Source: Plantactinospora sp. BC1
GTDB lineage: Bacteria; Actinomycetota; Actinomycetes; Mycobacteriales; Micromonosporaceae
NCBI RefSeq assembly: GCF_003030345.1
Contig: NZ_CP028158.1
Location: 6,572,001 to 6,636,000 of the forward strand
DNA length: 64,000 nucleotides
Reading direction: 5' to 3'
Part shown: in pieces, positions 1 through 64,000 of the stretch
How positions within the stretch are numbered: the first letter of the stretch is position 1
Layout of the letters: each line of letters starts with the position of its first letter
The notes under the pieces: model-generated
Database searches by the model: none
What the model was told of the DNA's origin: nothing
Seen by the model: only the letters and a program-made list of their open reading frames with translations
Program-made: the position numbers and the translations under genes

Positions 1-656
1 TCGTCCGGGGTGCCGAACCGGCCGGCCACAGTCTCCGCGACGCTGCGCTGCCGGTCGACTTCGGACACTCTGTCCCAGGCGGCGGTGAGGATCGGGCCGG
101 GCAGCACGGTGTTGACCCGCACCTCGGGGCCGTACTCGACGGCGAGCTGGCGGCCGAGCGCGACCAGCCCGCCCTTGGCGGCCGCGTAGGCGGGGTGACC
201 GGGGAGCCCGACCAGCGCGTGCACGGAGGAGACGAGCACCGCCGCGCCCCGGCCGGCGCGCAGGTCGGCCAGGCACGCCCGCAGGCCGAGGAAGCTGCCG
301 GTGAGGCTCACCGCGAGCTGCCGGTCCCAGGACTGCCGGCTGGTCTCGTGCGCCGGGGCGACCTCGCTGAGGTAGGCGTTGCTGACCAGGATGTCGACCG
401 GGCCGAACAGATCACGGAGCGTGGTTACCGCACCGGCCCAGGCGGTCTCGTCGGAGACGTCGGCGACGATCGGGCGGGCCCGGCCGCCGGCTGCGGTGAT
501 CTCCTCGGCGACCTGCTCGGCCGGCCGGAGGTCGAGCAGGCCGACGGCCGCGCCCTCGGCGGCGAGCCGTCGGGCGGTGGCCGCGCCGATGCCGCCGTAA
601 GCCCCTGTGACCAGGGCGACCTTACCGTCCAGTCGTCGCGTCCGCTGGCTCTCCAC
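1..656 (-). CDS. SDR-family oxidoreductase, 3' end beyond window
   Basis: Short-chain dehydrogenase/reductase, about 218 codons visible; the C-terminus lies off the left edge. The NAD(P)-binding motif TGAYGGIG is near residue 20, the NAG-type motif appears as SNAYLS, the catalytic Ser is in LVSSVHAL and the Tyr/Lys pair in YAAAK, followed by the usual PGPILT loop. An in-frame TGA lies six bases upstream of the GTG at 654-656, so that GTG is the first possible start. It is transcribed away from the alpha-galactoside transporter operon and may act on a sugar or sugar alcohol of the same pathway; that link is inferred from position only. The substrate cannot be read from sequence. Confidence 0.88.
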   Translation of the reverse strand, partial: MESQRTRRLDGKVALVTGAYGGIGAATARRLAAEGAAVGLLDLRPAEQVAEEITAAGGRARPIVADVSDETAWAGAVTTLRDLFGPVDILVSNAYLSEVAPAHETSRQSWDRQLAVSLTGSFLGLRACLADLRAGRGAAVLVSSVHALVGLPGHPAYAAAKGGLVALGRQLAVEYGPEVRVNTVLPGPILTAAWDRVSEVDRQRSVAETVAGRFGTPD

Positions 657-801
657 CCGTCACCGTCCCGCAGATCAAAACATTAATTAGGAAGAAATCT
701 TGACAGCCGCGACCCGTGGATGCAACCTTCTGGATCACACCGTTTACCTGAGTGACACACCCGCGACCCGAGCACGGGTCGATGAGGAAGGGATACTCCC
801 C
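657..801. promoter_or_regulatory. Divergent promoter region, SDR / alpha-galactoside operon
   Basis: This is the intergenic region between the divergent SDR gene and the transporter operon. It holds an AT-rich stretch (673-705) that stands out from its surroundings and a TTGACA hexamer at 700-705 that could be a rightward -35 box, although no convincing -10 sits 17-18 bases on. A purine-rich ribosome binding site (784-793) lies eight bases before the GTG start at 802. No regulator gene is visible in the window; a LacI- or ROK-type repressor could lie to the left. Confidence 0.4.
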
Positions 802-2097
802 GTGAGCGACTTCGACCCCGGTCGTCGCCGGTTCCTCGGCCACCTCGGACTCGCCGGCCTCGGCGCGCTCGGCATGGGCGGCCTGGTCGGTTGCGCCAGT
901 TCCGCCAGCACCTCCTCCGGCGGGGGCGGGAGCGACGGCCCGGTCGCCGTGCAGTCCAATCTCTCCTCCCCGCAGGCGAAGGCCGCGATGGAGAAGATCA
1001 TCGAGACCTTCAACAAGCAGGGCAAGGGCAGCGCGACGCTGAACACGATCGCCGCCGAGACCTACCGTACCCAGCTTCCGACGTACCTGACCTCGGCGAA
1101 CCCGCCGGACCTCTACACCTGGTACGCCGGCTCGGTCGCCGACGACTACGCCAGCAAGGGCCTGCTGCTGGACGTCTCCGACGTCTGGCAGGGACTGGCC
1201 GACTACCCCGAGGCGCTGCGCACCATCTCCACCGACGCCTCCGGCAAGCAGGTCTTCGTGCCGATGACCAACTACTGGTGGGGCTTCTTCTACCGCAAGT
1301 CGAACTTCGCCAGGTGGAACGTGCAGGAGCCGAAGAACTGGACCGACTTCGTCGCGCTCTGCCAGACGCTCAAGGGCAAGGGGATTCCGCCGATCGGCAT
1401 CGGACTCGGCGACACCCCGTGGGTGGCGTCGGCCTGGTTCGACTACCTGAACATCCGGATCAACGGCGCGCCGTTCCACCGTGAGCTGCTCGCCGGCAAG
1501 CAGCGCTTCGACGACCCGAAGGTGAAGGCGGTCTTCACCCGCTGGCGCGAGGTGCTGCCGTACTTCGACCCGAAGGGCAAGGCGTACCCGTTCCAGGAGG
1601 CCACCGCCGCGCTGCTGGCGGGCAAGACCGGGATGTTCCTGATCGGCACCTTCTTCGCCGACGCCGCCCCGAAGGACGCCCTCGGCGACCTCGACTTCTT
1701 CCGGTTCCCGATCATCGACCCGGCGGTGCCGGTCGCCGAGGAGGGCCCGACCGACGGCTTCTTCGCCAGCGCCAAGACCGGCAACCCGACCGGCACCAAG
1801 GCGCTGCTGAGCCACCTGGCCTCGGTCGAGGCGCAAGAGGAGTACATCAGGCACAGCTCCGGCATCGTGCTGCCGGCCAACCCGAAGGCGAAGGCCGCCG
1901 ACTCCCCGCTGGTCGCCAAGGGCAAGGCGATGCTGGAGAGCGCGCAGGAGCTGACCCAGTTCTTCAACCGGGACTCCAGCGACGCGCTCCAGCCGACCGC
2001 CGACACCGCGCTGACCAAGTTCATGGACAAGCCCGACCAGATCGACGCGATCCTGCGCGAGTGGCAGGCGGGAGCGGAAAAGGTCTTCAAGGGCTGA
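802..2097 (+). CDS. Sugar ABC transporter substrate-binding lipoprotein
   Basis: Extracellular solute-binding protein of family 1 (431 aa) that would capture an oligosaccharide for the two permeases downstream. The N-terminus has a Tat-type signal (GRRRFLG, Arg8-Arg10), a hydrophobic stretch and a lipobox ending LVGC, so Cys31 should be lipidated after export. The mature part has typical Gly/Asp/Trp-rich sugar-binding features (DLYTWYAG, NYWWGFFYRK, WFDYLNIRING). The start is GTG 802 because a strong ribosome binding site precedes it; upstream TTG 700 would place an unlikely extension before the signal peptide. It is first in an operon with tightly overlapping genes. The GH36 and GH27 galactosidases further on point to melibiose- or raffinose-type alpha-galactosides as ligand (inference). 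Confidence 0.93.
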   Translation: MSDFDPGRRRFLGHLGLAGLGALGMGGLVGCASSASTSSGGGGSDGPVAVQSNLSSPQAKAAMEKIIETFNKQGKGSATLNTIAAETYRTQLPTYLTSANPPDLYTWYAGSVADDYASKGLLLDVSDVWQGLADYPEALRTISTDASGKQVFVPMTNYWWGFFYRKSNFARWNVQEPKNWTDFVALCQTLKGKGIPPIGIGLGDTPWVASAWFDYLNIRINGAPFHRELLAGKQRFDDPKVKAVFTRWREVLPYFDPKGKAYPFQEATAALLAGKTGMFLIGTFFADAAPKDALGDLDFFRFPIIDPAVPVAEEGPTDGFFASAKTGNPTGTKALLSHLASVEAQEEYIRHSSGIVLPANPKAKAADSPLVAKGKAMLESAQELTQFFNRDSSDALQPTADTALTKFMDKPDQIDAILREWQAGAEKVFKG

Positions 2098-3032
2098 TGA
2101 CCGTACTCGCCCCGACCGAGAGCCCCCGGCAGCGGCCGGCGCCGGACCGGAAGCCGTCCCGGCGGCGACCTGCCCGGCGGATGTCGCCGCTGCTGGTGGC
2201 CTTCGTGCTCGTACCCTTCGCGGTGGAGAGCATCTGGGTCTTCTGGCCGGCCCTACAGGGCTTCTACTTCTCGCTCACCCGCTGGGACGGGCTCGAACCG
2301 CCGCAGTTCATCGGTCTCGACAACTACGCCGAGATGGCCGGCGACTCGGTCTTCCGGGGCGCCCTGCTCAACACCGTGATCTGGCTGCTGCTCTTCGGCG
2401 GGCTCTCGGTGGTCGGCGGGTTCGGCATGGCGCTGCTGTTGCAGAAGGAGCGGCGCGGCATCGGCTTCTACCGGGCCGCGCTCTTCACTCCGGTGGTCTT
2501 CTCGCTGGTGGTGACCGGGCTGGTCTGGCGGGTCTTCTACCAGCCCGACGGGCTCGCCGACCAGGTGCTCCGGACGATCGGCCTGGAGCACCTGATCCGG
2601 CCCTGGCTGGCCGACCCGCAGACCGCCCTCTACGCGGTCATCCTGCCCGCCCTGTGGCGGCAGATCGGGTACGTCATGGTGCTCTACCTCGCCGGCCTGA
2701 AGGCCATCGACCCGGCGCTGCACGAGGCGGCCCGGGTGGACGGCGCCAACGGCTGGCAGCGGCTCTGGAACGTCACCGTCCCGCAGTTGCGCGGGGTCAA
2801 CGCGGTGGTGCTCTCGGTCATCGTGATCGACTCGCTCCGCTCCTTCGACATCGTCTGGGCGCTGACCCGGGGCGGGCCGTACCACTCCTCCGAGCTGCTC
2901 AGCACCTACATGTACTCGACCGCGTTCCAGAGCCTGCGGCTCGGCTACGGCTCGGCGATCGCCGTCGTCATCTTCGGGTTGGCGCTGGCGGTCATCCTCG
3001 GCTATCTCGTCCGCGCGTTCCGGGAGGACTGA
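2097..3032 (+). CDS. Sugar ABC transporter permease, MalF type
   Basis: Inner-membrane permease (311 aa) of the CUT1 carbohydrate ABC family. About six hydrophobic segments follow a basic cytoplasmic N-terminus rich in Arg and Pro. The ATPase-docking EAA loop is seen as EAARVDGANGWQRLW near residue 215. The ATG at 2097 overlaps the TGA of the binding-protein gene (ATGA), so translation is probably coupled. No ATP-binding subunit is encoded nearby. Many actinomycete CUT1 importers share one multipurpose ATPase (MsiK-like) encoded elsewhere, and that is the likely arrangement here. Confidence 0.93.
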   Translation: MTVLAPTESPRQRPAPDRKPSRRRPARRMSPLLVAFVLVPFAVESIWVFWPALQGFYFSLTRWDGLEPPQFIGLDNYAEMAGDSVFRGALLNTVIWLLLFGGLSVVGGFGMALLLQKERRGIGFYRAALFTPVVFSLVVTGLVWRVFYQPDGLADQVLRTIGLEHLIRPWLADPQTALYAVILPALWRQIGYVMVLYLAGLKAIDPALHEAARVDGANGWQRLWNVTVPQLRGVNAVVLSVIVIDSLRSFDIVWALTRGGPYHSSELLSTYMYSTAFQSLRLGYGSAIAVVIFGLALAVILGYLVRAFRED

Positions 3033-3856
3033 TGATCCGCAAGCTCCGGACCGGCGGCTTCCACCTCGGGATGAGCCTGGTGGCGCTGCTCTGGCTCGGC
3101 CCGATCCTCTGGGTCGTCAGCATGTCGCTCCGCTCCTTCGACGACATCGCCGCGAACGGGGTGGGCAGCCTGCCGCACTCGTTCACCCTGGACACCTACC
3201 GCCAGGCGTGGACCGACGGCGGTCAGATGCGGGCGCTGGTCAACAGCATGCTGGTGACCGTACCGTCGGTGCTGCTCAGCCTGGCGCTGGCCGCGGTGGC
3301 GGCCTTCGCGCTGGCCCGGTTCCGGATCCCGGGCCGGCGCACGATCCTGCTGCTGATGCTCGCCGGCAACCTGCTGCCGCCGCAGATCCTGCTCATCCCG
3401 GTGAACAAGTTCAGCGAGCTGATCGGCCTCTACGACACCCTCTGGGCGCTGATCGCGGTCCAGGTCGGCTTCGGACTCGGCTTCTACACGTTCGTGCTGC
3501 ACGGCTTCATGCGCGACCTGCCGGGCGAGATCCAGGAGGCGGCCATGATCGACGGTGCCGGGCCGGGGCAGATCTTCGGTCGGGTGATCCTGCCGCTGAC
3601 CCGGCCGGCGCTGGCCGCCCTCGGCGCGCTCTCCTTCACCTGGATCTTCAACGACCTGCTCTGGGCCATCACGGTGCTGCGTACCGACGACCGGATGCCG
3701 GTCACCCCGGCCCTGCTGGGCCTCCAGGGGCAGTTCGTCTCGTCCTGGAACGTCATCGCCGCCGGTACCGTGATCGCGGCGGTGCCGACCGTACTGGTCT
3801 TCCTCCGCTTCCAGCGGCACTTCGTCTCCGGCCTCGCGATCGGAGCCGTCAAGTGA
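3032..3856 (+). CDS. Sugar ABC transporter permease, MalG type
   Basis: Second CUT1 permease (274 aa), partner of the MalF-type subunit. It begins MIRKLRTGG and has an N-terminal membrane helix, the periplasmic segment ending SFTLDTYRQAW that is typical of MalG/LacG proteins, and the cytoplasmic EAA loop EAAMIDGAGPGQIF near residue 170. The ATG at 3032 shares one base with the preceding TGA. A longer reading frame extends upstream but lies inside the preceding permease and shows no membrane-protein character, so it was not used. The gene overlaps the downstream GH36 gene by four bases. Confidence 0.93.
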   Translation: MIRKLRTGGFHLGMSLVALLWLGPILWVVSMSLRSFDDIAANGVGSLPHSFTLDTYRQAWTDGGQMRALVNSMLVTVPSVLLSLALAAVAAFALARFRIPGRRTILLLMLAGNLLPPQILLIPVNKFSELIGLYDTLWALIAVQVGFGLGFYTFVLHGFMRDLPGEIQEAAMIDGAGPGQIFGRVILPLTRPALAALGALSFTWIFNDLLWAITVLRTDDRMPVTPALLGLQGQFVSSWNVIAAGTVIAAVPTVLVFLRFQRHFVSGLAIGAVK

Positions 3857-5949
3857 CCGCCCCGCGGGCGCGCCGGTGGACGCTGCGCGGGGCGCGCACC
3901 GAATACACGGTGGCGGTACCCGAGCACGGGCGTTGGCTCGAACTGGTGGCCTGGGGGCCGCACGGGGTGACCGAGGGTCCCTCGCCGGTGGAGTACACCG
4001 GACCGGTGCCGTTCCTCACCGCCGGTGACGCCGCCCCGGTCGAGTACGCCACCGACGCCGCCCGGCCGTTCACCGGGGCCGACCTGGTGGTGGAGACCGC
4101 CGGGGGAGACCGTCGGGTCGGCCTCGACTACGTCGACGCCGAGGGTGTCCCGGGCGGGCTGGTGGTGACCTTCGCCGACCCGGTGACCGGGCTGCGGGTC
4201 GGGCTGCACTACGAGATCCCGGACGACACCGACGTGCTGCGCCGGTGGGTCGAGCTGACCAACACCGGCCCGGAGCCGCTGCGGCTGCACCGGGCCGACT
4301 CCGCCGGATTCTGCGTACCCACCCCGCACGGTGCCCGGCTGAGTTACCAGTGGGGGCAGTGGGCGCAGGAGTTCCAACTCGACCACGTCGACCTCGGGCA
4401 CGGTGAGTTCACCGTCGGCAGCGCGCAGGGCGTACCGGGGCACGCGTACGTGCCGTGGCTCGTCGTGCGGGACCGGGCCGAACCGGACGGCTCCGCCTGG
4501 GCGGTGGCGGTGGACTGGACCGGCTCGTGGGAGATCAGCGCGACCCGGGACACCGGCGGGCTGACCCGGGTACGCGCCGGCCGGCGCCTCGTCGACGGCC
4601 CGCTCGACCTGCCCGCCGGGGCGCGGCTGACGCTGCCGGCGGTCACCGGCGCCTACAGCCCGGACGGGCTCGACGGGCTGGCCCGGGTCTGGCACGACTA
4701 CCAGCGCCGGCTCGCCGGGGAGCGGCTGCGGCCCCGTCCGGTCCTCTACAACTCGTGGGAGGCGACCTACTTCGCGGTCGACGCGGAGAACCAGCTCGCG
4801 CTGGCCCGGATCGCCGCCGACCTCGGCGTCGAGACCTTCGTGGTCGACGACGGCTGGTTCGTCGGCCGCGACGACGACACCGCCGGACTGGGGGACTGGA
4901 CCCCGGACCCGGCGAAGTTCCCGGACGGCTTCGACACCTTCGTCGACGAGATCCGTGGCCTCGGGATGAACTTCGGGCTCTGGGTCGAACCGGAGTGCGT
5001 CAACCCGCGCTCCAAGCTCTACGCCGAACACCCGGACTGGGTCTACCAGGTGCGGGGCCGTCCGCTGACCCCGATCCGCAACCAGTACCTGCTGGACCTG
5101 GGCCGCCCCGAGGTGGCCGAGTTCGTGCACTCCACGGTGGACGGACTGCTCCGCCGGTACGACATCGGCTATCTGAAGTGGGACTTCAACCGGCCGCGTA
5201 CCGAAGCGGGCCGGAGCTTTCCCACGGCGGCGGTTGCGGCCGGGCGGATCGACCTCGACGGCGCGCACGTGGCGAACCTGCACCGGATCTACGAGCGGCT
5301 GCGCCGCGACCACCCGCACGTGCTGCTCGAAGCCTGCGCCGGCGGCGGAGCCCGGACCGACCTCGGCATGGCGGCCCGGGCCGACGTCTTCTGGCCGAGC
5401 GACAACACCGGCCCGCTGGACCGGCTCGCCATCCAGCACGGCTTCCTGCACGCCAACGCCCCGCACCTGCTCAGCTCCTGGGTGACCGACTCGCCCGGCC
5501 TCTTCGACCCGCGCCCCCGGTCGCTGGCCTTCCGGTTCGTGCTGGCGATGGCCGGCGTGCTCGGCATCGGCGCCGACATCCGGCACTGGACGCCGGAGCA
5601 GCGCCGCGAGGCGGCCGGCTGGATCACCCGGTACAAGGAGATCCGGGACGTCGTCACGCACGGCACCGTGCACCTGATCGGCGGCCCGGACCAGCCCCGC
5701 TGCGCCGTGCAGTACACCGCGCCCGACGAGGAGACGGTGGTGGTCCTCGCCTGGCACACCGGCCGGCTCGACGGCGCCGGCCTGCTGCCGTCCCGCCCGG
5801 TCCGGCTCCCGCTGGCCGGTCTCGACCCGGCCGCCGCCTACCGACACCACGAACGGCGCTACTCCGGCAGCCACCTGAGCACCGTCGGTCTGCCGGTCCG
5901 GTGGACACCCGAGCACGACGCGGAACTCGTCGTCCTCCGGCGCGCCTGA
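3853..5949 (+). CDS. Alpha-galactosidase, GH36, cytoplasmic
   Basis: Glycoside hydrolase family 36 enzyme (698 aa, usual for group I bacterial members) that hydrolyses terminal alpha-1,6-galactosyl residues. The N-terminal half is the beta-sandwich domain. The TIM barrel follows with VVDDGWF, the nucleophile motif KWDFNR (Asp444), the glycine-rich segment ACAGGGARTD and the acid/base motif SDNTG (Asp517). There is no signal peptide, so it should act in the cytoplasm on imported oligosaccharides. The GTG start at 3853 overlaps the permease stop (GTGA). It is paired with the secreted GH27 enzyme encoded 37 bases downstream. Confidence 0.94.
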   Translation: MTAPRARRWTLRGARTEYTVAVPEHGRWLELVAWGPHGVTEGPSPVEYTGPVPFLTAGDAAPVEYATDAARPFTGADLVVETAGGDRRVGLDYVDAEGVPGGLVVTFADPVTGLRVGLHYEIPDDTDVLRRWVELTNTGPEPLRLHRADSAGFCVPTPHGARLSYQWGQWAQEFQLDHVDLGHGEFTVGSAQGVPGHAYVPWLVVRDRAEPDGSAWAVAVDWTGSWEISATRDTGGLTRVRAGRRLVDGPLDLPAGARLTLPAVTGAYSPDGLDGLARVWHDYQRRLAGERLRPRPVLYNSWEATYFAVDAENQLALARIAADLGVETFVVDDGWFVGRDDDTAGLGDWTPDPAKFPDGFDTFVDEIRGLGMNFGLWVEPECVNPRSKLYAEHPDWVYQVRGRPLTPIRNQYLLDLGRPEVAEFVHSTVDGLLRRYDIGYLKWDFNRPRTEAGRSFPTAAVAAGRIDLDGAHVANLHRIYERLRRDHPHVLLEACAGGGARTDLGMAARADVFWPSDNTGPLDRLAIQHGFLHANAPHLLSSWVTDSPGLFDPRPRSLAFRFVLAMAGVLGIGADIRHWTPEQRREAAGWITRYKEIRDVVTHGTVHLIGGPDQPRCAVQYTAPDEETVVVLAWHTGRLDGAGLLPSRPVRLPLAGLDPAAAYRHHERRYSGSHLSTVGLPVRWTPEHDAELVVLRRA

Positions 5950-5986
5950 CCCAGCACCCCCGTCCCCCAACAGCGAAGGAAACGAT

Positions 5987-8062
5987 GTGAGACGACATGC
6001 GTACGTCGGCGTGCTCGCCCTCGCCGCCGGCCTGCTGGTCGCACCCGTCCCGGCCCAGGCACAGCCTTTCGCCGCCGCGCCGCCGGTGACCCGGCAGGTG
6101 CTCAGCCCCACCCCCTACCAGGGCTGGAACACCTACTACGGGCTCGGTGGGGAGTTCTCCGAGGAGTCGGTGAAGCAGGTCGCCGACGCCCTGGTCGAGC
6201 GCGGCTTCGTCAAGGCCGGCTACGACATCGTCTGGCTCGACGGCGGCTGGCAGGACCCGGAGCCGCGTACCGCCGCCGGTGACCTCCAGGCCGACCGGAC
6301 CCGGTTCCCGAACGGGCTGAAGCCGCTGGTCGACTACATCCACGGCAAGGGCCTGCGGGCCGGCATCTACACCGACGCCGGACCGTACATCCCGGGGAAG
6401 TGCGGGCTCGGCAGCCACGGCTACTACCAGCGGGACGCCGACCAGTTCGCCGCCTGGGAGTTCGACGCGGTCAAGGTGGACTATCTCTGCGGAATCGCCG
6501 CCGGCCTCGACCCGAAGACCGTCTACACCGAGTTCGCCGCCGCGCTGCGCAACAACGCCAGCAAGCGGCCGATCATCTTCAACCTCTGCAACCCGGTGAC
6601 CTCGCCCGACTGGGGCGACTACCCGGAGGAGCAGCAGTCCACGTACTCCTGGAGCTACGCCCCGGCGATCGCGCAGTCCTGGCGTACGTACACCGACGTC
6701 GGGTTCGTCGGCGAGGTGAAGTACAAGGACGTACTGCGTAACTTCGACGCGAACGCGCGGCACCCGGAGGTCGCCGGGCCGGGGCACTTCAACGACCCGG
6801 ACTACCTCGGGCCGGAACTCGGGATGACCGACGAGGAGTTCCGGACCCAGATGACGCTCTGGACGGTCGCCGCCGCGCCACTGGTGATCGCCAGCGACGT
6901 ACGCAAGATCAGCCAGACCTCGGTCGACATCCTCACCGACCCCGAGGTGCTGGCGATCAACCAGGACCCGGCCGGGGTGCAGGCGGTCCGGGTCGGCCCG
7001 GCCGGCAGCACCGAGACCTGGGTGAAGCGGCTCGCCGACGGCGACCGGGCGGTGGTGCTGCTCAACCGGGGTGACAGCCCGGAGACCCTGACCACCACGG
7101 CGAAGGCGGTCGGCCTGACCGGCCACCGGTTCACCGTCGAGAACGCCTGGACCAACCAGGTCACCGAGAGCGCCGGCACCATCAGCGCAGCCGTACCGGC
7201 GCACGGCGCGGCGCTGTTCCGGGTCGGCACGCACCGGGGGCTGCCCGGGGTACCGCACGTCACCGCCGGACTTCCGCAGGTGACCCAGGTCGGCGGCCTC
7301 AGCACGCCGGACGGTTCGGCGCCGGTCGCGGCCGGCGGGGACCAGGCGCGGGTCGAGGTCACCGTCCGCAACGACGGCCTGCTGCCGGTACTCGCACCGC
7401 AGGTGACCCTGACGGCACCCGCCGGCTGGACGGTACGGCCGGTGGGCCGGGCGGCGGTGCCGGTACTGGCCGGCGGGCAGCGCAGAAGCTTCGGCTTCAC
7501 GGTGACGCTGCCGGCCGGTGCCGCACCCGGTGCCGCGAAGCTGACCGCCACCACCTCCTACCAGGTACCCGGGCACGGCCGGCTGCGACAGTCGACGGTC
7601 GGCACCCTGACGGTCGCCCCGGCGCCGCCGGACGGCGCGGTGGTGCTCTCGCACCACGACTGGATCAGCGCCACCAGCGGTTGGATGAGCCCGACGGTCG
7701 ACGCCAGCGTCGGCGGCGGCTCCCCGATCAGCGTCGTCGGCCAAGTCCACCCGACCGGGATCGGGGTCGCCTCGCCCTCCACGGTCCGCTACTACCTCGG
7801 CGGCCGGTGCACCCGGCTCTCCGCCCTGGTCGGGCTGGACGACGCGGTCCGCAACGTCGGACCCGAGGGCGCGACGGTGACCTTCCAGGTGGTCGGCGAC
7901 GGCCGGATCCGGTACGACAGCGGCGTGCTGACCCGGGACGACCCGCGCCAGGTCGACGTGGACCTGACCGGGGTACGGGTCCTCGACCTGGTGGTCGGCG
8001 ACGCGGGCGACGGCGGCTACAACGACCGGGCCGACTGGGCGGGCCTGACCGCCACCTGCTGA
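5987..8062 (+). CDS. Secreted alpha-galactosidase, GH27, with NEW3 and NPCBM domains
   Basis: GH27 alpha-galactosidase (691 aa) with an N-terminal signal peptide ending near APVPAQAQ. The barrel shows the entry motif YQGWNTYYG, WLDGGWQ, the nucleophile motif KVDYLCG (Asp165) and the acid/base in YTDVGF (Asp237), then the family hallmark GHFNDPDYLG. It is followed by an Ig-like NEW3 segment (roughly 430-530, ARVEVTVRNDGLLP) and a C-terminal NPCBM galactose-binding module (roughly 545-691, with VVLSHHDW and YYLGGRCTRL). The GTG start is preceded by GAAGGA; an ATG two bases earlier runs straight into TGA. It probably trims galactosyl side chains outside the cell while the importer and GH36 handle the products. 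Confidence 0.94.
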   Translation: MRRHAYVGVLALAAGLLVAPVPAQAQPFAAAPPVTRQVLSPTPYQGWNTYYGLGGEFSEESVKQVADALVERGFVKAGYDIVWLDGGWQDPEPRTAAGDLQADRTRFPNGLKPLVDYIHGKGLRAGIYTDAGPYIPGKCGLGSHGYYQRDADQFAAWEFDAVKVDYLCGIAAGLDPKTVYTEFAAALRNNASKRPIIFNLCNPVTSPDWGDYPEEQQSTYSWSYAPAIAQSWRTYTDVGFVGEVKYKDVLRNFDANARHPEVAGPGHFNDPDYLGPELGMTDEEFRTQMTLWTVAAAPLVIASDVRKISQTSVDILTDPEVLAINQDPAGVQAVRVGPAGSTETWVKRLADGDRAVVLLNRGDSPETLTTTAKAVGLTGHRFTVENAWTNQVTESAGTISAAVPAHGAALFRVGTHRGLPGVPHVTAGLPQVTQVGGLSTPDGSAPVAAGGDQARVEVTVRNDGLLPVLAPQVTLTAPAGWTVRPVGRAAVPVLAGGQRRSFGFTVTLPAGAAPGAAKLTATTSYQVPGHGRLRQSTVGTLTVAPAPPDGAVVLSHHDWISATSGWMSPTVDASVGGGSPISVVGQVHPTGIGVASPSTVRYYLGGRCTRLSALVGLDDAVRNVGPEGATVTFQVVGDGRIRYDSGVLTRDDPRQVDVDLTGVRVLDLVVGDAGDGGYNDRADWAGLTATC

Positions 8063-8071
8063 CAGGGACGA

Positions 8072-8120
8072 CGGACGGTTCGCGCCCGGGTGGCACCGCC
8101 ATCCGGGCCCGGACCGTCCG
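8072..8120 (+). terminator. Nested hairpin after GH27 gene
   Basis: An outer 8-bp stem (8072-8079 with 8113-8120) encloses an inner 11-bp stem with one G-U pair (8084-8094 with 8098-8108, 3-base loop). It lies ten bases after the GH27 stop and is a plausible transcription terminator of the alpha-galactoside operon, although it lacks a T-run. Confidence 0.6.
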
Positions 8121-8329
8121 GTGGGCGAGAGCCGCTGCCACTCTTTGGGGCGGCTGATCTGACCCTGTAGTCAGGTGCGGTCGAACTGATCACAGTGGAC
8201 TTCAGTCGGTGAGGGGTGGAATCGACCGGCCCGGCGGACTGGCGGCCCGGGGTGGGTGTTGGGTGATGAGGCGAGCTGGTCATCGTCGGTGCGGAGCGAC
8301 CCGGCGGCGGAGCCGGGGGTAGTTGGCGC

Positions 8330-8593
8330 GGAGACTGTCGAGCTGGGTGCACAGGCGGGGCACGGAAACCGGGGTTGTCGAGGGCGTGCTGCGGTTCGCC
8401 GTCGACCGGCCGGGCGAGACCGGGGTTCGGGCAGGGCAGGGTCGGTTCGGGCAGGGCGGGGTCGGTTCGGGCAGGGCGGGGCCGGTTCGGGCAGGGCGGG
8501 GCCGGTTCGGGCAGGGCGGGGCCGGTTCGGGCAGGGCGGGGTCCGGGCAGCCCGGGAGGGTGGGCGCACAAGCGGGGCAGCTCGACAGTCTCC
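8330..8593. repeat. 16-bp inverted repeat flanking the tandem array
   Basis: Positions 8330-8345 are a perfect reverse complement of 8578-8593 (core GAGACTGTCGAGCTG). The next 18 bases inside the left arm (GGGTGCACAGGCGGGGCA) also recur in direct orientation just inside the right arm with two mismatches, so the borders are related in both orientations. No transposase gene lies between them. Confidence 0.75.
8421..8540. repeat. Six 20-bp tandem repeats
   Basis: There are six consecutive 20-bp units at 8421, 8441, 8461, 8481, 8501 and 8521, consensus GCCGGTTCGGGCAGGGCGGG. The last three are identical, two differ by one base (GTCGG), and the first is the most diverged. A partial unit follows. 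There are no spacers, so this is not CRISPR. It is G-rich on the + strand, with runs of three and four G in each unit. Confidence 0.92.
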
Positions 8594-8780
8594 TCGGCGA
8601 GTGTCCCCACCCCGCTCCCCACCCGACGTCAGGAGATCGCCGGCTCGGAGACACCTGGAAGCACCGGGTTGCACGATCAACCTGCAAAGACAGGGCGCCA
8701 GCAGCGCCCCGTCGCCGGATTTCGAGAGGCGACGTCGGCGGCATCTATCTCCTCGCCTGCCCGGATCGCCCGGATCGCCC

Positions 8781-8816
8781 GTTCGACTGCCGGTTCGACT
8801 GCCGGTTCGACTGCGC
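8781..8816. repeat. Three 12-bp tandem repeats
   Basis: The unit GTTCGACTGCCG occurs at 8781 and 8793, and a third copy at 8805 differs only in its last base pair or two. It is preceded by a short CCGGATCGC duplication. It is part of the same repeat-rich gap. Confidence 0.75.
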
Positions 8817-8975
8817 CTGACCGGACCCCGTCAAGGCCCGACCCTGCGCGTTGTGGCCCAGACCCGTCAGCGGCCATACTGACAGCCTTCCGCCGGTCGC
8901 GAGACCGACACGCTTTCCGGATCGGCCGGCGCGGCCGCGTTCCGGGGGTCGGCGGCGAGCACAGGAGGTGGCGGC

Positions 8976-9995
8976 ATCAGCGCCCGCAGGGTTCTCTTCG
9001 TCGGCGGCAGCGGGATCATCAGCTCCGCCTGTTCCCGGCTCGCGGTCGAGCACGGCATCGAGTTGACGGTGCTCAACCGGGGCACCACCACCCGGCGACC
9101 GCTGCCGGCCGGGGTCACGGCGCTCCGGGCCGACATCCGCGACCCGGACTCGGTCCGGGCGGCACTGGGCGGCCGGGAGTTCGACGCGGTCGTCGACTGG
9201 ATCGCCTTCACCCCGGCACACCTGCGGACCAGCATGGAGTTGTTCCGGGACCGGACCGGCCAGTACGTCTTCATCAGCTCGGCGTCGGCCTACCAGACTC
9301 CGCCGGCCCGGCTGCCGATCGTGGAGTCGACGCCGCTGCGCAACCCGTACTGGCGGTACTCGCGGGACAAGATTGCTTGTGAGGACCTGCTCGTCCGGGC
9401 GTACCGCGAGGACGCGTTCCCGGCCACCATCGTGCGCCCGTCGCACACCTACGACCGGACCCTGGTGCCGTTCGACGGCGGCTGGACGGTGGTCGACCGG
9501 ATGCGCCGGGGCCGGGAGATCGTCGTACACGGCGACGGTACCTCACTGTGGACACTGACCCACCACTCGGACTTCGCCCGGGGCTTCGTGCCGCTGCTCG
9601 GGCATCCGGCCGCGATCGGGGACACCTTCCACATCACCTCCGACGAGGCGCTCACCTGGAACCAGATCGCCGAGACGCTGGCGTCGGCGGCCGGCGTACC
9701 GGCCCGGATCGTGCACGTGCCCTCGGACGCGATAGCCGCGGCGGATCCGGAGTGGGGTGCCGCGCTGCTCGGCGACAAGACACACTCGATGGTCTTCGAC
9801 AACAGCAAGCTGCGCCGGCTGGTGCCGGACTTCGTCGCCACCGTCCCGTTCGCACAGGGCGCCCGGGAGATCGTCGATTGGTACGACGCCGACCCGACCC
9901 GGCAGCGGATCGACGCCCGGCTCGACGCGCTGCACGACCGCCTGGTCGAGACGTACCGGATCCGCGACCTGGTCGGGGCCGGCTCGGAGGACTAA
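8976..9995 (+). CDS. NAD-dependent epimerase/dehydratase-like SDR, apparent ATC start
   Basis: Extended SDR (339 aa). The Rossmann motif VLFVGGSGIISS is at residues 6-17, the catalytic Ser region is FISSASAYQ and the YxxxK motif is YSRDK; a C-terminal substrate domain follows. The frame is open back to a TGA at 8880-8882, yet has no ATG, GTG or TTG until TTG 9063, which would delete the whole dinucleotide-binding strand. An AGGAGG (8963-8968) sits seven bases before ATC 8976, so initiation at this rare codon is the best explanation. It resembles the group of SDRs that recast sugar nucleotides or bind RNA (CSP41-like); the substrate is unknown. Confidence 0.8.
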   Translation: MSARRVLFVGGSGIISSACSRLAVEHGIELTVLNRGTTTRRPLPAGVTALRADIRDPDSVRAALGGREFDAVVDWIAFTPAHLRTSMELFRDRTGQYVFISSASAYQTPPARLPIVESTPLRNPYWRYSRDKIACEDLLVRAYREDAFPATIVRPSHTYDRTLVPFDGGWTVVDRMRRGREIVVHGDGTSLWTLTHHSDFARGFVPLLGHPAAIGDTFHITSDEALTWNQIAETLASAAGVPARIVHVPSDAIAAADPEWGAALLGDKTHSMVFDNSKLRRLVPDFVATVPFAQGAREIVDWYDADPTRQRIDARLDALHDRLVETYRIRDLVGAGSED

Positions 9996-10834
9996 CGGCC
10001 GGGCACGGTGGCCAACCGGATCCGGACCAGCAGGTCGTGCAGGGCGGGCTCCGCTGCCGGCCGCTCCGGGAGCCGGGACGCCAACTGCGCCTCGTCCAGC
10101 GCCGCGTGCAGGGCGGTCAGGTCGGCGTCCAGCCGGTCGGCTCCGGGCGCCTCGGGGACTCCGGCGAGCAGGTCGTGCTCGCCGGCCGCCTTGGCCGCGA
10201 CCAGCGTGCCGAGGTAGCCCGGCGCCTCGGGCAGCTCCGCCCGCAGGGTCGGCAGGTGGGCCTCCAACCGGCCGGTCCGCATCAGATGGATGCCGGTGAG
10301 CAGGGTCCGGAACGTGTAGAGCAGCGGCTTCAACTCTCCGGTGCGGTCGAAGAGCCGGCGCTGGGTCTGCGCGAAACCCCGGTAGTGGTGCGCGTGGTGC
10401 CGGGTCAGGCAGGCCGGGGCCAGCGCGACCAGTTCGGCGTGCGCCTCCCCGGTCAGCACGACCAGCGGGGAGAGGAGCTGTTCCAGTACGTAGCCGTTGC
10501 GCCGGAGCAGCAGGTGGCCGAACTTCACCGCGTCGTGAGTGACCAGGTCGATCTCGACGCCGTCCCTGGTCCAGCTCCGGTCCACCGTGGCCGGCCCGTG
10601 CCGCAGCCCGACCACCTCGGCGGCCGGCAGCAGGTGCACGCCGCGCAGGTCGACGTCGGAGTCCCGGGACGGGAAGCCGTAGAGGTGCGCCCCGGAGACG
10701 GTGGCGAAGAGCAGCGGATAGGGCTGGTCGGCCACGACGTCGCGCAGCGCGGCCGGGTCCAGCCGGGTCAGGTCGGGTGCCGGGGGAGTGCGGCCGGTGT
10801 CGCCGGTCGTCGGGGTGGGTTCCGGGTGGCTCAT
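9992..10834 (-). CDS. RlaP/COG3541-type nucleotidyltransferase, second of pair
   Basis: Polymerase-beta-fold nucleotidyltransferase (280 aa). The active-site signature is SGAHLYGFPSRDSDVDLRG (about residues 47-65), with the two metal-binding Asp in DSDVD and a third acidic residue in DGVEIDLV. A helical C-terminal region follows (HHAHHYRGFAQTQ). It is a paralogue of the next gene upstream, and its ATG overlaps that gene's TGA (ATGA), so the two are translated together. Members of this family (RlaP, RNA-ligase-associated) have been proposed to act in RNA repair, but no biochemical role is shown for this subgroup. Its stop overlaps the convergent SDR gene by four bases. Confidence 0.82.
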   Translation of the reverse strand: MSHPEPTPTTGDTGRTPPAPDLTRLDPAALRDVVADQPYPLLFATVSGAHLYGFPSRDSDVDLRGVHLLPAAEVVGLRHGPATVDRSWTRDGVEIDLVTHDAVKFGHLLLRRNGYVLEQLLSPLVVLTGEAHAELVALAPACLTRHHAHHYRGFAQTQRRLFDRTGELKPLLYTFRTLLTGIHLMRTGRLEAHLPTLRAELPEAPGYLGTLVAAKAAGEHDLLAGVPEAPGADRLDADLTALHAALDEAQLASRLPERPAAEPALHDLLVRIRLATVPGR

Positions 10835-11781
10835 CCGAGTGCCTCCCGGGCGCTGCGGGCGCGTACCGAATAGAGCCAGGCGTCGACCCGGGCCGCGTCC
10901 GGCGCCGCCGGCAGCGGGGTGTGCGTGACGGCGTCGTCGAGGTCGGCGTGCAGGGCCAGCCGCCAGCGTTCTACCTCGGTCCAGCCGACCTCGCCCCGGC
11001 GTACGGCGAGCAGCCGTTCGCGGTGCTGTCCCACGTCCAGCTCCAGCCGGCCGTGCCGGAGCAGGTCACCGGCGGCGATCAGCAGCCGGAGCAGGTGCAT
11101 GACGTGCTTCCACCGGGGTTCGCCGTGCTGCCGCAGATCCGCCTCCAGCTTCTTGAACTGACTCAGCACGTAGCCGGAGTAGGTCTGGTAGGCGAGCTGG
11201 GAGAGGAACGCCGGCCGCAGGTCGAGGAGTTCCTCGCCGACCGGGGTGACGGTGAGCACGGTGCGGGAGTGCAGCACCTCCAGCAGGTTCGGGTTGGCCT
11301 TCAGGGCCAGCTCGCAGAAGCGCTCCACCTCCCAGGAGAACCGTTCCGGCTCCGGGCCGTCGAGATGGCTCGGCGGCTTGGCCAGCGACCAGAAGGCGGC
11401 GGCGGGCGCGGCGTAGACGCCCCGGACGTCGGTGTCGGACTCCTCGGTGGCCAGCCCGAACGCGCGGGAGCCGACCACCGCGGCGTAGATGGTGTGCCGG
11501 ACGACCAGGTCGGGGCCGTCGACCGCCGCCGTGCCCGCCTCGACCGCCAGGTTCTGCTGGTACGCCTTGCGGAGCGCGAGCTGCCCGCGCGGGCTGCGCA
11601 GCCGCCGCCCGTCGGTGAGCTGGACCAGGTAGTCGTCGCCGGTCGGGTCGTGGTCGAGCACCCGGCCGGTGGCGCCGCGCTGCACCCGGGTGCCGGCCAG
11701 GTCGACGCCGGTCTCCCGCAGCACCACCTGGGTTCCGTCGGGTAACCGGGGAGACGTCGATCGCCTGGACACGACGGACAT
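10831..11781 (-). CDS. RlaP/COG3541-type nucleotidyltransferase, first of pair
   Basis: 316 aa. A small N-terminal beta-rich segment (about residues 1-75, including GATGRVLDHDPTGDDYLVQL) resembles a KOW/SH3-like barrel. It precedes the nucleotidyltransferase domain with VVGSRAFGLATEESDTDVRG, in which the Ser-Asp-Thr-Asp metal site is intact. The C-terminal half is helical (YSGYVLSQFKKLEADL and KWKHVMHLLRLL-like motifs) and similar to its coupled partner. Two different copies made from one message suggest a heteromeric enzyme or two substrate specificities. Target (RNA, protein or small molecule) cannot be told from sequence. Confidence 0.82.
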   Translation of the reverse strand: MSVVSRRSTSPRLPDGTQVVLRETGVDLAGTRVQRGATGRVLDHDPTGDDYLVQLTDGRRLRSPRGQLALRKAYQQNLAVEAGTAAVDGPDLVVRHTIYAAVVGSRAFGLATEESDTDVRGVYAAPAAAFWSLAKPPSHLDGPEPERFSWEVERFCELALKANPNLLEVLHSRTVLTVTPVGEELLDLRPAFLSQLAYQTYSGYVLSQFKKLEADLRQHGEPRWKHVMHLLRLLIAAGDLLRHGRLELDVGQHRERLLAVRRGEVGWTEVERWRLALHADLDDAVTHTPLPAAPDAARVDAWLYSVRARSAREALG

Positions 11782-12054
11782 CCTGCCGTACCGGAGGTCC
11801 CGCCGGCACCGGAGATCACGCCGGCACCGCTGGCACCAGGCGTGCCCGGCGCGGCGCGGCGGGCCCTCGGTCGACTCCTGTCACACCCTGCGGCGACAAT
11901 CGGGTGATGTTCCTCGCCACGCGGCCCGGCCCGGCCGGACGGTGCCGCCCCCCGGCCGGCCCAGTGGGTACGCTCGCTACCGGCGTGGGGTCCGCCCCGG
12001 CGCCCAGCCCGCCGACCAGCGGCGCACGACCGGCAACCCTGGGAGTTCACCTCG

Positions 12055-14112
12055 TTGACTGCACAGCCTGAAATCCTGTACGGGGCCGACGACCTCACCC
12101 ACCTGGAGGGTCTGGACGCGGTCCGGAAGCGCCCCGGCATGTACATCGGGTCGACCGACAGCCGTGGCGTGGGTCACCTGTTCAACGAGATCGTGGACAA
12201 CTCCACCGACGAGGGGGTCGCCGGCCACGCGACCCGGGTCGAGGTCACCCTGCACGCCGACGGCTCGGTGCAGGTCGACGACGACGGCCGGGGGATCCCG
12301 ACGGACGTGCACGCCAAGTCCGGGCTCTCCGGCGTCGAGCTGGTGCTGACCCGGCTGCACGCGGGTGGCAAGTTCGGCAACTCCGGCTACAAGACCTCCG
12401 GCGGCCTGCACGGGGTGGGCGCCTCGGCGGTCAACGCCCTCTCCCGGCGGTTCGACGTGACGGTGCGCCGGGACGGCAAGATCCACCAGATGTCGTTCCA
12501 GCACGGCGTACCGGGAATATTCGACGGCGCCGGCGCCGGGGCGACCTTCGCCGCGCACCCCGGGCTGCGCCTGCTCGGCAAGATGAAGCGGGGCGAGCGG
12601 ACCGGCACCTCGATCCGCTACTGGCACGACGCGCGTTACTTCGAGAGCGGCGCGACCCTCGACGTCGAGGCGGTCCGGACCAAGCTGCGGCACACCGCGT
12701 TCCTGGTGCCGGGCGTGACCTACGTGCTGCGGGACGCCACCGGCGGGGCGATCAGCGCCGAGACGTTCCACTTCCCGAACGGCCTGGCCGACATGGTCGA
12801 CTACCTGGCGCCGGCCGCCGAGAAGCCGGTCTCCGGCACGCTGCTGGTCACCGGCGAGGGCACCTACCGGGAGAACGCCGCCGACGCCAACGGCGTGATG
12901 CGCAGCAACGTCGAGCGCCGCGCCGAGGTCGAGGTGGCGTTCCGCTGGGGCACCGGCTACGAGCGGACCGTCGAGTGCTTCACCAACACCATCCGCAACG
13001 TGCACGGCGGCACCCACCGCCGGGGCTTCGAGCGGGGCGCCACCCGGGCCCTGGTCGACGCGATCCGCAACGCTCGCGGCCTGCTCAAGCCGAAGGAGGA
13101 CGCCCCGGTCCTGGACGACATCCTCGAGGGCCTCACCGCCGTCGTGCACGTCCGGATCCCGGAGCCGCAGTTCACCTCGCAGACCAAGGACGAGCTCTCC
13201 ACCGCCCCGGTGACCAAGGTGGTGCAGGCCGTCGTCGAGCAGCACATCAAGGCCTGGCTGGAGGACCGCAGGACCCGGGCCGAGGCGCGTACGGTGCTGC
13301 AGAAGATCGTCGACGCGGCCCGGGTCCGGCTGACCCAGAAGCAGCAGAAGGACGCCGCCCGGCGCAAGACCGCGCTGGAGGGCGCGGCGATGCCGCCGAA
13401 GCTGGTCGACTGCCGCTCCACCGGGGTCGAGCGGAGCGAGCTGTTCATCGTCGAGGGAGACAGTGCGCTCGGCACCGCCCGGCTGGCCCGCTCCAGCGAA
13501 TACCAGGCGCTGCTGCCGATCCGGGGCAAGATCCTCAACGTGCAGAAGGCCAGCCTCCAGCAGGTGCTGGACAACGCCGAGTGCTCGGCGATCATCCAGG
13601 TGCTCGGGGCGGGTTCCGGGCGCACCTTCGATCTCGGCTCGCTGCGCTACGGCCGCATCCTGATCATGGCGGACGCGGACGTCGACGGCTCGCACATCCG
13701 TACCCTGCTGATCACGCTCTTCGCGAAGTACATGCGGCCGGTGATCGAGGCGGGTCGGCTCTACGCCGCCGTGCCGCCGCTGCACAAGATCAGCACCAAG
13801 GGGAAGAACCCGGAGACCTTCTACACCTACACCCAGGCCGAGATGGAGGCCACGGTCGGCCGGCTGGAAAAGGCGAAGAAGCAGGTGGTGACCCCGATTC
13901 CCCGGTTCAAGGGTCTCGGTGAGATGGACGCCGACGAGCTGTGGGACACCACGATGAACCCGGCCAGCCGGATGGTCCGACGGATCACCATGGACGACGC
14001 CGAGGCGGCCGAGCAGGTCCTCGAACTGCTGATGGGCGAGAAGGTCGAGCCCCGGAAGAACTGGCTGATCGACTCGGCGAACCGGGTCGACCAGGAGGCG
14101 ATCGACGCCTGA
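12055..14112 (+). CDS. parE: Type IIA topoisomerase subunit B, ParE-like
   Basis: ATPase/TOPRIM subunit (685 aa). The GHKL ATP site shows NEIVDNSTDEG, DDGRGIP and GGLHGVGASAVNALS. The transducer region follows, then the TOPRIM motif EGDSALG (Glu467) and the metal site DADVDGSH (Asp540, Asp542, Asp544). The C-terminal signature PRFKGLGEMDADELW is intact. The start is TTG 12055, nine bases after GGGAG; no ATG or GTG in frame would keep the whole N-terminal arm. Streptomycetes carry such a second gyrase-like pair besides gyrBA. Adjacent subunit A supports a topoisomerase IV-like heterotetramer that unlinks chromosomes. Whether it is the cell's only such pair cannot be judged here. Confidence 0.93.
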   Translation: MTAQPEILYGADDLTHLEGLDAVRKRPGMYIGSTDSRGVGHLFNEIVDNSTDEGVAGHATRVEVTLHADGSVQVDDDGRGIPTDVHAKSGLSGVELVLTRLHAGGKFGNSGYKTSGGLHGVGASAVNALSRRFDVTVRRDGKIHQMSFQHGVPGIFDGAGAGATFAAHPGLRLLGKMKRGERTGTSIRYWHDARYFESGATLDVEAVRTKLRHTAFLVPGVTYVLRDATGGAISAETFHFPNGLADMVDYLAPAAEKPVSGTLLVTGEGTYRENAADANGVMRSNVERRAEVEVAFRWGTGYERTVECFTNTIRNVHGGTHRRGFERGATRALVDAIRNARGLLKPKEDAPVLDDILEGLTAVVHVRIPEPQFTSQTKDELSTAPVTKVVQAVVEQHIKAWLEDRRTRAEARTVLQKIVDAARVRLTQKQQKDAARRKTALEGAAMPPKLVDCRSTGVERSELFIVEGDSALGTARLARSSEYQALLPIRGKILNVQKASLQQVLDNAECSAIIQVLGAGSGRTFDLGSLRYGRILIMADADVDGSHIRTLLITLFAKYMRPVIEAGRLYAAVPPLHKISTKGKNPETFYTYTQAEMEATVGRLEKAKKQVVTPIPRFKGLGEMDADELWDTTMNPASRMVRRITMDDAEAAEQVLELLMGEKVEPRKNWLIDSANRVDQEAIDA

Positions 14113-14191
14113 TCCGTCCGCACGGACGGGCACGCGGAACCGACAGCGGCCGGGCATCCCCGGCCGGCGAGGAAAGGCAGCGCTGCACACC

Positions 14192-16717
14192 ATGGCACGC
14201 CGTACGGGCAAGGGACCCAAGGTCGACCTCTCCGCCTTCGACCAGGCGGGGGCAAGGGTCCTGGACAACCCACTGGCCACCGAGGTCGAGGACTCCTACC
14301 TGGAGTACGCCTTCTCGGTGATCCACTCCCGTGCGCTGCCGGACGCGCGGGACGGCCTCAAGCCGGTGCACCGGCGCATCCTCTACTCGATGAACGAGCA
14401 GGGGCACCGGCCCGACCGGGCACACGTGAAGTCGGCCCGGGTCATCGGTGACGTGATGGGTAAGTACCATCCGCACGGCGACACCGCGATCTACGACGCG
14501 ATGGTCCGGCTGGCCCAGGACTTCTCGCTGAACGTGCCGCTCATCGACGGTCATGGAAACTTCGGTTCCCAGGACGACGGACCGGCTGCCGCGCGTTACA
14601 CCGAGGCCCGGATGTCCCGCGAGGCGATGCTGCTGGTCGGCGAGCTGGGCGAGGGGACCGTCGACTTCAAGCCGAACTACGACGGTTCGCTGACCGAGCC
14701 CTCGGTGCTGCCGGCCGCCTTCCCGAACCTGCTGGTCAACGGCACCTCCGGGATCGCGGTCGGGATGGCCACCAACATGATCCCGCACAACCTCGGCGAG
14801 GTGGTCGCGGCGGCGCGCTGGCTGATCGACCACCCGGACGCCGACCTGGACAGGCTGATGGAGTTCGTCCCCGGCCCGGACCTGCCGACCGGCGGCCTGC
14901 TGCTCGGGCTGGACGAGGTGCGCAAGGCGTACGAGACGGGGCGGGGCGTGGTGCGGATGCGCGCCCGGGTCGAGACCGGTCCGCTGGAGGGGAGCCGGGG
15001 CCGGCAGGCGATCACCGTGGTCGAGCTGCCGTACGGGGTCGGCGCCGAGAAGATCATCGAGGCGATCACCGACGAGGTACGCGGCAAGCTGATCACCTCC
15101 GGCCCGCGCAAGGGCCAGCGGCAGGCCGCCCGGCTCCAGGGCATCGCCGACGTCAAGGACCTGACCGACCGGGAGAACGGCACCCGACTGGTGATCGAGT
15201 GCAAGGTGGGGGTGAACCCGCAGGCGCTGCTCGCCGACCTCTACCGGCTCACCCCGCTGGAGCAGTCCTTCGGGGTCAACAACCTCGTCCTGGTGGACGG
15301 CCAGCCGCAGACCCTCGGGCTCAAGCGGTTGCTGGAGGTCTTCCTGGCCCACCGCTACGAGGTGGTGACACGACGTACGACGTTCCGCCGGCGCAAGCGG
15401 GCCGACCGGCTGCACCTGGTCGACGGCCTGCTGATGGCGCTGCTCGACATCGACGAGGTGGTCCGGCTGATCCGGGCCAGCGAGAACGCCCAGGCCGCCA
15501 AGGACGGGCTGATGAGCCAGTTCGGGCTCTCCGAGATCCAGGCGACCTACATCCTCGACACCCCGCTGCGCCGGCTGACCAAGTTCGACCGGATCGAACT
15601 GGAGGTGGAGCGGGAGCGGCTGCGCGAGGAGATCGCCGCGCTGACCGAGATCCTCGACGACGACCGGGTGCTGCGTAAGGTCGTCTCCGACGAGCTGGCC
15701 TCGGTGGTGGACGAGTTCGGCACGAGGCGGCGTACCACGCTGATCGACGGGGACCTCAAGGAGGTGCTGGCGGCGTCGGCACCGGCCGGGCCGCTGGAGG
15801 TCGCCGACGACCCGTGTCAGGTGATCCTCTCCGCCACCGGGCTGGTCGCCCGGACCGCCGCCGAGTCGGAGGAGGCCGCCGAGGGGCGGCGCCGCAACGG
15901 CCGGACCAAGCACGACGCCGTACGCGCCGTCGTGCACACCACCGCACGCGGTCAGGTGCTGCTGGTGACGAGTGCGGGGCGGGCGTTCAAGACCGACGTA
16001 CTGCCGCTGCCGGTGCTGCCGGAGCAGGCCGGTACGGTCTCGCTCTCCGGCGGGATGTCCACCGCCGAGCTGGTGCCGCTGGAGCCGGGGGAGAGCGTCG
16101 TCGGGTTGGCGCCGCTCGGCGAGCGCGGCGCCGGCTCGCCCGGTCTGGCCCTCGGGACCAGGCAGGGTGTGGTCAAGGTCTGCGCCCCGGACTGGCCGGT
16201 CCGGTCCGACGAGTTCGAGGTGATCGGGCTGCGCGACGGCGACGAGGTGGTCGGGGCGACCTGGCTCACCGACGGTGCCGAGACGCTCGCCTTCATCGCC
16301 TCGGACGCCTCGCTGCTGCGCTTCCCGGCCAAGCTGGTCCGGCCGCAGGGCGTCAAGGGCGGCGGGATGGCCGGGATCAACCTCGGCTCCGGTGCCGAGG
16401 TGGTCTTCTTCGGCGCGGTCCGCACCGACGAGGCGGAGCACGGCGAGCCGATGGTGGTCACCTCGACCGGCAGCGGCGTGAAGGTGACCCCGTTCGCGCT
16501 CTATCCGGCGAAGGGTCGGGCCACCGGCGGGGTACGCGCACAGCGCTTCCTCAAGGGCGAGGCCAGACTGGTCGTCGCCTGGATCGGGCCGCGACCGGTG
16601 GGCATCAGCAAGCGCGGCGAGCCGATGGCGCTGCCCGAGCCGGACCAGCGCCGGGACGGCTCCGGGGTGGCGATGTTCGGCCCGGACAGGGTGGGGCACC
16701 TGATCGAACGCGGCTGA
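14192..16717 (+). CDS. parC: Type IIA topoisomerase subunit A, ParC-like
   Basis: DNA breakage-reunion subunit (841 aa). The winged-helix domain has GKYHPHGDTAIYD and the catalytic tyrosine in AARYTEAR (Tyr136). At the quinolone-pocket positions it has Thr98 and Asp102. A coiled-coil gate and tower follow (about 350-490), and then a C-terminal beta-pinwheel (about 515-835) with repeated GxV/F-K blades such as GRAFKTDVLPLP and KGGGMAGINLGSG. The canonical GyrA-box is not obvious, in keeping with a ParC rather than a GyrA role. It lies 79 bases after the ParE-like gene. A purine-rich GAGGAAAGG precedes the ATG at a longer than usual distance. Confidence 0.93.
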   Translation: MARRTGKGPKVDLSAFDQAGARVLDNPLATEVEDSYLEYAFSVIHSRALPDARDGLKPVHRRILYSMNEQGHRPDRAHVKSARVIGDVMGKYHPHGDTAIYDAMVRLAQDFSLNVPLIDGHGNFGSQDDGPAAARYTEARMSREAMLLVGELGEGTVDFKPNYDGSLTEPSVLPAAFPNLLVNGTSGIAVGMATNMIPHNLGEVVAAARWLIDHPDADLDRLMEFVPGPDLPTGGLLLGLDEVRKAYETGRGVVRMRARVETGPLEGSRGRQAITVVELPYGVGAEKIIEAITDEVRGKLITSGPRKGQRQAARLQGIADVKDLTDRENGTRLVIECKVGVNPQALLADLYRLTPLEQSFGVNNLVLVDGQPQTLGLKRLLEVFLAHRYEVVTRRTTFRRRKRADRLHLVDGLLMALLDIDEVVRLIRASENAQAAKDGLMSQFGLSEIQATYILDTPLRRLTKFDRIELEVERERLREEIAALTEILDDDRVLRKVVSDELASVVDEFGTRRRTTLIDGDLKEVLAASAPAGPLEVADDPCQVILSATGLVARTAAESEEAAEGRRRNGRTKHDAVRAVVHTTARGQVLLVTSAGRAFKTDVLPLPVLPEQAGTVSLSGGMSTAELVPLEPGESVVGLAPLGERGAGSPGLALGTRQGVVKVCAPDWPVRSDEFEVIGLRDGDEVVGATWLTDGAETLAFIASDASLLRFPAKLVRPQGVKGGGMAGINLGSGAEVVFFGAVRTDEAEHGEPMVVTSTGSGVKVTPFALYPAKGRATGGVRAQRFLKGEARLVVAWIGPRPVGISKRGEPMALPEPDQRRDGSGVAMFGPDRVGHLIERG

Positions 16718-16838
16718 GCGCCGTACGGCCGGGTTCGACTGTCCTTTTTCGTCGACTTCGGTTGTGGACCACCGGTCTGGCGGGAATGAGGGGGAGTACC
16801 CCCTCTTCCGGCACCCGAGCAGACCGATGGAGGTTGTC

Positions 16839-18500
16839 GTGGCCACCACCAGCGACAGCAGCGACACCGCCCCTGCCAAGACCGACACCGCCCCTGCCAA
16901 GACCGACACCGCCCCTGCCAGGACCGATGTGGACAGGGCGTTACTCGGCGGAGGCACCTACCGGAGCCTCGGGGAGCAGCGGCTCTCCCCGGCCGAGGAA
17001 CGGTTCGAGCGCGGCCGCCGGACCACCGGCCTCTGGCTCGCCCCGCTCGTCTCGGTGATCTTCCTGGCCCTGCCGCTCGACATGCCCGGCAACCAGCAGA
17101 CCCTGGCCGGCATCCTGCTCGGCGTCATCGTGCTCTGGGTCACCGAGCCGGTACCCATTCCGATCGGCGGGCTGCTCGGCGTCGCCGCCGTCGTCGTACT
17201 CGGAGTGGCGCCCGCCGACGACGTGCTCGGACCGTTCGGTTCCTCGACGGTCTTCACCTTCATCGGCGCGTTCATCCTCGCCCAGGCGATGCTCAAGCAC
17301 GGCCTGGCCCGGCGGTTCGCGTTCCGGATGCTGTCGCTGCCCGGCGTCGGTCGGACCACCGGCCGGGTGGTCGTCACCTTCGGCCTGATCACCGCGCTGC
17401 TCTCCGCCTTCGTCTCGAACACGGCCACCGTGGCGATGCTGTTGCCGACCGCGCTGGGCATCCTCGCGGTGATCGCGAAGCTGTTGCAGGAGCGCGGCAT
17501 CGCCAAGGCCGACTTCGACCCGACCCGGCTGCGGGTCGGCGTCGCGCTGATGCTCATGCTCGCCTACGGTGCCAGCGTCGGCGGCCTGCTCACCCCGGTC
17601 GGCACGCCACCGAACCTGATCGGCCGGGACCTGATCGCGGAGGCGACCGGGGAGCGGATCTCGTTCGCCGAGTGGATGGCGGTCGCCTTCCCGATCTGCG
17701 CGCTGATGTTCGTCGCGCTCGCCGTGGTGCTGCTGCTGTTGAACAAGCCGGAGATCCGCCGGATCGACGGCGTCGCCGAGTACGTCGCCGCCGAGCGCGC
17801 CCAACTCGGCCGGCTCTCCAGGGCCGAACGCAACACCCTGGTCGCCTTCACCGTCACGGTGGTGCTCTGGATCACCCCGGGTGTGGTGGCGCTGATCTGG
17901 GGCAGCGACTCCGGCCAGTACGAGTGGATCGGCGGCCGGCTCGACGAGGGGATCGTGGCGGTCTTCGGCGCCTCGCTGCTCTTCCTGCTCCCCACCGACT
18001 GGCAGAGCCGCTCGTTCACCCTCACCTGGTCCGACGCGGCCAGGATCGACTGGGGCACGATCCTGCTCTTCGGCACCGGCATCATCTTCGGCGCGCTGCT
18101 GGAGGGGAGCGGACTGGCCAAGACGATCGGCGACGGCAGCGCCGACCTGTTCGGGCTGAGCAGCACCTTCGCGATCACCGCCTTCGCGGTCCTGCTGGCG
18201 ATCGTCATCTCGGAGACGACCAGCAACACCGCCTCGGCCGCGGTGGTGGTACCGATCATCATCCCGGTCGCCGTGGCCGCCGGGATCAACCCGTTCGTAC
18301 CCGCGCTGGCGGCGACCTTCGCGGCCTCGTTCGGCTTCATGCTGCCGGTCTCCACCCCGCAGAACGCGATCGTCTACGGCTCGGGCGTCGTACCGATCAC
18401 CAAGATGATCCGCTCCGGCTTCTCCTTCGACATCCTGGGGGCGATCCTGATCCTGTTGATCCTTCCGCTGATGATCGCGCTCGTCGGGCTGGGTAGCTGA
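16839..18500 (+). CDS. SLC13/DASS family dicarboxylate transporter
   Basis: Sodium- or proton-coupled dicarboxylate carrier (553 aa). It has the two family half-sites: VSNTATVAMLLPT with GTPPNLIG in the first repeat and ETTSNTASAAVVV with STPQNAIV in the second (SNT and TPxN motifs that bind substrate and cation). About twelve hydrophobic segments begin near residue 65. The N-terminal 35 residues are a hydrophilic tail made of three DTAPAKT repeats. GTG 16839 was chosen because GGAGG at 16829-16833 lies just ahead of it; an ATG at 16827 falls inside that ribosome binding site. The TGA shares one base with the ATG of the dehydrogenase gene, so the substrate is probably tartrate, malate or a related C4 acid. 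Confidence 0.92.
   Translation: MATTSDSSDTAPAKTDTAPAKTDTAPARTDVDRALLGGGTYRSLGEQRLSPAEERFERGRRTTGLWLAPLVSVIFLALPLDMPGNQQTLAGILLGVIVLWVTEPVPIPIGGLLGVAAVVVLGVAPADDVLGPFGSSTVFTFIGAFILAQAMLKHGLARRFAFRMLSLPGVGRTTGRVVVTFGLITALLSAFVSNTATVAMLLPTALGILAVIAKLLQERGIAKADFDPTRLRVGVALMLMLAYGASVGGLLTPVGTPPNLIGRDLIAEATGERISFAEWMAVAFPICALMFVALAVVLLLLNKPEIRRIDGVAEYVAAERAQLGRLSRAERNTLVAFTVTVVLWITPGVVALIWGSDSGQYEWIGGRLDEGIVAVFGASLLFLLPTDWQSRSFTLTWSDAARIDWGTILLFGTGIIFGALLEGSGLAKTIGDGSADLFGLSSTFAITAFAVLLAIVISETTSNTASAAVVVPIIIPVAVAAGINPFVPALAATFAASFGFMLPVSTPQNAIVYGSGVVPITKMIRSGFSFDILGAILILLILPLMIALVGLGS
16863..16925 (+). repeat. Three 21-bp in-frame repeats in the transporter N-terminus
   Basis: Units begin at 16863, 16884 and 16905 and encode DTAPAKT, DTAPAKT and DTAPART. 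The first two are identical at DNA level. They sit in the cytoplasmic tail before the first membrane helix, so copy number could vary without harming transport. Confidence 0.9.
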
Positions 18501-19579
18501 TGGCGGCCCCGAAGTCCGGCGCGGACGTGCGACGGATCGCGGTGATTCCCGGTGACGGCATCGGCGTCGAGGTGACCGAGGCGGCCCGGCAGGTGCTCGA
18601 CGCGGTGGCCCGGCGGCACCGGATCCCGCTGGCCTACGACGAGTACGACTGGTCCTGCCGGCGTTACCTCACCGAGGGCGCGATGATGCCGGCCGACGGC
18701 CTCGACCGGCTCCGCCCGGCGGACGCGATCCTGCTCGGCGCGGTCGGCTGGCCGGGGGTACCCGACCATGTCTCGCTCTGGGGGCTGCTGATCCCGATCC
18801 GCCGGACGTTCCGGCAGTACGTCAACCTGCGCCCGGTCCGGGTCTTCCCCGGGGTGTCCAGTCCGGTCCGGGGCGCCCGGCCGGGCGCGGTCGACCTGGT
18901 GGTGGTCCGGGAGAACGTGGAGGGCGAGTACAGCGAGATCGGTGGCCGGTTCAACCGGGGATTCCCGGACGAGATGGCGGTGCAGGAGTCGGTCTTCACC
19001 CGGGCCGGGGTGAGCAGGATCGTCGACTACGCGTTCGCGCTGGCCCGGACCCGCCGGTCGTACGTCACCTCGGCCACCAAGTCGAACGGGATCGTGCACA
19101 CCATGCCGTTCTGGGACGAGGTCGTCGCCGAGCGGGCCGCCGAGCACCCGGACGTGCGGTGGGACGCCGAGCACATCGACGCGCTCGCCGCTAAGCTGGT
19201 GCTGCAACCCGACCGGTTCGACGTCATCGTCGGCTCGAACCTCTTCGGTGACATCCTCAGCGACCTCGCGGCGGCGGTGGCCGGCAGCATCGGGATCGCG
19301 CCGTCGGCGAACCTGGATCCGACCGGTACCTTTCCGTCGATGTTCGAGCCGGTGCACGGCTCGGCGCCGGACATCGCCGGGCAGGGGATCGCCAACCCGC
19401 TCGGCGCGGTCTGGTCGGCCGCGCTGATGCTCGACCACCTGGGGCATCCGGAGGCGGCGGCCGAGGTGGTCAGCGCGATCGAGGCGTGCCTCGCCGATCC
19501 GGCGACCCGGACCCGGGACCTGGCCGGCACCGCCACCACCCGGGAGGTGGTGTCCGCCCTGCTCGCGCAGCTCGACTGA
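18500..19579 (+). CDS. Tartrate/D-malate-type beta-decarboxylating dehydrogenase
   Basis: Isocitrate/isopropylmalate dehydrogenase superfamily member (359 aa) with IPGDGIGVEV at the N-terminus. The segment WGLLIPIRRTFRQYVNLRP followed by PGVSSPV is the form seen in TtuC/DmlA tartrate and D-malate dehydrogenases rather than in LeuB. RENVEGEYSEIGG, the catalytic Lys/Tyr region and the NAD site EPVHGSAPDIAGQGIANP are present, and the metal-binding Asp residues are in GDILSDLAA. It would oxidise and decarboxylate tartrate, D-malate or a similar 2-hydroxy diacid using NAD. One-base overlap with the dicarboxylate carrier gene supports a two-gene uptake-and-oxidation unit. Confidence 0.88.
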   Translation: MAAPKSGADVRRIAVIPGDGIGVEVTEAARQVLDAVARRHRIPLAYDEYDWSCRRYLTEGAMMPADGLDRLRPADAILLGAVGWPGVPDHVSLWGLLIPIRRTFRQYVNLRPVRVFPGVSSPVRGARPGAVDLVVVRENVEGEYSEIGGRFNRGFPDEMAVQESVFTRAGVSRIVDYAFALARTRRSYVTSATKSNGIVHTMPFWDEVVAERAAEHPDVRWDAEHIDALAAKLVLQPDRFDVIVGSNLFGDILSDLAAAVAGSIGIAPSANLDPTGTFPSMFEPVHGSAPDIAGQGIANPLGAVWSAALMLDHLGHPEAAAEVVSAIEACLADPATRTRDLAGTATTREVVSALLAQLD

Positions 19580-19590
19580 GCGCGTACCCG

Positions 19591-19662
19591 CTCGGGGTGC
19601 CGGTCGGGGCCGGTCGGGGTGCCGGTCAGGGTCGGGGTCGCGGTCGGCGTTGGGGTCAGGGT
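19591..19662. repeat. Low-complexity GGTCGGGG repeats between convergent genes
   Basis: Imperfect 5- to 6-base iterations of GGTCGGGG and GGTCAGGG fill the space between the convergent dehydrogenase and YbaK genes. The G-rich + strand could form a quadruplex; no hairpin terminator is evident. Confidence 0.6.
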
Positions 19663-20127
19663 TCAGCGTGGCGGTTCCGGGTCGGTGACGTCGGCGACCC
19701 GGCCGTCCAGGGCGGCCACCGCCGCGTCGGCGTCCAGCGCCACGGCAGTGCCGCGCTCGCCGGTGCCGAGCGTGATGGTGCGGCCCCGGATCCGCTCGTC
19801 GGCCACCACCGGCCACGCCGTCCGGGAGCCGAACGGGGTGATGGTGCCGCGCTCGTAGCCGGTCGCCGACCTGGCCTCGTCGGCGTCCGGCAGGGCGAGC
19901 CGGTTGACCCCGAGCAGGGTACGCAGCTTCGGCCAGGAGATCACCCTGTCGCCGGGGACCAGGACGAAGACGAAGTCCTGCGCACCCCGACGTACCACGA
20001 TGGTCTTCACCACGTCCGGAACCTCGACGCCGATCGCCTCGGCGGCCTCGGCGACGCTGCGGACCGGCCCGTGCCGGATCACCCGGTGCGGGAGGCCGGC
20101 CGAGGTCAGGGCGGTGATCGCGGACAT
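19663..20127 (-). CDS. YbaK/EbsC-type aminoacyl-tRNA deacylase
   Basis: Small single-domain protein (154 aa) of the YbaK/ProX editing fold, which hydrolyses mischarged tRNA (often Cys-tRNA-Pro or Ala-tRNA-Pro). The family core is visible: DVVKTIVVRRG with the conserved Lys, FVFVLVPGDRVISWPKLR, and a glycine-rich late segment GTITPFG with LGTGERGTAVAL. It stands alone between convergent and divergent neighbours. The exact mischarged tRNA is not predictable from sequence. Confidence 0.85.
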   Translation of the reverse strand: MSAITALTSAGLPHRVIRHGPVRSVAEAAEAIGVEVPDVVKTIVVRRGAQDFVFVLVPGDRVISWPKLRTLLGVNRLALPDADEARSATGYERGTITPFGSRTAWPVVADERIRGRTITLGTGERGTAVALDADAAVAALDGRVADVTDPEPPR

Positions 20128-20196
20128 GGCGCCACCGTACCCGCCGGCCGGGTGTCGTCTGGGCCGGTCCGGCGACCCGGCCCCGTGACGAGGCGG

Positions 20197-20484
20197 TCAA
20201 CGGCGCCGGGGGACCCAGTAGAGGATCTGCCCGGCGATCAGCGCGGGGTGCGTGTCGGGCATCGCTTGCAGTGCGCGGGTGAGGTGCGCGCCGAGGTACA
20301 TCATCAACCCCACCCGGTCGCCGTTGAAGCCGATGAGCAGGGCCAAGCGGGCCGGCGCGCACGGCCACGGATCCTGGCAGGTCTGGCAGTGGTACGACCG
20401 CGCCGGAGTGTGCGGGCCGATCGGGTACCGCCGCCGGGAGAGTCGTCGCATGTGCCGGTACCAGCGCTCCTGGGGCCCGATCAC
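20197..20484 (-). CDS. Small Cys-motif protein beside WhiJ-like locus
   Basis: 95 aa, function unknown. It contains YHCQTCQDPWPCAPAR, a CxxC...WPC cluster that could bind zinc, followed by a hydrophobic helical segment (LALLIGFNGDRVGLMMYLGAHL). Similar short proteins with a PWPC motif commonly sit next to XRE/DUF397 gene pairs in actinomycetes (family knowledge). GTG 20484 was chosen because GGAG ends six bases upstream and the preceding gene's TAG is only two bases away. ATG 20451 is an alternative that would still keep the Cys motif. Confidence 0.65.
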   Translation of the reverse strand: MIGPQERWYRHMRRLSRRRYPIGPHTPARSYHCQTCQDPWPCAPARLALLIGFNGDRVGLMMYLGAHLTRALQAMPDTHPALIAGQILYWVPRRR

Positions 20485-20486
20485 GG

Positions 20487-20900
20487 CTAGCTCCGACCGG
20501 CTCGCTCGGCATTCCACTCCCGGTCGCCGTGACGGCCTCGGGAATTCCGCGCGGGCGCGAAAGCGCTGGCCCGGCCGACCTGGTGTCGACCGGACGGTGG
20601 GTTCCGGAGCGGATCCCTGTCGTCCCTGCCGCTCCTCCCGTCCCTGCCCTCCCGCGCCCACCGCGTGTCCGGCGGCGGGCCGATCGGGTCCAGGCGTAAG
20701 ACGACTTCGGGTACGGGCGACGAGGCGCGCATGCCGGCTCGGTACTCCTCGTCGGTCATCGGCCGAATCAACGGTGTGTACGGCTTCGGGGCGCGGCGGG
20801 CCGCGTCCGGACAGATCCACCGAAAGCCGCATCGGCAGTACCGCCAGAGTCGGCGCCAGTCGCGGCGGTGAATCGAGCGGGATTTGCGAAACCATCTCAT
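20487..20900 (-). CDS. Hypothetical protein with CxCGxxWxC motif
   Basis: 137 aa, not recognised as a known enzyme. The N-terminus is basic (MRWFRKSRSIHRRDWRRLW) and is followed by YCRCGFRWICPD, again a Cys cluster of probable metal-binding type. A Pro-rich middle and a disordered, Arg/Asp/Gly-rich tail follow. GGGAGA lies seven bases before ATG 20900. It is translated just ahead of the 95-aa Cys-motif protein (2-base gap), so the two form an operon divergent from the XRE regulator. The tail may be poorly conserved. Confidence 0.6.
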   Translation of the reverse strand: MRWFRKSRSIHRRDWRRLWRYCRCGFRWICPDAARRAPKPYTPLIRPMTDEEYRAGMRASSPVPEVVLRLDPIGPPPDTRWAREGRDGRSGRDDRDPLRNPPSGRHQVGRASAFAPARNSRGRHGDREWNAERAGRS

Positions 20901-21054
20901 CTGTTTGTCTCCCGTCGCCAAATCGTGGACGGCCTGGAAAGGCCGCCAGTTCCACCATGGACGGAAAGCGCATAGCCTCGATAGGGGTTCGGAAAGCAGT
21001 GGTAGGGGACTGGTGACCAGTCGTCCGTAATCCGCCGTGGTTAGGGAGTAGTGT
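20901..21054. promoter_or_regulatory. Divergent promoter region of the WhiJ-like locus
   Basis: 154 bases separate the divergent small-protein operon and the XRE gene. It is noticeably less GC-rich than its surroundings. GGGAG at 21044-21048 serves as ribosome binding site for GTG 21055. Autoregulation by the XRE protein through this region would be usual, but no clear operator repeat is visible. Confidence 0.45.
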
Positions 21055-21831
21055 GTGAGTGATCTTCGAGAGAAACTCCGCCGGGAGCGGGCCAGACTCG
21101 GAATGACGCAGGACCAGACCGGCGCCGTGATCAACGTGAGTGCGTCGTCGGTCGGTGCCTTCGAGAACGGTCGGATGGTTCCGATGCCCGACACCGCGAA
21201 GGCGCTGGATGAGCTCTTCAATACCGGTGACGAGATCCAGCGGTTGTCAACCGAGGCGCGGGCCGAGGCGCAGGCGCCGTGGCTGCGTCCGTGGACCGAC
21301 AACGAACGGCGGGCGACCCTGCTCCGCTGGTTCGAGCACAGTCTGATACCGGGGCTGTTGCAAACCGCCGACTATGCCCGCGCCATTCTCTCCGCCGGTC
21401 CGAACCGCCCTGCCGTGGTGGAGGAATGGACAGCGAGCAGGCTGGCCCGACAGGCGGCTGTCTTCGACCGCGACGATCCACCAACGCTCTCGGCGATCAT
21501 CGGCGAATCGGCGCTACGGTTCGGCAACCAGTCGATCATGAAGGATCAGCTTGAGCATTTGGTCGACATCGGGCACCGGTCGACCGTCCATATCCGCGTC
21601 GTTCCCCAGGGCGCCGGTCTACATGCTGGGCTGACCGGGGCCTTCGTCGTGGCCACCCTGCCCGGTGGGTCGCGCCTCGGCTATCTCGACGACCAGTTGC
21701 GCGGGCGGGTGGTCGCGGACGCCGACGAGGTAGGCGATCTGGACCTGACGTGGGAGAGTTTGAGTGCGGTCGCGCTTCCGCGTGACCAGTCCCGCGACGT
21801 GATCCTGAGGGTGATCGATGATTACACCTGA
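21055..21831 (+). CDS. XRE-family regulator with DUF5753 domain, WhiJ-like
   Basis: 258 aa. Residues 1-65 form a helix-turn-helix (LRRERARLGMTQDQTGAVINVSASSVGAFENG split over helices). The rest is the DUF5753 domain (about 90-258), which begins WFEHSLIPGLLQTADYARAI and contains AVFDRDDPPTLSAII and a Gly-rich late segment. This is the architecture of Streptomyces WhiJ and its many paralogues, which control development or antibiotic production together with a small DUF397 partner. GTG 21055 is preceded by GGGAG. The last 14 bases overlap the DUF397 gene. Confidence 0.9.
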   Translation: MSDLREKLRRERARLGMTQDQTGAVINVSASSVGAFENGRMVPMPDTAKALDELFNTGDEIQRLSTEARAEAQAPWLRPWTDNERRATLLRWFEHSLIPGLLQTADYARAILSAGPNRPAVVEEWTASRLARQAAVFDRDDPPTLSAIIGESALRFGNQSIMKDQLEHLVDIGHRSTVHIRVVPQGAGLHAGLTGAFVVATLPGGSRLGYLDDQLRGRVVADADEVGDLDLTWESLSAVALPRDQSRDVILRVIDDYT

Positions 21832-22009
21832 GCCGACCTGGCGGAAATCCAGTCGCAGCGGTTCGAACGGCGGCGCGTGTGTGGAGGTGGCCGGGAACCT
21901 GCCGGGCCGGGTGCTGGTCCGGGACAGCAAGGACCAGGCAGGCCCGGCGCTCAGCTTCGCCCCGGACGCCTGGCGCACCTTCGTCGGCGAGCTGACCCGC
22001 CGCCCGTAG
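21818..22009 (+). CDS. DUF397 protein, partner of XRE regulator
   Basis: 63 aa. It contains the full DUF397 pattern: WRKSSRSGSNGGACVEVA, then VLVRDSKD, then LSFAPDAWRTFV. DUF397 proteins act as antagonists or co-factors of the adjacent XRE/DUF5753 regulator, somewhat like a toxin-antitoxin pair in gene arrangement. The ATG lies inside the regulator's 3' end and is read in another frame, so translation is coupled. Confidence 0.92.
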   Translation: MITPEPTWRKSSRSGSNGGACVEVAGNLPGRVLVRDSKDQAGPALSFAPDAWRTFVGELTRRP

Positions 22010-22026
22010 CCGCGCCACCGACCCGA

Positions 22027-22066
22027 CAGCGCCTCGCCCCCCGGTCGACCCGGGGGCGAGGCGCTG
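22027..22066 (+). terminator. 15-bp perfect hairpin after DUF397 gene
   Basis: Stem 22027-22041 pairs perfectly with 22052-22066 around a 10-base loop, starting 18 bases after the DUF397 stop. It is strongly GC-rich with no T-run, as common for actinomycete terminators. Confidence 0.8.
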
Positions 22067-22203
22067 CGTCGTCCGTGCGCGGCCACCGCACCCGAGGTGG
22101 CGGGTCTCACGGCATGGAGACCCGCCATCGGGTACGACAACACTGGCAGGCCGAGCAACAATCGCGCGGCTAGCAGCAGACAGCACCGGAAGGAACAGCC
22201 AGC

Positions 22204-23280
22204 ATGTCGATCGACGCCAGCGCAGCAGACCCGGAGAACCGTGGCGGGACCGGTCCGGCCGGCCCGGGACTGACCAGTCGGGAGATCCGGCTGGCCGCCC
22301 GGCCGCACGGTGAACCCGGCCCGGAGAACTTCGAACTGGTCAGCACCGATGTGCCCGCACCCGGGCCGGGGCAGATCCTGGTGCGGAACACCTGGATGTC
22401 GGTCGACCCGTACATGCGGGGGCGGATGGACAACCGGAAGTCGTACATGCCGCCGTTCCGGGTCGGCGTCGCCCTGGACGGTGGCGCGATCGGCGAGGTC
22501 GTCGCCTCCGAGGCCCCGGCGGTACCGGTCGGGGCGACCGTGTCGCACGGGTACGGCTGGCGCGAGTACGCCGTACTCGACGCCGCCGCCGCGACCGTGG
22601 TCGACACCGCGCTCGCGCCCGCCGAGGCGTACCTCGGGGTGCTCGGCACGACCGGGCTGACCGCGTACGTCGCGCTCACCGACACCGCCCCGGTCCGTCC
22701 CGGGGACGTGGTCTTCGTCTCCGCCGCCGCCGGAGCGGTCGGCTCGGTCGCCGGCCAGTTCGCCCGCAAGCTCGGCGCGTCCCGGGTGATCGGCTCGGCC
22801 GGCGGCCCGGAGAAGGCGAGGCGGCTGGTCGAGGAGTTCGGCTACGACGCGGCGATCGACTACCGGGCCGGTTCGGTCGGCGCGCAGTTGGCGACGGCGG
22901 CGCCGGACGGGATCGACGTCTACCTGGACAACGTCGGCACCGACCACCTGGCCGCCGCGCTGGACGCCCTGCACATCGGCGGCCGGGTGGCGCTGGTCGG
23001 CGCGATCAGCATCTACAACGCGACCGCGCCGGTGCCCGGCCCGAGCAACCTGGTGCTGGCGCTGACCAAGCGGCTCAGCCTGCGCGGCATGCTGGTCACC
23101 GACCACCTGGACCGGTTCCCCGAGTATCTTCCGCTGGCGGCGGGCTGGCTGGCCGACGGCTCGCTGCGGACCGCCAGCACGGTCCGGGAGGGGATCGAGG
23201 CGGCTCCGGGCGCCTTCCTGGAGATGCTCCGGGGCGGCAACGTCGGCAAGATGCTGGTCCGGCTCGCCGACGGGACCTGA
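22204..23280 (+). CDS. NADP-dependent zinc-free MDR oxidoreductase (PTGR/CurA-like)
   Basis: Medium-chain reductase of the leukotriene B4 12-hydroxydehydrogenase/prostaglandin reductase type (358 aa). It probably reduces the C=C bond of alpha,beta-unsaturated ketones or aldehydes with NADPH. Seen: the N-terminal segment SVDPYMRGRM characteristic of the group, LGTTGLTAYVAL, the nucleotide site VSAAAGAVGSVAGQ, YLDNVG, and the C-terminal NVGKMLV. No zinc-ligand cysteines are present. GGAAGG precedes ATG 22204. It is monocistronic or co-transcribed with the amine oxidase 66 bases downstream. Confidence 0.9.
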   Translation: MSIDASAADPENRGGTGPAGPGLTSREIRLAARPHGEPGPENFELVSTDVPAPGPGQILVRNTWMSVDPYMRGRMDNRKSYMPPFRVGVALDGGAIGEVVASEAPAVPVGATVSHGYGWREYAVLDAAAATVVDTALAPAEAYLGVLGTTGLTAYVALTDTAPVRPGDVVFVSAAAGAVGSVAGQFARKLGASRVIGSAGGPEKARRLVEEFGYDAAIDYRAGSVGAQLATAAPDGIDVYLDNVGTDHLAAALDALHIGGRVALVGAISIYNATAPVPGPSNLVLALTKRLSLRGMLVTDHLDRFPEYLPLAAGWLADGSLRTASTVREGIEAAPGAFLEMLRGGNVGKMLVRLADGT

Positions 23281-23346
23281 GCGGGGGCGGTGGGAGAATC
23301 GCAGCTCGGTTCCGTGGGCGTGACGACGGGGCGGCGAGGAGACGGC

Positions 23347-24948
23347 ATGAACGAGCAGGACCGGTCCACGGTCAGCCGGCGTGGCTTTCTCCGTGCGGTC
23401 GGTGTCAGCGGCGGGGCGGGCGCGATGCTCGCCACGATGGGCGCGCTCGGGCTCGTCGCGACCGCCGACGCACCGGCGCCGCCGTTCCGGGCACCGGCCC
23501 GCTCCGACTTCAGCCTGACCGGCCGGGCCGGCGCCCGGGTGCTGGTGCTCGGCGGTGGCGTCGCCGGCCTCACGGTCGCCTACGAGCTGGGCAAGGCCGG
23601 ATACCACTGCACGGTGCTGGAGGCGCGTGCCCGGGCCGGTGGCCGGAACCTGACGGTCCGGGGCGGCACGGTGGAGACAGACCTCGACGGGCATACCCAG
23701 CGGGCCGAGTTCTCCGACGGGATCTACCTCAACGCCGGGCCGGGCCGGATCGCCCAGTGGATGCTCACCATGGACTACTGCCGCGAGCTGGCCGTACCGG
23801 TGGAGGTGTTCGCCAACGCCAACGCGGACGCGCTGCTCTACAACGCCTCGGCCGGGATGACCGCGCCGGTCCGCTACCGCACGGCCAGGGCGGACGTGCA
23901 CGGCTACGTCTCGGAGCTGCTGGCCAAAGCGACCGACCAGGGAGCACTGGACCACCGGCTGACCGCCGAGGACAAGCAGCGGCTGCTCTCGTTCCTGGAG
24001 CAGTACGGCGCGATCGGTGGGCGCACCAGCGGCTGGGCCTACACCGGAAGCAGCCGGCGGGGCTACGCCAGCTATCCCGGTGCGGGTAACGACGGCGGCG
24101 TACCGCTGGGTGCCCCGCCGCCGCTGGCCGACGTCTTCGCCAGCAACGTCGGCCGGTACTTCTCCTTCGAGGTCGAGTACGACCAGGCGATGCTGATGTT
24201 CCAGCCGGTTGGCGGGATGGACCGGATCACCCGGGCGCTGGCGAAGGCGATCGGCACCCACCGGATCCGCCTCGGCGCGGAGGTGACCGGGGTGACCGAC
24301 CGGGGCGGTCAGGTCGAGGTGACCTACCGGCAGGGTGGCCGGGACCGCCTGGTCCGGGGCGACTTCTGCGTGACGACGCTGCCGCCACGGTTGATGGCCC
24401 GGGTGCCGCACAACCTCGGCGCCGACGTGACGGCGGCACTGGACAGCTTCCCGGCCACTGCCTCCGGGAAGATCGGTCTGGAGTACCGGAGCCGCTGGTG
24501 GGAACTTGACCAGCGGATCTACGGGGGCATCACGGAGACCGACCTCGACCTGACGAACATCTGGTACCCGTCGTACGGCTTCCACGGCGAGCGCGGCCTG
24601 ATCGTCGGCTACTACAACGCCGGGGCGGCGGCGCGGGTGTACAGCGTGCTGACCCCGGCACAGCGGTGGGAGCGGGCGGTCACCCAGGGCGTGAGAATCC
24701 ACGGTGCGAAGTACCGTTCCGAGCTGGTGACGGCGTATTCGCAGGCATGGGACCGGACCCGCTATCTGGAGGGCGCCTGGACCCTGCCGCCGTACGGCAG
24801 CGCCGGCTACACCCTGTTGCTCCGGCCGGCTGGCCGGGTCTACTTCGCCGGAGACTGGCTGAGCCGCGCGGTCGCCTGGCAACACGGCGCCTTCGTCTCG
24901 GCCCGATCGGTGGTCACCGCGCTGCACCAGCGGGTGATGGCGGGCTGA
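23347..24948 (+). CDS. Tat-exported FAD amine oxidase
   Basis: Flavin-containing amine oxidoreductase (533 aa) of the monoamine / L-amino-acid oxidase fold. A twin-arginine signal is at residues 10-16 (SRRGFLR) followed by a hydrophobic stretch, so it is exported folded with its flavin. The FAD site is VLVLGGGVAGLTVAYELGKA (about 65-84), with EARARAGGRN binding the ribose region. The C-terminal flavin-contact segment is RVYFAGDWLSRAVAWQHGA. It would oxidise an amine or amino acid outside the membrane and release H2O2. ATG 23347 follows GAGGAGA; an upstream in-frame ATG at 23290 would precede the Tat signal with unrelated residues. Confidence 0.9.
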   Translation: MNEQDRSTVSRRGFLRAVGVSGGAGAMLATMGALGLVATADAPAPPFRAPARSDFSLTGRAGARVLVLGGGVAGLTVAYELGKAGYHCTVLEARARAGGRNLTVRGGTVETDLDGHTQRAEFSDGIYLNAGPGRIAQWMLTMDYCRELAVPVEVFANANADALLYNASAGMTAPVRYRTARADVHGYVSELLAKATDQGALDHRLTAEDKQRLLSFLEQYGAIGGRTSGWAYTGSSRRGYASYPGAGNDGGVPLGAPPPLADVFASNVGRYFSFEVEYDQAMLMFQPVGGMDRITRALAKAIGTHRIRLGAEVTGVTDRGGQVEVTYRQGGRDRLVRGDFCVTTLPPRLMARVPHNLGADVTAALDSFPATASGKIGLEYRSRWWELDQRIYGGITETDLDLTNIWYPSYGFHGERGLIVGYYNAGAAARVYSVLTPAQRWERAVTQGVRIHGAKYRSELVTAYSQAWDRTRYLEGAWTLPPYGSAGYTLLLRPAGRVYFAGDWLSRAVAWQHGAFVSARSVVTALHQRVMAG

Positions 24949-25042
24949 GTCACCGTCGGGGCGATGCCCGGGGTGCACGACGGTCTCCGGTTCGATCCGC
25001 CGTCGTCGAATTGGTTCGCCAGCTTCCCGGGTCCGGAGACGC

Positions 25043-25080
25043 CGCTGGCCGGGTCCCCTGTGGTGGGGACCCGGCCAGCG
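25043..25080. terminator. 16-bp perfect hairpin between convergent genes
   Basis: 25043-25058 pairs with 25065-25080 without mismatch, with a 6-base loop. On the + strand it is followed by a T/G-rich run, as expected for termination of the amine oxidase transcript. It also lies just past the end of the convergent gene at 25106. Confidence 0.85.
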
Positions 25081-25105
25081 GGTTCGGTTGTGTTGTTTGG
25101 TTGTC

Positions 25106-25822
25106 TTAGCTGTTGTTCCAGGTGTTGGCGACCAGGTCGGCGGCCAGGTCCTCCCACTGCGCGTACGCGTCGGGGTAGGCCGAGACCTGTACCTTCTGCG
25201 CGGCCACGGTCAGCGGCAGGTCCTGCCAACCGTCAACCTGCTTCAGCCCCTTGAGGAACGCGATGGTCGAGTACTCCGGATCGGTGATCTGCTCCGGCGA
25301 ACCCCAACCCGACGACGGTCGCTGCTGGAACAGGCCCAGCGAGTCGTGGTCGTTGCGGTCACCCAGGTGACCCAGGTTCTCCAACTTCGACTCCTGCAAC
25401 GAGGTACCCACGGCGATCACCGCGGCACGCTCGTCCAGACCCGCCTTCTTCGTGGCCTTCACGATCGCCTTGACGTTGTCGGACTGCTCACCCGACAGCG
25501 CAATCCGCGACTGCTTACCCTGCGCACCGTGCGGGACCAGCTTGTCCCGCGACGGCTTACGATCCTTACCCTCGCGCTTGTCACGCTTCTCGCTCTTACG
25601 GTCCTTCTCGTTCTTGTCGCTCTTGTGGTCGTTGCCCTTGTCGGCCATGACCGACTGCGACACCGGCGAGGCGACATGCTCGGGGGCGGCGTGGGCGGCC
25701 ACGGCGGGACCGGCGACAGCGCCACCGACGAACGCCAGGCCAGCGACACCCAGAGCGGTCTTACGAACCAGGGAAGTCTGCTCGATGGCCGGGAGCCATC
25801 GGCTGAACAGAGTCGTGTTCAT
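25106..25822 (-). CDS. Secreted lysozyme-like (transglycosylase-fold) protein
   Basis: 238 aa. It has an N-terminal signal region with a hydrophobic core (VAGLAFVGGAVAGPAVAAHA), then a highly charged Lys/Asp/Arg linker (about 60-100), then a C-terminal domain of about 130 residues. That domain carries the conserved actinobacterial pattern AVIAVGTSLQESKLENLGHLGDRNDHDSLGLFQQRPSSGWG (split here only for reading), with the Glu of LQESKL in the place of a transglycosylase catalytic acid. Proteins of this type are sometimes misannotated as metal transporters. The fold assignment is by pattern; peptidoglycan cleavage is inferred. ATG 25822 is preceded by GGAAGG. Expression is probably under two SigR-like promoters and a folded leader. 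Confidence 0.8.
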   Translation of the reverse strand: MNTTLFSRWLPAIEQTSLVRKTALGVAGLAFVGGAVAGPAVAAHAAPEHVASPVSQSVMADKGNDHKSDKNEKDRKSEKRDKREGKDRKPSRDKLVPHGAQGKQSRIALSGEQSDNVKAIVKATKKAGLDERAAVIAVGTSLQESKLENLGHLGDRNDHDSLGLFQQRPSSGWGSPEQITDPEYSTIAFLKGLKQVDGWQDLPLTVAAQKVQVSAYPDAYAQWEDLAADLVANTWNNS

Positions 25823-25975
25823 GATGGTCTGCCTTCCAATCGGGGGAACAACACCCCACGGGGGAAACTGGGGTGTCATTGGAAATCACACGTCCCGAGA
25901 CTGTCGAAGCCTCCAGGGACAGAAGAAGGTTCGCCTGGCACTACATGCACGGGGGGTGCTGGTACTCAGGCGAAC
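25823..25975 (-). ncRNA. Structured 5' leader, candidate cis-regulatory RNA
   Basis: Two folded elements lie between the promoters and the lysozyme-like gene. The first pairs 25929-25937 with 25967-25975 (9 bp) and has an inner GCAC/GTGC stem (25947-25950 with 25956-25959). The second has an outer stem 25834-25840 with 25878-25884 and an inner 8-bp stem 25851-25858 with 25869-25876. The outer strand of the second hairpin runs into the GGAAGG ribosome binding site, so opening or closing it could control translation. I looked for the c-di-AMP (ydaO) riboswitch, which precedes many actinobacterial cell-wall hydrolase genes, but could not recognise its conserved bases. Confidence 0.45.
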
Positions 25976-25980
25976 ACCAT

Positions 25981-26010
25981 ATGTAACGACCGGCGGCCCC
26001 GGATCATTCC
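25981..26010 (-). promoter_or_regulatory. SigR/SigH-like promoter, proximal
   Basis: Read on the minus strand: GGAAT (26006-26010), 18 bases, then GTT within CGTTACAT (25981-25988). This equals the GGAAT-N18-GTT consensus of Streptomyces SigR and mycobacterial SigH, the thiol-oxidative stress sigma factors. It lies about 160 bases upstream of the lysozyme-like gene. Confidence 0.6.
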
Positions 26011-26065
26011 CCGAGGCCCGGCCACCAGCCCAGGTCACGGGCGGTGCTACTCGGCCGTACGCGAG

Positions 26066-26095
26066 ATGTAACGACCGGCAGGCAGCCGGCATTCC
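26066..26095 (-). promoter_or_regulatory. SigR/SigH-like promoter, distal
   Basis: Second copy of the same arrangement: GGAAT (26091-26095), 18 bases, GTT within CGTTACAT (26066-26073). It shares the 14-base sequence GCCGGTCGTTACAT with the proximal copy 85 bases away, while the rest of the spacer differs. This suggests selection on the promoter elements. Confidence 0.6.
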
Positions 26096-26306
26096 GCCGT
26101 CAGCAATCGATCATGAGATCGGCGAAGGTCTCCGACCCGACGGGCCGGATCGGCGATCATGGGCGGGACCGCCCGGACTCGTGCCGACCACCCCGATGTC
26201 CCGTTCAGCCGGTATCAGCCGTTCAGCTCCGGCCCTGGCGGAATCGGACGGGCCGCACCTCGATCCCCGACCACGGCCGTGGCGGTCGGCGGCCGGCGGT
26301 CGGCGG

Positions 26307-27908
26307 TCAGAGCAGCGGGGCGACGTCCCGGGTGATCGGTACGGCCAGCACGGTCGGACTCTCCGTGCCGAGCGCCGCCCGGAACGCCGCCCGGAACTCG
26401 TCCACCGATTCCACCTGGTGTGCGACACAGCCGTAGCCGCGGGCGATGCTCGGGATGTCCAGGCCGGGCAGGTCGAGTCCGGGCACCCCCGGCGCGTCCT
26501 CCAACTCGGCGAAGGCCTTCAGCACCCCGTACGCCTGGTTGACCGGCACCACGAAGACGACCGGCAGCCGGTGCTGGGCGGCGGTCCAGAGCGCCTGCGG
26601 CGAGTACTGGAACGAGCCGTCCCCGATCACCGCTACCACCGGCCGGTGCTGCCCGGTGTCGCGCTGGGCGAGCGCGATGCCGACCGCCGCAGGCAGCGCG
26701 AAGCCCAGGCCGCCGCTGGCCATCTTGAAGTACGAGCCCGGTCGGGTGATGGTCAGTTGCCGGTGCAGCACGCTGAGGTTGGAGGGGGATTCGGGGACCA
26801 CGATGCCGTCCGCCGGCCATTCCGCGGCGAGCGCCCCGAAGAGTGCCTCCGGGGTCAGCGGGGTGCCGGGGTCCGCGTCGGGCACGGCGGGGCGGGTCGG
26901 CGGCATCGGCCGGTCGGTGGCCGGCAGCCGCTCGGTCAGCCCGGCGCAGGCCAGCGTCACGTCGCCGACGAGGCTGTCGCCGACCGGTGCCCGGGCCGCC
27001 TCGGCCGGGTCGTCGGTGACGTGCAGCAGCCGGGTACCGTCCGGCAGGTAGCCTCGCCGACCGGGGACGTACGGGTAGTAACGGAATACCGGGGCACCGA
27101 TCACCAGTACGGTGTCGTGGCCGACCAGTTTCTCGGCCAGCGGGCCGATCGCCGGCGGCAGCAGTCCCTGGAACTGCGGGTGGTCCTGGGGGAAGCCGAC
27201 CCGGTCGGCGAAGGGCGGCTGCCAGACGGGTGCCCGGGTCCGTTCGGCGAGGGCGACCGCCTCGGCCCAGCCGGCGCTGCGGTCGACGCCTGAGCCGATC
27301 ACCAGCATGGGGTGTCGGCTGGCCGCCAGGATCTCGGCGAACCGGTCGAGTTCGGCCGGGTCGGGGGCGACCCGGGTGCTGACCCGGCGTACCGGCGCCG
27401 TGCCGGTGGCCGGCTCGTCCCAGTCGTCCAGCGGCAGGGAGAGGTAGACCGGCCCGGCCGGCGGCTGTACGGCGGTGGCGAGCGCCCGCATGAACGCCTC
27501 GGGAATGTCCTGCGCGCGCAGTGGCTCGTGACTCCATTTGACGTACGGCTCGGGCAGTTGGGTGGGGCGCACGTTGGTCAGCATCGGCTCGGACAGATTC
27601 ATCGTCCGGGTCTGCTGACCGGCGGTCACGATCATGGGTGTCTTGTTGTGCCAGGCGGTGACGAGGCTGCCCATTCCGTTTCCGGTGCCGGGTGCGGTGT
27701 GCAGGTTGACGTGCACCGGCCGGCCGCTGGCCTGGGCGTAGCCGTCCGCCATCGCGACCGCGGAGGCCTCCTGGAGAGCCAGAACGTAGCTGAAGTCGGC
27801 CGGAAAGTTCTTCAGGAATGGCTCCTCGGTGGAGCCGGGGTTGCCGAACAGGGTGGTCAGGCCGAGGGAACGGAGCAGGTCGTAGGTAGCTTCGTGCACC
27901 GTCGTCAT
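26307..27908 (-). CDS. Benzoylformate decarboxylase-like TPP enzyme
   Basis: Thiamine-diphosphate enzyme (533 aa), closest in pattern to benzoylformate decarboxylase (MdlC). The N-terminal PYR domain has Ser26 in FGNPGS, Glu47 (cofactor activation) and His70 in NLHTAPGTGNGMG, all at the same positions as in the Pseudomonas putida enzyme. The middle domain has VLVIGAPVFRYYPY: where MdlC has the second catalytic histidine (His281, FRYHQY) this protein has Tyr278. The C-terminal PP domain carries GDGSFQYS and ends the Mg/TPP motif at VNQAYG. AGGAGG precedes ATG 27908. Substrate may therefore be a different 2-oxo acid. Divergent from the C39 peptidase gene. Confidence 0.87.
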   Translation of the reverse strand: MTTVHEATYDLLRSLGLTTLFGNPGSTEEPFLKNFPADFSYVLALQEASAVAMADGYAQASGRPVHVNLHTAPGTGNGMGSLVTAWHNKTPMIVTAGQQTRTMNLSEPMLTNVRPTQLPEPYVKWSHEPLRAQDIPEAFMRALATAVQPPAGPVYLSLPLDDWDEPATGTAPVRRVSTRVAPDPAELDRFAEILAASRHPMLVIGSGVDRSAGWAEAVALAERTRAPVWQPPFADRVGFPQDHPQFQGLLPPAIGPLAEKLVGHDTVLVIGAPVFRYYPYVPGRRGYLPDGTRLLHVTDDPAEAARAPVGDSLVGDVTLACAGLTERLPATDRPMPPTRPAVPDADPGTPLTPEALFGALAAEWPADGIVVPESPSNLSVLHRQLTITRPGSYFKMASGGLGFALPAAVGIALAQRDTGQHRPVVAVIGDGSFQYSPQALWTAAQHRLPVVFVVPVNQAYGVLKAFAELEDAPGVPGLDLPGLDIPSIARGYGCVAHQVESVDEFRAAFRAALGTESPTVLAVPITRDVAPLL

Positions 27909-28744
27909 CGGAAGGAGCCTCCTGCGGTCTTCGTCCCCATGTTCGAGCCACCGGACCAAGCCGGCATTTCCGTCATACCGTACGCGTACATGATCATGCC
28001 GGTTTATCCGCCGGTCGCCTCCCGGCCCGGCTGCCCGGCCGACGCTGTCCCAATCGCGCTCCGAGTCACTGTTTTCGCTGTTCAGTGGGGTTGGCAACGA
28101 CAGAAGTCGACCAGTAATCTCGGCGAGTCTGGTCCGGCCCCTTGGTCGCCGTACGGGTGACACCGGAGCAGACCCGCCGAGTCGTTACGTAACGAGCCGG
28201 GGACCCACAGTTATCTGGGGTGAATCCGCGAGCCGCTGTGGCCCGCGGTAGGGCGGCCTTCCTGCCCGAATCCGTCAGCTAACCCGGTAGGCGGTGTCGG
28301 AAGGAGTAGCTGTTCGTGCGGCACCACCCGGGCCCCGGCCCATCCCCCCAGTTCCCTCGCTGCGTCGCGCCCCCGCCCCCGGCCGTCGCGGCCGTCCCGG
28401 ACCACCCGGTCCCCGGCGGCCACCCCAACCTGGCCCGATAGCGGTCCGTGACGCCGAAGTCGTCGACGCGCGGGCACCCCGCCGGCCCGCTGGCCGGCAG
28501 TTTCCGGTGAGGCCGCCGGTCGGCCGCGACGGATCGTGGTGGCGCTGATTCCACCGGTACGCCGATAGCGGCGCCAACCCGGTCGGCACACCCTCGGTCC
28601 GTCCCGCCGAATGCGTATCGGCGGACCTTTTCCCGTGCGATTCCGTGCGATTTCGCGTCACGTTTCCCCGCAGCAGCGAAAGAAACGTCGCGTCATTTCT
28701 CGCCCCCCGGTGATAGTGGCGCGCATTTCCTCTGGAGGACAACG
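27909..28744. other. 836-bp intergenic region between divergent genes
   Basis: No gene with protein-like composition is seen. Near the TPP-enzyme start are two adjacent palindromes, GTACGCGTAC (27980-27989) and CATGATCATG (27989-27998), bracketed by the inverted repeat CCGGCAT/ATGCCGG (27961-27967, 27996-28002). At 28182-28195 is the 14-bp palindrome described separately. Before the C39 gene, ACGTTTC and GAAACGT (around 28660-28690) form a 7-bp inverted repeat. These are possible operators; none matches a regulator I can name. Confidence 0.5.
28182..28195. promoter_or_regulatory. 14-bp perfect palindrome, possible operator
   Basis: TCGTTACGTAACGA is fully self-complementary and sits midway between the divergent TPP-enzyme and C39-peptidase genes. 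GTTACGTAAC-like cores are used by several TetR and GntR regulators. No cognate regulator gene is adjacent. Confidence 0.45.
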
Positions 28745-29608
28745 TTGAAGCACGCAATTAACGGGCGGTTCCGGACCGTCATGTCGGGCCGACGTAACCG
28801 GCTCGCGCTCGCCTCGGCAGCGGTGCTCGCCGCCGCCGCGTCCACCGGGGTCGTGCTGACCTCGGACGGTTCGGCCGAGGCACCGCAGCCCTCGACCGTC
28901 GCCGTCGCCGACCTCGGCGCCCCGGCGGCGGGTCAGGCCGGAGCGGCGGTCACCACCGCACCGGAGACGACCGCACCCGCGACGACCGCACCGGCGACCC
29001 CGTCGCAGCCGGCCACCAGCGCGCCGGGCACCTCCACGCCCAGCGCGGCGGCGAAGGCGGCTGCGGCCAGCACCCCGAGCAAGCGCCCGGCACCCCCGGA
29101 GTCGAAGCTGCTGGACTACCAGTTCCAGGCCCAGATCAACGGCTGGTACTGCGGCCCGGCCGCCACCCGGATCGCGCTGACCGTCCGGGACAAGAAGCCC
29201 AGCCAGGACGCCGTCGCCGCCGACCTCGGCACCACGATGAGCGGCACGAACTCGGCCCAGGACACCACCCGGGTACTCAACAAGATCATCGGTACCGACT
29301 TCTACCGCACCACCGCCATCCCCGGCGGCGCGGCCACCCCGGCGCAGATGGACCGGCTCCAGGCGGACGTCGTGCACGCCGTCACCAGCGGGTACGCCGT
29401 GGTCGTCAACATCGCCGGCTCGGCCACCGACCTCGCGGGCGGCTGGCACAGCTACCCCGGCGGGCACTACCTGACCGTCGTCGGCTACCGCGACGACGGC
29501 CGTACGGTGAAGATCGCCGACCCGGCCATCCCGGGCGAGGACAGCAACTACTGGATGACCACCATCGACCTGGCGAACTGGGCGGCCACCCGGGGCTACT
29601 CGTCCTGA
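28745..29608 (+). CDS. Secreted C39-family cysteine peptidase
   Basis: 287 aa. A signal peptide (hydrophobic LALASAAVLAAAAST) is followed by an Ala/Thr/Pro-rich linker (about 45-120). The peptidase domain has Cys136 in NGWYCGPAA, His241 in GGHYLTVVGY and Asp259 in KIADPA, the papain-like triad of C39 (bacteriocin-processing type) proteins. No transporter domains are attached, so it acts as a free secreted enzyme. The start is TTG 28745, six bases after GGAGG; ATG 28781 is a weaker alternative. Substrate unknown. Confidence 0.87.
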   Translation: MKHAINGRFRTVMSGRRNRLALASAAVLAAAASTGVVLTSDGSAEAPQPSTVAVADLGAPAAGQAGAAVTTAPETTAPATTAPATPSQPATSAPGTSTPSAAAKAAAASTPSKRPAPPESKLLDYQFQAQINGWYCGPAATRIALTVRDKKPSQDAVAADLGTTMSGTNSAQDTTRVLNKIIGTDFYRTTAIPGGAATPAQMDRLQADVVHAVTSGYAVVVNIAGSATDLAGGWHSYPGGHYLTVVGYRDDGRTVKIADPAIPGEDSNYWMTTIDLANWAATRGYSS

Positions 29609-29618
29609 TCCGCCCCGT

Positions 29619-29664
29619 CCGCCGGTAGCAGCACCGACGACCCGCCGGTAGCAGCACCGACGAC
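29619..29664. repeat. Perfect 23-bp tandem duplication
   Basis: 29619-29641 is repeated exactly at 29642-29664 (CCGCCGGTAGCAGCACCGAC plus GAC). It follows the C39 gene and runs into the terminator hairpin; the second copy contributes its left arm. Confidence 0.9.
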
Positions 29665-29731
29665 GCCGGCCCGACCCACCCACCCGGACGACCCGTGCCG
29701 ACCGGGGGCGTGGGACGGGCCGGCGTCGTCG
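29658..29731. terminator. Large hairpin between convergent genes
   Basis: 29658-29673 pairs with 29716-29731 (16 bp). After one mismatch, CCCA/TGGG (29675-29678 with 29711-29714) extends the stem. Located between the C39 peptidase and the convergent DUF2231 gene, it can terminate both. Confidence 0.75.
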
Positions 29732-29770
29732 TCGCGAGCGGTTCCGCGCCCGGCCTCGGTCAGTTGCGGA

Positions 29771-30319
29771 TCACTGGCCCTGCCACACCGCCTGGGCGCC
29801 GGTGTCACCGGTACGGAACACGTAGTACAGGGTGATCCCGGCCGCCGCCAGGGAGAGCACCCCGAGCACCAGGGTCAGCACCGGTGACCCCTTGGCGGTC
29901 GCGGCGGCGGTCCCCTCCGTGCCATCGGCGCCACCCTCGACCCCGGCGGTCACCGGTGCGGGGGCGGCGGTCCGGGGCCTGACGAGGAAGACCAGCGCCA
30001 GGGCCAGCACCCCGAGCACGAGCGTCGCGTACAGGGTGTTGGTGCCGAGGTCCTGGTGCTCCGCCAACCTCGGGACGTACTCCGGGCTGACCCGGTTACG
30101 GGACTCCAGCCGGGCGAGGAAACGGTCGCCGGAGAGCTTGGCCATCAGCGCGGCGAGCGGGGTGGCGACCGCGAGCAGTCCCAGCACCCAGCGCAGGTGC
30201 GGGCGGACGAACGGCAGGAACGCGTACCCGACCGCGGTCAACGCGAGCAGTGGCACGAAGACCACCGCGGCATGGACCAGGAACGGGTGGGCGGGAATGC
30301 CCATGAACTCCTCGAGCAC
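29771..30319 (-). CDS. DUF2231 membrane protein
   Basis: 182 aa, function unknown. It matches the DUF2231 pattern: an N-terminal GIPAHPFLVHAAVVFVPL helix with conserved His residues, then three further membrane helices (GLLAVATPLAALMAKL, TLVLGVLALALVFLV, LTLVLGVLSLAAAGITLYYV). An Ala/Gly-rich loop lies before the last helix. Related proteins occur with haem- or redox-linked membrane systems. GTG 30319 follows GAGGAGG by about five bases. Confidence 0.8.
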   Translation of the reverse strand: MLEEFMGIPAHPFLVHAAVVFVPLLALTAVGYAFLPFVRPHLRWVLGLLAVATPLAALMAKLSGDRFLARLESRNRVSPEYVPRLAEHQDLGTNTLYATLVLGVLALALVFLVRPRTAAPAPVTAGVEGGADGTEGTAAATAKGSPVLTLVLGVLSLAAAGITLYYVFRTGDTGAQAVWQGQ

Positions 30320-30455
30320 CGGCGCCTCCTCGGCGACAGATCGGCTGGCGACAGACAGGGATGGACGACAGGCGTACGGGCCGGTGGACGGCGGCCCGGC
30401 AGCCTGGCGGATCGGCGGGCTTTCCAGAACGTTGACATGGTGCCCGGGGTGCGCA

Positions 30456-30468
30456 CCCTTGACAAGGG
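30456..30468. promoter_or_regulatory. 13-bp palindrome upstream of DUF2231 gene
   Basis: CCCTTGACAAGGG is a perfect palindrome around its central base, lying 137 bases upstream of the DUF2231 start. It could be an operator; nothing ties it to a known regulator. Confidence 0.3.
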
Positions 30469-30496
30469 CGACACCGTAACGCGGTGGTGGTGCTGT

Positions 30497-31285
30497 TCAA
30501 AGAGGACGGACGTCCGGGTCGGGCGGCGGCTCGCCGACGACGTACTCGGCGTACTCGGCGACCGGGGTGAAGCCGAGCCGGTCGTAGAGCTTGTACGCCG
30601 CCGTGTTCTCCGCGACGACGTTCAGCGCCACCGTGTCGACGGTCTCCAGCAGCCGCCGGCAGAGCGTCGCCACCGCCGTACTGGCCAGCCCCTGTCCCCG
30701 GTACGCCGGAGCCGTCGTCACGTTGCCCAGCGCGCTCACCCGGTATCGCGGCGACCAGACGTGCACCCCGGCGACGGAGACCAGTTCGCCGTCCCGGCGC
30801 AGCCCGACGTAGTGACCGGTCTCGACCATCCGGGGGTCGAACCAGTTGTCCGGATAGGCCGTCCGGTAGAAGGCCGTCAGTTCCGGTATGTCGGCCTCGG
30901 TCAGCACCTCGCCGCCGGACGCCACCCGGGCCAGCCGGTCCGGGTCGGTGAGCGCCATCTTCAGGTGCGCGCCGCGCGACCTGAGCGGGTACTCCCGGGC
31001 CAGCACCGCCTCGCCACCGGGGGAGAGGTGTGCCTCGAAGTGCCGGGGCAGCAGCGGGAGAAGACCGGTGAGCAGCTCGGTCAGCACCGCCGGTGAGCGG
31101 TGCAGCGCCAGCAGCACCGGAGTGGACCCACCGTGGTAGAGCAGCGCCACCGCGTCGTCGCGCCGATACCAGGTGGTGTACGGCCAGTAGAAGTCGTCCA
31201 GGTCGCCGAGCTCGTACGCGTGCAGGTGCGGGTCGCGGCGCAGCAGACCGGCCAGTTCGTTCCGGTCGTGGCTGGTCCTGATCAT
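30497..31285 (-). CDS. GNAT-family N-acetyltransferase
   Basis: 262 aa with a two-part layout. The N-terminal half is a degenerate GNAT-like segment (HAYELGDLDDFYWPYTTWY). The C-terminal half is the acetyl-CoA domain with VTTAPAYRGQGLASTAVATL (motif A, RGQGLA) and ALNVVAENTAAYKLYDRLGF (motif B). The ATG at 31285 has only a weak ribosome binding site; GTG 31291 is a close alternative. It lies 46 bases downstream of the teichoic-acid-type polymerase gene and might be in that operon. Acceptor substrate unknown. Confidence 0.85.
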   Translation of the reverse strand: MIRTSHDRNELAGLLRRDPHLHAYELGDLDDFYWPYTTWYRRDDAVALLYHGGSTPVLLALHRSPAVLTELLTGLLPLLPRHFEAHLSPGGEAVLAREYPLRSRGAHLKMALTDPDRLARVASGGEVLTEADIPELTAFYRTAYPDNWFDPRMVETGHYVGLRRDGELVSVAGVHVWSPRYRVSALGNVTTAPAYRGQGLASTAVATLCRRLLETVDTVALNVVAENTAAYKLYDRLGFTPVAEYAEYVVGEPPPDPDVRPL

Positions 31286-31331
31286 CGTCACCGACGCATC
31301 ATGGCACAGCCCTCGCGCCGGGAGCGTGCGC

Positions 31332-33032
31332 TCAGGGGACCGGCGCGGGGCGGGGCGACGGTACGGACTGGGCAGCCCCGGCACCGTCCAACTGCCGGCG
31401 GGCCTCGTCGAGGAAGCCGTCGGCGTAGCGCTGCTCCGGGAAGTCCCCGAGATAGCGGGTACGGGTCCGCCACCGCACCTCGGCCAGCGGATCGGTCTCC
31501 AGCAGCCGGTCCAGTACGTCGTCCAGATTGGACATCTGCGAGTCCAGCACGTAACCCGAGCCGGCCAGCGGGAAGCCCTCGACGAACCGCTCGCCCTCGC
31601 CGACCCGGTCGGTCACCGCGTACGGCTTGCCGGAGTAGAGGTAGTCGGAGATCACCGCCGAGACGTCCGAGACCAGCGCGTCGGAGGCGTTGACGCAGTC
31701 GACCAGGCTCATCTTCTTCGCCGCGTCGGCGCCGAAGACGTGCCGCCGTCCCGTGCTGGCCCGGTGCTCGGCGAGGAGCTGCTCGATCCGGGCGAGCTGC
31801 CGGGCCGACGCCGGGTTCTGCGAGGTGTACGGGTGGGCCCGCAGGATCACCGTCACGCCCCGGTCCAGCAGCCGGCGGACCAGGGTCTCGCCCACCGGCA
31901 GCGAGCAGTGGTCGACGTCGGCGTTGTGCCCGGTCCAGGTCGGCGTGTAGAGCACCACCTTGTCGGCCCGGTCCCGGATCGGCTCCCGGCGCACCGCGAT
32001 CGACTCCACCTGCGGGCGGCCGACGATGGCGAACTTCTCCCGGGGGATGGTCACGCCGTTGCGGGCGTACCGGTCGATCGCCGCCTGCCCGGCGACGAAG
32101 ATCCGGTCGAAGATCGCGGAGACCGGGTTGGCGCTCGGCGCCTTGTCGCTGTCGCCGTGGTGCAGCTGGATGTGTGTGAGGTGCGCGAAGCGGATGCAGT
32201 GGCTGTTCTTCGCGCCGTGGTTGACGTAGAACGCCACCCGCAGGCTCGGCACGATCGCCTCGTCGATCGAGCGCGGCGTCGGGCAGACCACCACCGGCGC
32301 CCTGGTGGCGGCCGAGATCGCCGGCAGGAAGTTCGGCTCCCGGAGCAGCACCATGAACGGCCGGCCGATCCGCTCCAGGTACGGCAGCCACATCATGACC
32401 TGGTATTCCGAGCCGGGCGGCGCGGAGAAGTAGAGCAGGAACTCCGGCTGGTGCCGGCGCAGCGCCTGGGTGACCGCACTCTGCCCGCCGGAGGGCCGCA
32501 GCCGGCGCAGCGCGATCGGCCCGACCGCGCCGACCGCGGCGGCCGCGCCGACCAGCACGGTCAGCACGAGGGCGGGCCAGACCGGCAGGGTGAACGCGGC
32601 GCTGCCGGCGAGCAGCACCAGCAGGACCAGCACCGCCGGCCCGAGCCGGTCGGCGACGAGCAGCGGCGACGACCGTACGCCGAGATTGGCCGAGCGGACC
32701 TCCAGCTCGGCGGCGTCGCGCAGCGGCCGCTCGGCCAGGGTCAACCCGAGCAGGCCCGTACCGGTGAGCGCCAGCGCCACCGAGTTCCACCCGGACCCGG
32801 GCAGCCGGTGGGCGTATCCGACCAGTACCCCGGCGATCAGCAGGACCGGCTCGGCGACCAGCTCGGCGCGGGGGTTGACCCGGCGCTCCAGCCAGAGCGC
32901 GACCGCACCGGCCCCGGCCAGGGCGAGGCCCGCCAGCTCGGCCGAGGTGAGGGCGAGGAGCAGGAAGGACAGCACGGCCAGGCCGGCACTCAGACACCGG
33001 ACGGTCAGTTTCCTGACCAGATCGCCACGCAT
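31332..33032 (-). CDS. Membrane-anchored CDP-glycerol/ribitol polymer phosphotransferase
   Basis: 566 aa. The N-terminal ~170 residues hold four to six membrane helices. They precede a cytoplasmic glycerophosphotransferase-type domain of the TagF/TarL/TarF family. Family signatures are HHGDSDK (catalytic His region), YTPTWTG and SDVSAVISDYLYSGKP near the C-terminus. These enzymes transfer glycerol- or ribitol-phosphate from CDP-alditols to build teichoic-acid-like chains. The immediately upstream CDP-ribitol synthase gene makes ribitol phosphate the likelier unit. GGAAGG lies before ATG 33032. An integral membrane N-domain is unlike the Bacillus TagF. Confidence 0.88.
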   Translation of the reverse strand: MRGDLVRKLTVRCLSAGLAVLSFLLLALTSAELAGLALAGAGAVALWLERRVNPRAELVAEPVLLIAGVLVGYAHRLPGSGWNSVALALTGTGLLGLTLAERPLRDAAELEVRSANLGVRSSPLLVADRLGPAVLVLLVLLAGSAAFTLPVWPALVLTVLVGAAAAVGAVGPIALRRLRPSGGQSAVTQALRRHQPEFLLYFSAPPGSEYQVMMWLPYLERIGRPFMVLLREPNFLPAISAATRAPVVVCPTPRSIDEAIVPSLRVAFYVNHGAKNSHCIRFAHLTHIQLHHGDSDKAPSANPVSAIFDRIFVAGQAAIDRYARNGVTIPREKFAIVGRPQVESIAVRREPIRDRADKVVLYTPTWTGHNADVDHCSLPVGETLVRRLLDRGVTVILRAHPYTSQNPASARQLARIEQLLAEHRASTGRRHVFGADAAKKMSLVDCVNASDALVSDVSAVISDYLYSGKPYAVTDRVGEGERFVEGFPLAGSGYVLDSQMSNLDDVLDRLLETDPLAEVRWRTRTRYLGDFPEQRYADGFLDEARRQLDGAGAAQSVPSPRPAPVP

Positions 33033-33084
33033 GCGCTTCCTTCCTCGGATCGCCGGACCGTGGTCCCGACAGTGCGGGAGCTGG

Positions 33085-34677
33085 CTAGGGAGTGCCGACC
33101 CGGGGCGGCGGCACCAGTTCGGTGGAGCGTTGCCGGCCGATCCGGCCGACCCCGGGCTCCCGCTCCGGACCGTCCGGGGACCGGCCGTTCGACTCGGCGC
33201 CGGTGGGCTCACCCGGCTGCGCAACCGGCTCCGCGACCGGGTCGCCGGGGGAGCGGCGCACGTCGACCACCTGCCCGGTCAGCCCGGAGAGCAGCACGTC
33301 CAGTGAGACCCGGGCCACCGTGTCGGCCGCCAGCAGGGTGTGCTCCGGCTCCTCCCCGAAGGCTCGGGTCCGCATCGGGGTCGCGGTCCGCTCGGGGTTG
33401 ACGCAGTTCACCCGTACGCCGAATTCGGACCACTCGTCGGCGAGCGCCTGGGTGAGATTGACCACGGCGGCCTTGGTGGCGGAGTAGAGGGCGTACCGGG
33501 CCCGGCCCCGGGTGTAGGAGCTGGAGGTGTAGAGCAGCAGCTGCCCCCGGGTCTGCTTCAGGTAGGGCAGCGCCTGCCGGGCGATGTCCACCGGGGCGAC
33601 CAGGTTGACCTGGAGCATCTGCGCGATGGTCGCCTCGTCCATCTCGGCGAGCGCGCCCATCCGGAGCACCCCGGCGGTCACCACCACGTGGTCGATCCGG
33701 CCGGTCGCCTCGAACGCGCCGCGCAGTGCGGCGGCGACGTCCTCGCCCCGCTCCACGTGGGTGCCGGTGCTGGACCGGCTGACCGGGAAGACGTCCGCCC
33801 CGTAGCCCCGGGCGACCTCGGCCAGCCGTTGGCCGATGCCCTCGCTCCCGCCGAAGACCACCACGGTCCGGCCGCTCAGCTCCTCGACGTACGCCCGCTC
33901 GTCAACAAGCCGGGGCGCCTGGGCGGCGGCGAGCTGGAACAGCTTGTCCGCCAGGTGTACGTCGACCGGGTGGGTGACCTTGATGTTCTCGTCCGAGCCC
34001 TCGATGACCTTGATCGGCACCTCGGGCAGGTAACGGAGCACCACTCCGCAGTCGTCGGTGGCGCTGAACTCCGGGTCCTGCCCGGCCAGTTCGTAGGCGG
34101 CCCGGATGGTGCGGGACCGGAACGCCTGCGGGGTCTGCCCCCGGCGCAGCCGGGACCGCACCGGGATGTCGGTGATGCAGTCGTCGTCGTCCACCTGGAT
34201 GATCGTGTCGGCGGACGGGATGGCCACGTCGACGGCGGAGTGCGTCCAGAGCGCGTTGACGCACTCCCGGACGATCCGGGGGCTCAGCAGCGGCCGTACC
34301 GCGTCGTGGAAGAGCACGTTGCAGTCGTCCGGGCCGATCGCCGCCAGCGCCAGCCGGGTGGTGGCGTTGCGGGTGTCACCGCCCTCGATCACCTGGCTGA
34401 CCTTGCGGAAGCCGGCCTTCTCGACGATCTGCCGCGCCTCGTCGAGGAAGCCGGGCGCCATCAGCACGATGATGTCGTCGATCTCGGGCGCGTTCTCGAA
34501 GACCGCGACGGTGTGTTCGAGGATCGGCTTGCCGGCGATCTTGAGTAGCTGCTTGGGGATGCCGAGCCCGACCCGGGTCCCGGTGCCGCCGGCCAGCACC
34601 ACGGCGACGGTCCGGGTGGGCCGCCAGGGGGCGGCGTCCGGCTCGCCGGCCGGCCGCGTCGCCGGGTTCTGCACCAT
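33085..34677 (-). CDS. Bifunctional CDP-ribitol synthase: cytidylyltransferase plus SDR reductase
   Basis: 530 aa fusion. Residues ~22-250 are an IspD/TarI-type cytidylyltransferase (VVLAGGTGTRVG, then PKQLLKIAGKPILEHT and HDAVRPL). Residues ~265-490 are an SDR with VFGGSEGIGQ, the Ser region YTSSSYTRG and YSATKAA. The same two-domain order is found in Haemophilus Bcs1/Acs1, which reduce ribulose 5-phosphate and activate ribitol 5-phosphate with CTP. The last ~45 residues are Pro/Gly-rich and probably disordered. GAGGATC precedes ATG 34677. It supplies CDP-ribitol to the polymerase encoded 53 bases downstream. Confidence 0.9.
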   Translation of the reverse strand: MVQNPATRPAGEPDAAPWRPTRTVAVVLAGGTGTRVGLGIPKQLLKIAGKPILEHTVAVFENAPEIDDIIVLMAPGFLDEARQIVEKAGFRKVSQVIEGGDTRNATTRLALAAIGPDDCNVLFHDAVRPLLSPRIVRECVNALWTHSAVDVAIPSADTIIQVDDDDCITDIPVRSRLRRGQTPQAFRSRTIRAAYELAGQDPEFSATDDCGVVLRYLPEVPIKVIEGSDENIKVTHPVDVHLADKLFQLAAAQAPRLVDERAYVEELSGRTVVVFGGSEGIGQRLAEVARGYGADVFPVSRSSTGTHVERGEDVAAALRGAFEATGRIDHVVVTAGVLRMGALAEMDEATIAQMLQVNLVAPVDIARQALPYLKQTRGQLLLYTSSSYTRGRARYALYSATKAAVVNLTQALADEWSEFGVRVNCVNPERTATPMRTRAFGEEPEHTLLAADTVARVSLDVLLSGLTGQVVDVRRSPGDPVAEPVAQPGEPTGAESNGRSPDGPEREPGVGRIGRQRSTELVPPPRVGTP

Positions 34678-34865
34678 TGCCGATCCTCACTGACTGTGCT
34701 GGTCGATGGGTGTTTCCCTGCGTCGTCGCGCCCCTCGCGCCGCCGACGGCGCCGTCGCGCGGATCCGATCGGGTCGCGGGCGACCCCTAGGACCCTAGCG
34801 CGGCGGGGGCGGGGCAGGTCGCCCGTGACGCTGCCGCCGCCCGAGGTCCTCCGCCGTTGTCCGGA

Positions 34866-35690
34866 CTACGTCCGGTTCATGTACTTCTCGTACTCCGGTA
34901 CCACCTCGTCGGTGGGGCCGTCCGCCCGGATCACCCCGGACTCCAGCCAGATCGACCGCTCGCAGGTGGTCCGGATCGTGTCGATGCTGTGGCTGACCAG
35001 GAAGACCGTGCCGGCCTCGGCGCGCAGCTCGCGGACCCGCTGCTCGCTGCGGCGCCGGAACCGGGCGTCACCGGTGGCCAGCGCCTCGTCGATCAGCAGC
35101 ACGTCGTGCTTCTTCGCCGCCGCGATCGAGAAGCGCAGCCGGGCCGCCATGCCGGAGGAGTACGTCCGCATCGGCAGCGAGCTGAAGTCGCCCCGGTCGT
35201 TGATCCCGGAGAACTTGACGATCTCCGGCGTGACCTGCTTCACCTGGGCCGGGGTCATCCCCATCGCCAGGCAGCCGAGCGCGACGTTGCGCTCGCCGGA
35301 GAGGTCGTTGAGCAGCGCGGCGTTGACCCCGAGCAGCGAGGGCTGGCCCTGGGTGTAGACGGCGCCCCGGCTCGCCGGCAGCAGCCCGGCGATCGCCCGC
35401 AGCAGGGTCGACTTGCCGGAGCCGTTGCTGCCGATCAGGCCGACCGCCTCACCCCGGTACGCGGTGAAGCTGACGCCCTTGACCGCGTGCACCTCGCGGA
35501 CCGCGGGGGACTTGGTGCCGGTCAGCATCCGCTTCAGGGCGGCGACCGGGCTGCCGTTGCCGCCCGCGCCGGCCCCGTAGACCCGGTAGATCACGTGTAC
35601 GTCGTCGACGACGACGGTGGGGATCCGGGGACCGCCGACCGTGGTGGTGGTCGCCGAGAGGTTGGTCTTGGGATCGATCGGTTCAGCCAC
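34866..35690 (-). CDS. Polysaccharide/teichoic acid ABC exporter ATPase
   Basis: 274 aa, TagH/Wzt N-domain type. Walker A is GLIGSNGSGKSTLL, the signature is YSSGMAARL and Walker B is HDVLLIDEALATGD, followed by the switch His in VSHS. The long gap before Walker A (about 70 residues) with VHVIYRVYG is typical of polysaccharide exporters. It has no C-terminal carbohydrate-binding domain. GTG 35690 has AAGGAG seven bases upstream and overlaps the permease gene by 8 bases. Confidence 0.92.
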   Translation of the reverse strand: MAEPIDPKTNLSATTTTVGGPRIPTVVVDDVHVIYRVYGAGAGGNGSPVAALKRMLTGTKSPAVREVHAVKGVSFTAYRGEAVGLIGSNGSGKSTLLRAIAGLLPASRGAVYTQGQPSLLGVNAALLNDLSGERNVALGCLAMGMTPAQVKQVTPEIVKFSGINDRGDFSSLPMRTYSSGMAARLRFSIAAAKKHDVLLIDEALATGDARFRRRSEQRVRELRAEAGTVFLVSHSIDTIRTTCERSIWLESGVIRADGPTDEVVPEYEKYMNRT

Positions 35691-36579
35691 GGCCGTACTC
35701 CTTCTCACCACGCCAGAAGTAGATGAACCCGAGGACGCCGGCCAGGAGTGCCCAGCCGATGCCGAGCAGCCAGGACTGGGTCTGGGACGCGGTCACCGGC
35801 GCCGTCTCCATCAGCGCGTGCCGCATCAGCTCGATGTAGACCAGCAGCGGGTTGAGCTGCACCAGCGAGGCCGCCCACTCGGGCAGGTGCCGCTCGAAGT
35901 TCTCCACGCTGTAGAGCACGCCGGAGGCGTACATCCAGGTGCGCATCACGAACGGGACGAGCTGCTTCAGGTCGGTGATCTTCGACCCGAACCGGGCCAT
36001 CGCCATCGCCAGCCCGGCGTTGAAGACCGACTGGAGCAGCATGACCGGGACCAGCAGCAGCCACTCGACGGTCAGCGGCTCCCCGTCGATCAGCACGATC
36101 CCGGCGAGTACGACGATCGAGGCGAGCAGGTGCTGGAACTGGGTGAGCGTGATCGCGATCGGCAGGCTCGCCCGGGGGAAGTGCAGGGCCCGGATCAGCC
36201 CGAGGTTGCCGCTGATCGCCGTCACCCCGCCGCTGACCACCGACTGGGTGAAGGTGAAGACGAAGAGCCCGGTGCAGAGGTAGGCGATGAAGTTCTCGAC
36301 ATCCCGGCTGGTGCCGAGGATCACGCCGAAGATCAGGTAGTAGACCGCCGCGTTGGTCAGCGGGGTCAGCACCTGCCAGACCCGACCCAGCCGGGCGGTG
36401 CTGAACGAGGCCGCCAGCTTGGCGTTGGCGTAGGCGGTGATGAAGTGCCGATACGACCAGAGCTGTTTGACGTACCCCCCGAGGCTGGGTCGCGCCCCGG
36501 CGACGGAGAGTCCGTAGCGGGCGGCCAGTTCTGCCTGGGTCAGCTCTGAATCGGGATGTGCTACCGCCGTGCTGGCCAT
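35683..36579 (-). CDS. Polysaccharide/teichoic acid ABC exporter permease
   Basis: 298 aa, ABC-2 type (TagG/Wzm). A cytoplasmic N-terminal region (about 1-65) leads to six membrane segments, with the family motif LGRVWQVLTPLTNAAVYYLIFG and the late FVMRTWMYASGVLYSVENF. With the overlapping ATPase it would export an undecaprenyl-linked polymer across the membrane. ATG 36579 has GGAG nine bases upstream. Divergent from a TetR-type regulator. Confidence 0.92.
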   Translation of the reverse strand: MASTAVAHPDSELTQAELAARYGLSVAGARPSLGGYVKQLWSYRHFITAYANAKLAASFSTARLGRVWQVLTPLTNAAVYYLIFGVILGTSRDVENFIAYLCTGLFVFTFTQSVVSGGVTAISGNLGLIRALHFPRASLPIAITLTQFQHLLASIVVLAGIVLIDGEPLTVEWLLLVPVMLLQSVFNAGLAMAMARFGSKITDLKQLVPFVMRTWMYASGVLYSVENFERHLPEWAASLVQLNPLLVYIELMRHALMETAPVTASQTQSWLLGIGWALLAGVLGFIYFWRGEKEYGRG

Positions 36580-36678
36580 AGCTGGGCGCTCCGATCTGTC
36601 CGGGCTCGAAAGAGTGCGCGACTTCCGGGCCGGAACCGTTGCGGGCAAATGCCGTCCGGGGCGTCGCTGCGTGGCAAG

Positions 36679-36692
36679 GTAGTCCAAACTAC
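36679..36692. promoter_or_regulatory. Inverted repeat, possible TetR operator
   Basis: GTAGTCCAAACTAC has perfect 5-bp arms around a 4-base centre. It lies between the divergent exporter permease and TetR genes, 43 bases upstream of the TetR start. A repressor bound here could control both. Confidence 0.45.
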
Positions 36693-36721
36693 GTCGGGAC
36701 GCAACCGTACCGTCGTCGCGC

Positions 36722-36734
36722 TATATTGGCCCAC
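36722..36734 (+). promoter_or_regulatory. -10 box of a probably leaderless TetR transcript
   Basis: TATATT at 36722-36727 is the only AT-rich hexamer nearby and lies seven bases before the GTG start, so transcription would begin at or next to the start codon. No ribosome binding site is present. A matching -35 box is not obvious. Confidence 0.5.
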
Positions 36735-37379
36735 GTGGCGACCGACAACCGGCGTGCTCCGGCGGGAGCGGCGGTACTCCGTGGGGAGATAACCGACGCA
36801 CTCCGCCGAGCCGTGATGCAGGAACTCGCCGCGGTCGGATACGGGCGTCTCTCGATCGAGGCGGTCGCGCGCCGGGCCGGCGTCGGCAAGACGGCGATCT
36901 ATCGCCGATGGAGCTCGAAGCTGGAGATGGTGCTGGAGATCGTGTCCCGGGTTGCCGGGCAGAGCCTACCCTTACCGGACACCGGCAGCCTAAAGGGTGA
37001 CCTGGAGGTGCTGCTGCGGATCGTGGCCCGGGCGCTGCGACACCCGCTGGCCTCGCAGATCGTCCCGGACCTGCTGGCCGAGGCGGCCCGCAACCCGGAG
37101 ATCGCCGAGACCCTCCAGCAGGCCCTGCGGACGAACCAGCGCGACGTCGGCATACTCTTGCTCGACCGGGCGGTCGGTCGCGGTGAGCTTCCCGCCGAGG
37201 CGGATCCGGACGTCGCGGTCGACCTGATCATCGGTCCCCTCTACTGGCGGCTCGCCGTCGCCCGCACCCCGTTCCCGGAGGACTACCTGCCTCGAATGGC
37301 CGCCGCGATCGCGGCCGGGCTCGGCGCGCGGGGCCCGATGCCGGTGGGAGGGGGCCTCGACGTCGTACTCCCCGGCTGA
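36735..37379 (+). CDS. TetR/AcrR-family transcriptional regulator
   Basis: 214 aa. The N-terminal DNA-binding domain includes ALRRAVMQELAAVGYGRLSIEAVARRAGVGKTAIYRRW, read here as two helices plus the HTH (AGVGKTAIYRRW). A C-terminal ligand domain of the TetR_C_11-like type follows. It is the only dedicated regulator inside the glycopolymer locus and is divergent from the exporter genes. GTG 36735 was chosen from the leaderless promoter; an upstream frame start at 36639 would overlap the operator. Confidence 0.88.
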   Translation: MATDNRRAPAGAAVLRGEITDALRRAVMQELAAVGYGRLSIEAVARRAGVGKTAIYRRWSSKLEMVLEIVSRVAGQSLPLPDTGSLKGDLEVLLRIVARALRHPLASQIVPDLLAEAARNPEIAETLQQALRTNQRDVGILLLDRAVGRGELPAEADPDVAVDLIIGPLYWRLAVARTPFPEDYLPRMAAAIAAGLGARGPMPVGGGLDVVLPG

Positions 37380-37543
37380 CCGGCGGCCGGCACCCGATCC
37401 GGCCCCGCCCAGCCGCACCGCCCCCGGCACCCCCCGGGACCCCGATCCACCCCGTGACCAGAACCCCACCACCCATTTCATCGACCGCGTCAAGAGCTAG
37501 CATCGCTGCCGGACGCGATCCCCTCGTCGACAGGAGGATGCCC

Positions 37544-38650
37544 ATGACTGGGCAGCAAGACCTGATTCCATCCGCGAAACCAGTTATCGGAGAAGCTGAG
37601 ATCGAGGCCGCCGTACGGGTGCTCCGCAGCGGCCGGGTGGTCCAGGGGCCGGAGGTGGCCGCGTTCGAGGAGGAGTTCTCCGAGCTGGTCGCCGGACGGC
37701 ACTGTGTCGCAGTCAACTCGGGCACCTCCGCCCTGCAACTGACCCTGATGGCGCTGGGGATCGGCCCCGGCGACGAGGTCGTGGTGCCGTCGTTCTCCTT
37801 CGCGGCGAGCGCGAACGCGGTCCGCCTGGTCGGCGCCGAGCCGGTCTTCGCCGACATCGAGGCCGGCAGCTTCTGCCTGGACCCGGCCGCCGTCGAGGCC
37901 GCGATCACCCCGCGCACCGTGGCGATCATGCCGGTGCACCTCTACGGCCACCCCGCCGCGATGGACCGGCTGGTGCCGATCGCGCAGCGGCACAACCTGG
38001 CCGTCGTGGAGGACGCCGCCCAGGCGCACGCCGCGGCCCTGAACGGGCAGCCGGTCGGCAGCTTCGGCACCGCCGGGTGCTTCAGCTTCTACCCCACCAA
38101 GAACATGCACTCGCTCGAGGGCGGCATGATCACCACCGCCGACGCCGAGCTGGCCCGGACGCTGCGGCTGCTGCGCAACCAGGGCATGGAGCAGCGGTAC
38201 GCGAACGAGATCGTCGGGGCCAACATGCGGCTCACCGACGTGGCGGCGGCGATCGGCCGGGTGCAGCTCAAGCAGCTCCCGGAGTGGACCGAGCAGCGGC
38301 GGTCGAACGCCAAGTTCCTCGACTCCCGGATCACCGCCGCGGTCACCCCGCCGGTGGCCGACGCGGCCCGGCACGTCTACCACCAGTACACGATCCGGGT
38401 CACCGGGGACCGGGACGCCGCCCAGCAGAAGCTGCTGGACCGTGGCGTCGGTAACGCCGTGTACTATCCGACTCCGATCCACCGGTTGAAGCCGTATCTC
38501 GGCAAGGACGGCCAGCCGGGTCCGTGGACCCTGCCGGAGACCGAGCGCGCCGCCCGCGAGGTGGTCTCGCTGCCGATCCACCCGTCGCTGAGCGCGACCG
38601 ACCTGGAGCGGATCGCCGACGCCGTGAACAGCCTGGAGGGCTCACAGTGA
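37544..38650 (+). CDS. DegT/DnrJ/EryC1 sugar aminotransferase (WbpE-like)
   Basis: PLP-dependent nucleotide-sugar aminotransferase (368 aa). The phosphate-binding NSGTSALQ, the Asp motif VVEDAAQAH and the Schiff-base lysine in FYPTKNM (Lys186) are intact, with SLEGGMI following. It is directly coupled to a Gfo/Idh/MocA dehydrogenase, the combination that makes 3-amino sugars in the WbpB/WbpE pathway (UDP-GlcNAcA to UDP-GlcNAc3NA). AGGAGG lies six bases before ATG 37544; the ATG at 37538 is inside the spacer. The stop overlaps the next start (GTGA). Confidence 0.9.
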   Translation: MTGQQDLIPSAKPVIGEAEIEAAVRVLRSGRVVQGPEVAAFEEEFSELVAGRHCVAVNSGTSALQLTLMALGIGPGDEVVVPSFSFAASANAVRLVGAEPVFADIEAGSFCLDPAAVEAAITPRTVAIMPVHLYGHPAAMDRLVPIAQRHNLAVVEDAAQAHAAALNGQPVGSFGTAGCFSFYPTKNMHSLEGGMITTADAELARTLRLLRNQGMEQRYANEIVGANMRLTDVAAAIGRVQLKQLPEWTEQRRSNAKFLDSRITAAVTPPVADAARHVYHQYTIRVTGDRDAAQQKLLDRGVGNAVYYPTPIHRLKPYLGKDGQPGPWTLPETERAAREVVSLPIHPSLSATDLERIADAVNSLEGSQ

Positions 38651-39693
38651 GTGTCGTCAGCGGCCAGGGGCGTACCCTGCGCGCCGGCCTGATCGGGCTG
38701 GGCGCGATGGGGCGCAACCACGCCCGGGTGCTGTCCAACCTGGACGGTGTGGAGCTGGTCGGCGTCGCCGACCCGGCCGGCGACTCGACCGGCACGGTCC
38801 GGGCGCCCGTGGTGGCGACCCTGGCCGAGCTGATCGCGATGAAGCTCGACTACGCGGTGGTGGCCTGCCCGACCGCGCTGCACGAGCAGGTCGGTCTGGA
38901 ACTCGCGGCCAACGGGATCAGCGCGCTGATCGAGAAGCCGCTCGCCCAGTCCGTCGAGACCGCGCAGCGGCTGGTGGCGGCCTTCGAGGCGGCCGGGCTG
39001 GTCGCCGGGGTCGGGCACATCGAGCGGTACAACCCGGCGTTGCAGAACCTGCGCAGCCGGCTGGAAGCGGGCGAGCTGGGCGAGGTCTTCCAGGTCGTCA
39101 CCCGCCGGCAGGGGCCGTTCCCGCACCGGATCGCCGACGTCGGCGTGGTGATGGACCTGGCCACCCACGACATCGACCTGACGAGCTGGGTGACCGGCCA
39201 GGAATACACCTCGGTCTCGGCCCGCACGGTCTCCCGCAGCGGCCGGCTGCACGAGGACATGGTGGCCGCGGTCGGCCAGCTCGCCGACGGCACGATGGTC
39301 AACCACCTGGTGAACTGGCTGAGCCCGCTGAAGGAGCGGTCGACGGTGATCACCGGCGACCGGGGGTGCTTCGTCGCCGACACCCTCACCGCGGACCTCA
39401 CCTTCTATGCCAACGCCGCGATCGACACCGAGTGGGAGGCGCTGCGCGCGTTCCGTGGGGTGGCCGAGGGCGACATGGTGCGGTACGCCATCCCGAAGCG
39501 CGAGCCGCTGCTCGTCGAGCACGAGCGGTTCCGTGACGCGGTGGAGGGCAAGGAGAGCGACATCGTGACGCTGCGCCAGGGCCTGCGTACGGTCCAGGTG
39601 GCGGCGGCGGTGCTCCAGTCCGCCACCGACGGCAGCACGGTGTCGGTGGCACCGGGCGACCGGACCGTCGACGACCTCTCCACGACCGGCTGA
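38647..39693 (+). CDS. Gfo/Idh/MocA sugar-nucleotide dehydrogenase (WbpB-like)
   Basis: 348 aa. NAD-binding motif GLIGLGAMGRNHARVL at the N-terminus, the family motif EKPLAQ (Lys-Pro), and the catalytic-domain His/Asp segment LATHDIDL. It would oxidise C3 of a UDP-N-acetylhexosaminuronic acid for the coupled aminotransferase; this function is inferred from pairing with DegT, NAD-sugar dehydrogenase and WbpD-type genes in the same locus. GTG 38647 overlaps the upstream TGA by four bases. Confidence 0.88.
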   Translation: MSVVSGQGRTLRAGLIGLGAMGRNHARVLSNLDGVELVGVADPAGDSTGTVRAPVVATLAELIAMKLDYAVVACPTALHEQVGLELAANGISALIEKPLAQSVETAQRLVAAFEAAGLVAGVGHIERYNPALQNLRSRLEAGELGEVFQVVTRRQGPFPHRIADVGVVMDLATHDIDLTSWVTGQEYTSVSARTVSRSGRLHEDMVAAVGQLADGTMVNHLVNWLSPLKERSTVITGDRGCFVADTLTADLTFYANAAIDTEWEALRAFRGVAEGDMVRYAIPKREPLLVEHERFRDAVEGKESDIVTLRQGLRTVQVAAAVLQSATDGSTVSVAPGDRTVDDLSTTG

Positions 39694-39813
39694 TTCCGCG
39701 CGCGGCCCGGTGCCGCGCGCGGTTTCCGCGAAAGACACCCGGGATCCGGTGGTGTTCGCACAGGCCCGCCACAGTCGGGCAAGAGTCAGCTCGTCTTATC
39801 TGGAGGATCGCGC

Positions 39814-42420
39814 ATGACACCGCCCGCTCGCCGACCGCGACTGGCAGTGATCGTCGGAAACGGCATCACCGGGGACTCCCGGGTACAGAAAACCGCCATC
39901 TCGGCGGCGCGGGCCGGCTGGGAGGTGCTGCTGATCGGCGCCGGGCGGGGACGCGCCGTCAAGTCGACCATGGGCGCGGTCCAGGTCGTCCGGGTCGGCG
40001 TCGCCGCGCACATGCGGGCGAAGCAGAAGGGGCACAAGCTCCGCCGGATCGTCACCCAGTTCGGGATCGCCGACAAGGAGGCGCTGGCGCGTACCCGGGC
40101 GGCCAACCAGACCTGGGTGCGGCAGACCACCGCCCGGATCGGCCGGATGCGGTCCACCGAGGGCCGGTCGGCGGCGGCGAACGCGATCGTCGTACCGGCC
40201 AGCCGGGCGCTGGGCGCACTGGTCCGGGCCCGCCGGCTCACCCACAAGCTGCGGGTCCGGGCCTTCCAGTGGGAACAGCGCTACCAGGCCGCGCCGACCG
40301 GGCAGTGGGCCAAGGACTGGCCGTACCTGCTCGACCTCGACCTCGCGTTCGGGCCGGCGATCGAGGAGTTCAAGCCGGACGTCATCCACGCCAACGACAT
40401 CACGATGATCGGCACGGCGGCGCAGAGCGTGGCCCGGATGCGCAACCGGGGGGAGAAGGTCCGGTGGCTCTACGACGCGCACGAGTACGTGCGCGGCGTG
40501 GACTGGCCCGACCCGTTGCAGGCCAGCGCCTTCAACGCGCTGGAGAAGGAGTTCATCGGCTTCGCCGATGCGGTGGTGACGGTCTCCCCGGAGATCGCCG
40601 AGCTGCTGCGCAAGGACTACAAGCTCAAGAAGACCCCGCTGGTGGTCCGGAACGTGCCGATCCGGGAGACGGTGAACACCGGCCGGGAGACCTATTCGGT
40701 ACGCCGGGCCTGCGGCCTGGAGCCGGACGTGCCGCTGCTGGTCTACTCCGGCTGGCTCGCCGCCGAGCGGGGGCTCGGGGTGGCCGTCGACGCCCTGCCG
40801 GAGCTGCCCGAGTTCCACCTCGCGATCGTCTCCGGCCGGACCAGCCCGGACCTGACGATGCTGCTGGAGAAGGCCGACAAGCTGGCTGTGCGGGACCGGA
40901 TCCACGTGGTGCCGTACGTGCCGCAGCACGCCGTACCCGACTATCTCTCCTCGGCGGACCTCGGCCTGATCTGCTCCAAGCGGACGCTGAACTACGAGAT
41001 CTCGCTGCCGACCAAGCTGGCGGAATACCTGCACGGCGGGCTGCCGGTGGTGGTCAGCGACGTGAAGACGCTCAGCGCGTACGTCCGGAAGCACAGGGTC
41101 GGCGAGGTCTTCCGCTCCGACGACGCGGCGAGTTTCGTGGCGACGGTGACGCACGCGATGGCGAACCGGAAGCAGCTGGCCGACGCGATCACCGAGGAGA
41201 TCCTCACCGACCTCTCCTGGGAGACGCAGAGCGCCGGCCTGATGCGGCTCTACTCGGAGATCTCCGGGATCACCCCGCCGAACCCGCGTCCCGAGGTGCG
41301 CTGGTCGCTGACCGAGCAGCCGGTGCCGGTCGCCGGCCCGGCCACCGAGCCGGGACCGCTGCCCCGGTGGCGTCCGCTGGACAACACCAGGGTCCGGCTG
41401 GGCCTCGGCCCGGCCAACTACGCCGGCCAGCTCGCCACCTTCGCCCAGGCGATCTGCCGGAGCAACCCGGAGGTCTCGGCCGAGGTCGTGATGGTGAAGA
41501 CCTCGCCGACCCTGCTCTATCCGGCGGACGTCTACGTCGACCAGGCCCGGCTGCCCGACCTGGACTGCCAGCTCGAACAGGTGCAGCGGGCGATCGGCCG
41601 CTACACCCACCTGGTGGCGGACGCCTTCCTGCCGTTCTTCGGGCACCTGAACGGCAACAACATCGAGGGTGACCTGCCGGCGCTGCAACGGGCCAAGATC
41701 AAGGTCGCGCTGCTCGGCCACGGCAGCGAGGTACGCCACCCCAGGCGGCACCTGGCCCGGCACGAGTACTCGCTGTTCCGGGACGCCCCGGACGGCTACG
41801 TCGAGCGGTACACGGCGCGGGCCGAGCGCAACCGGAAGGTGGCCGAGGAGACCGGGCTGCCGCTCTTCGTCACCACCCCGGACCTGCTCGACGACCTGCC
41901 CTGGGCGACCTGGGCGCCGCTGGTGGTGGACCTGGACGCCTGGGCCACCGACCAGCCGGTGATGGAGCGGCCCCGGCCGGTGGTGCTGCACGGCCCGTCG
42001 AAGCGCTGGACCAAGGGGACCGACCGGATCCTGCCGGTGCTGAACGACCTGCACGAGCGGGGCGCGATCGAGCTGAAACTGGCCGAGAACGTCGCCTGGA
42101 AGGACATGACCGAGCTGGTCAAGACCAGCGACATCGTGATCGACCAGTTCACCACCGGCAGCTACGGGACGTTCGCCGTCGAGGCGATGGCCGCCGGCAA
42201 GCCGGTGGTCGCCTACCTGAGCGACAGCGTGGCGGCGACGGTCGGCAGCACCCCGCCGATCGTGAACGCCACCCCGGCCAACCTCCGCCAGGTGCTGGAG
42301 TCCCTCCTGGACGACCGGGCCGGCACCGCCCGCCGGGGCGCCGAGTCGGTGGCCTACGTCCGGGAGTACCACGACGGTCGGCGTACCGCGGCGGCGTTCG
42401 CGAGCTTCCTAGCCAGCTGA
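39814..42420 (+). CDS. Double GT-B glycosyltransferase
   Basis: 868 aa, about twice the size of a usual GT4 enzyme. Residues 1-490 form one GT-B unit: an opening IVGNGITGDSRVQKTAISAA motif shared with two paralogues further on, DVIHANDI, YDAHEY, and the donor-site region KLAEYLHGGLPVVVSD. After a Pro-rich linker (about 485-520) residues 520-868 form a second, different GT-B unit with GPANYAGQLA at its start, ending FAVEAMAAGKPVVAYLSD. Each unit has a plausible donor-binding Glu region, so two sugars may be added in sequence. GGAGG precedes ATG 39814. Confidence 0.85.
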   Translation: MTPPARRPRLAVIVGNGITGDSRVQKTAISAARAGWEVLLIGAGRGRAVKSTMGAVQVVRVGVAAHMRAKQKGHKLRRIVTQFGIADKEALARTRAANQTWVRQTTARIGRMRSTEGRSAAANAIVVPASRALGALVRARRLTHKLRVRAFQWEQRYQAAPTGQWAKDWPYLLDLDLAFGPAIEEFKPDVIHANDITMIGTAAQSVARMRNRGEKVRWLYDAHEYVRGVDWPDPLQASAFNALEKEFIGFADAVVTVSPEIAELLRKDYKLKKTPLVVRNVPIRETVNTGRETYSVRRACGLEPDVPLLVYSGWLAAERGLGVAVDALPELPEFHLAIVSGRTSPDLTMLLEKADKLAVRDRIHVVPYVPQHAVPDYLSSADLGLICSKRTLNYEISLPTKLAEYLHGGLPVVVSDVKTLSAYVRKHRVGEVFRSDDAASFVATVTHAMANRKQLADAITEEILTDLSWETQSAGLMRLYSEISGITPPNPRPEVRWSLTEQPVPVAGPATEPGPLPRWRPLDNTRVRLGLGPANYAGQLATFAQAICRSNPEVSAEVVMVKTSPTLLYPADVYVDQARLPDLDCQLEQVQRAIGRYTHLVADAFLPFFGHLNGNNIEGDLPALQRAKIKVALLGHGSEVRHPRRHLARHEYSLFRDAPDGYVERYTARAERNRKVAEETGLPLFVTTPDLLDDLPWATWAPLVVDLDAWATDQPVMERPRPVVLHGPSKRWTKGTDRILPVLNDLHERGAIELKLAENVAWKDMTELVKTSDIVIDQFTTGSYGTFAVEAMAAGKPVVAYLSDSVAATVGSTPPIVNATPANLRQVLESLLDDRAGTARRGAESVAYVREYHDGRRTAAAFASFLAS

Positions 42421-42426
42421 CGTGCG

Positions 42427-42475
42427 AGGAACGGCCCCTTCTCGTCCCGAAGAGGGATGAGAAGGGGCCGTTCCT
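42427..42475. terminator. 22-bp near-perfect hairpin between convergent operons
   Basis: 42427-42448 pairs with 42454-42475, 21 Watson-Crick pairs and one G-U, with a 5-base loop. It lies between the ends of the double glycosyltransferase gene and the convergent 185-aa gene and should act in both directions. Confidence 0.88.
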
Positions 42476-42487
42476 TACCCCACGTCT

Positions 42488-43045
42488 TTACAGTACGGCA
42501 CCGACGTCGAAGCAGAGCGTGGGTGCGACGTTGCGCGCCGTCAGGTCGGCCAGGATGGTGGCGGCGGCCGGCATCGAGCCCGGATCGCTCACCACCAGGA
42601 CGTCGAACCGACCCGGCTGGAGCACGTACCGGTCCAGCAGCCGCAGCCGGGGGTCGCCCTTCTTCGCGTAGAGCGGCTGGAAGAGCCGCCGGTAGACCGG
42701 CAGGCCGACCCGGCGGTGCACCCGGTCCGCGAACGCCCGCTGGTACGCCCGGTTGGCCTTCTTCGACCTGCCGGCCAGCGGCCCCCGGCCGACCGCCTTG
42801 AACAGGAAGCCCGGTCCCCGGACCAGCACCATCTGCTCCACGGCGAGCGGTGCCAGCCGGAGTTCGAGCTTGGTCAGGTCCACCACCCGGAGCTGCTTGG
42901 GCAGCTTCTCCCGGCGCCACTTGCCGATGTCGTTGACCACCAGGGTGGCGCTGCCACCGGCGGCGATCACCCGCTCGACGTCGGCCAGCACGGCGAGCCG
43001 GCGGGAGCCCTCCAGGGCCAGGATCAACACCTGCGGTTCAGCCAT
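42488..43045 (-). CDS. Small glycan-locus protein, stand-alone form of a GT-associated domain
   Basis: 185 aa, no known family that I recognise. The N-terminus (MAEPQVLILALEGSRRLAVL) parallels that of the 739-aa protein at 56173 (MAYSNVLYLALGTERVRAAR). Its C-terminal half (ANRAYQRAF ... RFDVLVVSDPGSMPAA) resembles the extreme C-terminus of the same protein. It thus looks like one flavodoxin-like half of a split glycosyltransferase. It overlaps the upstream glycosyltransferase gene by eight bases (ATGGCTGA), so the two are translated together and may form a complex. ATG 43057 is an alternative start. Confidence 0.7.
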   Translation of the reverse strand: MAEPQVLILALEGSRRLAVLADVERVIAAGGSATLVVNDIGKWRREKLPKQLRVVDLTKLELRLAPLAVEQMVLVRGPGFLFKAVGRGPLAGRSKKANRAYQRAFADRVHRRVGLPVYRRLFQPLYAKKGDPRLRLLDRYVLQPGRFDVLVVSDPGSMPAAATILADLTARNVAPTLCFDVGAVL

Positions 43046-44327
43046 CGGTGCGGGCATCCCATCCGGTCGTGGTCGACGTCCCCGGGCCCGGCGTGCCGAA
43101 CCACGCCTCGCGGTGGCTGCGGGCGACGGCGGGATAGCTGTACCTGTCGGCGAGTTCCCGACGGGCGCGGTCCAGGTCCAGGCCGTGCGGGAAGCGGTCC
43201 CGCAACCGGCGATAGCCGTCCACGATGGACTCCGCGTTCTCCTCCACCGGGATCAGCTCGCCGGCCGCCTCCTCCAGCCCGGCCAGCGTCTCCTCCGGTC
43301 CGCCACAGCGGGTGACCAGCACCGGCGTCCCGGCGGCGATCGCCTCGACGATCGTCATGCCGAAGGTCTCGAACCGGCTCGGGTGCACCAGCAGGTCGTG
43401 CTCGCGCATCATCCGCAGCGCCTCGTCCGGCGCCACGGCACCGGCGAAGGTGACCGCCTCGGCGACGCCGAGTTCGCCGGCCCGCCGGGTCAGGTCCTTG
43501 CGCAGCTGTCCCTCGCCGACGAAGGTGAGGGACAGCGCCGGCTCCTCGGCCCGGCACTTGGCGAACGCCTCGAGCAGCCAGGAGACGCCCTTGCGGGGGA
43601 GCAGGCCGCCGACGAAGAGCCAGCGGTGCAGCGCGCTGACCGGGGTGGCCCGGGGCTGGTCGAACGAGATCGGGTTCGGGATGAAGCCGATCCGGTCGGC
43701 GTGGTGCGGAAACGCCTCGACCAGCGGGTTGCGTACGGCGTCGCCGACGGCGAAGAAGCCGGCGCAGCGGTGCAGCAGGTCGTCGTACATCGCGCGCGCC
43801 TCGGGCTGTTCCAGCACCAGGTTGAGGAAGGTGGCGTGCTCGGTCACGAAGACCCGCGCGTCCGGCCGGGCGTTCTGCAACGCCGCCCAGCCGCCGGGCA
43901 GCCCGACGTGGGCGTGCACCACCGGGGCGTCGATCGGGGCGTTGCCGAGCGCCGCCCGGAGCGCCTCGGTGTGGTTGCGGGAGATCGTCGCGTAGTCCGG
44001 GGTCACCGGCATCACCACCGGCAGGTGCACCAGGTCGGCGCCGCCGACGGTGGGGCGGCGGTGCACGCCCTGCGGCAGCAGCGCCCGGAACGCCTCGTCG
44101 ATCGCGGCGGTGGTCTCCGCCGGCAGCCGGTGCCCCCACTCGTCGGTGTGGTAGACGGTGACCTGCTGGTATTCCGGTGCGGTCGCCTCCACCATCGCCT
44201 GCACGAAGGCGCCCCGAAACGGGCGCTGGCCGGTCGGATACCACGGGGTGACGACGGCGACGTCGCTGGCGGGATTCGTCTGCACCTGCTTCGGTCCTCG
44301 GTTCGCCGGGCGGTCTCGGTCAGGCAT
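43038..44327 (-). CDS. GT4-family glycosyltransferase
   Basis: 429 aa, GT-B fold. It opens with DVAVVTPWYPTGQRPFRGAF and contains HAHVGLPGG, TEHATFL, WLFVGGLLPRKG at the start of the donor domain, and the EX7E region HPSRFETFGMTIVEAIAAGTPVL. The same opening (LAVVTPWYPS) occurs inside the 739-aa protein at 56173. The start overlaps the epimerase gene by eight bases. Membership of a WecB-type operon suggests transfer of a ManNAc-type or diacetamido sugar (inference). Confidence 0.9.
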   Translation of the reverse strand: MPDRDRPANRGPKQVQTNPASDVAVVTPWYPTGQRPFRGAFVQAMVEATAPEYQQVTVYHTDEWGHRLPAETTAAIDEAFRALLPQGVHRRPTVGGADLVHLPVVMPVTPDYATISRNHTEALRAALGNAPIDAPVVHAHVGLPGGWAALQNARPDARVFVTEHATFLNLVLEQPEARAMYDDLLHRCAGFFAVGDAVRNPLVEAFPHHADRIGFIPNPISFDQPRATPVSALHRWLFVGGLLPRKGVSWLLEAFAKCRAEEPALSLTFVGEGQLRKDLTRRAGELGVAEAVTFAGAVAPDEALRMMREHDLLVHPSRFETFGMTIVEAIAAGTPVLVTRCGGPEETLAGLEEAAGELIPVEENAESIVDGYRRLRDRFPHGLDLDRARRELADRYSYPAVARSHREAWFGTPGPGTSTTTGWDARTDG

Positions 44328-45399
44328 GCCGCTCGAGGATCTCGACGACCCGCTGCGCGGCGGTGCCGTCGCCGTACGGGGCGGCGCGCTCGGTCGTCGG
44401 CGTCGGCCGGGTCGCCGTGGCGACCCAGTCGGGAGTACCGGCCGGGTCCGGGACGAGCCGGTTCCAGTCGCCGTCCAGCGTCTCGACCCACTCGGTCTCC
44501 GGGCGCAGCGTGGTGCAGACCCGGCCGAGCAGGAACGCCTCCTTCTGCAACCCGCCCGAGTCGGTGACCACGCCGGCCGAGCCGAGCACCGCCGCGACCA
44601 TGGCGGCGTAGCCGACCGGGCGGCCGACGTGCAGGGCGCCCTGGGCGAGCTTCAGACCGTATTGTTCGGCGCGGGCCAGCAGCCGGGGGTGGGCCAGCAG
44701 GGCGACCGGTACCGGCAGCGCGGCCAGCGCCGCGACCAGCCCGGCGAGCCGCTCCGGGTCGTCGGTGTTCTCCGCCCGGTGCAGCGTGGCGAGCAGGTAC
44801 GGCGCGGTCGGGTCGATCCCCTCCGGCAAGACCGGCCGGGGGTGCTCGCCGGCGAGTACGGCGTCCCGGATCCGCAGGCAGACGTCGACCATCACGTCTC
44901 CGGCCAGCACGGAGCGGGCCGCCAGCCCCTCGTCGGCGAGGTGCCGCATGGCCTCCTCGGTCGGGGCCAGCAGCAGGTCGGCGGCGTGGTCGGTGAGCAC
45001 CCGGTTGTGCTCCTCCGGCATCCGCCGGTTGAACGAGCGCAGCCCGGCCTCCAGGTGGGCGACCTTGAGGTGCTGCTTGACCGCCGAGACCGCGCCGGCC
45101 AGCGTCGAGTTGGTGTCGCCGTAGACCAGTACCCAGTCCGGGTTCTGCTCGGCCAGCACCGGGTCGATGCCGGCCAGCACCGCGCCGGTCTGCACGCCGT
45201 GGCTGCCGGAGCCGACCCCGAGGTGGACGTCCGGGTCGGGGATGCCCAGGCCGGAGAAGAAGACGTCGGAGAGGTCGGCGTCGTAGTGCTGACCGGTGTG
45301 CACGATGACGTGCTCGTGATCCGTTCGGGCGAAGGCCGCCGCGATCGGCGCGAGTTTCACCAACTGCGGGCGGGCTCCGACAACGCTGACAACCTTCAC
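44320..45399 (-). CDS. Non-hydrolysing UDP-GlcNAc-type 2-epimerase (WbpI/WlbD-like)
   Basis: 359 aa. Motifs: VVGARPQLVKLAPI, HTGQHYDADLSDVFF, VYGDTNSTLAG, HLEAGLRSFNRRMPEEHNR and DSGGLQKEAF. The form LGVGSGSHGVQTGAVL is typical of WbpI/WlbD enzymes, which epimerise UDP-2,3-diacetamido-glucuronate, more than of E. coli WecB. It would convert the gluco product of the diacetamido-uronate pathway to the manno form. First of three overlapping genes; a 130-bp gap separates it from the upstream unit. Confidence 0.9.
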   Translation of the reverse strand: MKVVSVVGARPQLVKLAPIAAAFARTDHEHVIVHTGQHYDADLSDVFFSGLGIPDPDVHLGVGSGSHGVQTGAVLAGIDPVLAEQNPDWVLVYGDTNSTLAGAVSAVKQHLKVAHLEAGLRSFNRRMPEEHNRVLTDHAADLLLAPTEEAMRHLADEGLAARSVLAGDVMVDVCLRIRDAVLAGEHPRPVLPEGIDPTAPYLLATLHRAENTDDPERLAGLVAALAALPVPVALLAHPRLLARAEQYGLKLAQGALHVGRPVGYAAMVAAVLGSAGVVTDSGGLQKEAFLLGRVCTTLRPETEWVETLDGDWNRLVPDPAGTPDWVATATRPTPTTERAAPYGDGTAAQRVVEILERHA

Positions 45400-45529
45400 T
45401 GCGGATTACTCCCGGCGTCGATCGACGGTGGAATGCGGGGCATCGTGCTGACTCGTACGCTTCCGGCCGCGCACGCTTCGCGCGACAAGGCGGGAATGGT
45501 ACAGCAGCCCCCGGTGCCCACACGATACG

Positions 45530-46369
45530 TCACTCCGTGGGTGATCTCCCAGCCGACCGCTGCCGGCGTCCGCGCCAGGCCCGGGCGAGTTCCCGGGGTA
45601 CGTCGACCAGCGCGCGGGCCGGTTCCCGGGCTCCCCGGGCGAAGGCGCTGCCGAGCCGTAACCCGGCCGAGGACTCGACCTCGGCGAGCCGGCGCCGCGC
45701 CTCGCGCAGCTCGGTGTCCCGCTCGGCGAGCAGCCGCTCCTGCGCCTCGACCCGCCCGGTCAGTTCGGCCAGCCGTCGCCGCACCGGCCGGCTCACCAGG
45801 TCGGCGAGCTGGTACTCGTTGACCACCCGCAGCAGGGTGGTCAGCTCCGTCGCGTCACCGCCGTCCGGTTCCGGCTCCTGCCCCGGACCGGTCCCGGCCG
45901 GCTCGACCGGGGTACGGGCGTCGACCAGATAGCCGCGCAGCGGGGCGAGCCGCTCCACCCGCTCGACGACCAGCGCGGCGGAGACCCCTCGGATGGCGGC
46001 CCGGTCCAGCGGGGAGACCTCGCGGATCTGGCATCCTCCGGCCACCAGCGGCCCGACCAGCCGGTGGTACGGCAGCTCCTCGACCGGCCAGCCGATCAGC
46101 AGCGCCGCCCGGGTGCCGGGGCGGGCCCGGCGCAGCATCGGGGTCAGCGCGTCCGGGTCGGTGTGCGCGGGCGAGTCGGCGCCGAGCAGGCAGAGCGGCA
46201 GCGACTCGGGGCCGAACTCGGCGCCGGCCGCCTCGTCGAGCGGCTGGCGGCGGTAGGCCACCTCCGGCGGCAGTCGCAGTTGCCGCTCCAGCCTGACGTC
46301 CGGGTGGCTGACGTCGACCACCTCGCGTACCCCGTCGAGATAGCGCGGGAGGATCTCGGAGATCCGCAT
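45530..46369 (-). CDS. Unknown glycan-locus protein with C-terminal coiled coil
   Basis: 279 aa, not recognised. The N-terminal ~165 residues look like an alpha/beta domain (LPLCLLGADS, AALLIGWPVEELPYHRLV). A Gly/Pro linker leads to a helical segment rich in heptads (about 195-240, LAERDTELREARRRLAEVES). The basic end (RELARAWRGRRQR) resembles the membrane-proximal tails of some glycosyltransferase-associated proteins. It lies 15 bases after the methyltransferase gene, with GAGGAGG before its ATG. A scaffolding or chain-length role is conceivable but unsupported. Confidence 0.7.
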   Translation of the reverse strand: MRISEILPRYLDGVREVVDVSHPDVRLERQLRLPPEVAYRRQPLDEAAGAEFGPESLPLCLLGADSPAHTDPDALTPMLRRARPGTRAALLIGWPVEELPYHRLVGPLVAGGCQIREVSPLDRAAIRGVSAALVVERVERLAPLRGYLVDARTPVEPAGTGPGQEPEPDGGDATELTTLLRVVNEYQLADLVSRPVRRRLAELTGRVEAQERLLAERDTELREARRRLAEVESSAGLRLGSAFARGAREPARALVDVPRELARAWRGRRQRSAGRSPTE

Positions 46370-46384
46370 CGGTGCGTTTCCTCC

Positions 46385-47026
46385 TCAGCCGGTCCGGGTG
46401 AAGACGTGGAACCCGTTGGGGTTGCCGCGGAACGCGTACGGGCGCCACCCCTCGAATCTCAGGCCGCACTCCCGGGCCAGCCGGACGTACCGGTCCCGGC
46501 CCCGGACGACCTGGTAGTTCCCGTACCTCCGGTCGCCGTCGCCGCCCCAGTCGGCGAGGACGAGCCGGCCCCGGAGCCGGACCAGCGAGGCGAGGTTGCG
46601 TACCGAGCGCTCCCACTCGGCGTCGTCGAGTACGTGGAAGAGCACGTCGACCGAGAGCACCACGTCGTACGGCCACGGGCTGCGCCAGCCCGACAGTGTG
46701 GACCGGAAGTACCGGGCACCGCCGCCGCGCTCCCGGCAGTACGCCAGCGCGCTCTCGCTGGCGTCGATCCCGTCGACCTGGTGGCCGAACCGGGCCAGCT
46801 CCCGGCTGAACCAGCCCTTGCCGCAGCCGGCGTCGAGCAGGAACAGCGGCGCGACCGGGTCGGACTGGTGGCCGATGATGTCCAGCAGGAGGCTGAGGCG
46901 CAGGATGTAGAACATCCGGTTCGTCGGCTCGTCGAAGGACATGTCGCCGCCGGAGCGCAGGTCGCCCTCCCGCCGGTGCCGGTCGTTCCAGTAGGCGTCG
47001 TTCTCCTCGGCGGAGAGCAGCTCCAC
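46385..47026 (-). CDS. Class I SAM-dependent methyltransferase
   Basis: 213 aa. SAM motif I is LFLLDAGCGKGWFSRELARFG, motif II is DGIDASESAL, and the later strand is DVVLSVDVLFHVLDD. The C-terminal end NPNGFHVFTRTG resembles glycan and polyketide O-methyltransferases. GTG 47026 has only a poorly spaced purine stretch ahead of it. Being inside the glycan locus it may methylate a sugar or the end of the chain. Confidence 0.87.
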   Translation of the reverse strand: MELLSAEENDAYWNDRHRREGDLRSGGDMSFDEPTNRMFYILRLSLLLDIIGHQSDPVAPLFLLDAGCGKGWFSRELARFGHQVDGIDASESALAYCRERGGGARYFRSTLSGWRSPWPYDVVLSVDVLFHVLDDAEWERSVRNLASLVRLRGRLVLADWGGDGDRRYGNYQVVRGRDRYVRLARECGLRFEGWRPYAFRGNPNGFHVFTRTG

Positions 47027-47145
47027 CCTCGCTCACCATCCCTCGCCTCGGGCCCGGCGTACCTGTTCGGTGGCTCCGGCGGCGACGCTAACACGCCATC
47101 GTCCGGACAGAACCGAACGACCCGGCAGAGGTGGGGCGAAACCGC

Positions 47146-48321
47146 TCAAACGATGGCGCGTAGGTACGGCACCCGGGCGGCGCCGAGCGAGGCCGCGAAC
47201 GAGACGACCAGGATCACCAGGTACGCGCCGAGCATCAGCGGCAGCGAGCGTCCCTCGGCCACCCCGGGAACGGTCTGCCGGAGCAGCTCCAGCACCAGCA
47301 GGTGGACCAGGAACACCCCGAAGGAGGCGTCGGAGAGCCGGACGAGGAGCCGGCCGGACCGCTCCGACGGGGTGACCCGGGCACCGATCCCGACGGCGAG
47401 CAGGAAGAGGCAGATCGCCGCGGCCGCCACCGTGCCGCCGAGGTAGCCGACCGGCAGGAGCGTCTGGAGCCAGCGGTGTTCCGGTGAGACGCCCCACTGC
47501 CAGACCGCCTCGGCCATCAGCAGCACCGCGAGCACCCCGGCCAGCAGCAGGCCGCGCCGGCCGAGCACCACCCGGTGCAGCGCCCAGCCGGCCAGGAAGT
47601 ATCCGACGTACGGCCACCACATGGTCAGCGCGCCGAGGTGGATCGGGCGGGGCGCGCCGATCATCGCGGCCATCCCGGAGGAGGCGAAGGTGACCAGGGT
47701 GAAGGCCAGGGCCACCCCGGCGAGGATCATCGCCCGGCGCCGCCCGCCGTCTTTCAGGAACGCCGCCAGCACCGGGGCGACCAGGTAGAGCCCGGCGATC
47801 AGCCAGAGGAAGTAGAGCGCGGTGAAGACCCTGGCGTCCATCAGGTTGCGGGCCAGCAGGGTCGGGGTCAGCTCCTCGCCCCGCCAGAGCATGCGTACCC
47901 CGACCAGGTAGACGAGGTGCCAGACGACCAGGGCGGGGACGATCCGGACGAAGCGCTTGCGGTAGAAGGCGACCGGCCCGGCGGCGTGTGCCCGGGGCGC
48001 CAGGGTGAGCGCGCCGCTGATCATGACGAAGACGGGTACGGTCCAGGTCGCACCGAGGTCGATGGCGGCGGCGGTCCACCAGCTCAGGGTGTGCCGCAGG
48101 TCGTCGTGTCCGAGTACCAGCCCGATCACGTGGATCGCGACCACCCCGCAGACGGCGAGCACCCGGAGCGCGTCCAGCCCGTACTGCCGGACCGGCCGGC
48201 CGCCGCCCGCTGCGACGCCAGCGGTGACCGGGGCGTCGGCGGGGGGTGTCGGGGTGGATGCGCCGGTCTCCGTCACGGAGGCGCCCTGGGTCGGCAGTTC
48301 CGGTTGGGCCGGCATCCTCAT
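47146..48321 (-). CDS. Acyltransferase-3 family membrane protein (OafA-like)
   Basis: 391 aa with about ten membrane helices. It begins with a Pro/Thr-rich tail and then GLDALRVLAVCGVVAIHVIG, the catalytic His of the acyltransferase-3 family, followed by PVFVMISGALTL and FYRKRFVRIVPALVVW with its conserved Arg. Such enzymes O-acetylate or succinylate cell-surface glycans. ATG 48321 lies seven bases after a TAGTAT hexamer (48329-48334 on the other strand), so the mRNA may be leaderless. Divergent from the 549-aa glycosyltransferase. Confidence 0.9.
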   Translation of the reverse strand: MRMPAQPELPTQGASVTETGASTPTPPADAPVTAGVAAGGGRPVRQYGLDALRVLAVCGVVAIHVIGLVLGHDDLRHTLSWWTAAAIDLGATWTVPVFVMISGALTLAPRAHAAGPVAFYRKRFVRIVPALVVWHLVYLVGVRMLWRGEELTPTLLARNLMDARVFTALYFLWLIAGLYLVAPVLAAFLKDGGRRRAMILAGVALAFTLVTFASSGMAAMIGAPRPIHLGALTMWWPYVGYFLAGWALHRVVLGRRGLLLAGVLAVLLMAEAVWQWGVSPEHRWLQTLLPVGYLGGTVAAAAICLFLLAVGIGARVTPSERSGRLLVRLSDASFGVFLVHLLVLELLRQTVPGVAEGRSLPLMLGAYLVILVVSFAASLGAARVPYLRAIV

Positions 48322-48386
48322 CGCGCGAATACTAGTGGTACCGGGGATGCCGGTGAATTCGGCCGAGCCGATGGAATCTCCACCGG

Positions 48387-48400
48387 TTGCCGTACACTCG
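48387..48400 (+). promoter_or_regulatory. Promoter element shared by two paralogous GT genes, copy 1
   Basis: TTGCCGTACACTCG here recurs exactly at 50205-50218. TACACT (48393-48398) is a fair -10 box, 42 bases before the ATG at 48440. The flanks differ, so conservation of this block suggests the promoter was kept after duplication. Confidence 0.55.
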
Positions 48401-48439
48401 TCGCGTCCTCGGGCCCCTTGGAAGGCGGGAAGGCCAAAG

Positions 48440-50089
48440 ATGGTGGTTGACGGCGCGGCCGGGATCTCCGACTCCCGTCGGCGGATTGTCATGTTGGTCG
48501 ACAACGGGGTCACCGGTGACTCCCGGGTGCAGAAGGTCGCCCGTTCGGCCGCCGAGGCCGGCTGGGACGTCATCCTGCTCGGCTGCTCGCCGACCGGTCA
48601 GTCGCAGACCTGGCAGCTCGGCCAGGCCGAGGTCCGGCTGGTGCCGTTCCCGCAGCCGCTGGCGAAGAAGCGGCACGAGTTCCGCCGGGTCTTCCGGCGC
48701 GGGCCGCTGGCGTACCCGCCGAGCGGCATCGCCGAGCACCGCGCGCAGTGGGTGCGGGCCTGGCAGGCCGACCTGCGGGTCCGGGCCGCGCAGCTCGCCG
48801 TCGCGAAGCGCACCGGCGGGCCGGTGCCGCCCGGTGGCGCCCGGCGGCTGCGCCTGGAGGAGCGGGCGGCGGCGGTACTGAAGAAGTGGGTCTCGTTCCG
48901 CTACTGGCAGCTCACCAGCGCCCAGCGGGCCCGGCGCAGGCTGGCGGGCCCGATCGACCGCTTCTACACCTGGTTCTGGCCGGCAGTGCAGGGCGACCGC
49001 AGCTGGCGGCGGCTGGAGCCCGGACTCTGGGACTACGAGCTGGCCTTCGGTCCGGTGATCGACGAGCTGGCCCCCGACCTGATCCACGCGCACGACTACC
49101 GGATGGTCGGGGTGGGTGCCCGGGCGACGGTCCGGGCCCGGGCCGCCGGCCGGGACGTGAAACTGGTCTGGGACGCCCACGAGTTCCTGCCGGGGCTCAG
49201 CTCGGCGACCAAGCGGGGCCGCTGGCTGAAGGCGCACGTCGCGCACGAGCGGGAGTACGCGCCCTTCGCCGACGAGGTGCTGACCGTCTCCGAGGGGCTC
49301 GCCGAGCTGCTGAAGGAGTCGCACGGGCTGGCCGAACTGCCCACCGTGGTGATGAACGCGCCGGACGTGACGGTGCGGGACCGGTCGACCGAGTCCGGGG
49401 CGGACGAGCCGGTCACGGACATCCGCACCCGGTGCGGGCTGGGCCCGGAGACGCCGCTGCTGGCGTACTCCGGCGGGATCGCCCCGGTGCGCGGCGTCGA
49501 CGTCATGATCGACGCCCTGCCGACGCTGACCGACGTGCACGTCGCGCTCGTCTCGGTGCCGCCGGGGAAGCGCTCGACCGCCTCGATCGACAAGCTGCTG
49601 GACCGGGCCGCCAAGCTCGGCGTGGCCGACCGGGTGCACCTGCTGCCGTACGTCCCGCACTGGCAGGTCTCCGAGTTCCTCTCCACCGCCAACGCCGCGG
49701 TGAGCCCGCTGGTGCACCTGACCAACCACGAGATCGCGCTCAGCAACAAGTTCTTCGAGTACTCCCAGGCGCGGCTGCCGATGGTGGTCAGCGACGTGCG
49801 GACGATGGCCGCGACGGTCCGCTCCACCGGGCAGGGCGAAATCTTCAAGGCCCAGGACGTGCAGGACTACATCCGGGCGGTCCGGGCGGTGCTGGCCGAC
49901 CCGGCGCGCTACCGGGCCGCCTACGACCGTCCGGGGCTGCTGGAGAGCTGGACCTGGGAGGCGCAGGCCCGGGTGCTGGAGGGGGTCTACCGGCGGCTGC
50001 TGCCCGGTCGTCCGCCCACCGTGCAACCGGATGTTCCGGGTCACCTCGTCACTACCGGTACGCAACGCACGCTCGAAACCACCGGCTGA
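48440..50089 (+). CDS. GT4-like glycosyltransferase, paralogue A
   Basis: 549 aa GT-B enzyme. It starts with IVMLVDNGVTGDSRVQKVARSA, as in the 868-aa and 544-aa proteins of this locus. A basic helical insertion (about 85-175) precedes LIHAHDYRM and VWDAHEFLPG. The donor domain has TNHEIALSNKFFEYSQARLP, with KFFEY in the place of the usual EX7E Glu. GGGAAGG precedes ATG 48440. High similarity to the following gene, including a 28-residue identical block near the C-terminus (AVLAD to EAQA), points to tandem duplication with recent conversion. Confidence 0.9.
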   Translation: MVVDGAAGISDSRRRIVMLVDNGVTGDSRVQKVARSAAEAGWDVILLGCSPTGQSQTWQLGQAEVRLVPFPQPLAKKRHEFRRVFRRGPLAYPPSGIAEHRAQWVRAWQADLRVRAAQLAVAKRTGGPVPPGGARRLRLEERAAAVLKKWVSFRYWQLTSAQRARRRLAGPIDRFYTWFWPAVQGDRSWRRLEPGLWDYELAFGPVIDELAPDLIHAHDYRMVGVGARATVRARAAGRDVKLVWDAHEFLPGLSSATKRGRWLKAHVAHEREYAPFADEVLTVSEGLAELLKESHGLAELPTVVMNAPDVTVRDRSTESGADEPVTDIRTRCGLGPETPLLAYSGGIAPVRGVDVMIDALPTLTDVHVALVSVPPGKRSTASIDKLLDRAAKLGVADRVHLLPYVPHWQVSEFLSTANAAVSPLVHLTNHEIALSNKFFEYSQARLPMVVSDVRTMAATVRSTGQGEIFKAQDVQDYIRAVRAVLADPARYRAAYDRPGLLESWTWEAQARVLEGVYRRLLPGRPPTVQPDVPGHLVTTGTQRTLETTG

Positions 50090-50204
50090 CCCGAGCGGCC
50101 CGCACCGGCGCCACCTGCGGGATCACCCCTCCGGCCGGTTGCCGTCGCGGTGCCGACGATGATCGATACGGGTCGACGGTCACGATCGGCAACCATGGCC
50201 GGGA

Positions 50205-50218
50205 TTGCCGTACACTCG
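50205..50218 (+). promoter_or_regulatory. Promoter element shared by two paralogous GT genes, copy 2
   Basis: Exact second copy of TTGCCGTACACTCG, with TACACT at 50211-50216. It lies 50 bases before the ATG of the second paralogue, so this gene is likely transcribed from its own start as well as by read-through. Confidence 0.55.
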
Positions 50219-50267
50219 CCGGAGTCCTCTGGAAAGCCCCGACCGGAAGGGCAGCGAAGACACAGTC

Positions 50268-51902
50268 ATGGAGTTCGACGGCGCCGCCGAGGCGCGGAGC
50301 GCGCGTGGGCGCGTGGTGATGCTGGTCGACAACGGGGTGAACGGTGACTCCCGGGTGCAGAAGGCGGCCCGTTCGGCCGCCGCCGCCGGCTGGGAGGTGA
50401 TCCTGCTCGGCCGGTCCCCGCACGGGCAGCCGCAGAGCTGGCGGCTCGGCGACGCCGAGGTCCGGCTGCTGCCGATGCCGGATCCGCTGGCCCGGCGCCG
50501 CCACGACTACCGGCGCGCCTGGTTGCGCTGGCCGCTCGCCTATCCGCCGAACGGCATCGCGCCGTGGCGGGCGCAGGCGGCCAAGGCCCGCCAGGCCGAC
50601 CTGCGGTTCCGCGCGGCGCAGCTCACCCTGGCGGCCCGCTCCGGCCGTCCCGACCCGCTCGGGCAGCGGCTGCTCCGGCTGCGGCTGCTGGCGGCCCAGC
50701 TGCGCCGTCGCTGGGTCTCGTTCCGCTACTGGCAGCTCACCCGGGCGCAGCACGGTCGCCGGTTCCGCAACCCGTGGGACCGCACCTACACCTGGTTCTG
50801 GCAGCGGATGCGCGGCGACGGGGCGTGGCGCCGGCTCGAACCGGGACTCTGGGACTGGGAGCTGGCGTACGGGCCGGTCGTCGACGAACTGGCGCCGGAC
50901 CTGATCCACGCCAACGACTTCCGGATGCTGGGGGTGGCCGCCCGAGCCAAGATCAGGGCACAGGCCGCCGGCCGGACGATCAAGCTGGTCTGGGACGCCC
51001 ACGAGTTCCTGCCCGGCCTCAAGCCGTGGCGGGACAACGCCCGCTGGCTGCCGGCGAACGTCGGGCACGAGCGGGAGTACGCCCCGTACGCCGACGCCGT
51101 GGTGACCGTCTCCGAGGCGCTCGGCGACCTGCTGCGCGGGCAGCACGGCCTGACCGAACGTCCGGCCGTGGTCTTCAACGCGCCGGCCGTCGGTGACCGG
51201 CCGACCCGGGTCGACGAGCCGCAGCCGGAGATCCGCCGGCTCTGCGGGGTCGGGCCGGAGGTGCCGCTGCTGGTCTACAGCGGCGCGGCGAGCAGCCAGC
51301 GCGGCATCGACATCACCGTGGCGGCGCTGCCGAAGCTGCCCGGGGTGCACGTCGCGCTGGTGGTGAACAAGCCGGCCGGCCCGCAGATGCAGGAGGTGCT
51401 GCGCCGGGCCGCCCGGCTCGGGGTGACCGACCGGGTGCACGTACTGCCGTACGTGGCGCACTGGCAGGTGGTGCCGTTCCTCTCCGGCGCCGACGTCGGG
51501 GTGATCCCGATCCACCACTGGCCCAACCACGAGATCGCGTTGATCACCAAGTTCTTCGAGTACTCGCACGCCCGGCTGCCGATCGTCGTCAGCGACGTGA
51601 AGACGATGGCCGAGACGGTCCGGTCGACCGGGCAGGGTGAGGTGTTCCGGGCCGAGGACGTGGCCGACTACGTCCGGGCCGTGCAGGCCGTACTCGCCGA
51701 CCCGGCGCGCTACCGGGCCGCGTACGACCGGCCCGGCCTGCTGGAGAGCTGGACCTGGGAGGCGCAGGCCGGGACCCTCGACGAGGTCTACACCCGGCTG
51801 CTGCCCGGTTCTGCCCGCGCCGGGGTCGGCTCGCCGACGCCGGAGCCGCTGGCCGGTGCCCCGGGCGGCGACTCCCGGCCGGCCGTCGGGCTGCCGGCGT
51901 GA
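50268..51902 (+). CDS. GT4-like glycosyltransferase, paralogue B
   Basis: 544 aa, same layout as paralogue A: VVMLVDNGVNGDSRVQKAAR, LIHANDFRM, VWDAHEFLPG, then NHEIALITKFFEYSHARLP. The two differ most in the region before the donor domain (about 315-335), where acceptor specificity may lie. The C-terminal tail is Pro/Gly-rich. The ribosome binding site (GAAGGG) is further than usual from ATG 50268. Followed after 16 bases by a GT2 gene, so it heads a run of co-directional glycan genes to 58.4 kb. Confidence 0.9.
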   Translation: MEFDGAAEARSARGRVVMLVDNGVNGDSRVQKAARSAAAAGWEVILLGRSPHGQPQSWRLGDAEVRLLPMPDPLARRRHDYRRAWLRWPLAYPPNGIAPWRAQAAKARQADLRFRAAQLTLAARSGRPDPLGQRLLRLRLLAAQLRRRWVSFRYWQLTRAQHGRRFRNPWDRTYTWFWQRMRGDGAWRRLEPGLWDWELAYGPVVDELAPDLIHANDFRMLGVAARAKIRAQAAGRTIKLVWDAHEFLPGLKPWRDNARWLPANVGHEREYAPYADAVVTVSEALGDLLRGQHGLTERPAVVFNAPAVGDRPTRVDEPQPEIRRLCGVGPEVPLLVYSGAASSQRGIDITVAALPKLPGVHVALVVNKPAGPQMQEVLRRAARLGVTDRVHVLPYVAHWQVVPFLSGADVGVIPIHHWPNHEIALITKFFEYSHARLPIVVSDVKTMAETVRSTGQGEVFRAEDVADYVRAVQAVLADPARYRAAYDRPGLLESWTWEAQAGTLDEVYTRLLPGSARAGVGSPTPEPLAGAPGGDSRPAVGLPA

Positions 51903-51918
51903 GGACGGCGGTGGTCTG

Positions 51919-53490
51919 ATGGGTACCCCCGACGTCAGCGTGGTGGTGGCGGTCTACAACACCATGCCCTACCTCACGAAGTGCCTGAACTCCCTGCTCC
52001 GGCAGAGCATCGGCCGGGACCGGATGGAGATCGTCGCGGTGGACGACGGCTCCACCGACGGCAGCGGCCGGGAACTCGACCGCTTCGCCAAGCTCCATCC
52101 GGAGACGGTGAAGGTGGTCCACCAGGCGAACTCGGGTGGCCCGGCCGCGCCGAGCAACCGGGGTCTGGAGCTGGCCACGGGTCGCTACGTCTTCTTCATC
52201 GGCGCCGACGACTACCTCGGCGACGAGGCGCTGGAGCGGCTGGTGGCCGCCGCCGACGAGTACGGCTCGGACGTGGTGCTCGGCAAGACGGTCGGGGTCA
52301 ACAGCCGCAACATCCACCAGGCGGTCTTCGCCCGCAACGAGACCGACCTCGACCTCTTCGACTCGGCGCTGCCCTGGGCGCTGTCGAACACCAAGCTCTT
52401 CCGGCGCGAGCTGATCGAGCGGCACGGGCTGCGCTATCCGGAGGACATGCCGGTCGGCAGCGACCAGCCGTTCACCCTGGAGGCGTGCTACCGGGCGAAG
52501 CGGATCTCCGTACTCGCCGACTACCGCTTCTACCACGCCGTACGCCGGCTCAACGCGCACAACATCACCTACCGCTCCCGGCACGAGGAGCGGCTGCGCT
52601 GCGCCGAGCAGTTGGTGGAGTTCGTGGCCCGGCTGATCGAGCCGGGCAAGCAGCGGGACGCGGTGCTGATCCGGCACTTCGCCTGGGAGGTCGCCCGGCT
52701 GCTGGAGGACGACTTCCTCGGGCTCGACCGGGCGGTGCAGGAGCGGCTGGTGGCCGGCATCCGTACGCTGGCGGACCGCTATCTCACCGACGACATCCGG
52801 GACCGGCTGGAGATCGAGGCGCGGCTGCGGATCTCCACCGCCCAGCGCGGCACCGTCGACGACCTGCTCGCGGTGATCCGGCAGGACGCCGAGGAGGGCG
52901 TACCGCCGACGATCGTCGACGGCGACCGCTGGTACGCCGGTTATCCCGGCTTCCGGGACGCCCGGCTGGAGATGCCGGACCGCTGGTTCGACGTCTCGGA
53001 CACCGCGGCCGACTGGCTCGCCCGGATGGACGCGGTCGACCTGGCCTGGGAGACCGGCCCGGACGGCAGCCGGGGCCTGACCGTCACCGCGCACACGCCG
53101 CGGCGCAACCTGGCCAGCCTCACCTCCGGCCCGATCGGGCTGGCCGCCGGTGACGTGGTCGGCAGCACCCTGGAGACCACCCGGGACGCCGACGGCACCA
53201 CGGTGAAGGCCCGGTTCCGGGTGGACCAGTTGCTCGCCGGGGTCGGGGTCGGCGGCACCCTCTGCACGGTCCGGACCCAGTTGACCGCGTTCGGCACCAC
53301 CGGTTCGAGCCCGCTGCGGATGCCGACCCGGCCCACCGCGCCCCGCATGGTCTTCCGGCGCGGGGTCCGGTTCTTCGTCATCACGCCCACCACGAGTCAC
53401 CGTGGGCAACTTGTGATCGCAATAGCACCTGTCACGCCCCGCCGGGTCATGGCCCAGCTACGGCGCAGGTTGCCCAAGGGAGGAAAGTAG
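51919..53490 (+). CDS. GT2 glycosyltransferase, TarS-like
   Basis: 523 aa. GT-A domain: VSVVVAVYNTMPYLTKCLNS, DDGSTDGS, NSGGPAAPSNRGLELATG and the DxD-type site IGADDYLG. It resembles Staphylococcus aureus TarS, which adds GlcNAc to ribitol-phosphate teichoic acid: the NSGGP...P.N block, the DVVLGKTVGVNSR segment and DQPFTLEACYRAKRISVLADY all correspond. The C-terminal ~200 residues form a beta-rich domain (about 330-500), which in TarS mediates oligomerisation. Together with the CDP-ribitol genes this favours a ribitol-phosphate polymer. The next gene starts five bases after the stop. Confidence 0.87.
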   Translation: MGTPDVSVVVAVYNTMPYLTKCLNSLLRQSIGRDRMEIVAVDDGSTDGSGRELDRFAKLHPETVKVVHQANSGGPAAPSNRGLELATGRYVFFIGADDYLGDEALERLVAAADEYGSDVVLGKTVGVNSRNIHQAVFARNETDLDLFDSALPWALSNTKLFRRELIERHGLRYPEDMPVGSDQPFTLEACYRAKRISVLADYRFYHAVRRLNAHNITYRSRHEERLRCAEQLVEFVARLIEPGKQRDAVLIRHFAWEVARLLEDDFLGLDRAVQERLVAGIRTLADRYLTDDIRDRLEIEARLRISTAQRGTVDDLLAVIRQDAEEGVPPTIVDGDRWYAGYPGFRDARLEMPDRWFDVSDTAADWLARMDAVDLAWETGPDGSRGLTVTAHTPRRNLASLTSGPIGLAAGDVVGSTLETTRDADGTTVKARFRVDQLLAGVGVGGTLCTVRTQLTAFGTTGSSPLRMPTRPTAPRMVFRRGVRFFVITPTTSHRGQLVIAIAPVTPRRVMAQLRRRLPKGGK

Positions 53491-53495
53491 AAGGC

Positions 53496-54779
53496 ATGAA
53501 AATCTGCGTTGTCGCTCTGGGGAAGATCGGCCTGCCGCTGGCCGTGCAGTTCGCCGACAAGGGACACACGGTGATCGGTGCCGACGTCTCCGAGCGGGTC
53601 GTGAAGCTCGTCAACGACGGCGCGGTGCCGTTCCCCGGCGAGGCCGACCTGGACGTCAAGCTCAAGGAGGCGGTGGCGGCCGGTCGGCTCTCCGCGACCA
53701 CCGACACCGCGTCGGCGGTCGCCGAGTCCGAGGCTGTGGTCGTGGTGGTGCCGCTCTTCGTCGACGCCGAGGGGACGCCGGACTTCGGCTGGATGGACGA
53801 CGCCACCCGGGCGATCGCGGCCGGGCTCAAGCCGGGCACCCTGGTCAGCTACGAGACCACCCTGCCGGTCGGCACCACCCGCAACCGCTGGGCGCCGATG
53901 CTGGAGCAGGGCTCGGGGCTCAAGGTCGGCACCGACTTCACCCTGGTCTTCAGCCCCGAGCGGGTGCTGACCGGCCGGGTCTTCGCCGACCTGCGCCGCT
54001 ACCCGAAGCTGGTCGGCGGGGTGGACGAGGCGTCCGCCAAGCGCGGCGTCGAGTTCTACGAGGCGGTACTCGACTTCGACGAGCGCCCCGACCTGTCCCG
54101 CCCGAACGGCGTCTGGGACCTCGGCTCGGCCGAGGCGTCCGAGCTGGCCAAGCTCGCCGAGACGACCTACCGGGACGTCAACATCGGGCTGGCGAACCAG
54201 TTCGCCCGGTTCGCCGACACCGTCGGCGTCGACGTGATCAAGGTCATCGAGGCCTGCAACACCCAGCCGTACAGCCACATCCACTCGCCGGGCATCGCCG
54301 TCGGCGGGCACTGCATCCCGGTCTACCCCCGGATGTACCTCTGGAACGACCCGTCCGCGACCGTCGTCCGGGCGGCCCGGGAGGCCAACGCCGGGATGCC
54401 GGACTACGCCGTCGAGCTGCTCGCCGCCGCCTGGGGCGACCTGACCGACGTCGAGGTGCTGGTGCTCGGTGCGGCGTACCGGGGCGGGGTCAAGGAGACG
54501 GCGTTCTCCGGGGTCTTCCCGACCGTCGAGGCGCTGCGCGCCCGGGGCGCCCGGCCGTACGTCTCCGACCCGATGTACACCGCCGAGGAGCTGACCGCGC
54601 TCGGGCTGCCCGCCTACCAGGGCGAGCGGGTCGAGGCCGTGGTGGTGCAGGCCGACCACGCCGAGTACCGCACCCTGGCCGAGACCGACCTGCCCGGCGT
54701 ACGGGTGGTCGTCGACGGCCGCCGGGTGACCGACCCGGCCCGCTGGCCGAACGTACGCCGGATCGTCATCGGCGGCTGA
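53496..54779 (+). CDS. UDP-sugar 6-dehydrogenase (WbpA/WecC-like)
   Basis: 427 aa NAD-dependent nucleotide-sugar dehydrogenase. NAD motif VVALGKIGLPLAVQFADKG at the N-terminus, ETTLPVGTTRN, the Lys/Asn segment ELAKLAETTYRDVNIGLAN, and the catalytic Cys273 in GGHCIPVYP. A C-terminal UDP-binding domain has LGAAYRGGVKETAFS. Sequence favours N-acetylhexosamine 6-dehydrogenases over UDP-glucose dehydrogenase, but this cannot be proved by eye. It would carry out the first step (UDP-GlcNAc to UDP-GlcNAcA) of the diacetamido-uronate route. GGGAGGAAAG precedes ATG 53496. Confidence 0.9.
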   Translation: MKICVVALGKIGLPLAVQFADKGHTVIGADVSERVVKLVNDGAVPFPGEADLDVKLKEAVAAGRLSATTDTASAVAESEAVVVVVPLFVDAEGTPDFGWMDDATRAIAAGLKPGTLVSYETTLPVGTTRNRWAPMLEQGSGLKVGTDFTLVFSPERVLTGRVFADLRRYPKLVGGVDEASAKRGVEFYEAVLDFDERPDLSRPNGVWDLGSAEASELAKLAETTYRDVNIGLANQFARFADTVGVDVIKVIEACNTQPYSHIHSPGIAVGGHCIPVYPRMYLWNDPSATVVRAAREANAGMPDYAVELLAAAWGDLTDVEVLVLGAAYRGGVKETAFSGVFPTVEALRARGARPYVSDPMYTAEELTALGLPAYQGERVEAVVVQADHAEYRTLAETDLPGVRVVVDGRRVTDPARWPNVRRIVIGG

Positions 54780-54832
54780 GACCGGTATCCGTCCCCGGCG
54801 TCCCCGCCGCTGTCCGACAGGAGTGACTCGCC

Positions 54833-56176
54833 ATCGCCACGCCGTCCGCCCGGGGACGTTCTCGGCCTCCCCGGGTCCTCTATCTGTCGTTCTACTTTCC
54901 GCCGAGCCGGGCCAGCGGGGTCTTCCGGGCCCGGGCCACCGCCAACCGGCTGGCCGAGGACGGTTGGGACGTGACCGTCTTCACCGCGCCCCGGGAGTTC
55001 TTCGCCGACCACCTCGGTGGGGCCAGCGACGAGACGCTGGAGGCGACCGTCGACCCGCGGGTGCGGGTCGAGCGGGTCAGGCTCGGCGTGCACCACTGGG
55101 AGACCGACGTCCGTAAGTTCGGCTTCTTCCGGGGGATGTTCCCGAACGTCAGCGAGCGGATCTACCAGGCCGGGCAGCAGAAGATCTTTCCCGAGCACTA
55201 CCTCGGCTGGCTGCCCGGCCTGCTCCGCACCGCGCTGAAGCGGCACCTGCGACGCCGCTACGACCTGGTGCTGGCCACCGGCAACCCGTTCGTCTCCTTC
55301 GTGGCGGCGTGGGCGCTGGGCCGGATGCTCCGGATCCCGTACGTCGTCGACTATCGGGACGCCTGGACCTTCAACCAGTTCACCGAGGAGCTGATCTTCC
55401 CCGAGGGCAGCACGATGATGCGCTGGGAGGCGCGGGTGCTGCGGCACGCGGCGGAGAGCGTCTTCGTCAACGACGGCATGCGGCAGTGGCACGCCGAGCG
55501 CTATCCGTTCGCCGCCGACCGGATGAAGGTGGTGCCGAACGGCTGGGAGCCGGAGATCCTCGGCCGGGCGACCTTCCGGGCGCCGGATCCGGAGCAGCCG
55601 CTGCGCTTCGGCTATCTGGGTACGGTCACCAACCACATGCCGCTGGACGTGCTCTTCGCCGGTTGGCGGCTGGCCAAGGCGCATCCGCTGCTCGCCACCG
55701 CCACCCTTGAGGTGCACGGGCACCTCGGCTTCTTCCCGCACAACATCGCGCCGCTTAAGGCGCGGATCGAGGAGGAGTCGGATCTGGGTGTGCGCTACAG
55801 CGGCCCGTTCGGCAAGACCGAGGCCGCCGGGGTGTACGGCCGGACCGACGTGCTGGTCTTCTGCGTACCGGGTGCGAGGTACGTGACCTCCGGCAAGGTC
55901 TTCGAGTACATGGCGACCGGCAAGCCGGTGGTCTCGGTGCACATTCCTGAGATCGCCGCCACCGAGGTGCTCTCCGGCTATCCACTGTGGTTCGCCGGCA
56001 AGCGGCTGGACGCCGAGAGTGTGGCCCAGTCGCTGATCGCCGCCGCCAAGGCCGCCCGGGATCTCGACGCCGCGACGCACGAGGCGGCGGTCCGGCACGC
56101 GGAGACGTACACCCGGGCGGCGACGCTCGGGCCGTGGGAGGCCCGGCTGCGCCGGCTCGCGGAAGGGGCCCGGTGA
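54833..56176 (+). CDS. GT4-family glycosyltransferase, apparent ATC start
   Basis: 447 aa from the proposed start. N-terminal GT-B motif RVLYLSFYFPPSRASGVFRA, then VVDYRDAWTF, FRFGYLGTVT-like donor-domain entry (LRFGYLGTVTNHMP) and KVFEYMATGKPVVSV with the EX7E-type Glu. The frame has a TGA nine bases before ATC 54833 and no ATG, GTG or TTG until GTG 54971. That GTG would remove 46 residues, including the whole first strand and the FPPSRASG loop. AGGAG (54819-54823) sits nine bases before the ATC. It follows the dehydrogenase gene and overlaps the next gene by four bases. Confidence 0.85.
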   Translation: MATPSARGRSRPPRVLYLSFYFPPSRASGVFRARATANRLAEDGWDVTVFTAPREFFADHLGGASDETLEATVDPRVRVERVRLGVHHWETDVRKFGFFRGMFPNVSERIYQAGQQKIFPEHYLGWLPGLLRTALKRHLRRRYDLVLATGNPFVSFVAAWALGRMLRIPYVVDYRDAWTFNQFTEELIFPEGSTMMRWEARVLRHAAESVFVNDGMRQWHAERYPFAADRMKVVPNGWEPEILGRATFRAPDPEQPLRFGYLGTVTNHMPLDVLFAGWRLAKAHPLLATATLEVHGHLGFFPHNIAPLKARIEEESDLGVRYSGPFGKTEAAGVYGRTDVLVFCVPGARYVTSGKVFEYMATGKPVVSVHIPEIAATEVLSGYPLWFAGKRLDAESVAQSLIAAAKAARDLDAATHEAAVRHAETYTRAATLGPWEARLRRLAEGAR

Positions 56177-58392
56177 CGATGGCCTACTCGAACGTCCTCT
56201 ATCTGGCGCTCGGCACCGAGCGGGTCCGGGCCGCGCGCTGGCACGTCGACCGGCTGGTCGAGGGCGGCGTCCGGGTCACGCTGGTGGTGCCGAACCATCC
56301 ACAGTGGAAGAAGCTGGAGCCCCCGCCCGGGGTCACCGTGCGCAGGCTCGGCGCGACCGAACCACGTGCGGCGCTGCGGGCGGCCCGCCGGCTGCTGCTC
56401 GGCCGGAACGGTCCGCTGCGCGAGGTCGACCTGCTGGTGGCCGGCGACCCGCAGGCGCTGCCGGTGGCCTGGGCCGCGCTGCGCCGCCGCCCCGAGCTGG
56501 CCGTCCGGCTGGAGCCGGCCGAGGAGCCGGAGCGGCGTACCGGGCTCACCGACCTCGCGGTGGTCACCCCCTGGTACCCCTCGCCGGAGGACCCCGACTC
56601 GGAGTTCGTCCCGTCGGCACTGGACGCGGTCGACCCGTCGGTCGAGCGGATCTCGGTGCTGCACACCGAGGAGTGGCCGTACCCGCCGCAGTCGGCGGCC
56701 GCGCCGCACATCGACGTCGTGGTCGAGCGGTTCGGTCCGAAGTGGAGCCTGCCGGTGGTGACGGGGACGCTTCGGGGTGAGCTGACCCGGGTCGCGGTGC
56801 CGAACCCGGTCCAGTCCCGGGCCTTCGCCGAGCAGGCCGAGGCGAACCTGCGGGCGCTGCGGGCCGCGCTGCCGACCGGGCGGATCGAGGCTCCGCTGGT
56901 GCACGCGTACGGCGGGCTCGCCGGTGGGCTGCCGGCCGTCCGGCTGGCCCGGCCGGATGCCCGGGTGGTCGTCTCCGAGCAGTCGGAACGCCTCTCCGAG
57001 CTGCTCGCCCAGCCCGCCGCGAAGAAGCTCTACGCCGAGCTGCTCGGCCGGGCGGCGGCGCTGCTCTGCGTCAACCCGCAACTGCGGGACCTGGTCGCCG
57101 CCCAGTTCCCGCAGCACGCGGAGAAGCTGCACGTGCTGCCCTACCCGGTGGACCCGGACCGGTTCCCGCTCCGGCCGACCCCGCCGGGCAACCTGCTCCG
57201 CTGGCTGCACGTCGGGGAGCTGCCGGACGAGCGGGCCGTCCGGGCCCTGCTGGCCGGCTTCGCCCGCAGCGTCGGCGCGGAGCCGGAGGCGACCCTCACC
57301 GTGGTCGGCGCCGGGGCGATGGCCGGGACGGTCCGGGCGCGCGCCCGCGAACTGGACATCGCCGGCAGGGTAACGCTCCGTCCCGCCGTGCCGGCGGAGG
57401 AGTACCCGGCGCTGCTGCACGGGCACGACCTGCTGGTGCACCTGGGCCGGCACGACACCTTCAGCACGGTCGTCGCAGCGGCCGTCGTGACCGGGCTGCC
57501 GGTCTTCGCCACCCGCAGTCCGGGTGCGGAGGACGTCCTCGGCGGTGTCGAGCCGGCCGCCGGCCTCCTGGTCGACCTGACCAACGATCCGAAGGTGGTC
57601 GTCGAGGGCTTCCGGGAACTGCGCGAACGGCTCGGCACGCTCAACCCGGCAGCGGCCCGTACCGCCGTGCTCGCCCGGTACGGCCGCCAGGCCGTCGCGG
57701 CGGCGCTGCGCCGGCACCACGGCCTGGATTCAGAGCCGCTCCCGGCCTCGGCACCCCTCGCGGAGCCCGTCGGTGCCGGGGTGCCGGCGCCGGCCGGGAG
57801 CCGCTCGGGCCAGCTCCCGGGACCGGTCCCCGGGGACGCCGACCGGGTGGTCGTGGTGGCGATCAGCGCCGGCAACGTACGCCGGAGCAAGGCGTTCACC
57901 CACTCGGTGGTGGCCCGGGGCATGCAGGTCGACCTGATCACCGCCGACCCGGGCGCGGCGAACCGGGTGGGGCTGGGGCACAGCGTCCGGATCCACCCGC
58001 TGGCCGGGCACGAGGAGCGCCGCCCGCTGCTCCGGGCCGAGCGGTTGCTGCTCCGGAGGGCGCCAGGCAAGATCCTTTCGGTGGCCCGGAGCCGGACCCG
58101 GCGCATGTCGGCGCTCCGGCCGGAGCTGACCGTGGCGGTCGCCCAGTGGGCGCACAACCGGGCGGCGGGTGCCTTCCACCAGAAGGTGTTCAACCGGGGG
58201 TACCAGGTGGTCCGCCCGCTGGTGCTGTGGCGGATCGCCCGGCGCCAGGCGGTGCCGAAGCTCGACCTCGGGCGTACCCGTCGGGTGGTGGTCTCCGGGG
58301 TCGACGGCGTGACCATCGGTTGGAAGCTCGCCCGCCGGCACCCGAAGCTGCCGGTCACCACCTCGCTGGCCTGGGCGGACGACGAGAGCTGA
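56173..58392 (+). CDS. Three-part glycosyltransferase fusion
   Basis: 739 aa. Residues ~1-115 are a Rossmann-like segment similar to the start of the 185-aa protein at 42488 (VLYLALGTERVRAAR). Residues ~118-530 are a GT4 enzyme similar to the one at 43038 (LAVVTPWYPSPEDPDSEFVP, RWLHVGELPDERA, HLGRHDTFSTVVAAAVVTGLPVF). Residues ~555-739 again resemble the 42488 protein (RVVVSGVDGVTIGWK). In the donor site the EX7E Glu is replaced by Asp-Thr-Phe-Ser-Thr, so activity may differ. GTG 56173 overlaps the previous stop (GTGA); ATG 56179 is equally possible. Confidence 0.85.
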   Translation: MTMAYSNVLYLALGTERVRAARWHVDRLVEGGVRVTLVVPNHPQWKKLEPPPGVTVRRLGATEPRAALRAARRLLLGRNGPLREVDLLVAGDPQALPVAWAALRRRPELAVRLEPAEEPERRTGLTDLAVVTPWYPSPEDPDSEFVPSALDAVDPSVERISVLHTEEWPYPPQSAAAPHIDVVVERFGPKWSLPVVTGTLRGELTRVAVPNPVQSRAFAEQAEANLRALRAALPTGRIEAPLVHAYGGLAGGLPAVRLARPDARVVVSEQSERLSELLAQPAAKKLYAELLGRAAALLCVNPQLRDLVAAQFPQHAEKLHVLPYPVDPDRFPLRPTPPGNLLRWLHVGELPDERAVRALLAGFARSVGAEPEATLTVVGAGAMAGTVRARARELDIAGRVTLRPAVPAEEYPALLHGHDLLVHLGRHDTFSTVVAAAVVTGLPVFATRSPGAEDVLGGVEPAAGLLVDLTNDPKVVVEGFRELRERLGTLNPAAARTAVLARYGRQAVAAALRRHHGLDSEPLPASAPLAEPVGAGVPAPAGSRSGQLPGPVPGDADRVVVVAISAGNVRRSKAFTHSVVARGMQVDLITADPGAANRVGLGHSVRIHPLAGHEERRPLLRAERLLLRRAPGKILSVARSRTRRMSALRPELTVAVAQWAHNRAAGAFHQKVFNRGYQVVRPLVLWRIARRQAVPKLDLGRTRRVVVSGVDGVTIGWKLARRHPKLPVTTSLAWADDES

Positions 58393-58426
58393 TCGGGCGG
58401 AGCCGCCACCGGACCGGTATGCCCGG

Positions 58427-58476
58427 CGGGCGGGATACCACCGGGTCGTCACGATGACCCGGTGGTATCCCGCCCG
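58427..58476. terminator. 23-bp hairpin between convergent genes
   Basis: 58427-58449 pairs with 58454-58476 (22 Watson-Crick pairs, one G-U) around a 4-base loop. It ends the long rightward glycosyltransferase operon and faces the end of the acetyltransferase gene six bases further on. Confidence 0.88.
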
Positions 58477-58481
58477 GAGGA

Positions 58482-59024
58482 CTACAGGTCCGGCGGCGGG
58501 TTCTCCCGGTCCCGGGAGACGACCTGGCCCTTGACGTCCACCCAGCCGAGCGGGCGGGCCGGGTTGCCGGCCACCAGCTGGTGCGGCTTGACGTCCTTGG
58601 TCACCACCGAGCCGGCGGCGATCATCGCGTACTCGCCGATCTCGATCCCGCAGATGATGGTGGCGTTGGCACCGATCGAGGCGCCCCTGCGGACCACGGT
58701 CGGGGTGATCTGCCAGTCCGGGTTCTGGGCCCGTGGCCGGAGGTCGTTGGTGAACACCGCGCAGGGGCCGACGAAGACCTCGTCCTCGATCGTCACGCCC
58801 TGGTACACGGAGACGTTGTTCTGGATCTTGACCAGGTCGCCGACCACGACGTTCGCGTCCACGTAGACGTTCCGGCCGATCACACAGTTCGCGCCCACCC
58901 GGGCGGTGGAGCGGACGTGGGCGAGATGCCAGACCTTGCTGCCGTCGCCGATCCGCGCGCCCTCGTCGACCTCGGCCGATGGGTGCACGAAGACCGTGTC
59001 GGGGAGGGCGGGAGGCTCGTTCAT
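58482..59024 (-). CDS. Hexapeptide N-acetyltransferase (WbpD/WlbB-like)
   Basis: 180 aa left-handed beta-helix acyltransferase. Repeats such as ARIGDGSKVWHLAHV, CVIGRNVYVDANVVVGD and VKIQNNVSVYQGV follow the WbpD/WlbB pattern closely, including the conserved VFTND segment and the catalytic-loop GASIGANATIICG. It would acetylate the 3-amino group of UDP-GlcNAc3NA-uronate, the fourth step in the diacetamido-uronate route. ATG 59024 is used; GTG 59036 is possible and neither has a strong ribosome binding site. Confidence 0.9.
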   Translation of the reverse strand: MNEPPALPDTVFVHPSAEVDEGARIGDGSKVWHLAHVRSTARVGANCVIGRNVYVDANVVVGDLVKIQNNVSVYQGVTIEDEVFVGPCAVFTNDLRPRAQNPDWQITPTVVRRGASIGANATIICGIEIGEYAMIAAGSVVTKDVKPHQLVAGNPARPLGWVDVKGQVVSRDRENPPPDL

Positions 59025-59068
59025 CGCTTGAGTCACGGCTTCGCAGGATACGGGAGTCCTCCGGCCGG

Positions 59069-60691
59069 TCAGCCCGGGGGACGCAGGGTCGACTCCGGCA
59101 GGTAGACGATGTGCCGCCCGACCCGGGTGACCCGGGCCGGCACGCCGGAGCGGCGCAGGTGGGCCTGGAACGCGGCGTCCGCGGGCGCGCCGGCCTCGAA
59201 GACGAAGGCCGGCCGGTCGGCGGCGCGGACCCGCCTCGGGTACGCCGGATAGCGGTCCTGCCCCGGCCGCAGGTCTTCGCCGAGTACCGCACAGGCGACC
59301 CGTTCCCGGGTGACGAAGACCAACCGGTTGCAGGTCCAGTACTCGGCGTAGACGGCGCTGACCCCGGCCCGTTCCAGGGTGCGGGCGAGTTGCCGCTGCT
59401 GCCCCTCCTCGGCCCGGATCGTGCCGATCTCGCCCAGCAGGTGTCCGGTGGTGCCGAGCAGCAGCACCACCAGCAGGGCGAGCAGGGCGGTGCCGACGAT
59501 CCCGGCGAGCCGGGTCAGCGGGCCGGCGGCGAGCTGCCCGGCCCGGCGGGCGACGAGCCAGAGCGGCCAGAGTACGGCGGGCAGGGATATCTGCAGGATC
59601 GACAGGTACCGGGCGCTGGCCAGCGGTGCGCTGCCGGCGAGCGAGCTGCGGGCGTACGCCGCCACGGTGAGCGCGGCGCCGAGCACCAGGGCGAGCTGCG
59701 CGGCGTAGCCCACCCGGGCCGGGGTACTGGCACCGGCCCGGACGAGTCCGACCACCGCCAGTACCCCGGCGGCGAGCAGCAGCGCCAGGTAGAGCCCGCC
59801 CCAGGACATCTCCACGGCGTCGCAGCCCTCCGGCCGGCAGAGTCCGGTGGCGAGCGGGATGCCGACCAGCAGCGCACCGTGCAGCCGGGCGGTACCCGGG
59901 GTCGCCTCCGCCTCGCCCTCGCTGACCTGCCGCAGTACCGAGATCGAGTCCTGTCCGGCCGGCGCGGTGAGGTTGTCCACCAGCAGCGGCGCCACCCCGA
60001 GCAGGAACCCGGCGACCAGTACGGCGCCGGCCGGCCCGAGCAGGTCCCGCCAACAGCCGACCAGCAGGACGCCGAAGGCGACCACCAGGTACGGCAGGAC
60101 CAGCCAGTCGTCCCAGACGCAGAGCCCGGTGACCAGCCCGAAGAGCCCGAAGAGCCCGAGGGTCCGGAGTCGTCCCCGGTCCCGTCGCCGGCCGAGGGCG
60201 AGTGCGATCAGCAGCAGGCCCAGCACGGCGGGCTTGACCTCCGGCCGGCCGCCGACGGCGGTGATCTGGTCCCGGATCACCCGCTCACCGCCGAGCGCGA
60301 GTATCCCGACGGTGAAGGTGGCCAGCCAGGGGGAGTAGAGCCGCCGGGTGAGCCGGTACGCCAGGTAACCGAAGGCGGCGTAGAGGAAGAGCAGGGGGAT
60401 CCGCAGCGGGATCCAGCCGGCGCCGAAGAGCAGGAAGAGCGGCGCCGCGAGATAGCTCTGCACGGTACCCATGTAGTGCTGGCCGTAGAGGAAGACCGGC
60501 AGTTCGCGGCCGTCGGCGATGTGCAGCGCGGCGAGCCCGAAGGTGGCCTCGTCGCTGTTGGAGCCGGGCACGGTGAGCAGGATCAGCGCGAGCCGGTAGC
60601 CCAGGCCGAGCAGGCCGAGGCCGAGCGCCACCGCGCCCGGCCGGTCGAGTGCTCGCCACCGCCGCGCCGCGCGCGGCACCGCCACCGACAC
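59069..60691 (-). CDS. Multispanning membrane glycosyltransferase, GT39/ArnT-like
   Basis: 540 aa with about ten to twelve membrane helices. The first extracytoplasmic loop has SNSDEATFGLAALHIADG and YGQHYMGTVQSYLAAP, the acidic pair and YGQxYMG pattern of lipid-phosphate-sugar-dependent transferases. A soluble C-terminal part (about 430-540) contains EYWTCNRLVF and FVTRERVACAVLGEDL with two Cys that could form a disulphide outside the cell. It would move a sugar from a polyprenyl-phosphate carrier to an exported acceptor. GTG 60691, 60685 and 60679 are alternative starts. Confidence 0.8.
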   Translation of the reverse strand: MSVAVPRAARRWRALDRPGAVALGLGLLGLGYRLALILLTVPGSNSDEATFGLAALHIADGRELPVFLYGQHYMGTVQSYLAAPLFLLFGAGWIPLRIPLLFLYAAFGYLAYRLTRRLYSPWLATFTVGILALGGERVIRDQITAVGGRPEVKPAVLGLLLIALALGRRRDRGRLRTLGLFGLFGLVTGLCVWDDWLVLPYLVVAFGVLLVGCWRDLLGPAGAVLVAGFLLGVAPLLVDNLTAPAGQDSISVLRQVSEGEAEATPGTARLHGALLVGIPLATGLCRPEGCDAVEMSWGGLYLALLLAAGVLAVVGLVRAGASTPARVGYAAQLALVLGAALTVAAYARSSLAGSAPLASARYLSILQISLPAVLWPLWLVARRAGQLAAGPLTRLAGIVGTALLALLVVLLLGTTGHLLGEIGTIRAEEGQQRQLARTLERAGVSAVYAEYWTCNRLVFVTRERVACAVLGEDLRPGQDRYPAYPRRVRAADRPAFVFEAGAPADAAFQAHLRRSGVPARVTRVGRHIVYLPESTLRPPG

Positions 60692-60883
60692 CCCCGCGCC
60701 CCCGTCGCCGTCCCGCCTCGAAGTCTCGCACGGTGCCCAGCGCCAGAGGTCCGGATCGGCGCAGGTCGCACCGGTTCCACCCGGTCCGTGGGGCCGGTCC
60801 GGGAGCCCGGTCCGGGAAGCTTCCCGGCGGGTTAGTTGATCTGTCTCGTAGCCGGACCGGGTGCGCTGTGGCAGGGTGGCTAG

Positions 60884-61939
60884 GTGTCGCTGATACCCGC
60901 TGGCCCGGCGCCCGCGCCCCGGCTGCACCGTGCGGCCCGGATCGAGGACGCGGTGCACCAGTTCATCGAGCGCCGCCTGGGACAGGGCGGGTGGGATGCC
61001 ACGATCATCCCGTACGCCGGTTACGGCGCTCCGGGCTGGATCCGGGTGCTGGGCCGGGTACTGCTGACCCGGCTGCGTCCCGGCCCTCGCCGCCGGCCGG
61101 AGAAGGTGCGCGGGTGGCGTAGTTTCGCCACCCTGCCGGTGCAGAACGCGCCGGTGCTGATCGAGGCCGGTGGCCGCCGGCACGAGGCCCGGTCCGACCG
61201 GAGCGGCTTCATCGATCTCGTCGTCGAGGCCGACCTGGCGCCCGGCTGGCAGAGCGTGCGGCTGGTCAGTCCCGGCGCCGAGCCGGTCGACGCGCCGGTC
61301 CGGATCGTCGACCCGGCGCTGCGGATCGGGGTCCTCTCCGACATCGACGACACGGTGATGGTGACCGCGCTGCCCCGGCCGCTGCTGGCCGCCTGGAACA
61401 CCTTCGTGCTCGACGAGCACGCCCGGATGGCGGTACCCGGAATGGCGGTGCTCTACGAGCGCCTCGTCAACGCGCATCCCGGCGCCCCGGTGCTCTACCT
61501 CTCCACCGGTGCCTGGAACGTGGCGCCGACGCTGACCCGGTTCCTGTCCCGGCACCTCTATCCGGCCGGCCCGCTGCTGTTGACCAACTGGGGCCCGACG
61601 GCGGACCGCTGGTTCCGCAGCGGGCGGGAGCACAAGCGGGCCACCCTGGCCCGGCTGGTCCGGGAGTTCCCGGAGATCCGGTGGCTGCTGATCGGCGACG
61701 ACGGGCAGCACGACCAGGAGATCTACGCCGAGTTCGCCGCCGAGCACCCGGACAACGTGGCCGGGGTGCTGATCCGGCGGCTCTCCCCGACCCAGGCGGT
61801 GCTGGCCGGTGGCTTCCCGGCCCCGGCCGGCGGTGCCGACGCCGGTACCCCGGCGGCCGGGCTGCTGGGGGAGCGCTGGTTCTGCGCGCCGGACGGTGCC
61901 GGACTGTGGCGCCTGCTGCGGGAGGCGAACCTGGTCTGA
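60884..61939 (+). CDS. App1-like phosphatidate phosphatase (DUF2183)
   Basis: 351 aa. A beta-rich N-terminal region (about 70-145) precedes an HAD-like phosphatase domain with DIDDTVM (Asp153, Asp155), YLSTGAWNVAPTL, LLLTNWGPT and LIGDDGQHDQEIY. This layout matches bacterial relatives of yeast App1, a phosphatidate phosphatase. It has no membrane helix. GTG 60884 is the first start in frame. A role in lipid turnover is inferred from family only. Confidence 0.87.
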   Translation: MSLIPAGPAPAPRLHRAARIEDAVHQFIERRLGQGGWDATIIPYAGYGAPGWIRVLGRVLLTRLRPGPRRRPEKVRGWRSFATLPVQNAPVLIEAGGRRHEARSDRSGFIDLVVEADLAPGWQSVRLVSPGAEPVDAPVRIVDPALRIGVLSDIDDTVMVTALPRPLLAAWNTFVLDEHARMAVPGMAVLYERLVNAHPGAPVLYLSTGAWNVAPTLTRFLSRHLYPAGPLLLTNWGPTADRWFRSGREHKRATLARLVREFPEIRWLLIGDDGQHDQEIYAEFAAEHPDNVAGVLIRRLSPTQAVLAGGFPAPAGGADAGTPAAGLLGERWFCAPDGAGLWRLLREANLV

Positions 61940-61951
61940 GTCGGCCGGGTC

Positions 61952-62305
61952 TCAGCCTTCCCGAGGTGACTCCTCCGCCCGGCGGCGTTCGCGCCTGCCC
62001 CGGGTGATCTCGGTGCCGAGGGCGTCCAGCCGCTGGGTCCAGAAGCCCCGGTAGCGTTCCAGCCAGCGGTCGATCTCCTGGAGCGGGGTCGGGTCCACCG
62101 CGTAGAGCCGCCGGGTGCCGGCGGCGCGTACGGTGGTGAACCCGTTCTCCCGGAGCACCCGCAGGTGTTGCGAGACGCCCGGCTGGGAGATCCCGAACTC
62201 CTCCTGGACGACCGCGCTGACCTCGCCCGCCGACCGCTCACCGTCGGCGAGCAGTTCCAGGATCCGCCGCCGGACGGGATCGCCGAGAACGTCGAACGCG
62301 TGCAC
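61952..62305 (-). CDS. ArsR-family transcriptional regulator
   Basis: 117 aa winged-helix regulator: FDVLGDPVRRRILELLADGERSAGEV, recognition helix GISQPGVSQHLRVLRENG and wing AAGTRRLYAVD. There are no metal-ligand Cys pairs in the alpha-3 or alpha-5 positions, so it may sense something other than a metal. An AAGGA-type site precedes GTG 62305. Confidence 0.9.
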   Translation of the reverse strand: MHAFDVLGDPVRRRILELLADGERSAGEVSAVVQEEFGISQPGVSQHLRVLRENGFTTVRAAGTRRLYAVDPTPLQEIDRWLERYRGFWTQRLDALGTEITRGRRERRRAEESPREG

Positions 62306-62325
62306 GCCGCCATCCTTTCAGCGCT

Positions 62326-62352
62326 CACTTATATAACTCAAGTCTAACGTAG
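62326..62352. promoter_or_regulatory. AT-rich promoter/operator between ArsR and PhzF genes
   Basis: An AT-rich island (TTATATAA at 62329-62336 and neighbours) stands in otherwise very GC-rich DNA between the divergent ArsR and PhzF-family genes. It would fit an ArsR operator overlapping its own promoter. Confidence 0.45.
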
Positions 62353-62449
62353 ATCCGGAGATCGGTCCGGACGACCCTACCGGCCCGACACCGGAGTCGA
62401 CCCGGCCGCCGCGACCGACGACCCGGCCCGGTACTGGTAGACAGGGGCG

Positions 62450-63298
62450 ATGCGGCTCCGCCTGATCCAGCTCGACGCCTTCGCCGACCGGGTGTTCCAG
62501 GGAAACCCGGCGGCCGTGATGCCCCTGCCCGGCTGGCTGCCGGACAGCGTCCTACAGGCCCTCGCCGAGGAGAACAACCTCTCCGAGACCGCCTTCTACA
62601 CCGCCGGGCTGCCGGCCGACGCCGACCCGCCACCCGGCGACGACCCCGCCTACCACCTGCGCTGGTTCACCCCGGCGGTCGAGGTGGACCTCTGCGGACA
62701 CGCGACCCTGGCCACCGCCGGGCAACTCTTCGACGACGTGCACCCGGACGCGTCACGCCTGCTCTTCTGGACCCGCAGCGGCTGGCTCCCGGTGCGGCGG
62801 ACCGACCGCAGTGGCGAACTGGAACTGGACTTCCCGGCCGGACGGCTGCGGACCGTACCGGACGGCGACGAGGTCGACGCCGCCGCCGTGACCGCGCTCG
62901 GCATCGAGCCGGAGCACCGGTTCCGGGACACCGACCTGGTCTACGTGCTCCGCAGCGCCGCCGAGGTCCGGGCGGTCACGGCGGACTTCACCACCCTGGC
63001 CCGGCTGCCGGTACGCGGCGCGATCGTCACCGCTCCCGGCGACACCGACGGCGTCGACTTCGTCAGCCGGTGGTTCGGCGCCGGTGCGGGTGCCTTCGAG
63101 GACCCGGTGACCGGTTCCGCGCACAGCCAGATCGCGCCGTACTGGGCGGAACGGCTCGGCCGGACGACCCTGACCGCCCGGCAGCTCTCCGCCCGGGGCG
63201 GCACGGTGCACTGCGCGGTGGACGCCGACCGGGTACGCCTGCGCGGCGCTTACCGCCGCTACCTCGACGGCACCGTCACCATCCCGGACCCGGGCTGA
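62450..63298 (+). CDS. PhzF-family isomerase-like protein
   Basis: 282 aa, diaminopimelate-epimerase fold. Family features: QLDAFADRVFQGNPAAV, the catalytic Glu46 in NNLSETAF, LRWFTPAVEVDLCGHATLA and EDPVTGSAHS. PhzF itself isomerises a phenazine precursor, but no other phenazine gene is here and most members of this family have unknown substrates. Divergent from the ArsR gene, which may regulate it. Confidence 0.9.
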   Translation: MRLRLIQLDAFADRVFQGNPAAVMPLPGWLPDSVLQALAEENNLSETAFYTAGLPADADPPPGDDPAYHLRWFTPAVEVDLCGHATLATAGQLFDDVHPDASRLLFWTRSGWLPVRRTDRSGELELDFPAGRLRTVPDGDEVDAAAVTALGIEPEHRFRDTDLVYVLRSAAEVRAVTADFTTLARLPVRGAIVTAPGDTDGVDFVSRWFGAGAGAFEDPVTGSAHSQIAPYWAERLGRTTLTARQLSARGGTVHCAVDADRVRLRGAYRRYLDGTVTIPDPG

Positions 63299-63404
63299 GC
63301 ACTCCGGATCGGCTGACCATTCCGGACCGGGCGATCGGCCGGTTCCCGGGCGCCTGACCGGACGGCGGTGACCGGTGACAGCGGTCGCGCGGGGGTCCCC
63401 CGGG

Positions 63405-64000
63405 TCAGTGGCCGTGGAAGGCCTCCTCCAGCCACCACGCACCGCGCTCGCTGGTGATCTTCGCGTCGACCACCAGCGGCCGGTCGCGGGGGCCGGCCAG
63501 CCAGTCCCGTACCGGGGCGAGGTCGTCGATTCCGCGTACCGTCAGCGCGGCGCAGCCGTACCCCCGGGCGATCGAGGCGAGGTCGGTGTCGGGGAACCGG
63601 ACCAGGTCCAGCGGGTGGCCGTCCGGGCCGAAGTGGTGCACCTCGGCGCCGTACGCCGCGTCGTCGTAGACCACCACCAGCAGGGGCAGGCCGAGCCGGG
63701 TCGCGGTGACGAGTTCGACCGCCGACATCGCGAACCCGCCGTCGCCGAGCGCCGCCACGGTGAGCCGGTCCGGTCGGGCCACGGCGGCACCGAGCGCGCT
63801 GGCCAGCCCCAACCCGACGGACTGGAACGCCTGGGTGAAGCAGAACCCGACCACGTCCGGTACGGAGAGGAACATCGACGGGTAGCCCATGAAGTTGCCG
63901 GAGTCGACCACCACGGTCCGCTCGGCCGGCAGCAGGTCGTCCAGGGCGATGGTCAGGGTACGCGGGTCGACGTGGCCGTCGACGCTCCCGTCCAGATAGG
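63405..64000 (-). CDS. TPP-dependent enzyme, C-terminal part (start beyond window)
   Basis: About 198 codons of a thiamine-diphosphate enzyme of the acetolactate-synthase/benzoylformate-decarboxylase superfamily; the N-terminal part is off the right edge. Visible is the PP domain: GFCFTQAFQSVGLGLASALGAA, the Mg/TPP motif ALGDGGFAMSAVELVTATR extending to VVVYDDAAYG, and ARGYGCAALTV. Where the canonical motif ends in NN/NQ, this protein has DD. It is a second, distinct TPP enzyme besides the one at 26307. Confidence 0.85.
   Translation of the reverse strand, partial: YLDGSVDGHVDPRTLTIALDDLLPAERTVVVDSGNFMGYPSMFLSVPDVVGFCFTQAFQSVGLGLASALGAAVARPDRLTVAALGDGGFAMSAVELVTATRLGLPLLVVVYDDAAYGAEVHHFGPDGHPLDLVRFPDTDLASIARGYGCAALTVRGIDDLAPVRDWLAGPRDRPLVVDAKITSERGAWWLEEAFHGH

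What the first reader, a model, noticed from the sequence alone, without database searches (positions are those of the whole stretch)
37544..59024. All five enzyme types for a UDP-2,3-diacetamido-uronic acid are present but scattered
Pseudomonas and Bordetella make UDP-ManNAc3NAcA with WbpA, WbpB, WbpE, WbpD and WbpI. This locus has a 6-dehydrogenase (53496), a Gfo/Idh 3-dehydrogenase coupled to a DegT aminotransferase (38647 and 37544), a WbpD-type hexapeptide acetyltransferase (58482) and an epimerase with the WbpI-type GSGSHGxQTG motif (44320). They lie in four separate transcription units among glycosyltransferases. A diacetamido-uronic acid polymer in a Gram-positive actinomycete wall would be uncommon.
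Basis: partly seen in the sequence, partly recalled or inferred. Interest (0 to 1): 0.75.

Follow-up and report, generated by a model that had tools for sequence, protein, structure and literature searches.

The report
Acidic diamino-sugar genes for cell wall
This actinomycete carries, inside a wall teichoic acid gene region, a five-enzyme set that probably makes a rare acidic sugar with two acetamido groups; a like gene set was recently described in Streptomyces, but three of the five enzymes are of other lineages than the textbook Pseudomonas ones and may work in a different order.

Summary
In detail: all five enzyme types lie at the stated places. The epimerase is WbpI-like (50% identical to the T. 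thermophilus enzyme) and the acetyltransferase is nearest 3mqg. The 6-dehydrogenase is not a UDP-glucose dehydrogenase. One refutation condition is partly touched: the aminotransferase lies outside the starred clade of WbpE and QdtB and shares an EGG motif with 4-amino enzymes, though it does not group with WecE or ArnB. Linkage is strong: all 11 of 81 genomes with the epimerase hold the other three core genes on one contig; class-wide, 3- and 6-dehydrogenase co-occur in 70 genomes (76 and 71 carriers). Other genomes hold all five contiguously. The sugar is not new to Gram-positives: S. griseus has a ManNAc3NAcA chain on ribitol teichoic acid with a matching gene set (utrA-J, Cell 2025). The window also has TarS-, TarIJ-, TagF- and TagGH-like genes, so it is a new member of that kind. 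New point: 6-dehydrogenase, 3-dehydrogenase and aminotransferase are not the WbpA/B/E lineages, and acetyltransferase, aminotransferase and 3-dehydrogenase occur together in a complete genome without any 6-dehydrogenase, suggesting that C3 amination precedes C6 oxidation. No chemistry was tested.

The parts
31332..33032 (-). TagF/TarL-like polyol-phosphate polymerase (Glyphos_transf)
   Evidence: PF04464 42.8 bits, cut-off 22.1
33085..34677 (-). TarIJ-like fusion, cytidylyltransferase plus SDR (CDP-ribitol supply)
   Evidence: PF01128 168.6 bits plus PF00106 112.1; 56-65% identical proteins near the same genes in four of eleven class loci
34866..35690 (-). ABC transporter ATPase, TagH-like
   Evidence: PF00005 67.7 bits
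35683..36579 (-). ABC-2 permease, TagG-like
   Evidence: PF01061 50.5 bits
37544..38650 (+). UtrA-like DegT sugar aminotransferase, inferred to act at C3
   Evidence: PF01041 407 bits; PDB hits 7b0d 317, 2oga 280, QdtB 252, WbpE 238, perosamine synthetase 235 bits; outside the WbpE/QdtB clade and outside WecE/ArnB; EGG motif
38647..39693 (+). UtrB-like Gfo/Idh sugar 3-dehydrogenase, nearest UDP-GlcNAc 3-dehydrogenase type
   Evidence: best NCBIfam model NF040723 212 bits, below its cut-off of 450; clade with enzymes of Chloroflexota cassettes
39847..42420 (+). GT4 glycosyltransferase, 857 aa
   Evidence: PF00534 81 bits, two stretches
43038..44285 (-). GT4 glycosyltransferase
   Evidence: PF00534 104 bits
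44320..45399 (-). UtrH/WbpI-like UDP-GlcNAc3NAcA 2-epimerase
   Evidence: 50% identical to the T. thermophilus enzyme, 336 bits; 4neq 238 and 1f6d 135 bits; W307 and Y96 equivalents present, A18 equivalent is Leu
47146..48321 (-). membrane acyltransferase, possible UtrI-like O-acetyltransferase
   Evidence: PF01757 109 bits
48440..50089 (+). GT4 glycosyltransferase
   Evidence: PF13692 55.8 bits
50268..51902 (+). GT4-like glycosyltransferase resembling the one before
   Evidence: translation; not scanned with Pfam; 59-64% identical proteins in class loci
51919..53490 (+). UtrC-like, TarS-like GT2 glycosyltransferase
   Evidence: PF00535 106 bits plus TarS_linker PF22181 41 bits; Asp182 in a GSDQPF stretch
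53496..54779 (+). UtrD-like UDP-HexNAc-type 6-dehydrogenase
   Evidence: TIGR03026 291.7 bits over cut-off 189.8; NF040825 256, AglM 131, TviB 99, all three below cut-off; own clade
54971..56176 (+). GT4-like glycosyltransferase
   Evidence: PF13579 48 bits
56173..58392 (+). GT4 glycosyltransferase, 739 aa
   Evidence: PF13692 47 bits
58482..59024 (-). UtrJ-like hexapeptide N-acetyltransferase (WlbB/WbpD type)
   Evidence: 3mqg (deposited as lipopolysaccharides biosynthesis acetyltransferase; its name WlbB is recalled) 167 bits, next 131

Best explanation
The window holds a Utr-type locus that makes UDP-ManNAc3NAcA (and its gluco precursor UDP-GlcNAc3NAcA) and builds an acidic teichuronic-like chain on ribitol wall teichoic acid. 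Inferred route: UDP-GlcNAc is oxidised at C3 (38647), aminated (37544), N-acetylated at C3 (58482), oxidised at C6 (53496) and epimerised at C2 (44320); the TarS-like GT2 (51919) puts the first sugar on ribitol phosphate, GT4 enzymes extend the chain, and TarIJ/TagF/TagGH-like genes supply and export the backbone. Shown here: presence, subfamily, linkage and co-occurrence. Inferred: every substrate, the position of amination, the order of steps, the repeat unit and the attachment.
For: Epimerase 336 bits to a 2-epimerase shown to act on UDP-GlcNAc3NAcA (PMC10622841). Acetyltransferase nearest 3mqg. Dehydrogenase outside the Ugd clade, 154 bits to E. coli WecC and 55.5 to Ugd. Contiguous cassettes of the same types: L114 and L102 (Chloroflexota), L210 (actinomycete G212). 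Co-occurrence 70 of 76 and 70 of 71. The eleven best class loci outside the family, of the 68 genomes with a UtrC-like match, hold aminotransferase, 3-dehydrogenase, GT2 and 6-dehydrogenase in one region at 70-79, 72-77, 49-61 and 74-83% identity, in line with the published utr locus, which also has TagF (SGR_4957) and TarIJ (SGR_4956) nearby. Order: NF040723 fit; a W[RK]G..GG..N..H loop in 18 of 19 rows of the WlbA and WbpB clades and in none of the 40 rows of the window clade; G463, 100% complete, has the trio of acetyltransferase, aminotransferase and 3-dehydrogenase but no 6-dehydrogenase over cut-off.
Against: No enzyme was assayed and no wall analysed. The aminotransferase lies outside the 36-row starred clade of WbpE, QdtB, 2oga and 7b0d and has EGG where these have DGG; named 4-amino enzymes ArnB and WecE have EGG. 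NCBIfam's three best models for it are 4-amino enzymes, all far below cut-off. The epimerase has Leu where the T. thermophilus enzyme has Ala18, and 4neq, deposited as UDP-GlcNAc 2-epimerase, scores 238 bits. Two of the 11 epimerase carriers, G032 and G037, have only 46-50% acetyltransferase homologues far away. None of the 21 proteins scanned of the 23 called between 31.3 and 61.9 kb is a utrE-type 4-epimerase, so the S. griseus repeat cannot simply be copied. Co-occurrence of 3- and 6-dehydrogenase is also what the P. aeruginosa order predicts, and the published authors propose that route.
Confidence: 0.75

Rival explanations
1. Same product, but in the textbook P. aeruginosa order: UDP-GlcNAc is first oxidised at C6, and the 3-dehydrogenase and aminotransferase act on the uronate.
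For: This is the order published for P. aeruginosa and assumed for S. griseus; 3- and 6-dehydrogenase genes co-occur in 70 of 76 and are adjacent in several loci.
Against: The 3-dehydrogenase is in neither the WlbA nor the WbpB clade and lacks their shared loop, though the role of that loop was not established and fused enzymes in WbpI-type clusters lack it too; the 6-dehydrogenase scores 99 bits on the TviB model where two WbpA-context enzymes tested score 545 and 569; the aminotransferase/3-dehydrogenase pair occurs with no 6-dehydrogenase (G463) or with UDP-glucose-type ones only (G028, G050).
Confidence: 0.35
2. The genes serve separate products: DegT/Gfo/acetyltransferase make UDP-GlcNAc3NAc, while the 6-dehydrogenase and epimerase make UDP-ManNAcA (WecB/WecC-like).
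For: The best equivalog for the 6-dehydrogenase is UDP-ManNAc dehydrogenase NF040825, 256 bits, below cut-off; DegT/Gfo/acetyltransferase trios stand alone in several genomes.
Against: The epimerase has Trp and Tyr in place of the Arg and His of E. coli WecB; five-gene cassettes in L114, L102 and L210; all 11 epimerase carriers have the other three core genes.
Confidence: 0.12
3. The aminotransferase works at C4 or in a deoxysugar pathway, so the product is not a 2,3-diacetamido sugar.
For: EGG motif shared with ArnB and WecE and absent from WbpE and QdtB; outside the WbpE/QdtB clade; perosamine synthetase scores 235 bits, close to WbpE's 238; ArnB and PseC models lead in NCBIfam, below cut-off.
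Against: It does not group with WecE or ArnB; aminotransferases with the same motif lie in the Chloroflexota cassettes beside WbpI-type epimerases; its fixed partner is a UDP-GlcNAc 3-dehydrogenase-like enzyme (18 of 19 carriers); no 4,6-dehydratase among the 21 proteins scanned; S. griseus, with a matching gene set, has a 2,3-diacetamido sugar by NMR.
Confidence: 0.07

Closest known systems
Streptomyces griseus utrA-J teichuronic/wall teichoic acid locus (PMC13274773)
   Same: Same enzyme classes: aminotransferase, oxidase, TarS-like GT2, 6-dehydrogenase, 2-epimerase, N-acetyltransferase, GT4-type enzymes, candidate O-acetyltransferase; TagF and TarIJ close by; GT2 and 6-dehydrogenase neighbours (utrC, utrD by letter).
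   Different: Genus not known here; the A-B pair is separated from the C-D pair by about 12 kb; no utrE-type 4-epimerase found in the locus; acetyltransferase only 45-50% like those of six class loci; several extra GT4 genes. S. griseus proteins themselves were not compared.
P. aeruginosa WbpA/B/E/D/I and T. thermophilus set (PMC10622841)
   Same: Same five enzyme types; epimerase and acetyltransferase are clear homologues.
   Different: 6-dehydrogenase, 3-dehydrogenase and aminotransferase are other lineages; probably a different order.
GnnA/GnnB UDP-GlcNAc3N synthesis for lipid A (recalled; one search gave listings only)
   Same: Gfo/DegT pair; loop like that of 7bvj, which I recall as GnnA but could not confirm; in G050 and G065 the pair is followed by an LpxA-like gene.
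   Different: Here coupled with an N-acetyltransferase, 6-dehydrogenase and epimerase; grouping with 7bvj itself is not supported.
Enterobacterial WecB/WecC UDP-ManNAcA pathway
   Same: Same two superfamilies.
   Different: Epimerase diagnostic residues and dehydrogenase clade differ.

Membership tests
UDP-GlcNAc3NAcA 2-epimerase (WbpI type) | Trp at T. thermophilus 307 in place of the Arg of UDP-GlcNAc 2-epimerases | tested here: met
   Trp in the window and all 22 UtrH-like rows (duplicates and the window's own gene included); 82 of 84 rows of WbpI loci; Arg in E. coli WecB (criterion from PMC10622841)
UDP-GlcNAc3NAcA 2-epimerase (WbpI type) | Tyr at 96 in place of His/Gln | tested here: met
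   Tyr in the window; 78 of 84 rows of WbpI loci; His in WecB
UDP-GlcNAc3NAcA 2-epimerase (WbpI type) | Ala at 18 in place of Leu/Met | tested here: not met
   Leu in the window and all 22 UtrH-like rows; Ala in 76 of 84 rows of WbpI loci
WbpE-type 3-aminotransferase | falls in the clade of WbpE and QdtB, with DGG after the PLP lysine | tested here: not met
   outside a 36-row clade with 100/100 support; EGG; so it is not filed as WbpE
4-aminotransferase (ArnB/WecE) | falls in the clade of ArnB and WecE | tested here: not met
   perosamine synthetase and PseC were not in the tree, and the deep forks there are weak
WbpB/WlbA 3-dehydrogenase | falls in the WlbA or WbpB clade and has their W[RK]G..GG..N..H loop | tested here: not met
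   so it is not filed as WbpB
UDP-GlcNAc 3-dehydrogenase (NF040723) | scores over the curated cut-off | tested here: not met
   212 bits, cut-off 450; best of all models all the same
WbpA/TviB UDP-GlcNAc 6-dehydrogenase | falls in the WbpA-context clade, high TviB score | tested here: not met
   own clade (quick tree); 99 bits vs 545 and 569 for two tested
UDP-glucose 6-dehydrogenase | falls with Ugd | tested here: not met
   55.5 bits to E. coli Ugd vs 154 to WecC
WlbB/WbpD acetyltransferase | nearest solved relative is 3mqg | tested here: met
   167 bits, next 131
Utr teichuronic/teichoic locus | core enzyme classes A, B, C, D, H, J with teichoic acid genes in one locus | tested here: met
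   by class, not by comparison with the S. griseus proteins
Utr teichuronic/teichoic locus | polymer with ManNAc3NAcA linked to ribitol phosphate | not testable with these tools
   needs NMR of the wall

The most novel reading that the evidence does not exclude
Actinomycetes make 2,3-diacetamido-uronic acids by their own route: a portable cassette (UtrB-like, UtrA-like, acetyltransferase) first makes UDP-GlcNAc3NAc from UDP-GlcNAc, and a separately evolved 6-dehydrogenase and an epimerase are added where an acidic manno sugar is wanted. The same cassette, without the neighbouring 6-dehydrogenase, is used in or beside flagellar genes (G028, G190) and, with an LpxA-like acyltransferase in place of the acetyltransferase, next to acyl-carrier genes (G050, G065).
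Probability: 0.6. Interest if true: 0.5.

Novelty: new member of a known kind. Interest (0 to 1): 0.4.

Why it matters
In S. griseus a teichuronic chain with this sugar is a receptor for antibacterial umbrella toxins, so knowing which other actinomycetes can make such chains, and how, bears on who can attack whom. If the order of steps is different, the pathway assigned by analogy with Pseudomonas is wrong for many actinomycetes, and the GlcNAc3NAc cassette becomes a predictor of other undescribed glycans (flagellar, acylated). The question can be settled with two or three purified enzymes.

Tried and rejected
Rejected: UDP-glucose dehydrogenase, WecB-type epimerase. Not excluded by sequence alone: a 4-amino role of the aminotransferase. 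The dehydrogenase tree is a quick one, with long branches and weak deep forks.

Matches under 300 aligned residues (6-dehydrogenase) or 280 (aminotransferase) and 3-dehydrogenase segments under 250 were left out; one long-branch row was dropped. PF03721 matches were classed by bit score only, except G028's two and G050's one (NCBIfam) and the few set against E. coli enzymes. G127 (86% complete) was not fetched or checked. TetR-like 36816-37379 and GT4-like 50268-51902 were not scanned with Pfam.
Full report
WHAT IS THERE. The window is G000:C1:6572001-6636000 of an 8.33 Mb single-contig genome without a name. Gene calling and family searches give, from 31.3 to 59.0 kb: a TagF-like polymerase, a TarIJ-like fusion, a TagGH-like transporter, a TetR-like gene (by eye), then aminotransferase (37544) and 3-dehydrogenase (38647), GT4 genes, epimerase (44320, minus), an acyltransferase (47146, minus), two similar GT4 genes, a TarS-like GT2 (51919), the 6-dehydrogenase (53496), two more GT4 genes and the hexapeptide acetyltransferase (58482, minus). 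All five enzymes of the finding are at the stated places.

EPIMERASE AND ACETYLTRANSFERASE. The epimerase's best solved relative is the T. thermophilus UDP-GlcNAc3NAcA 2-epimerase, 336 bits and 50% identity; 4neq, deposited as UDP-GlcNAc 2-epimerase, has 238 bits and 1f6d (E. coli WecB, recalled) 135. The paper on the T. thermophilus enzyme (PMC10622841, parts 1-4 of 6 read) names three substitutions that fit the bulkier substrate: Trp307, Tyr96, Ala18. The window has the first two and Leu for the third, as do all 22 UtrH-like rows, in which some genes, the window's own among them, are counted more than once. The acetyltransferase is nearest 3mqg, 167 bits, next 131.

AMINOTRANSFERASE. Sequence searches do not settle its position of attack: in the PDB, 7b0d 317, 2oga 280, QdtB 252, WbpE 238, perosamine synthetase 235 bits; in NCBIfam ArnB 261, PseC 259 and DesI 244 bits, all below cut-off. 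On a careful tree of 74 rows with six named references, the window's 12-row clade lies outside the starred 36-row clade (100/100) of WbpE, QdtB, 2oga and 7b0d, and apart from WecE and ArnB; the forks between are weak. After the PLP lysine it has EGG, as have ArnB, WecE, all 12 rows of its clade and the three Chloroflexota enzymes, where WbpE, QdtB, 2oga and 7b0d have DGG (66 of 75 rows could be scored). I infer C3 from the fixed 3-dehydrogenase partner, from the company of WbpI-type epimerases in cassettes and from the known sugar of S. griseus, not from the sequence.

THE TWO DEHYDROGENASES. On a quick tree of 53 rows the window's 6-dehydrogenase and its relatives form a clade apart from the WbpA-context enzymes, from WecC/Cap5O/4r16 and from Ugd; deep forks have 81-89. 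Two WbpA-context enzymes score 545 and 569 bits on the TviB model, the window's 99. On a careful tree of 74 rows the 3-dehydrogenase sits in a starred clade of 40 rows (96/96) with the Chloroflexota enzymes of L076, L102 and L114, apart from the WlbA and WbpB clades. 18 of the 19 rows of those two clades carry a W[RK]G..GG..N..H loop; the window clade has PFPxRIADVGVxxDLATHD or close variants (two rows begin SF, one PY); the partial 7bvj sequence has PFKPRSLDIDVIMDLMIHD. Against reading too much into this: the role of the loop is unknown to me, and seven further rows from WbpI-type clusters (L070, L080, L106, L109, L126, L128, L129) lack it as well. The best NCBIfam model is the archaeal UDP-GlcNAc 3-dehydrogenase, 212 bits, below cut-off. 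Of others tested, L114 has 325, L102 316, L156 267, a trio enzyme (L157) 195, a fusion (L126) 152, a WlbA-type one (L100) 86; a WbpB-type one (L081) has no match to E 1e-20. So the model favours the window clade but not sharply.

LINKAGE AND CO-OCCURRENCE. In 81 genomes (own included) orthologues were found in: aminotransferase 19, 3-dehydrogenase 18, 6-dehydrogenase 15, epimerase 11. All 11 epimerase carriers hold the other three on the same contig, within about 6-23 kb; nine of the 11 also have the acetyltransferase at 79% or more on that contig, in G003 27 kb from the 6-dehydrogenase; G032 and G037 have only 46-50% homologues far away. In G032 the four core genes lie within 6.3 kb, with one GT4 gene between. 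In a class sample of 394 genomes, 76 have the 3-dehydrogenase, 71 the 6-dehydrogenase, 70 both. Full cassettes: acetyltransferase, aminotransferase, 3-dehydrogenase, 6-dehydrogenase, epimerase in L114 and L102; acetyltransferase, epimerase, aminotransferase, 3-dehydrogenase, 6-dehydrogenase in L210. So the scattering in the window is a local arrangement.

THE KNOWN SYSTEM. In S. griseus, mutants resistant to umbrella toxins map most often to utrA-E; deletion of utrC, a TarS-like transferase, removes a chain of GalNAc and ManNAc3NAcA whose first residue, GlcNAc3NAcA, sits on ribitol phosphate; utrA/B, D, J and H are predicted to make UDP-ManNAc3NAcA as in P. aeruginosa (PMC13274773, sections 8 and 9 and passages). 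TagF and TarIJ are near utrC there. The eleven best class loci outside the family, of 68 genomes with a UtrC-like match, were fetched; nine are from the species-rich family f33, by size and number probably Streptomyces, not verified. All eleven have aminotransferase, 3-dehydrogenase, GT2 and 6-dehydrogenase in one region at 70-79, 72-77, 49-61 and 74-83% identity to the window; in five GT4 genes stand between, and in one (L192) the order of the last two differs; five of the eleven also have the epimerase (69-81%), six an acetyltransferase (45-50%), four TarIJ (56-65%). Asp182 of the window GT2 lies in a GSDQPF stretch and probably corresponds to Asp181 of UtrC (no alignment with UtrC made). 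The window is therefore a new member of this kind.

ORDER OF STEPS. Ten genomes have the 3-dehydrogenase without a close 6-dehydrogenase: four of 18 in the order sample (G028, G034, G050, G065) and six of 76 in the class sample (G127, G128, G190, G395, G418, G463). Against a simple reading, six of the ten (G034, G065, G128, G190, G395, G418) have other, more distant 6-dehydrogenases that might serve, and G127 (86% complete) was not checked. Three remain: G463 (100% complete, 4 contigs) has no family member over cut-off; G050's one and G028's two score best, below cut-off, on UDP-glucose dehydrogenase models, and such an enzyme might still accept UDP-GlcNAc. G463 has the trio of acetyltransferase, aminotransferase and 3-dehydrogenase; G028 has it among flagellar genes (FlhA, FliM); G190 has it beside genes that look like FlgL and FliW (by eye). 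G050 and G065 have the pair followed by LpxA-like (178 bits in G065), acyl carrier, FabG-like, AMP-ligase and LuxE-like genes. A pair that works where no 6-dehydrogenase exists most simply uses UDP-GlcNAc. I therefore favour C3 amination and acetylation before C6 oxidation (about 0.6), against the published analogy. The paper searches (listings seen) showed no statement of this; most subscription journals are not held.

VERDICT. Observation confirmed; interpretation probably right about the sugar, out of date about its rarity, not cleanly passed on the aminotransferase, and unproven, perhaps wrong, about the order of steps. New member of a known kind, with a testable twist.

Noticed in passing
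L153:5490-11834 and L152:3-6402: In two genomes of the same order (G065, G050) the aminotransferase/3-dehydrogenase pair is followed by LpxA-like, acyl carrier, FabG-like, AMP-ligase and LuxE-like genes: a possible acylated GlcNAc3N product.
   Followed up: partly
L063:9478-12151 and L203:5036-7704: Acetyltransferase-aminotransferase-3-dehydrogenase trio inside or beside flagellar genes, without the 6-dehydrogenase; suggests flagellin glycosylation with a GlcNAc3NAc-type sugar.
   Followed up: partly
window DegT 37544-38650; L114, L102, L076: Aminotransferases with the EGG motif of 4-amino enzymes stand beside WbpI-type epimerases in complete cassettes; either C3 amination evolved twice in this family or these cassettes make another sugar.
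   Followed up: partly
L080, L109, L126, L128, L129, L070: Single open frames of about 515-575 aa that match both the 3-dehydrogenase and the acetyltransferase, in WbpI-type clusters: natural fusions.
   Followed up: no
L157, L158, L159, L160: Trios with a different 3-dehydrogenase clade (30-34% identity) whose acetyltransferase is 64-74% identical to the window's, closer than those of the class loci around UtrC-like genes.
   Followed up: no
window coordinates 82704-104345 (L054-L056, outside the window): A second polysaccharide locus with aminotransferases, a Gfo/Idh gene and a second 2-epimerase that has the UDP-GlcNAc-type Arg.
   Followed up: partly
48440-51902 and 39847-42420: Three GT4 proteins share an N-terminal GDSRVQK stretch; two are neighbours.
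   Followed up: no
42488-43045 and 56173-58392: A 185-aa protein without a Pfam family looks, by eye, like the N- and C-terminal parts of the 739-aa GT4 protein.
   Followed up: no
41328-41420 and 52000-52099: ARAGORN tRNA calls on the minus strand lie inside glycosyltransferase genes; probably false.
   Followed up: no
G000:C1:4358922-4360511 (L196): A second UtrC-like GT2 (57% identity) elsewhere in the same genome.
   Followed up: no
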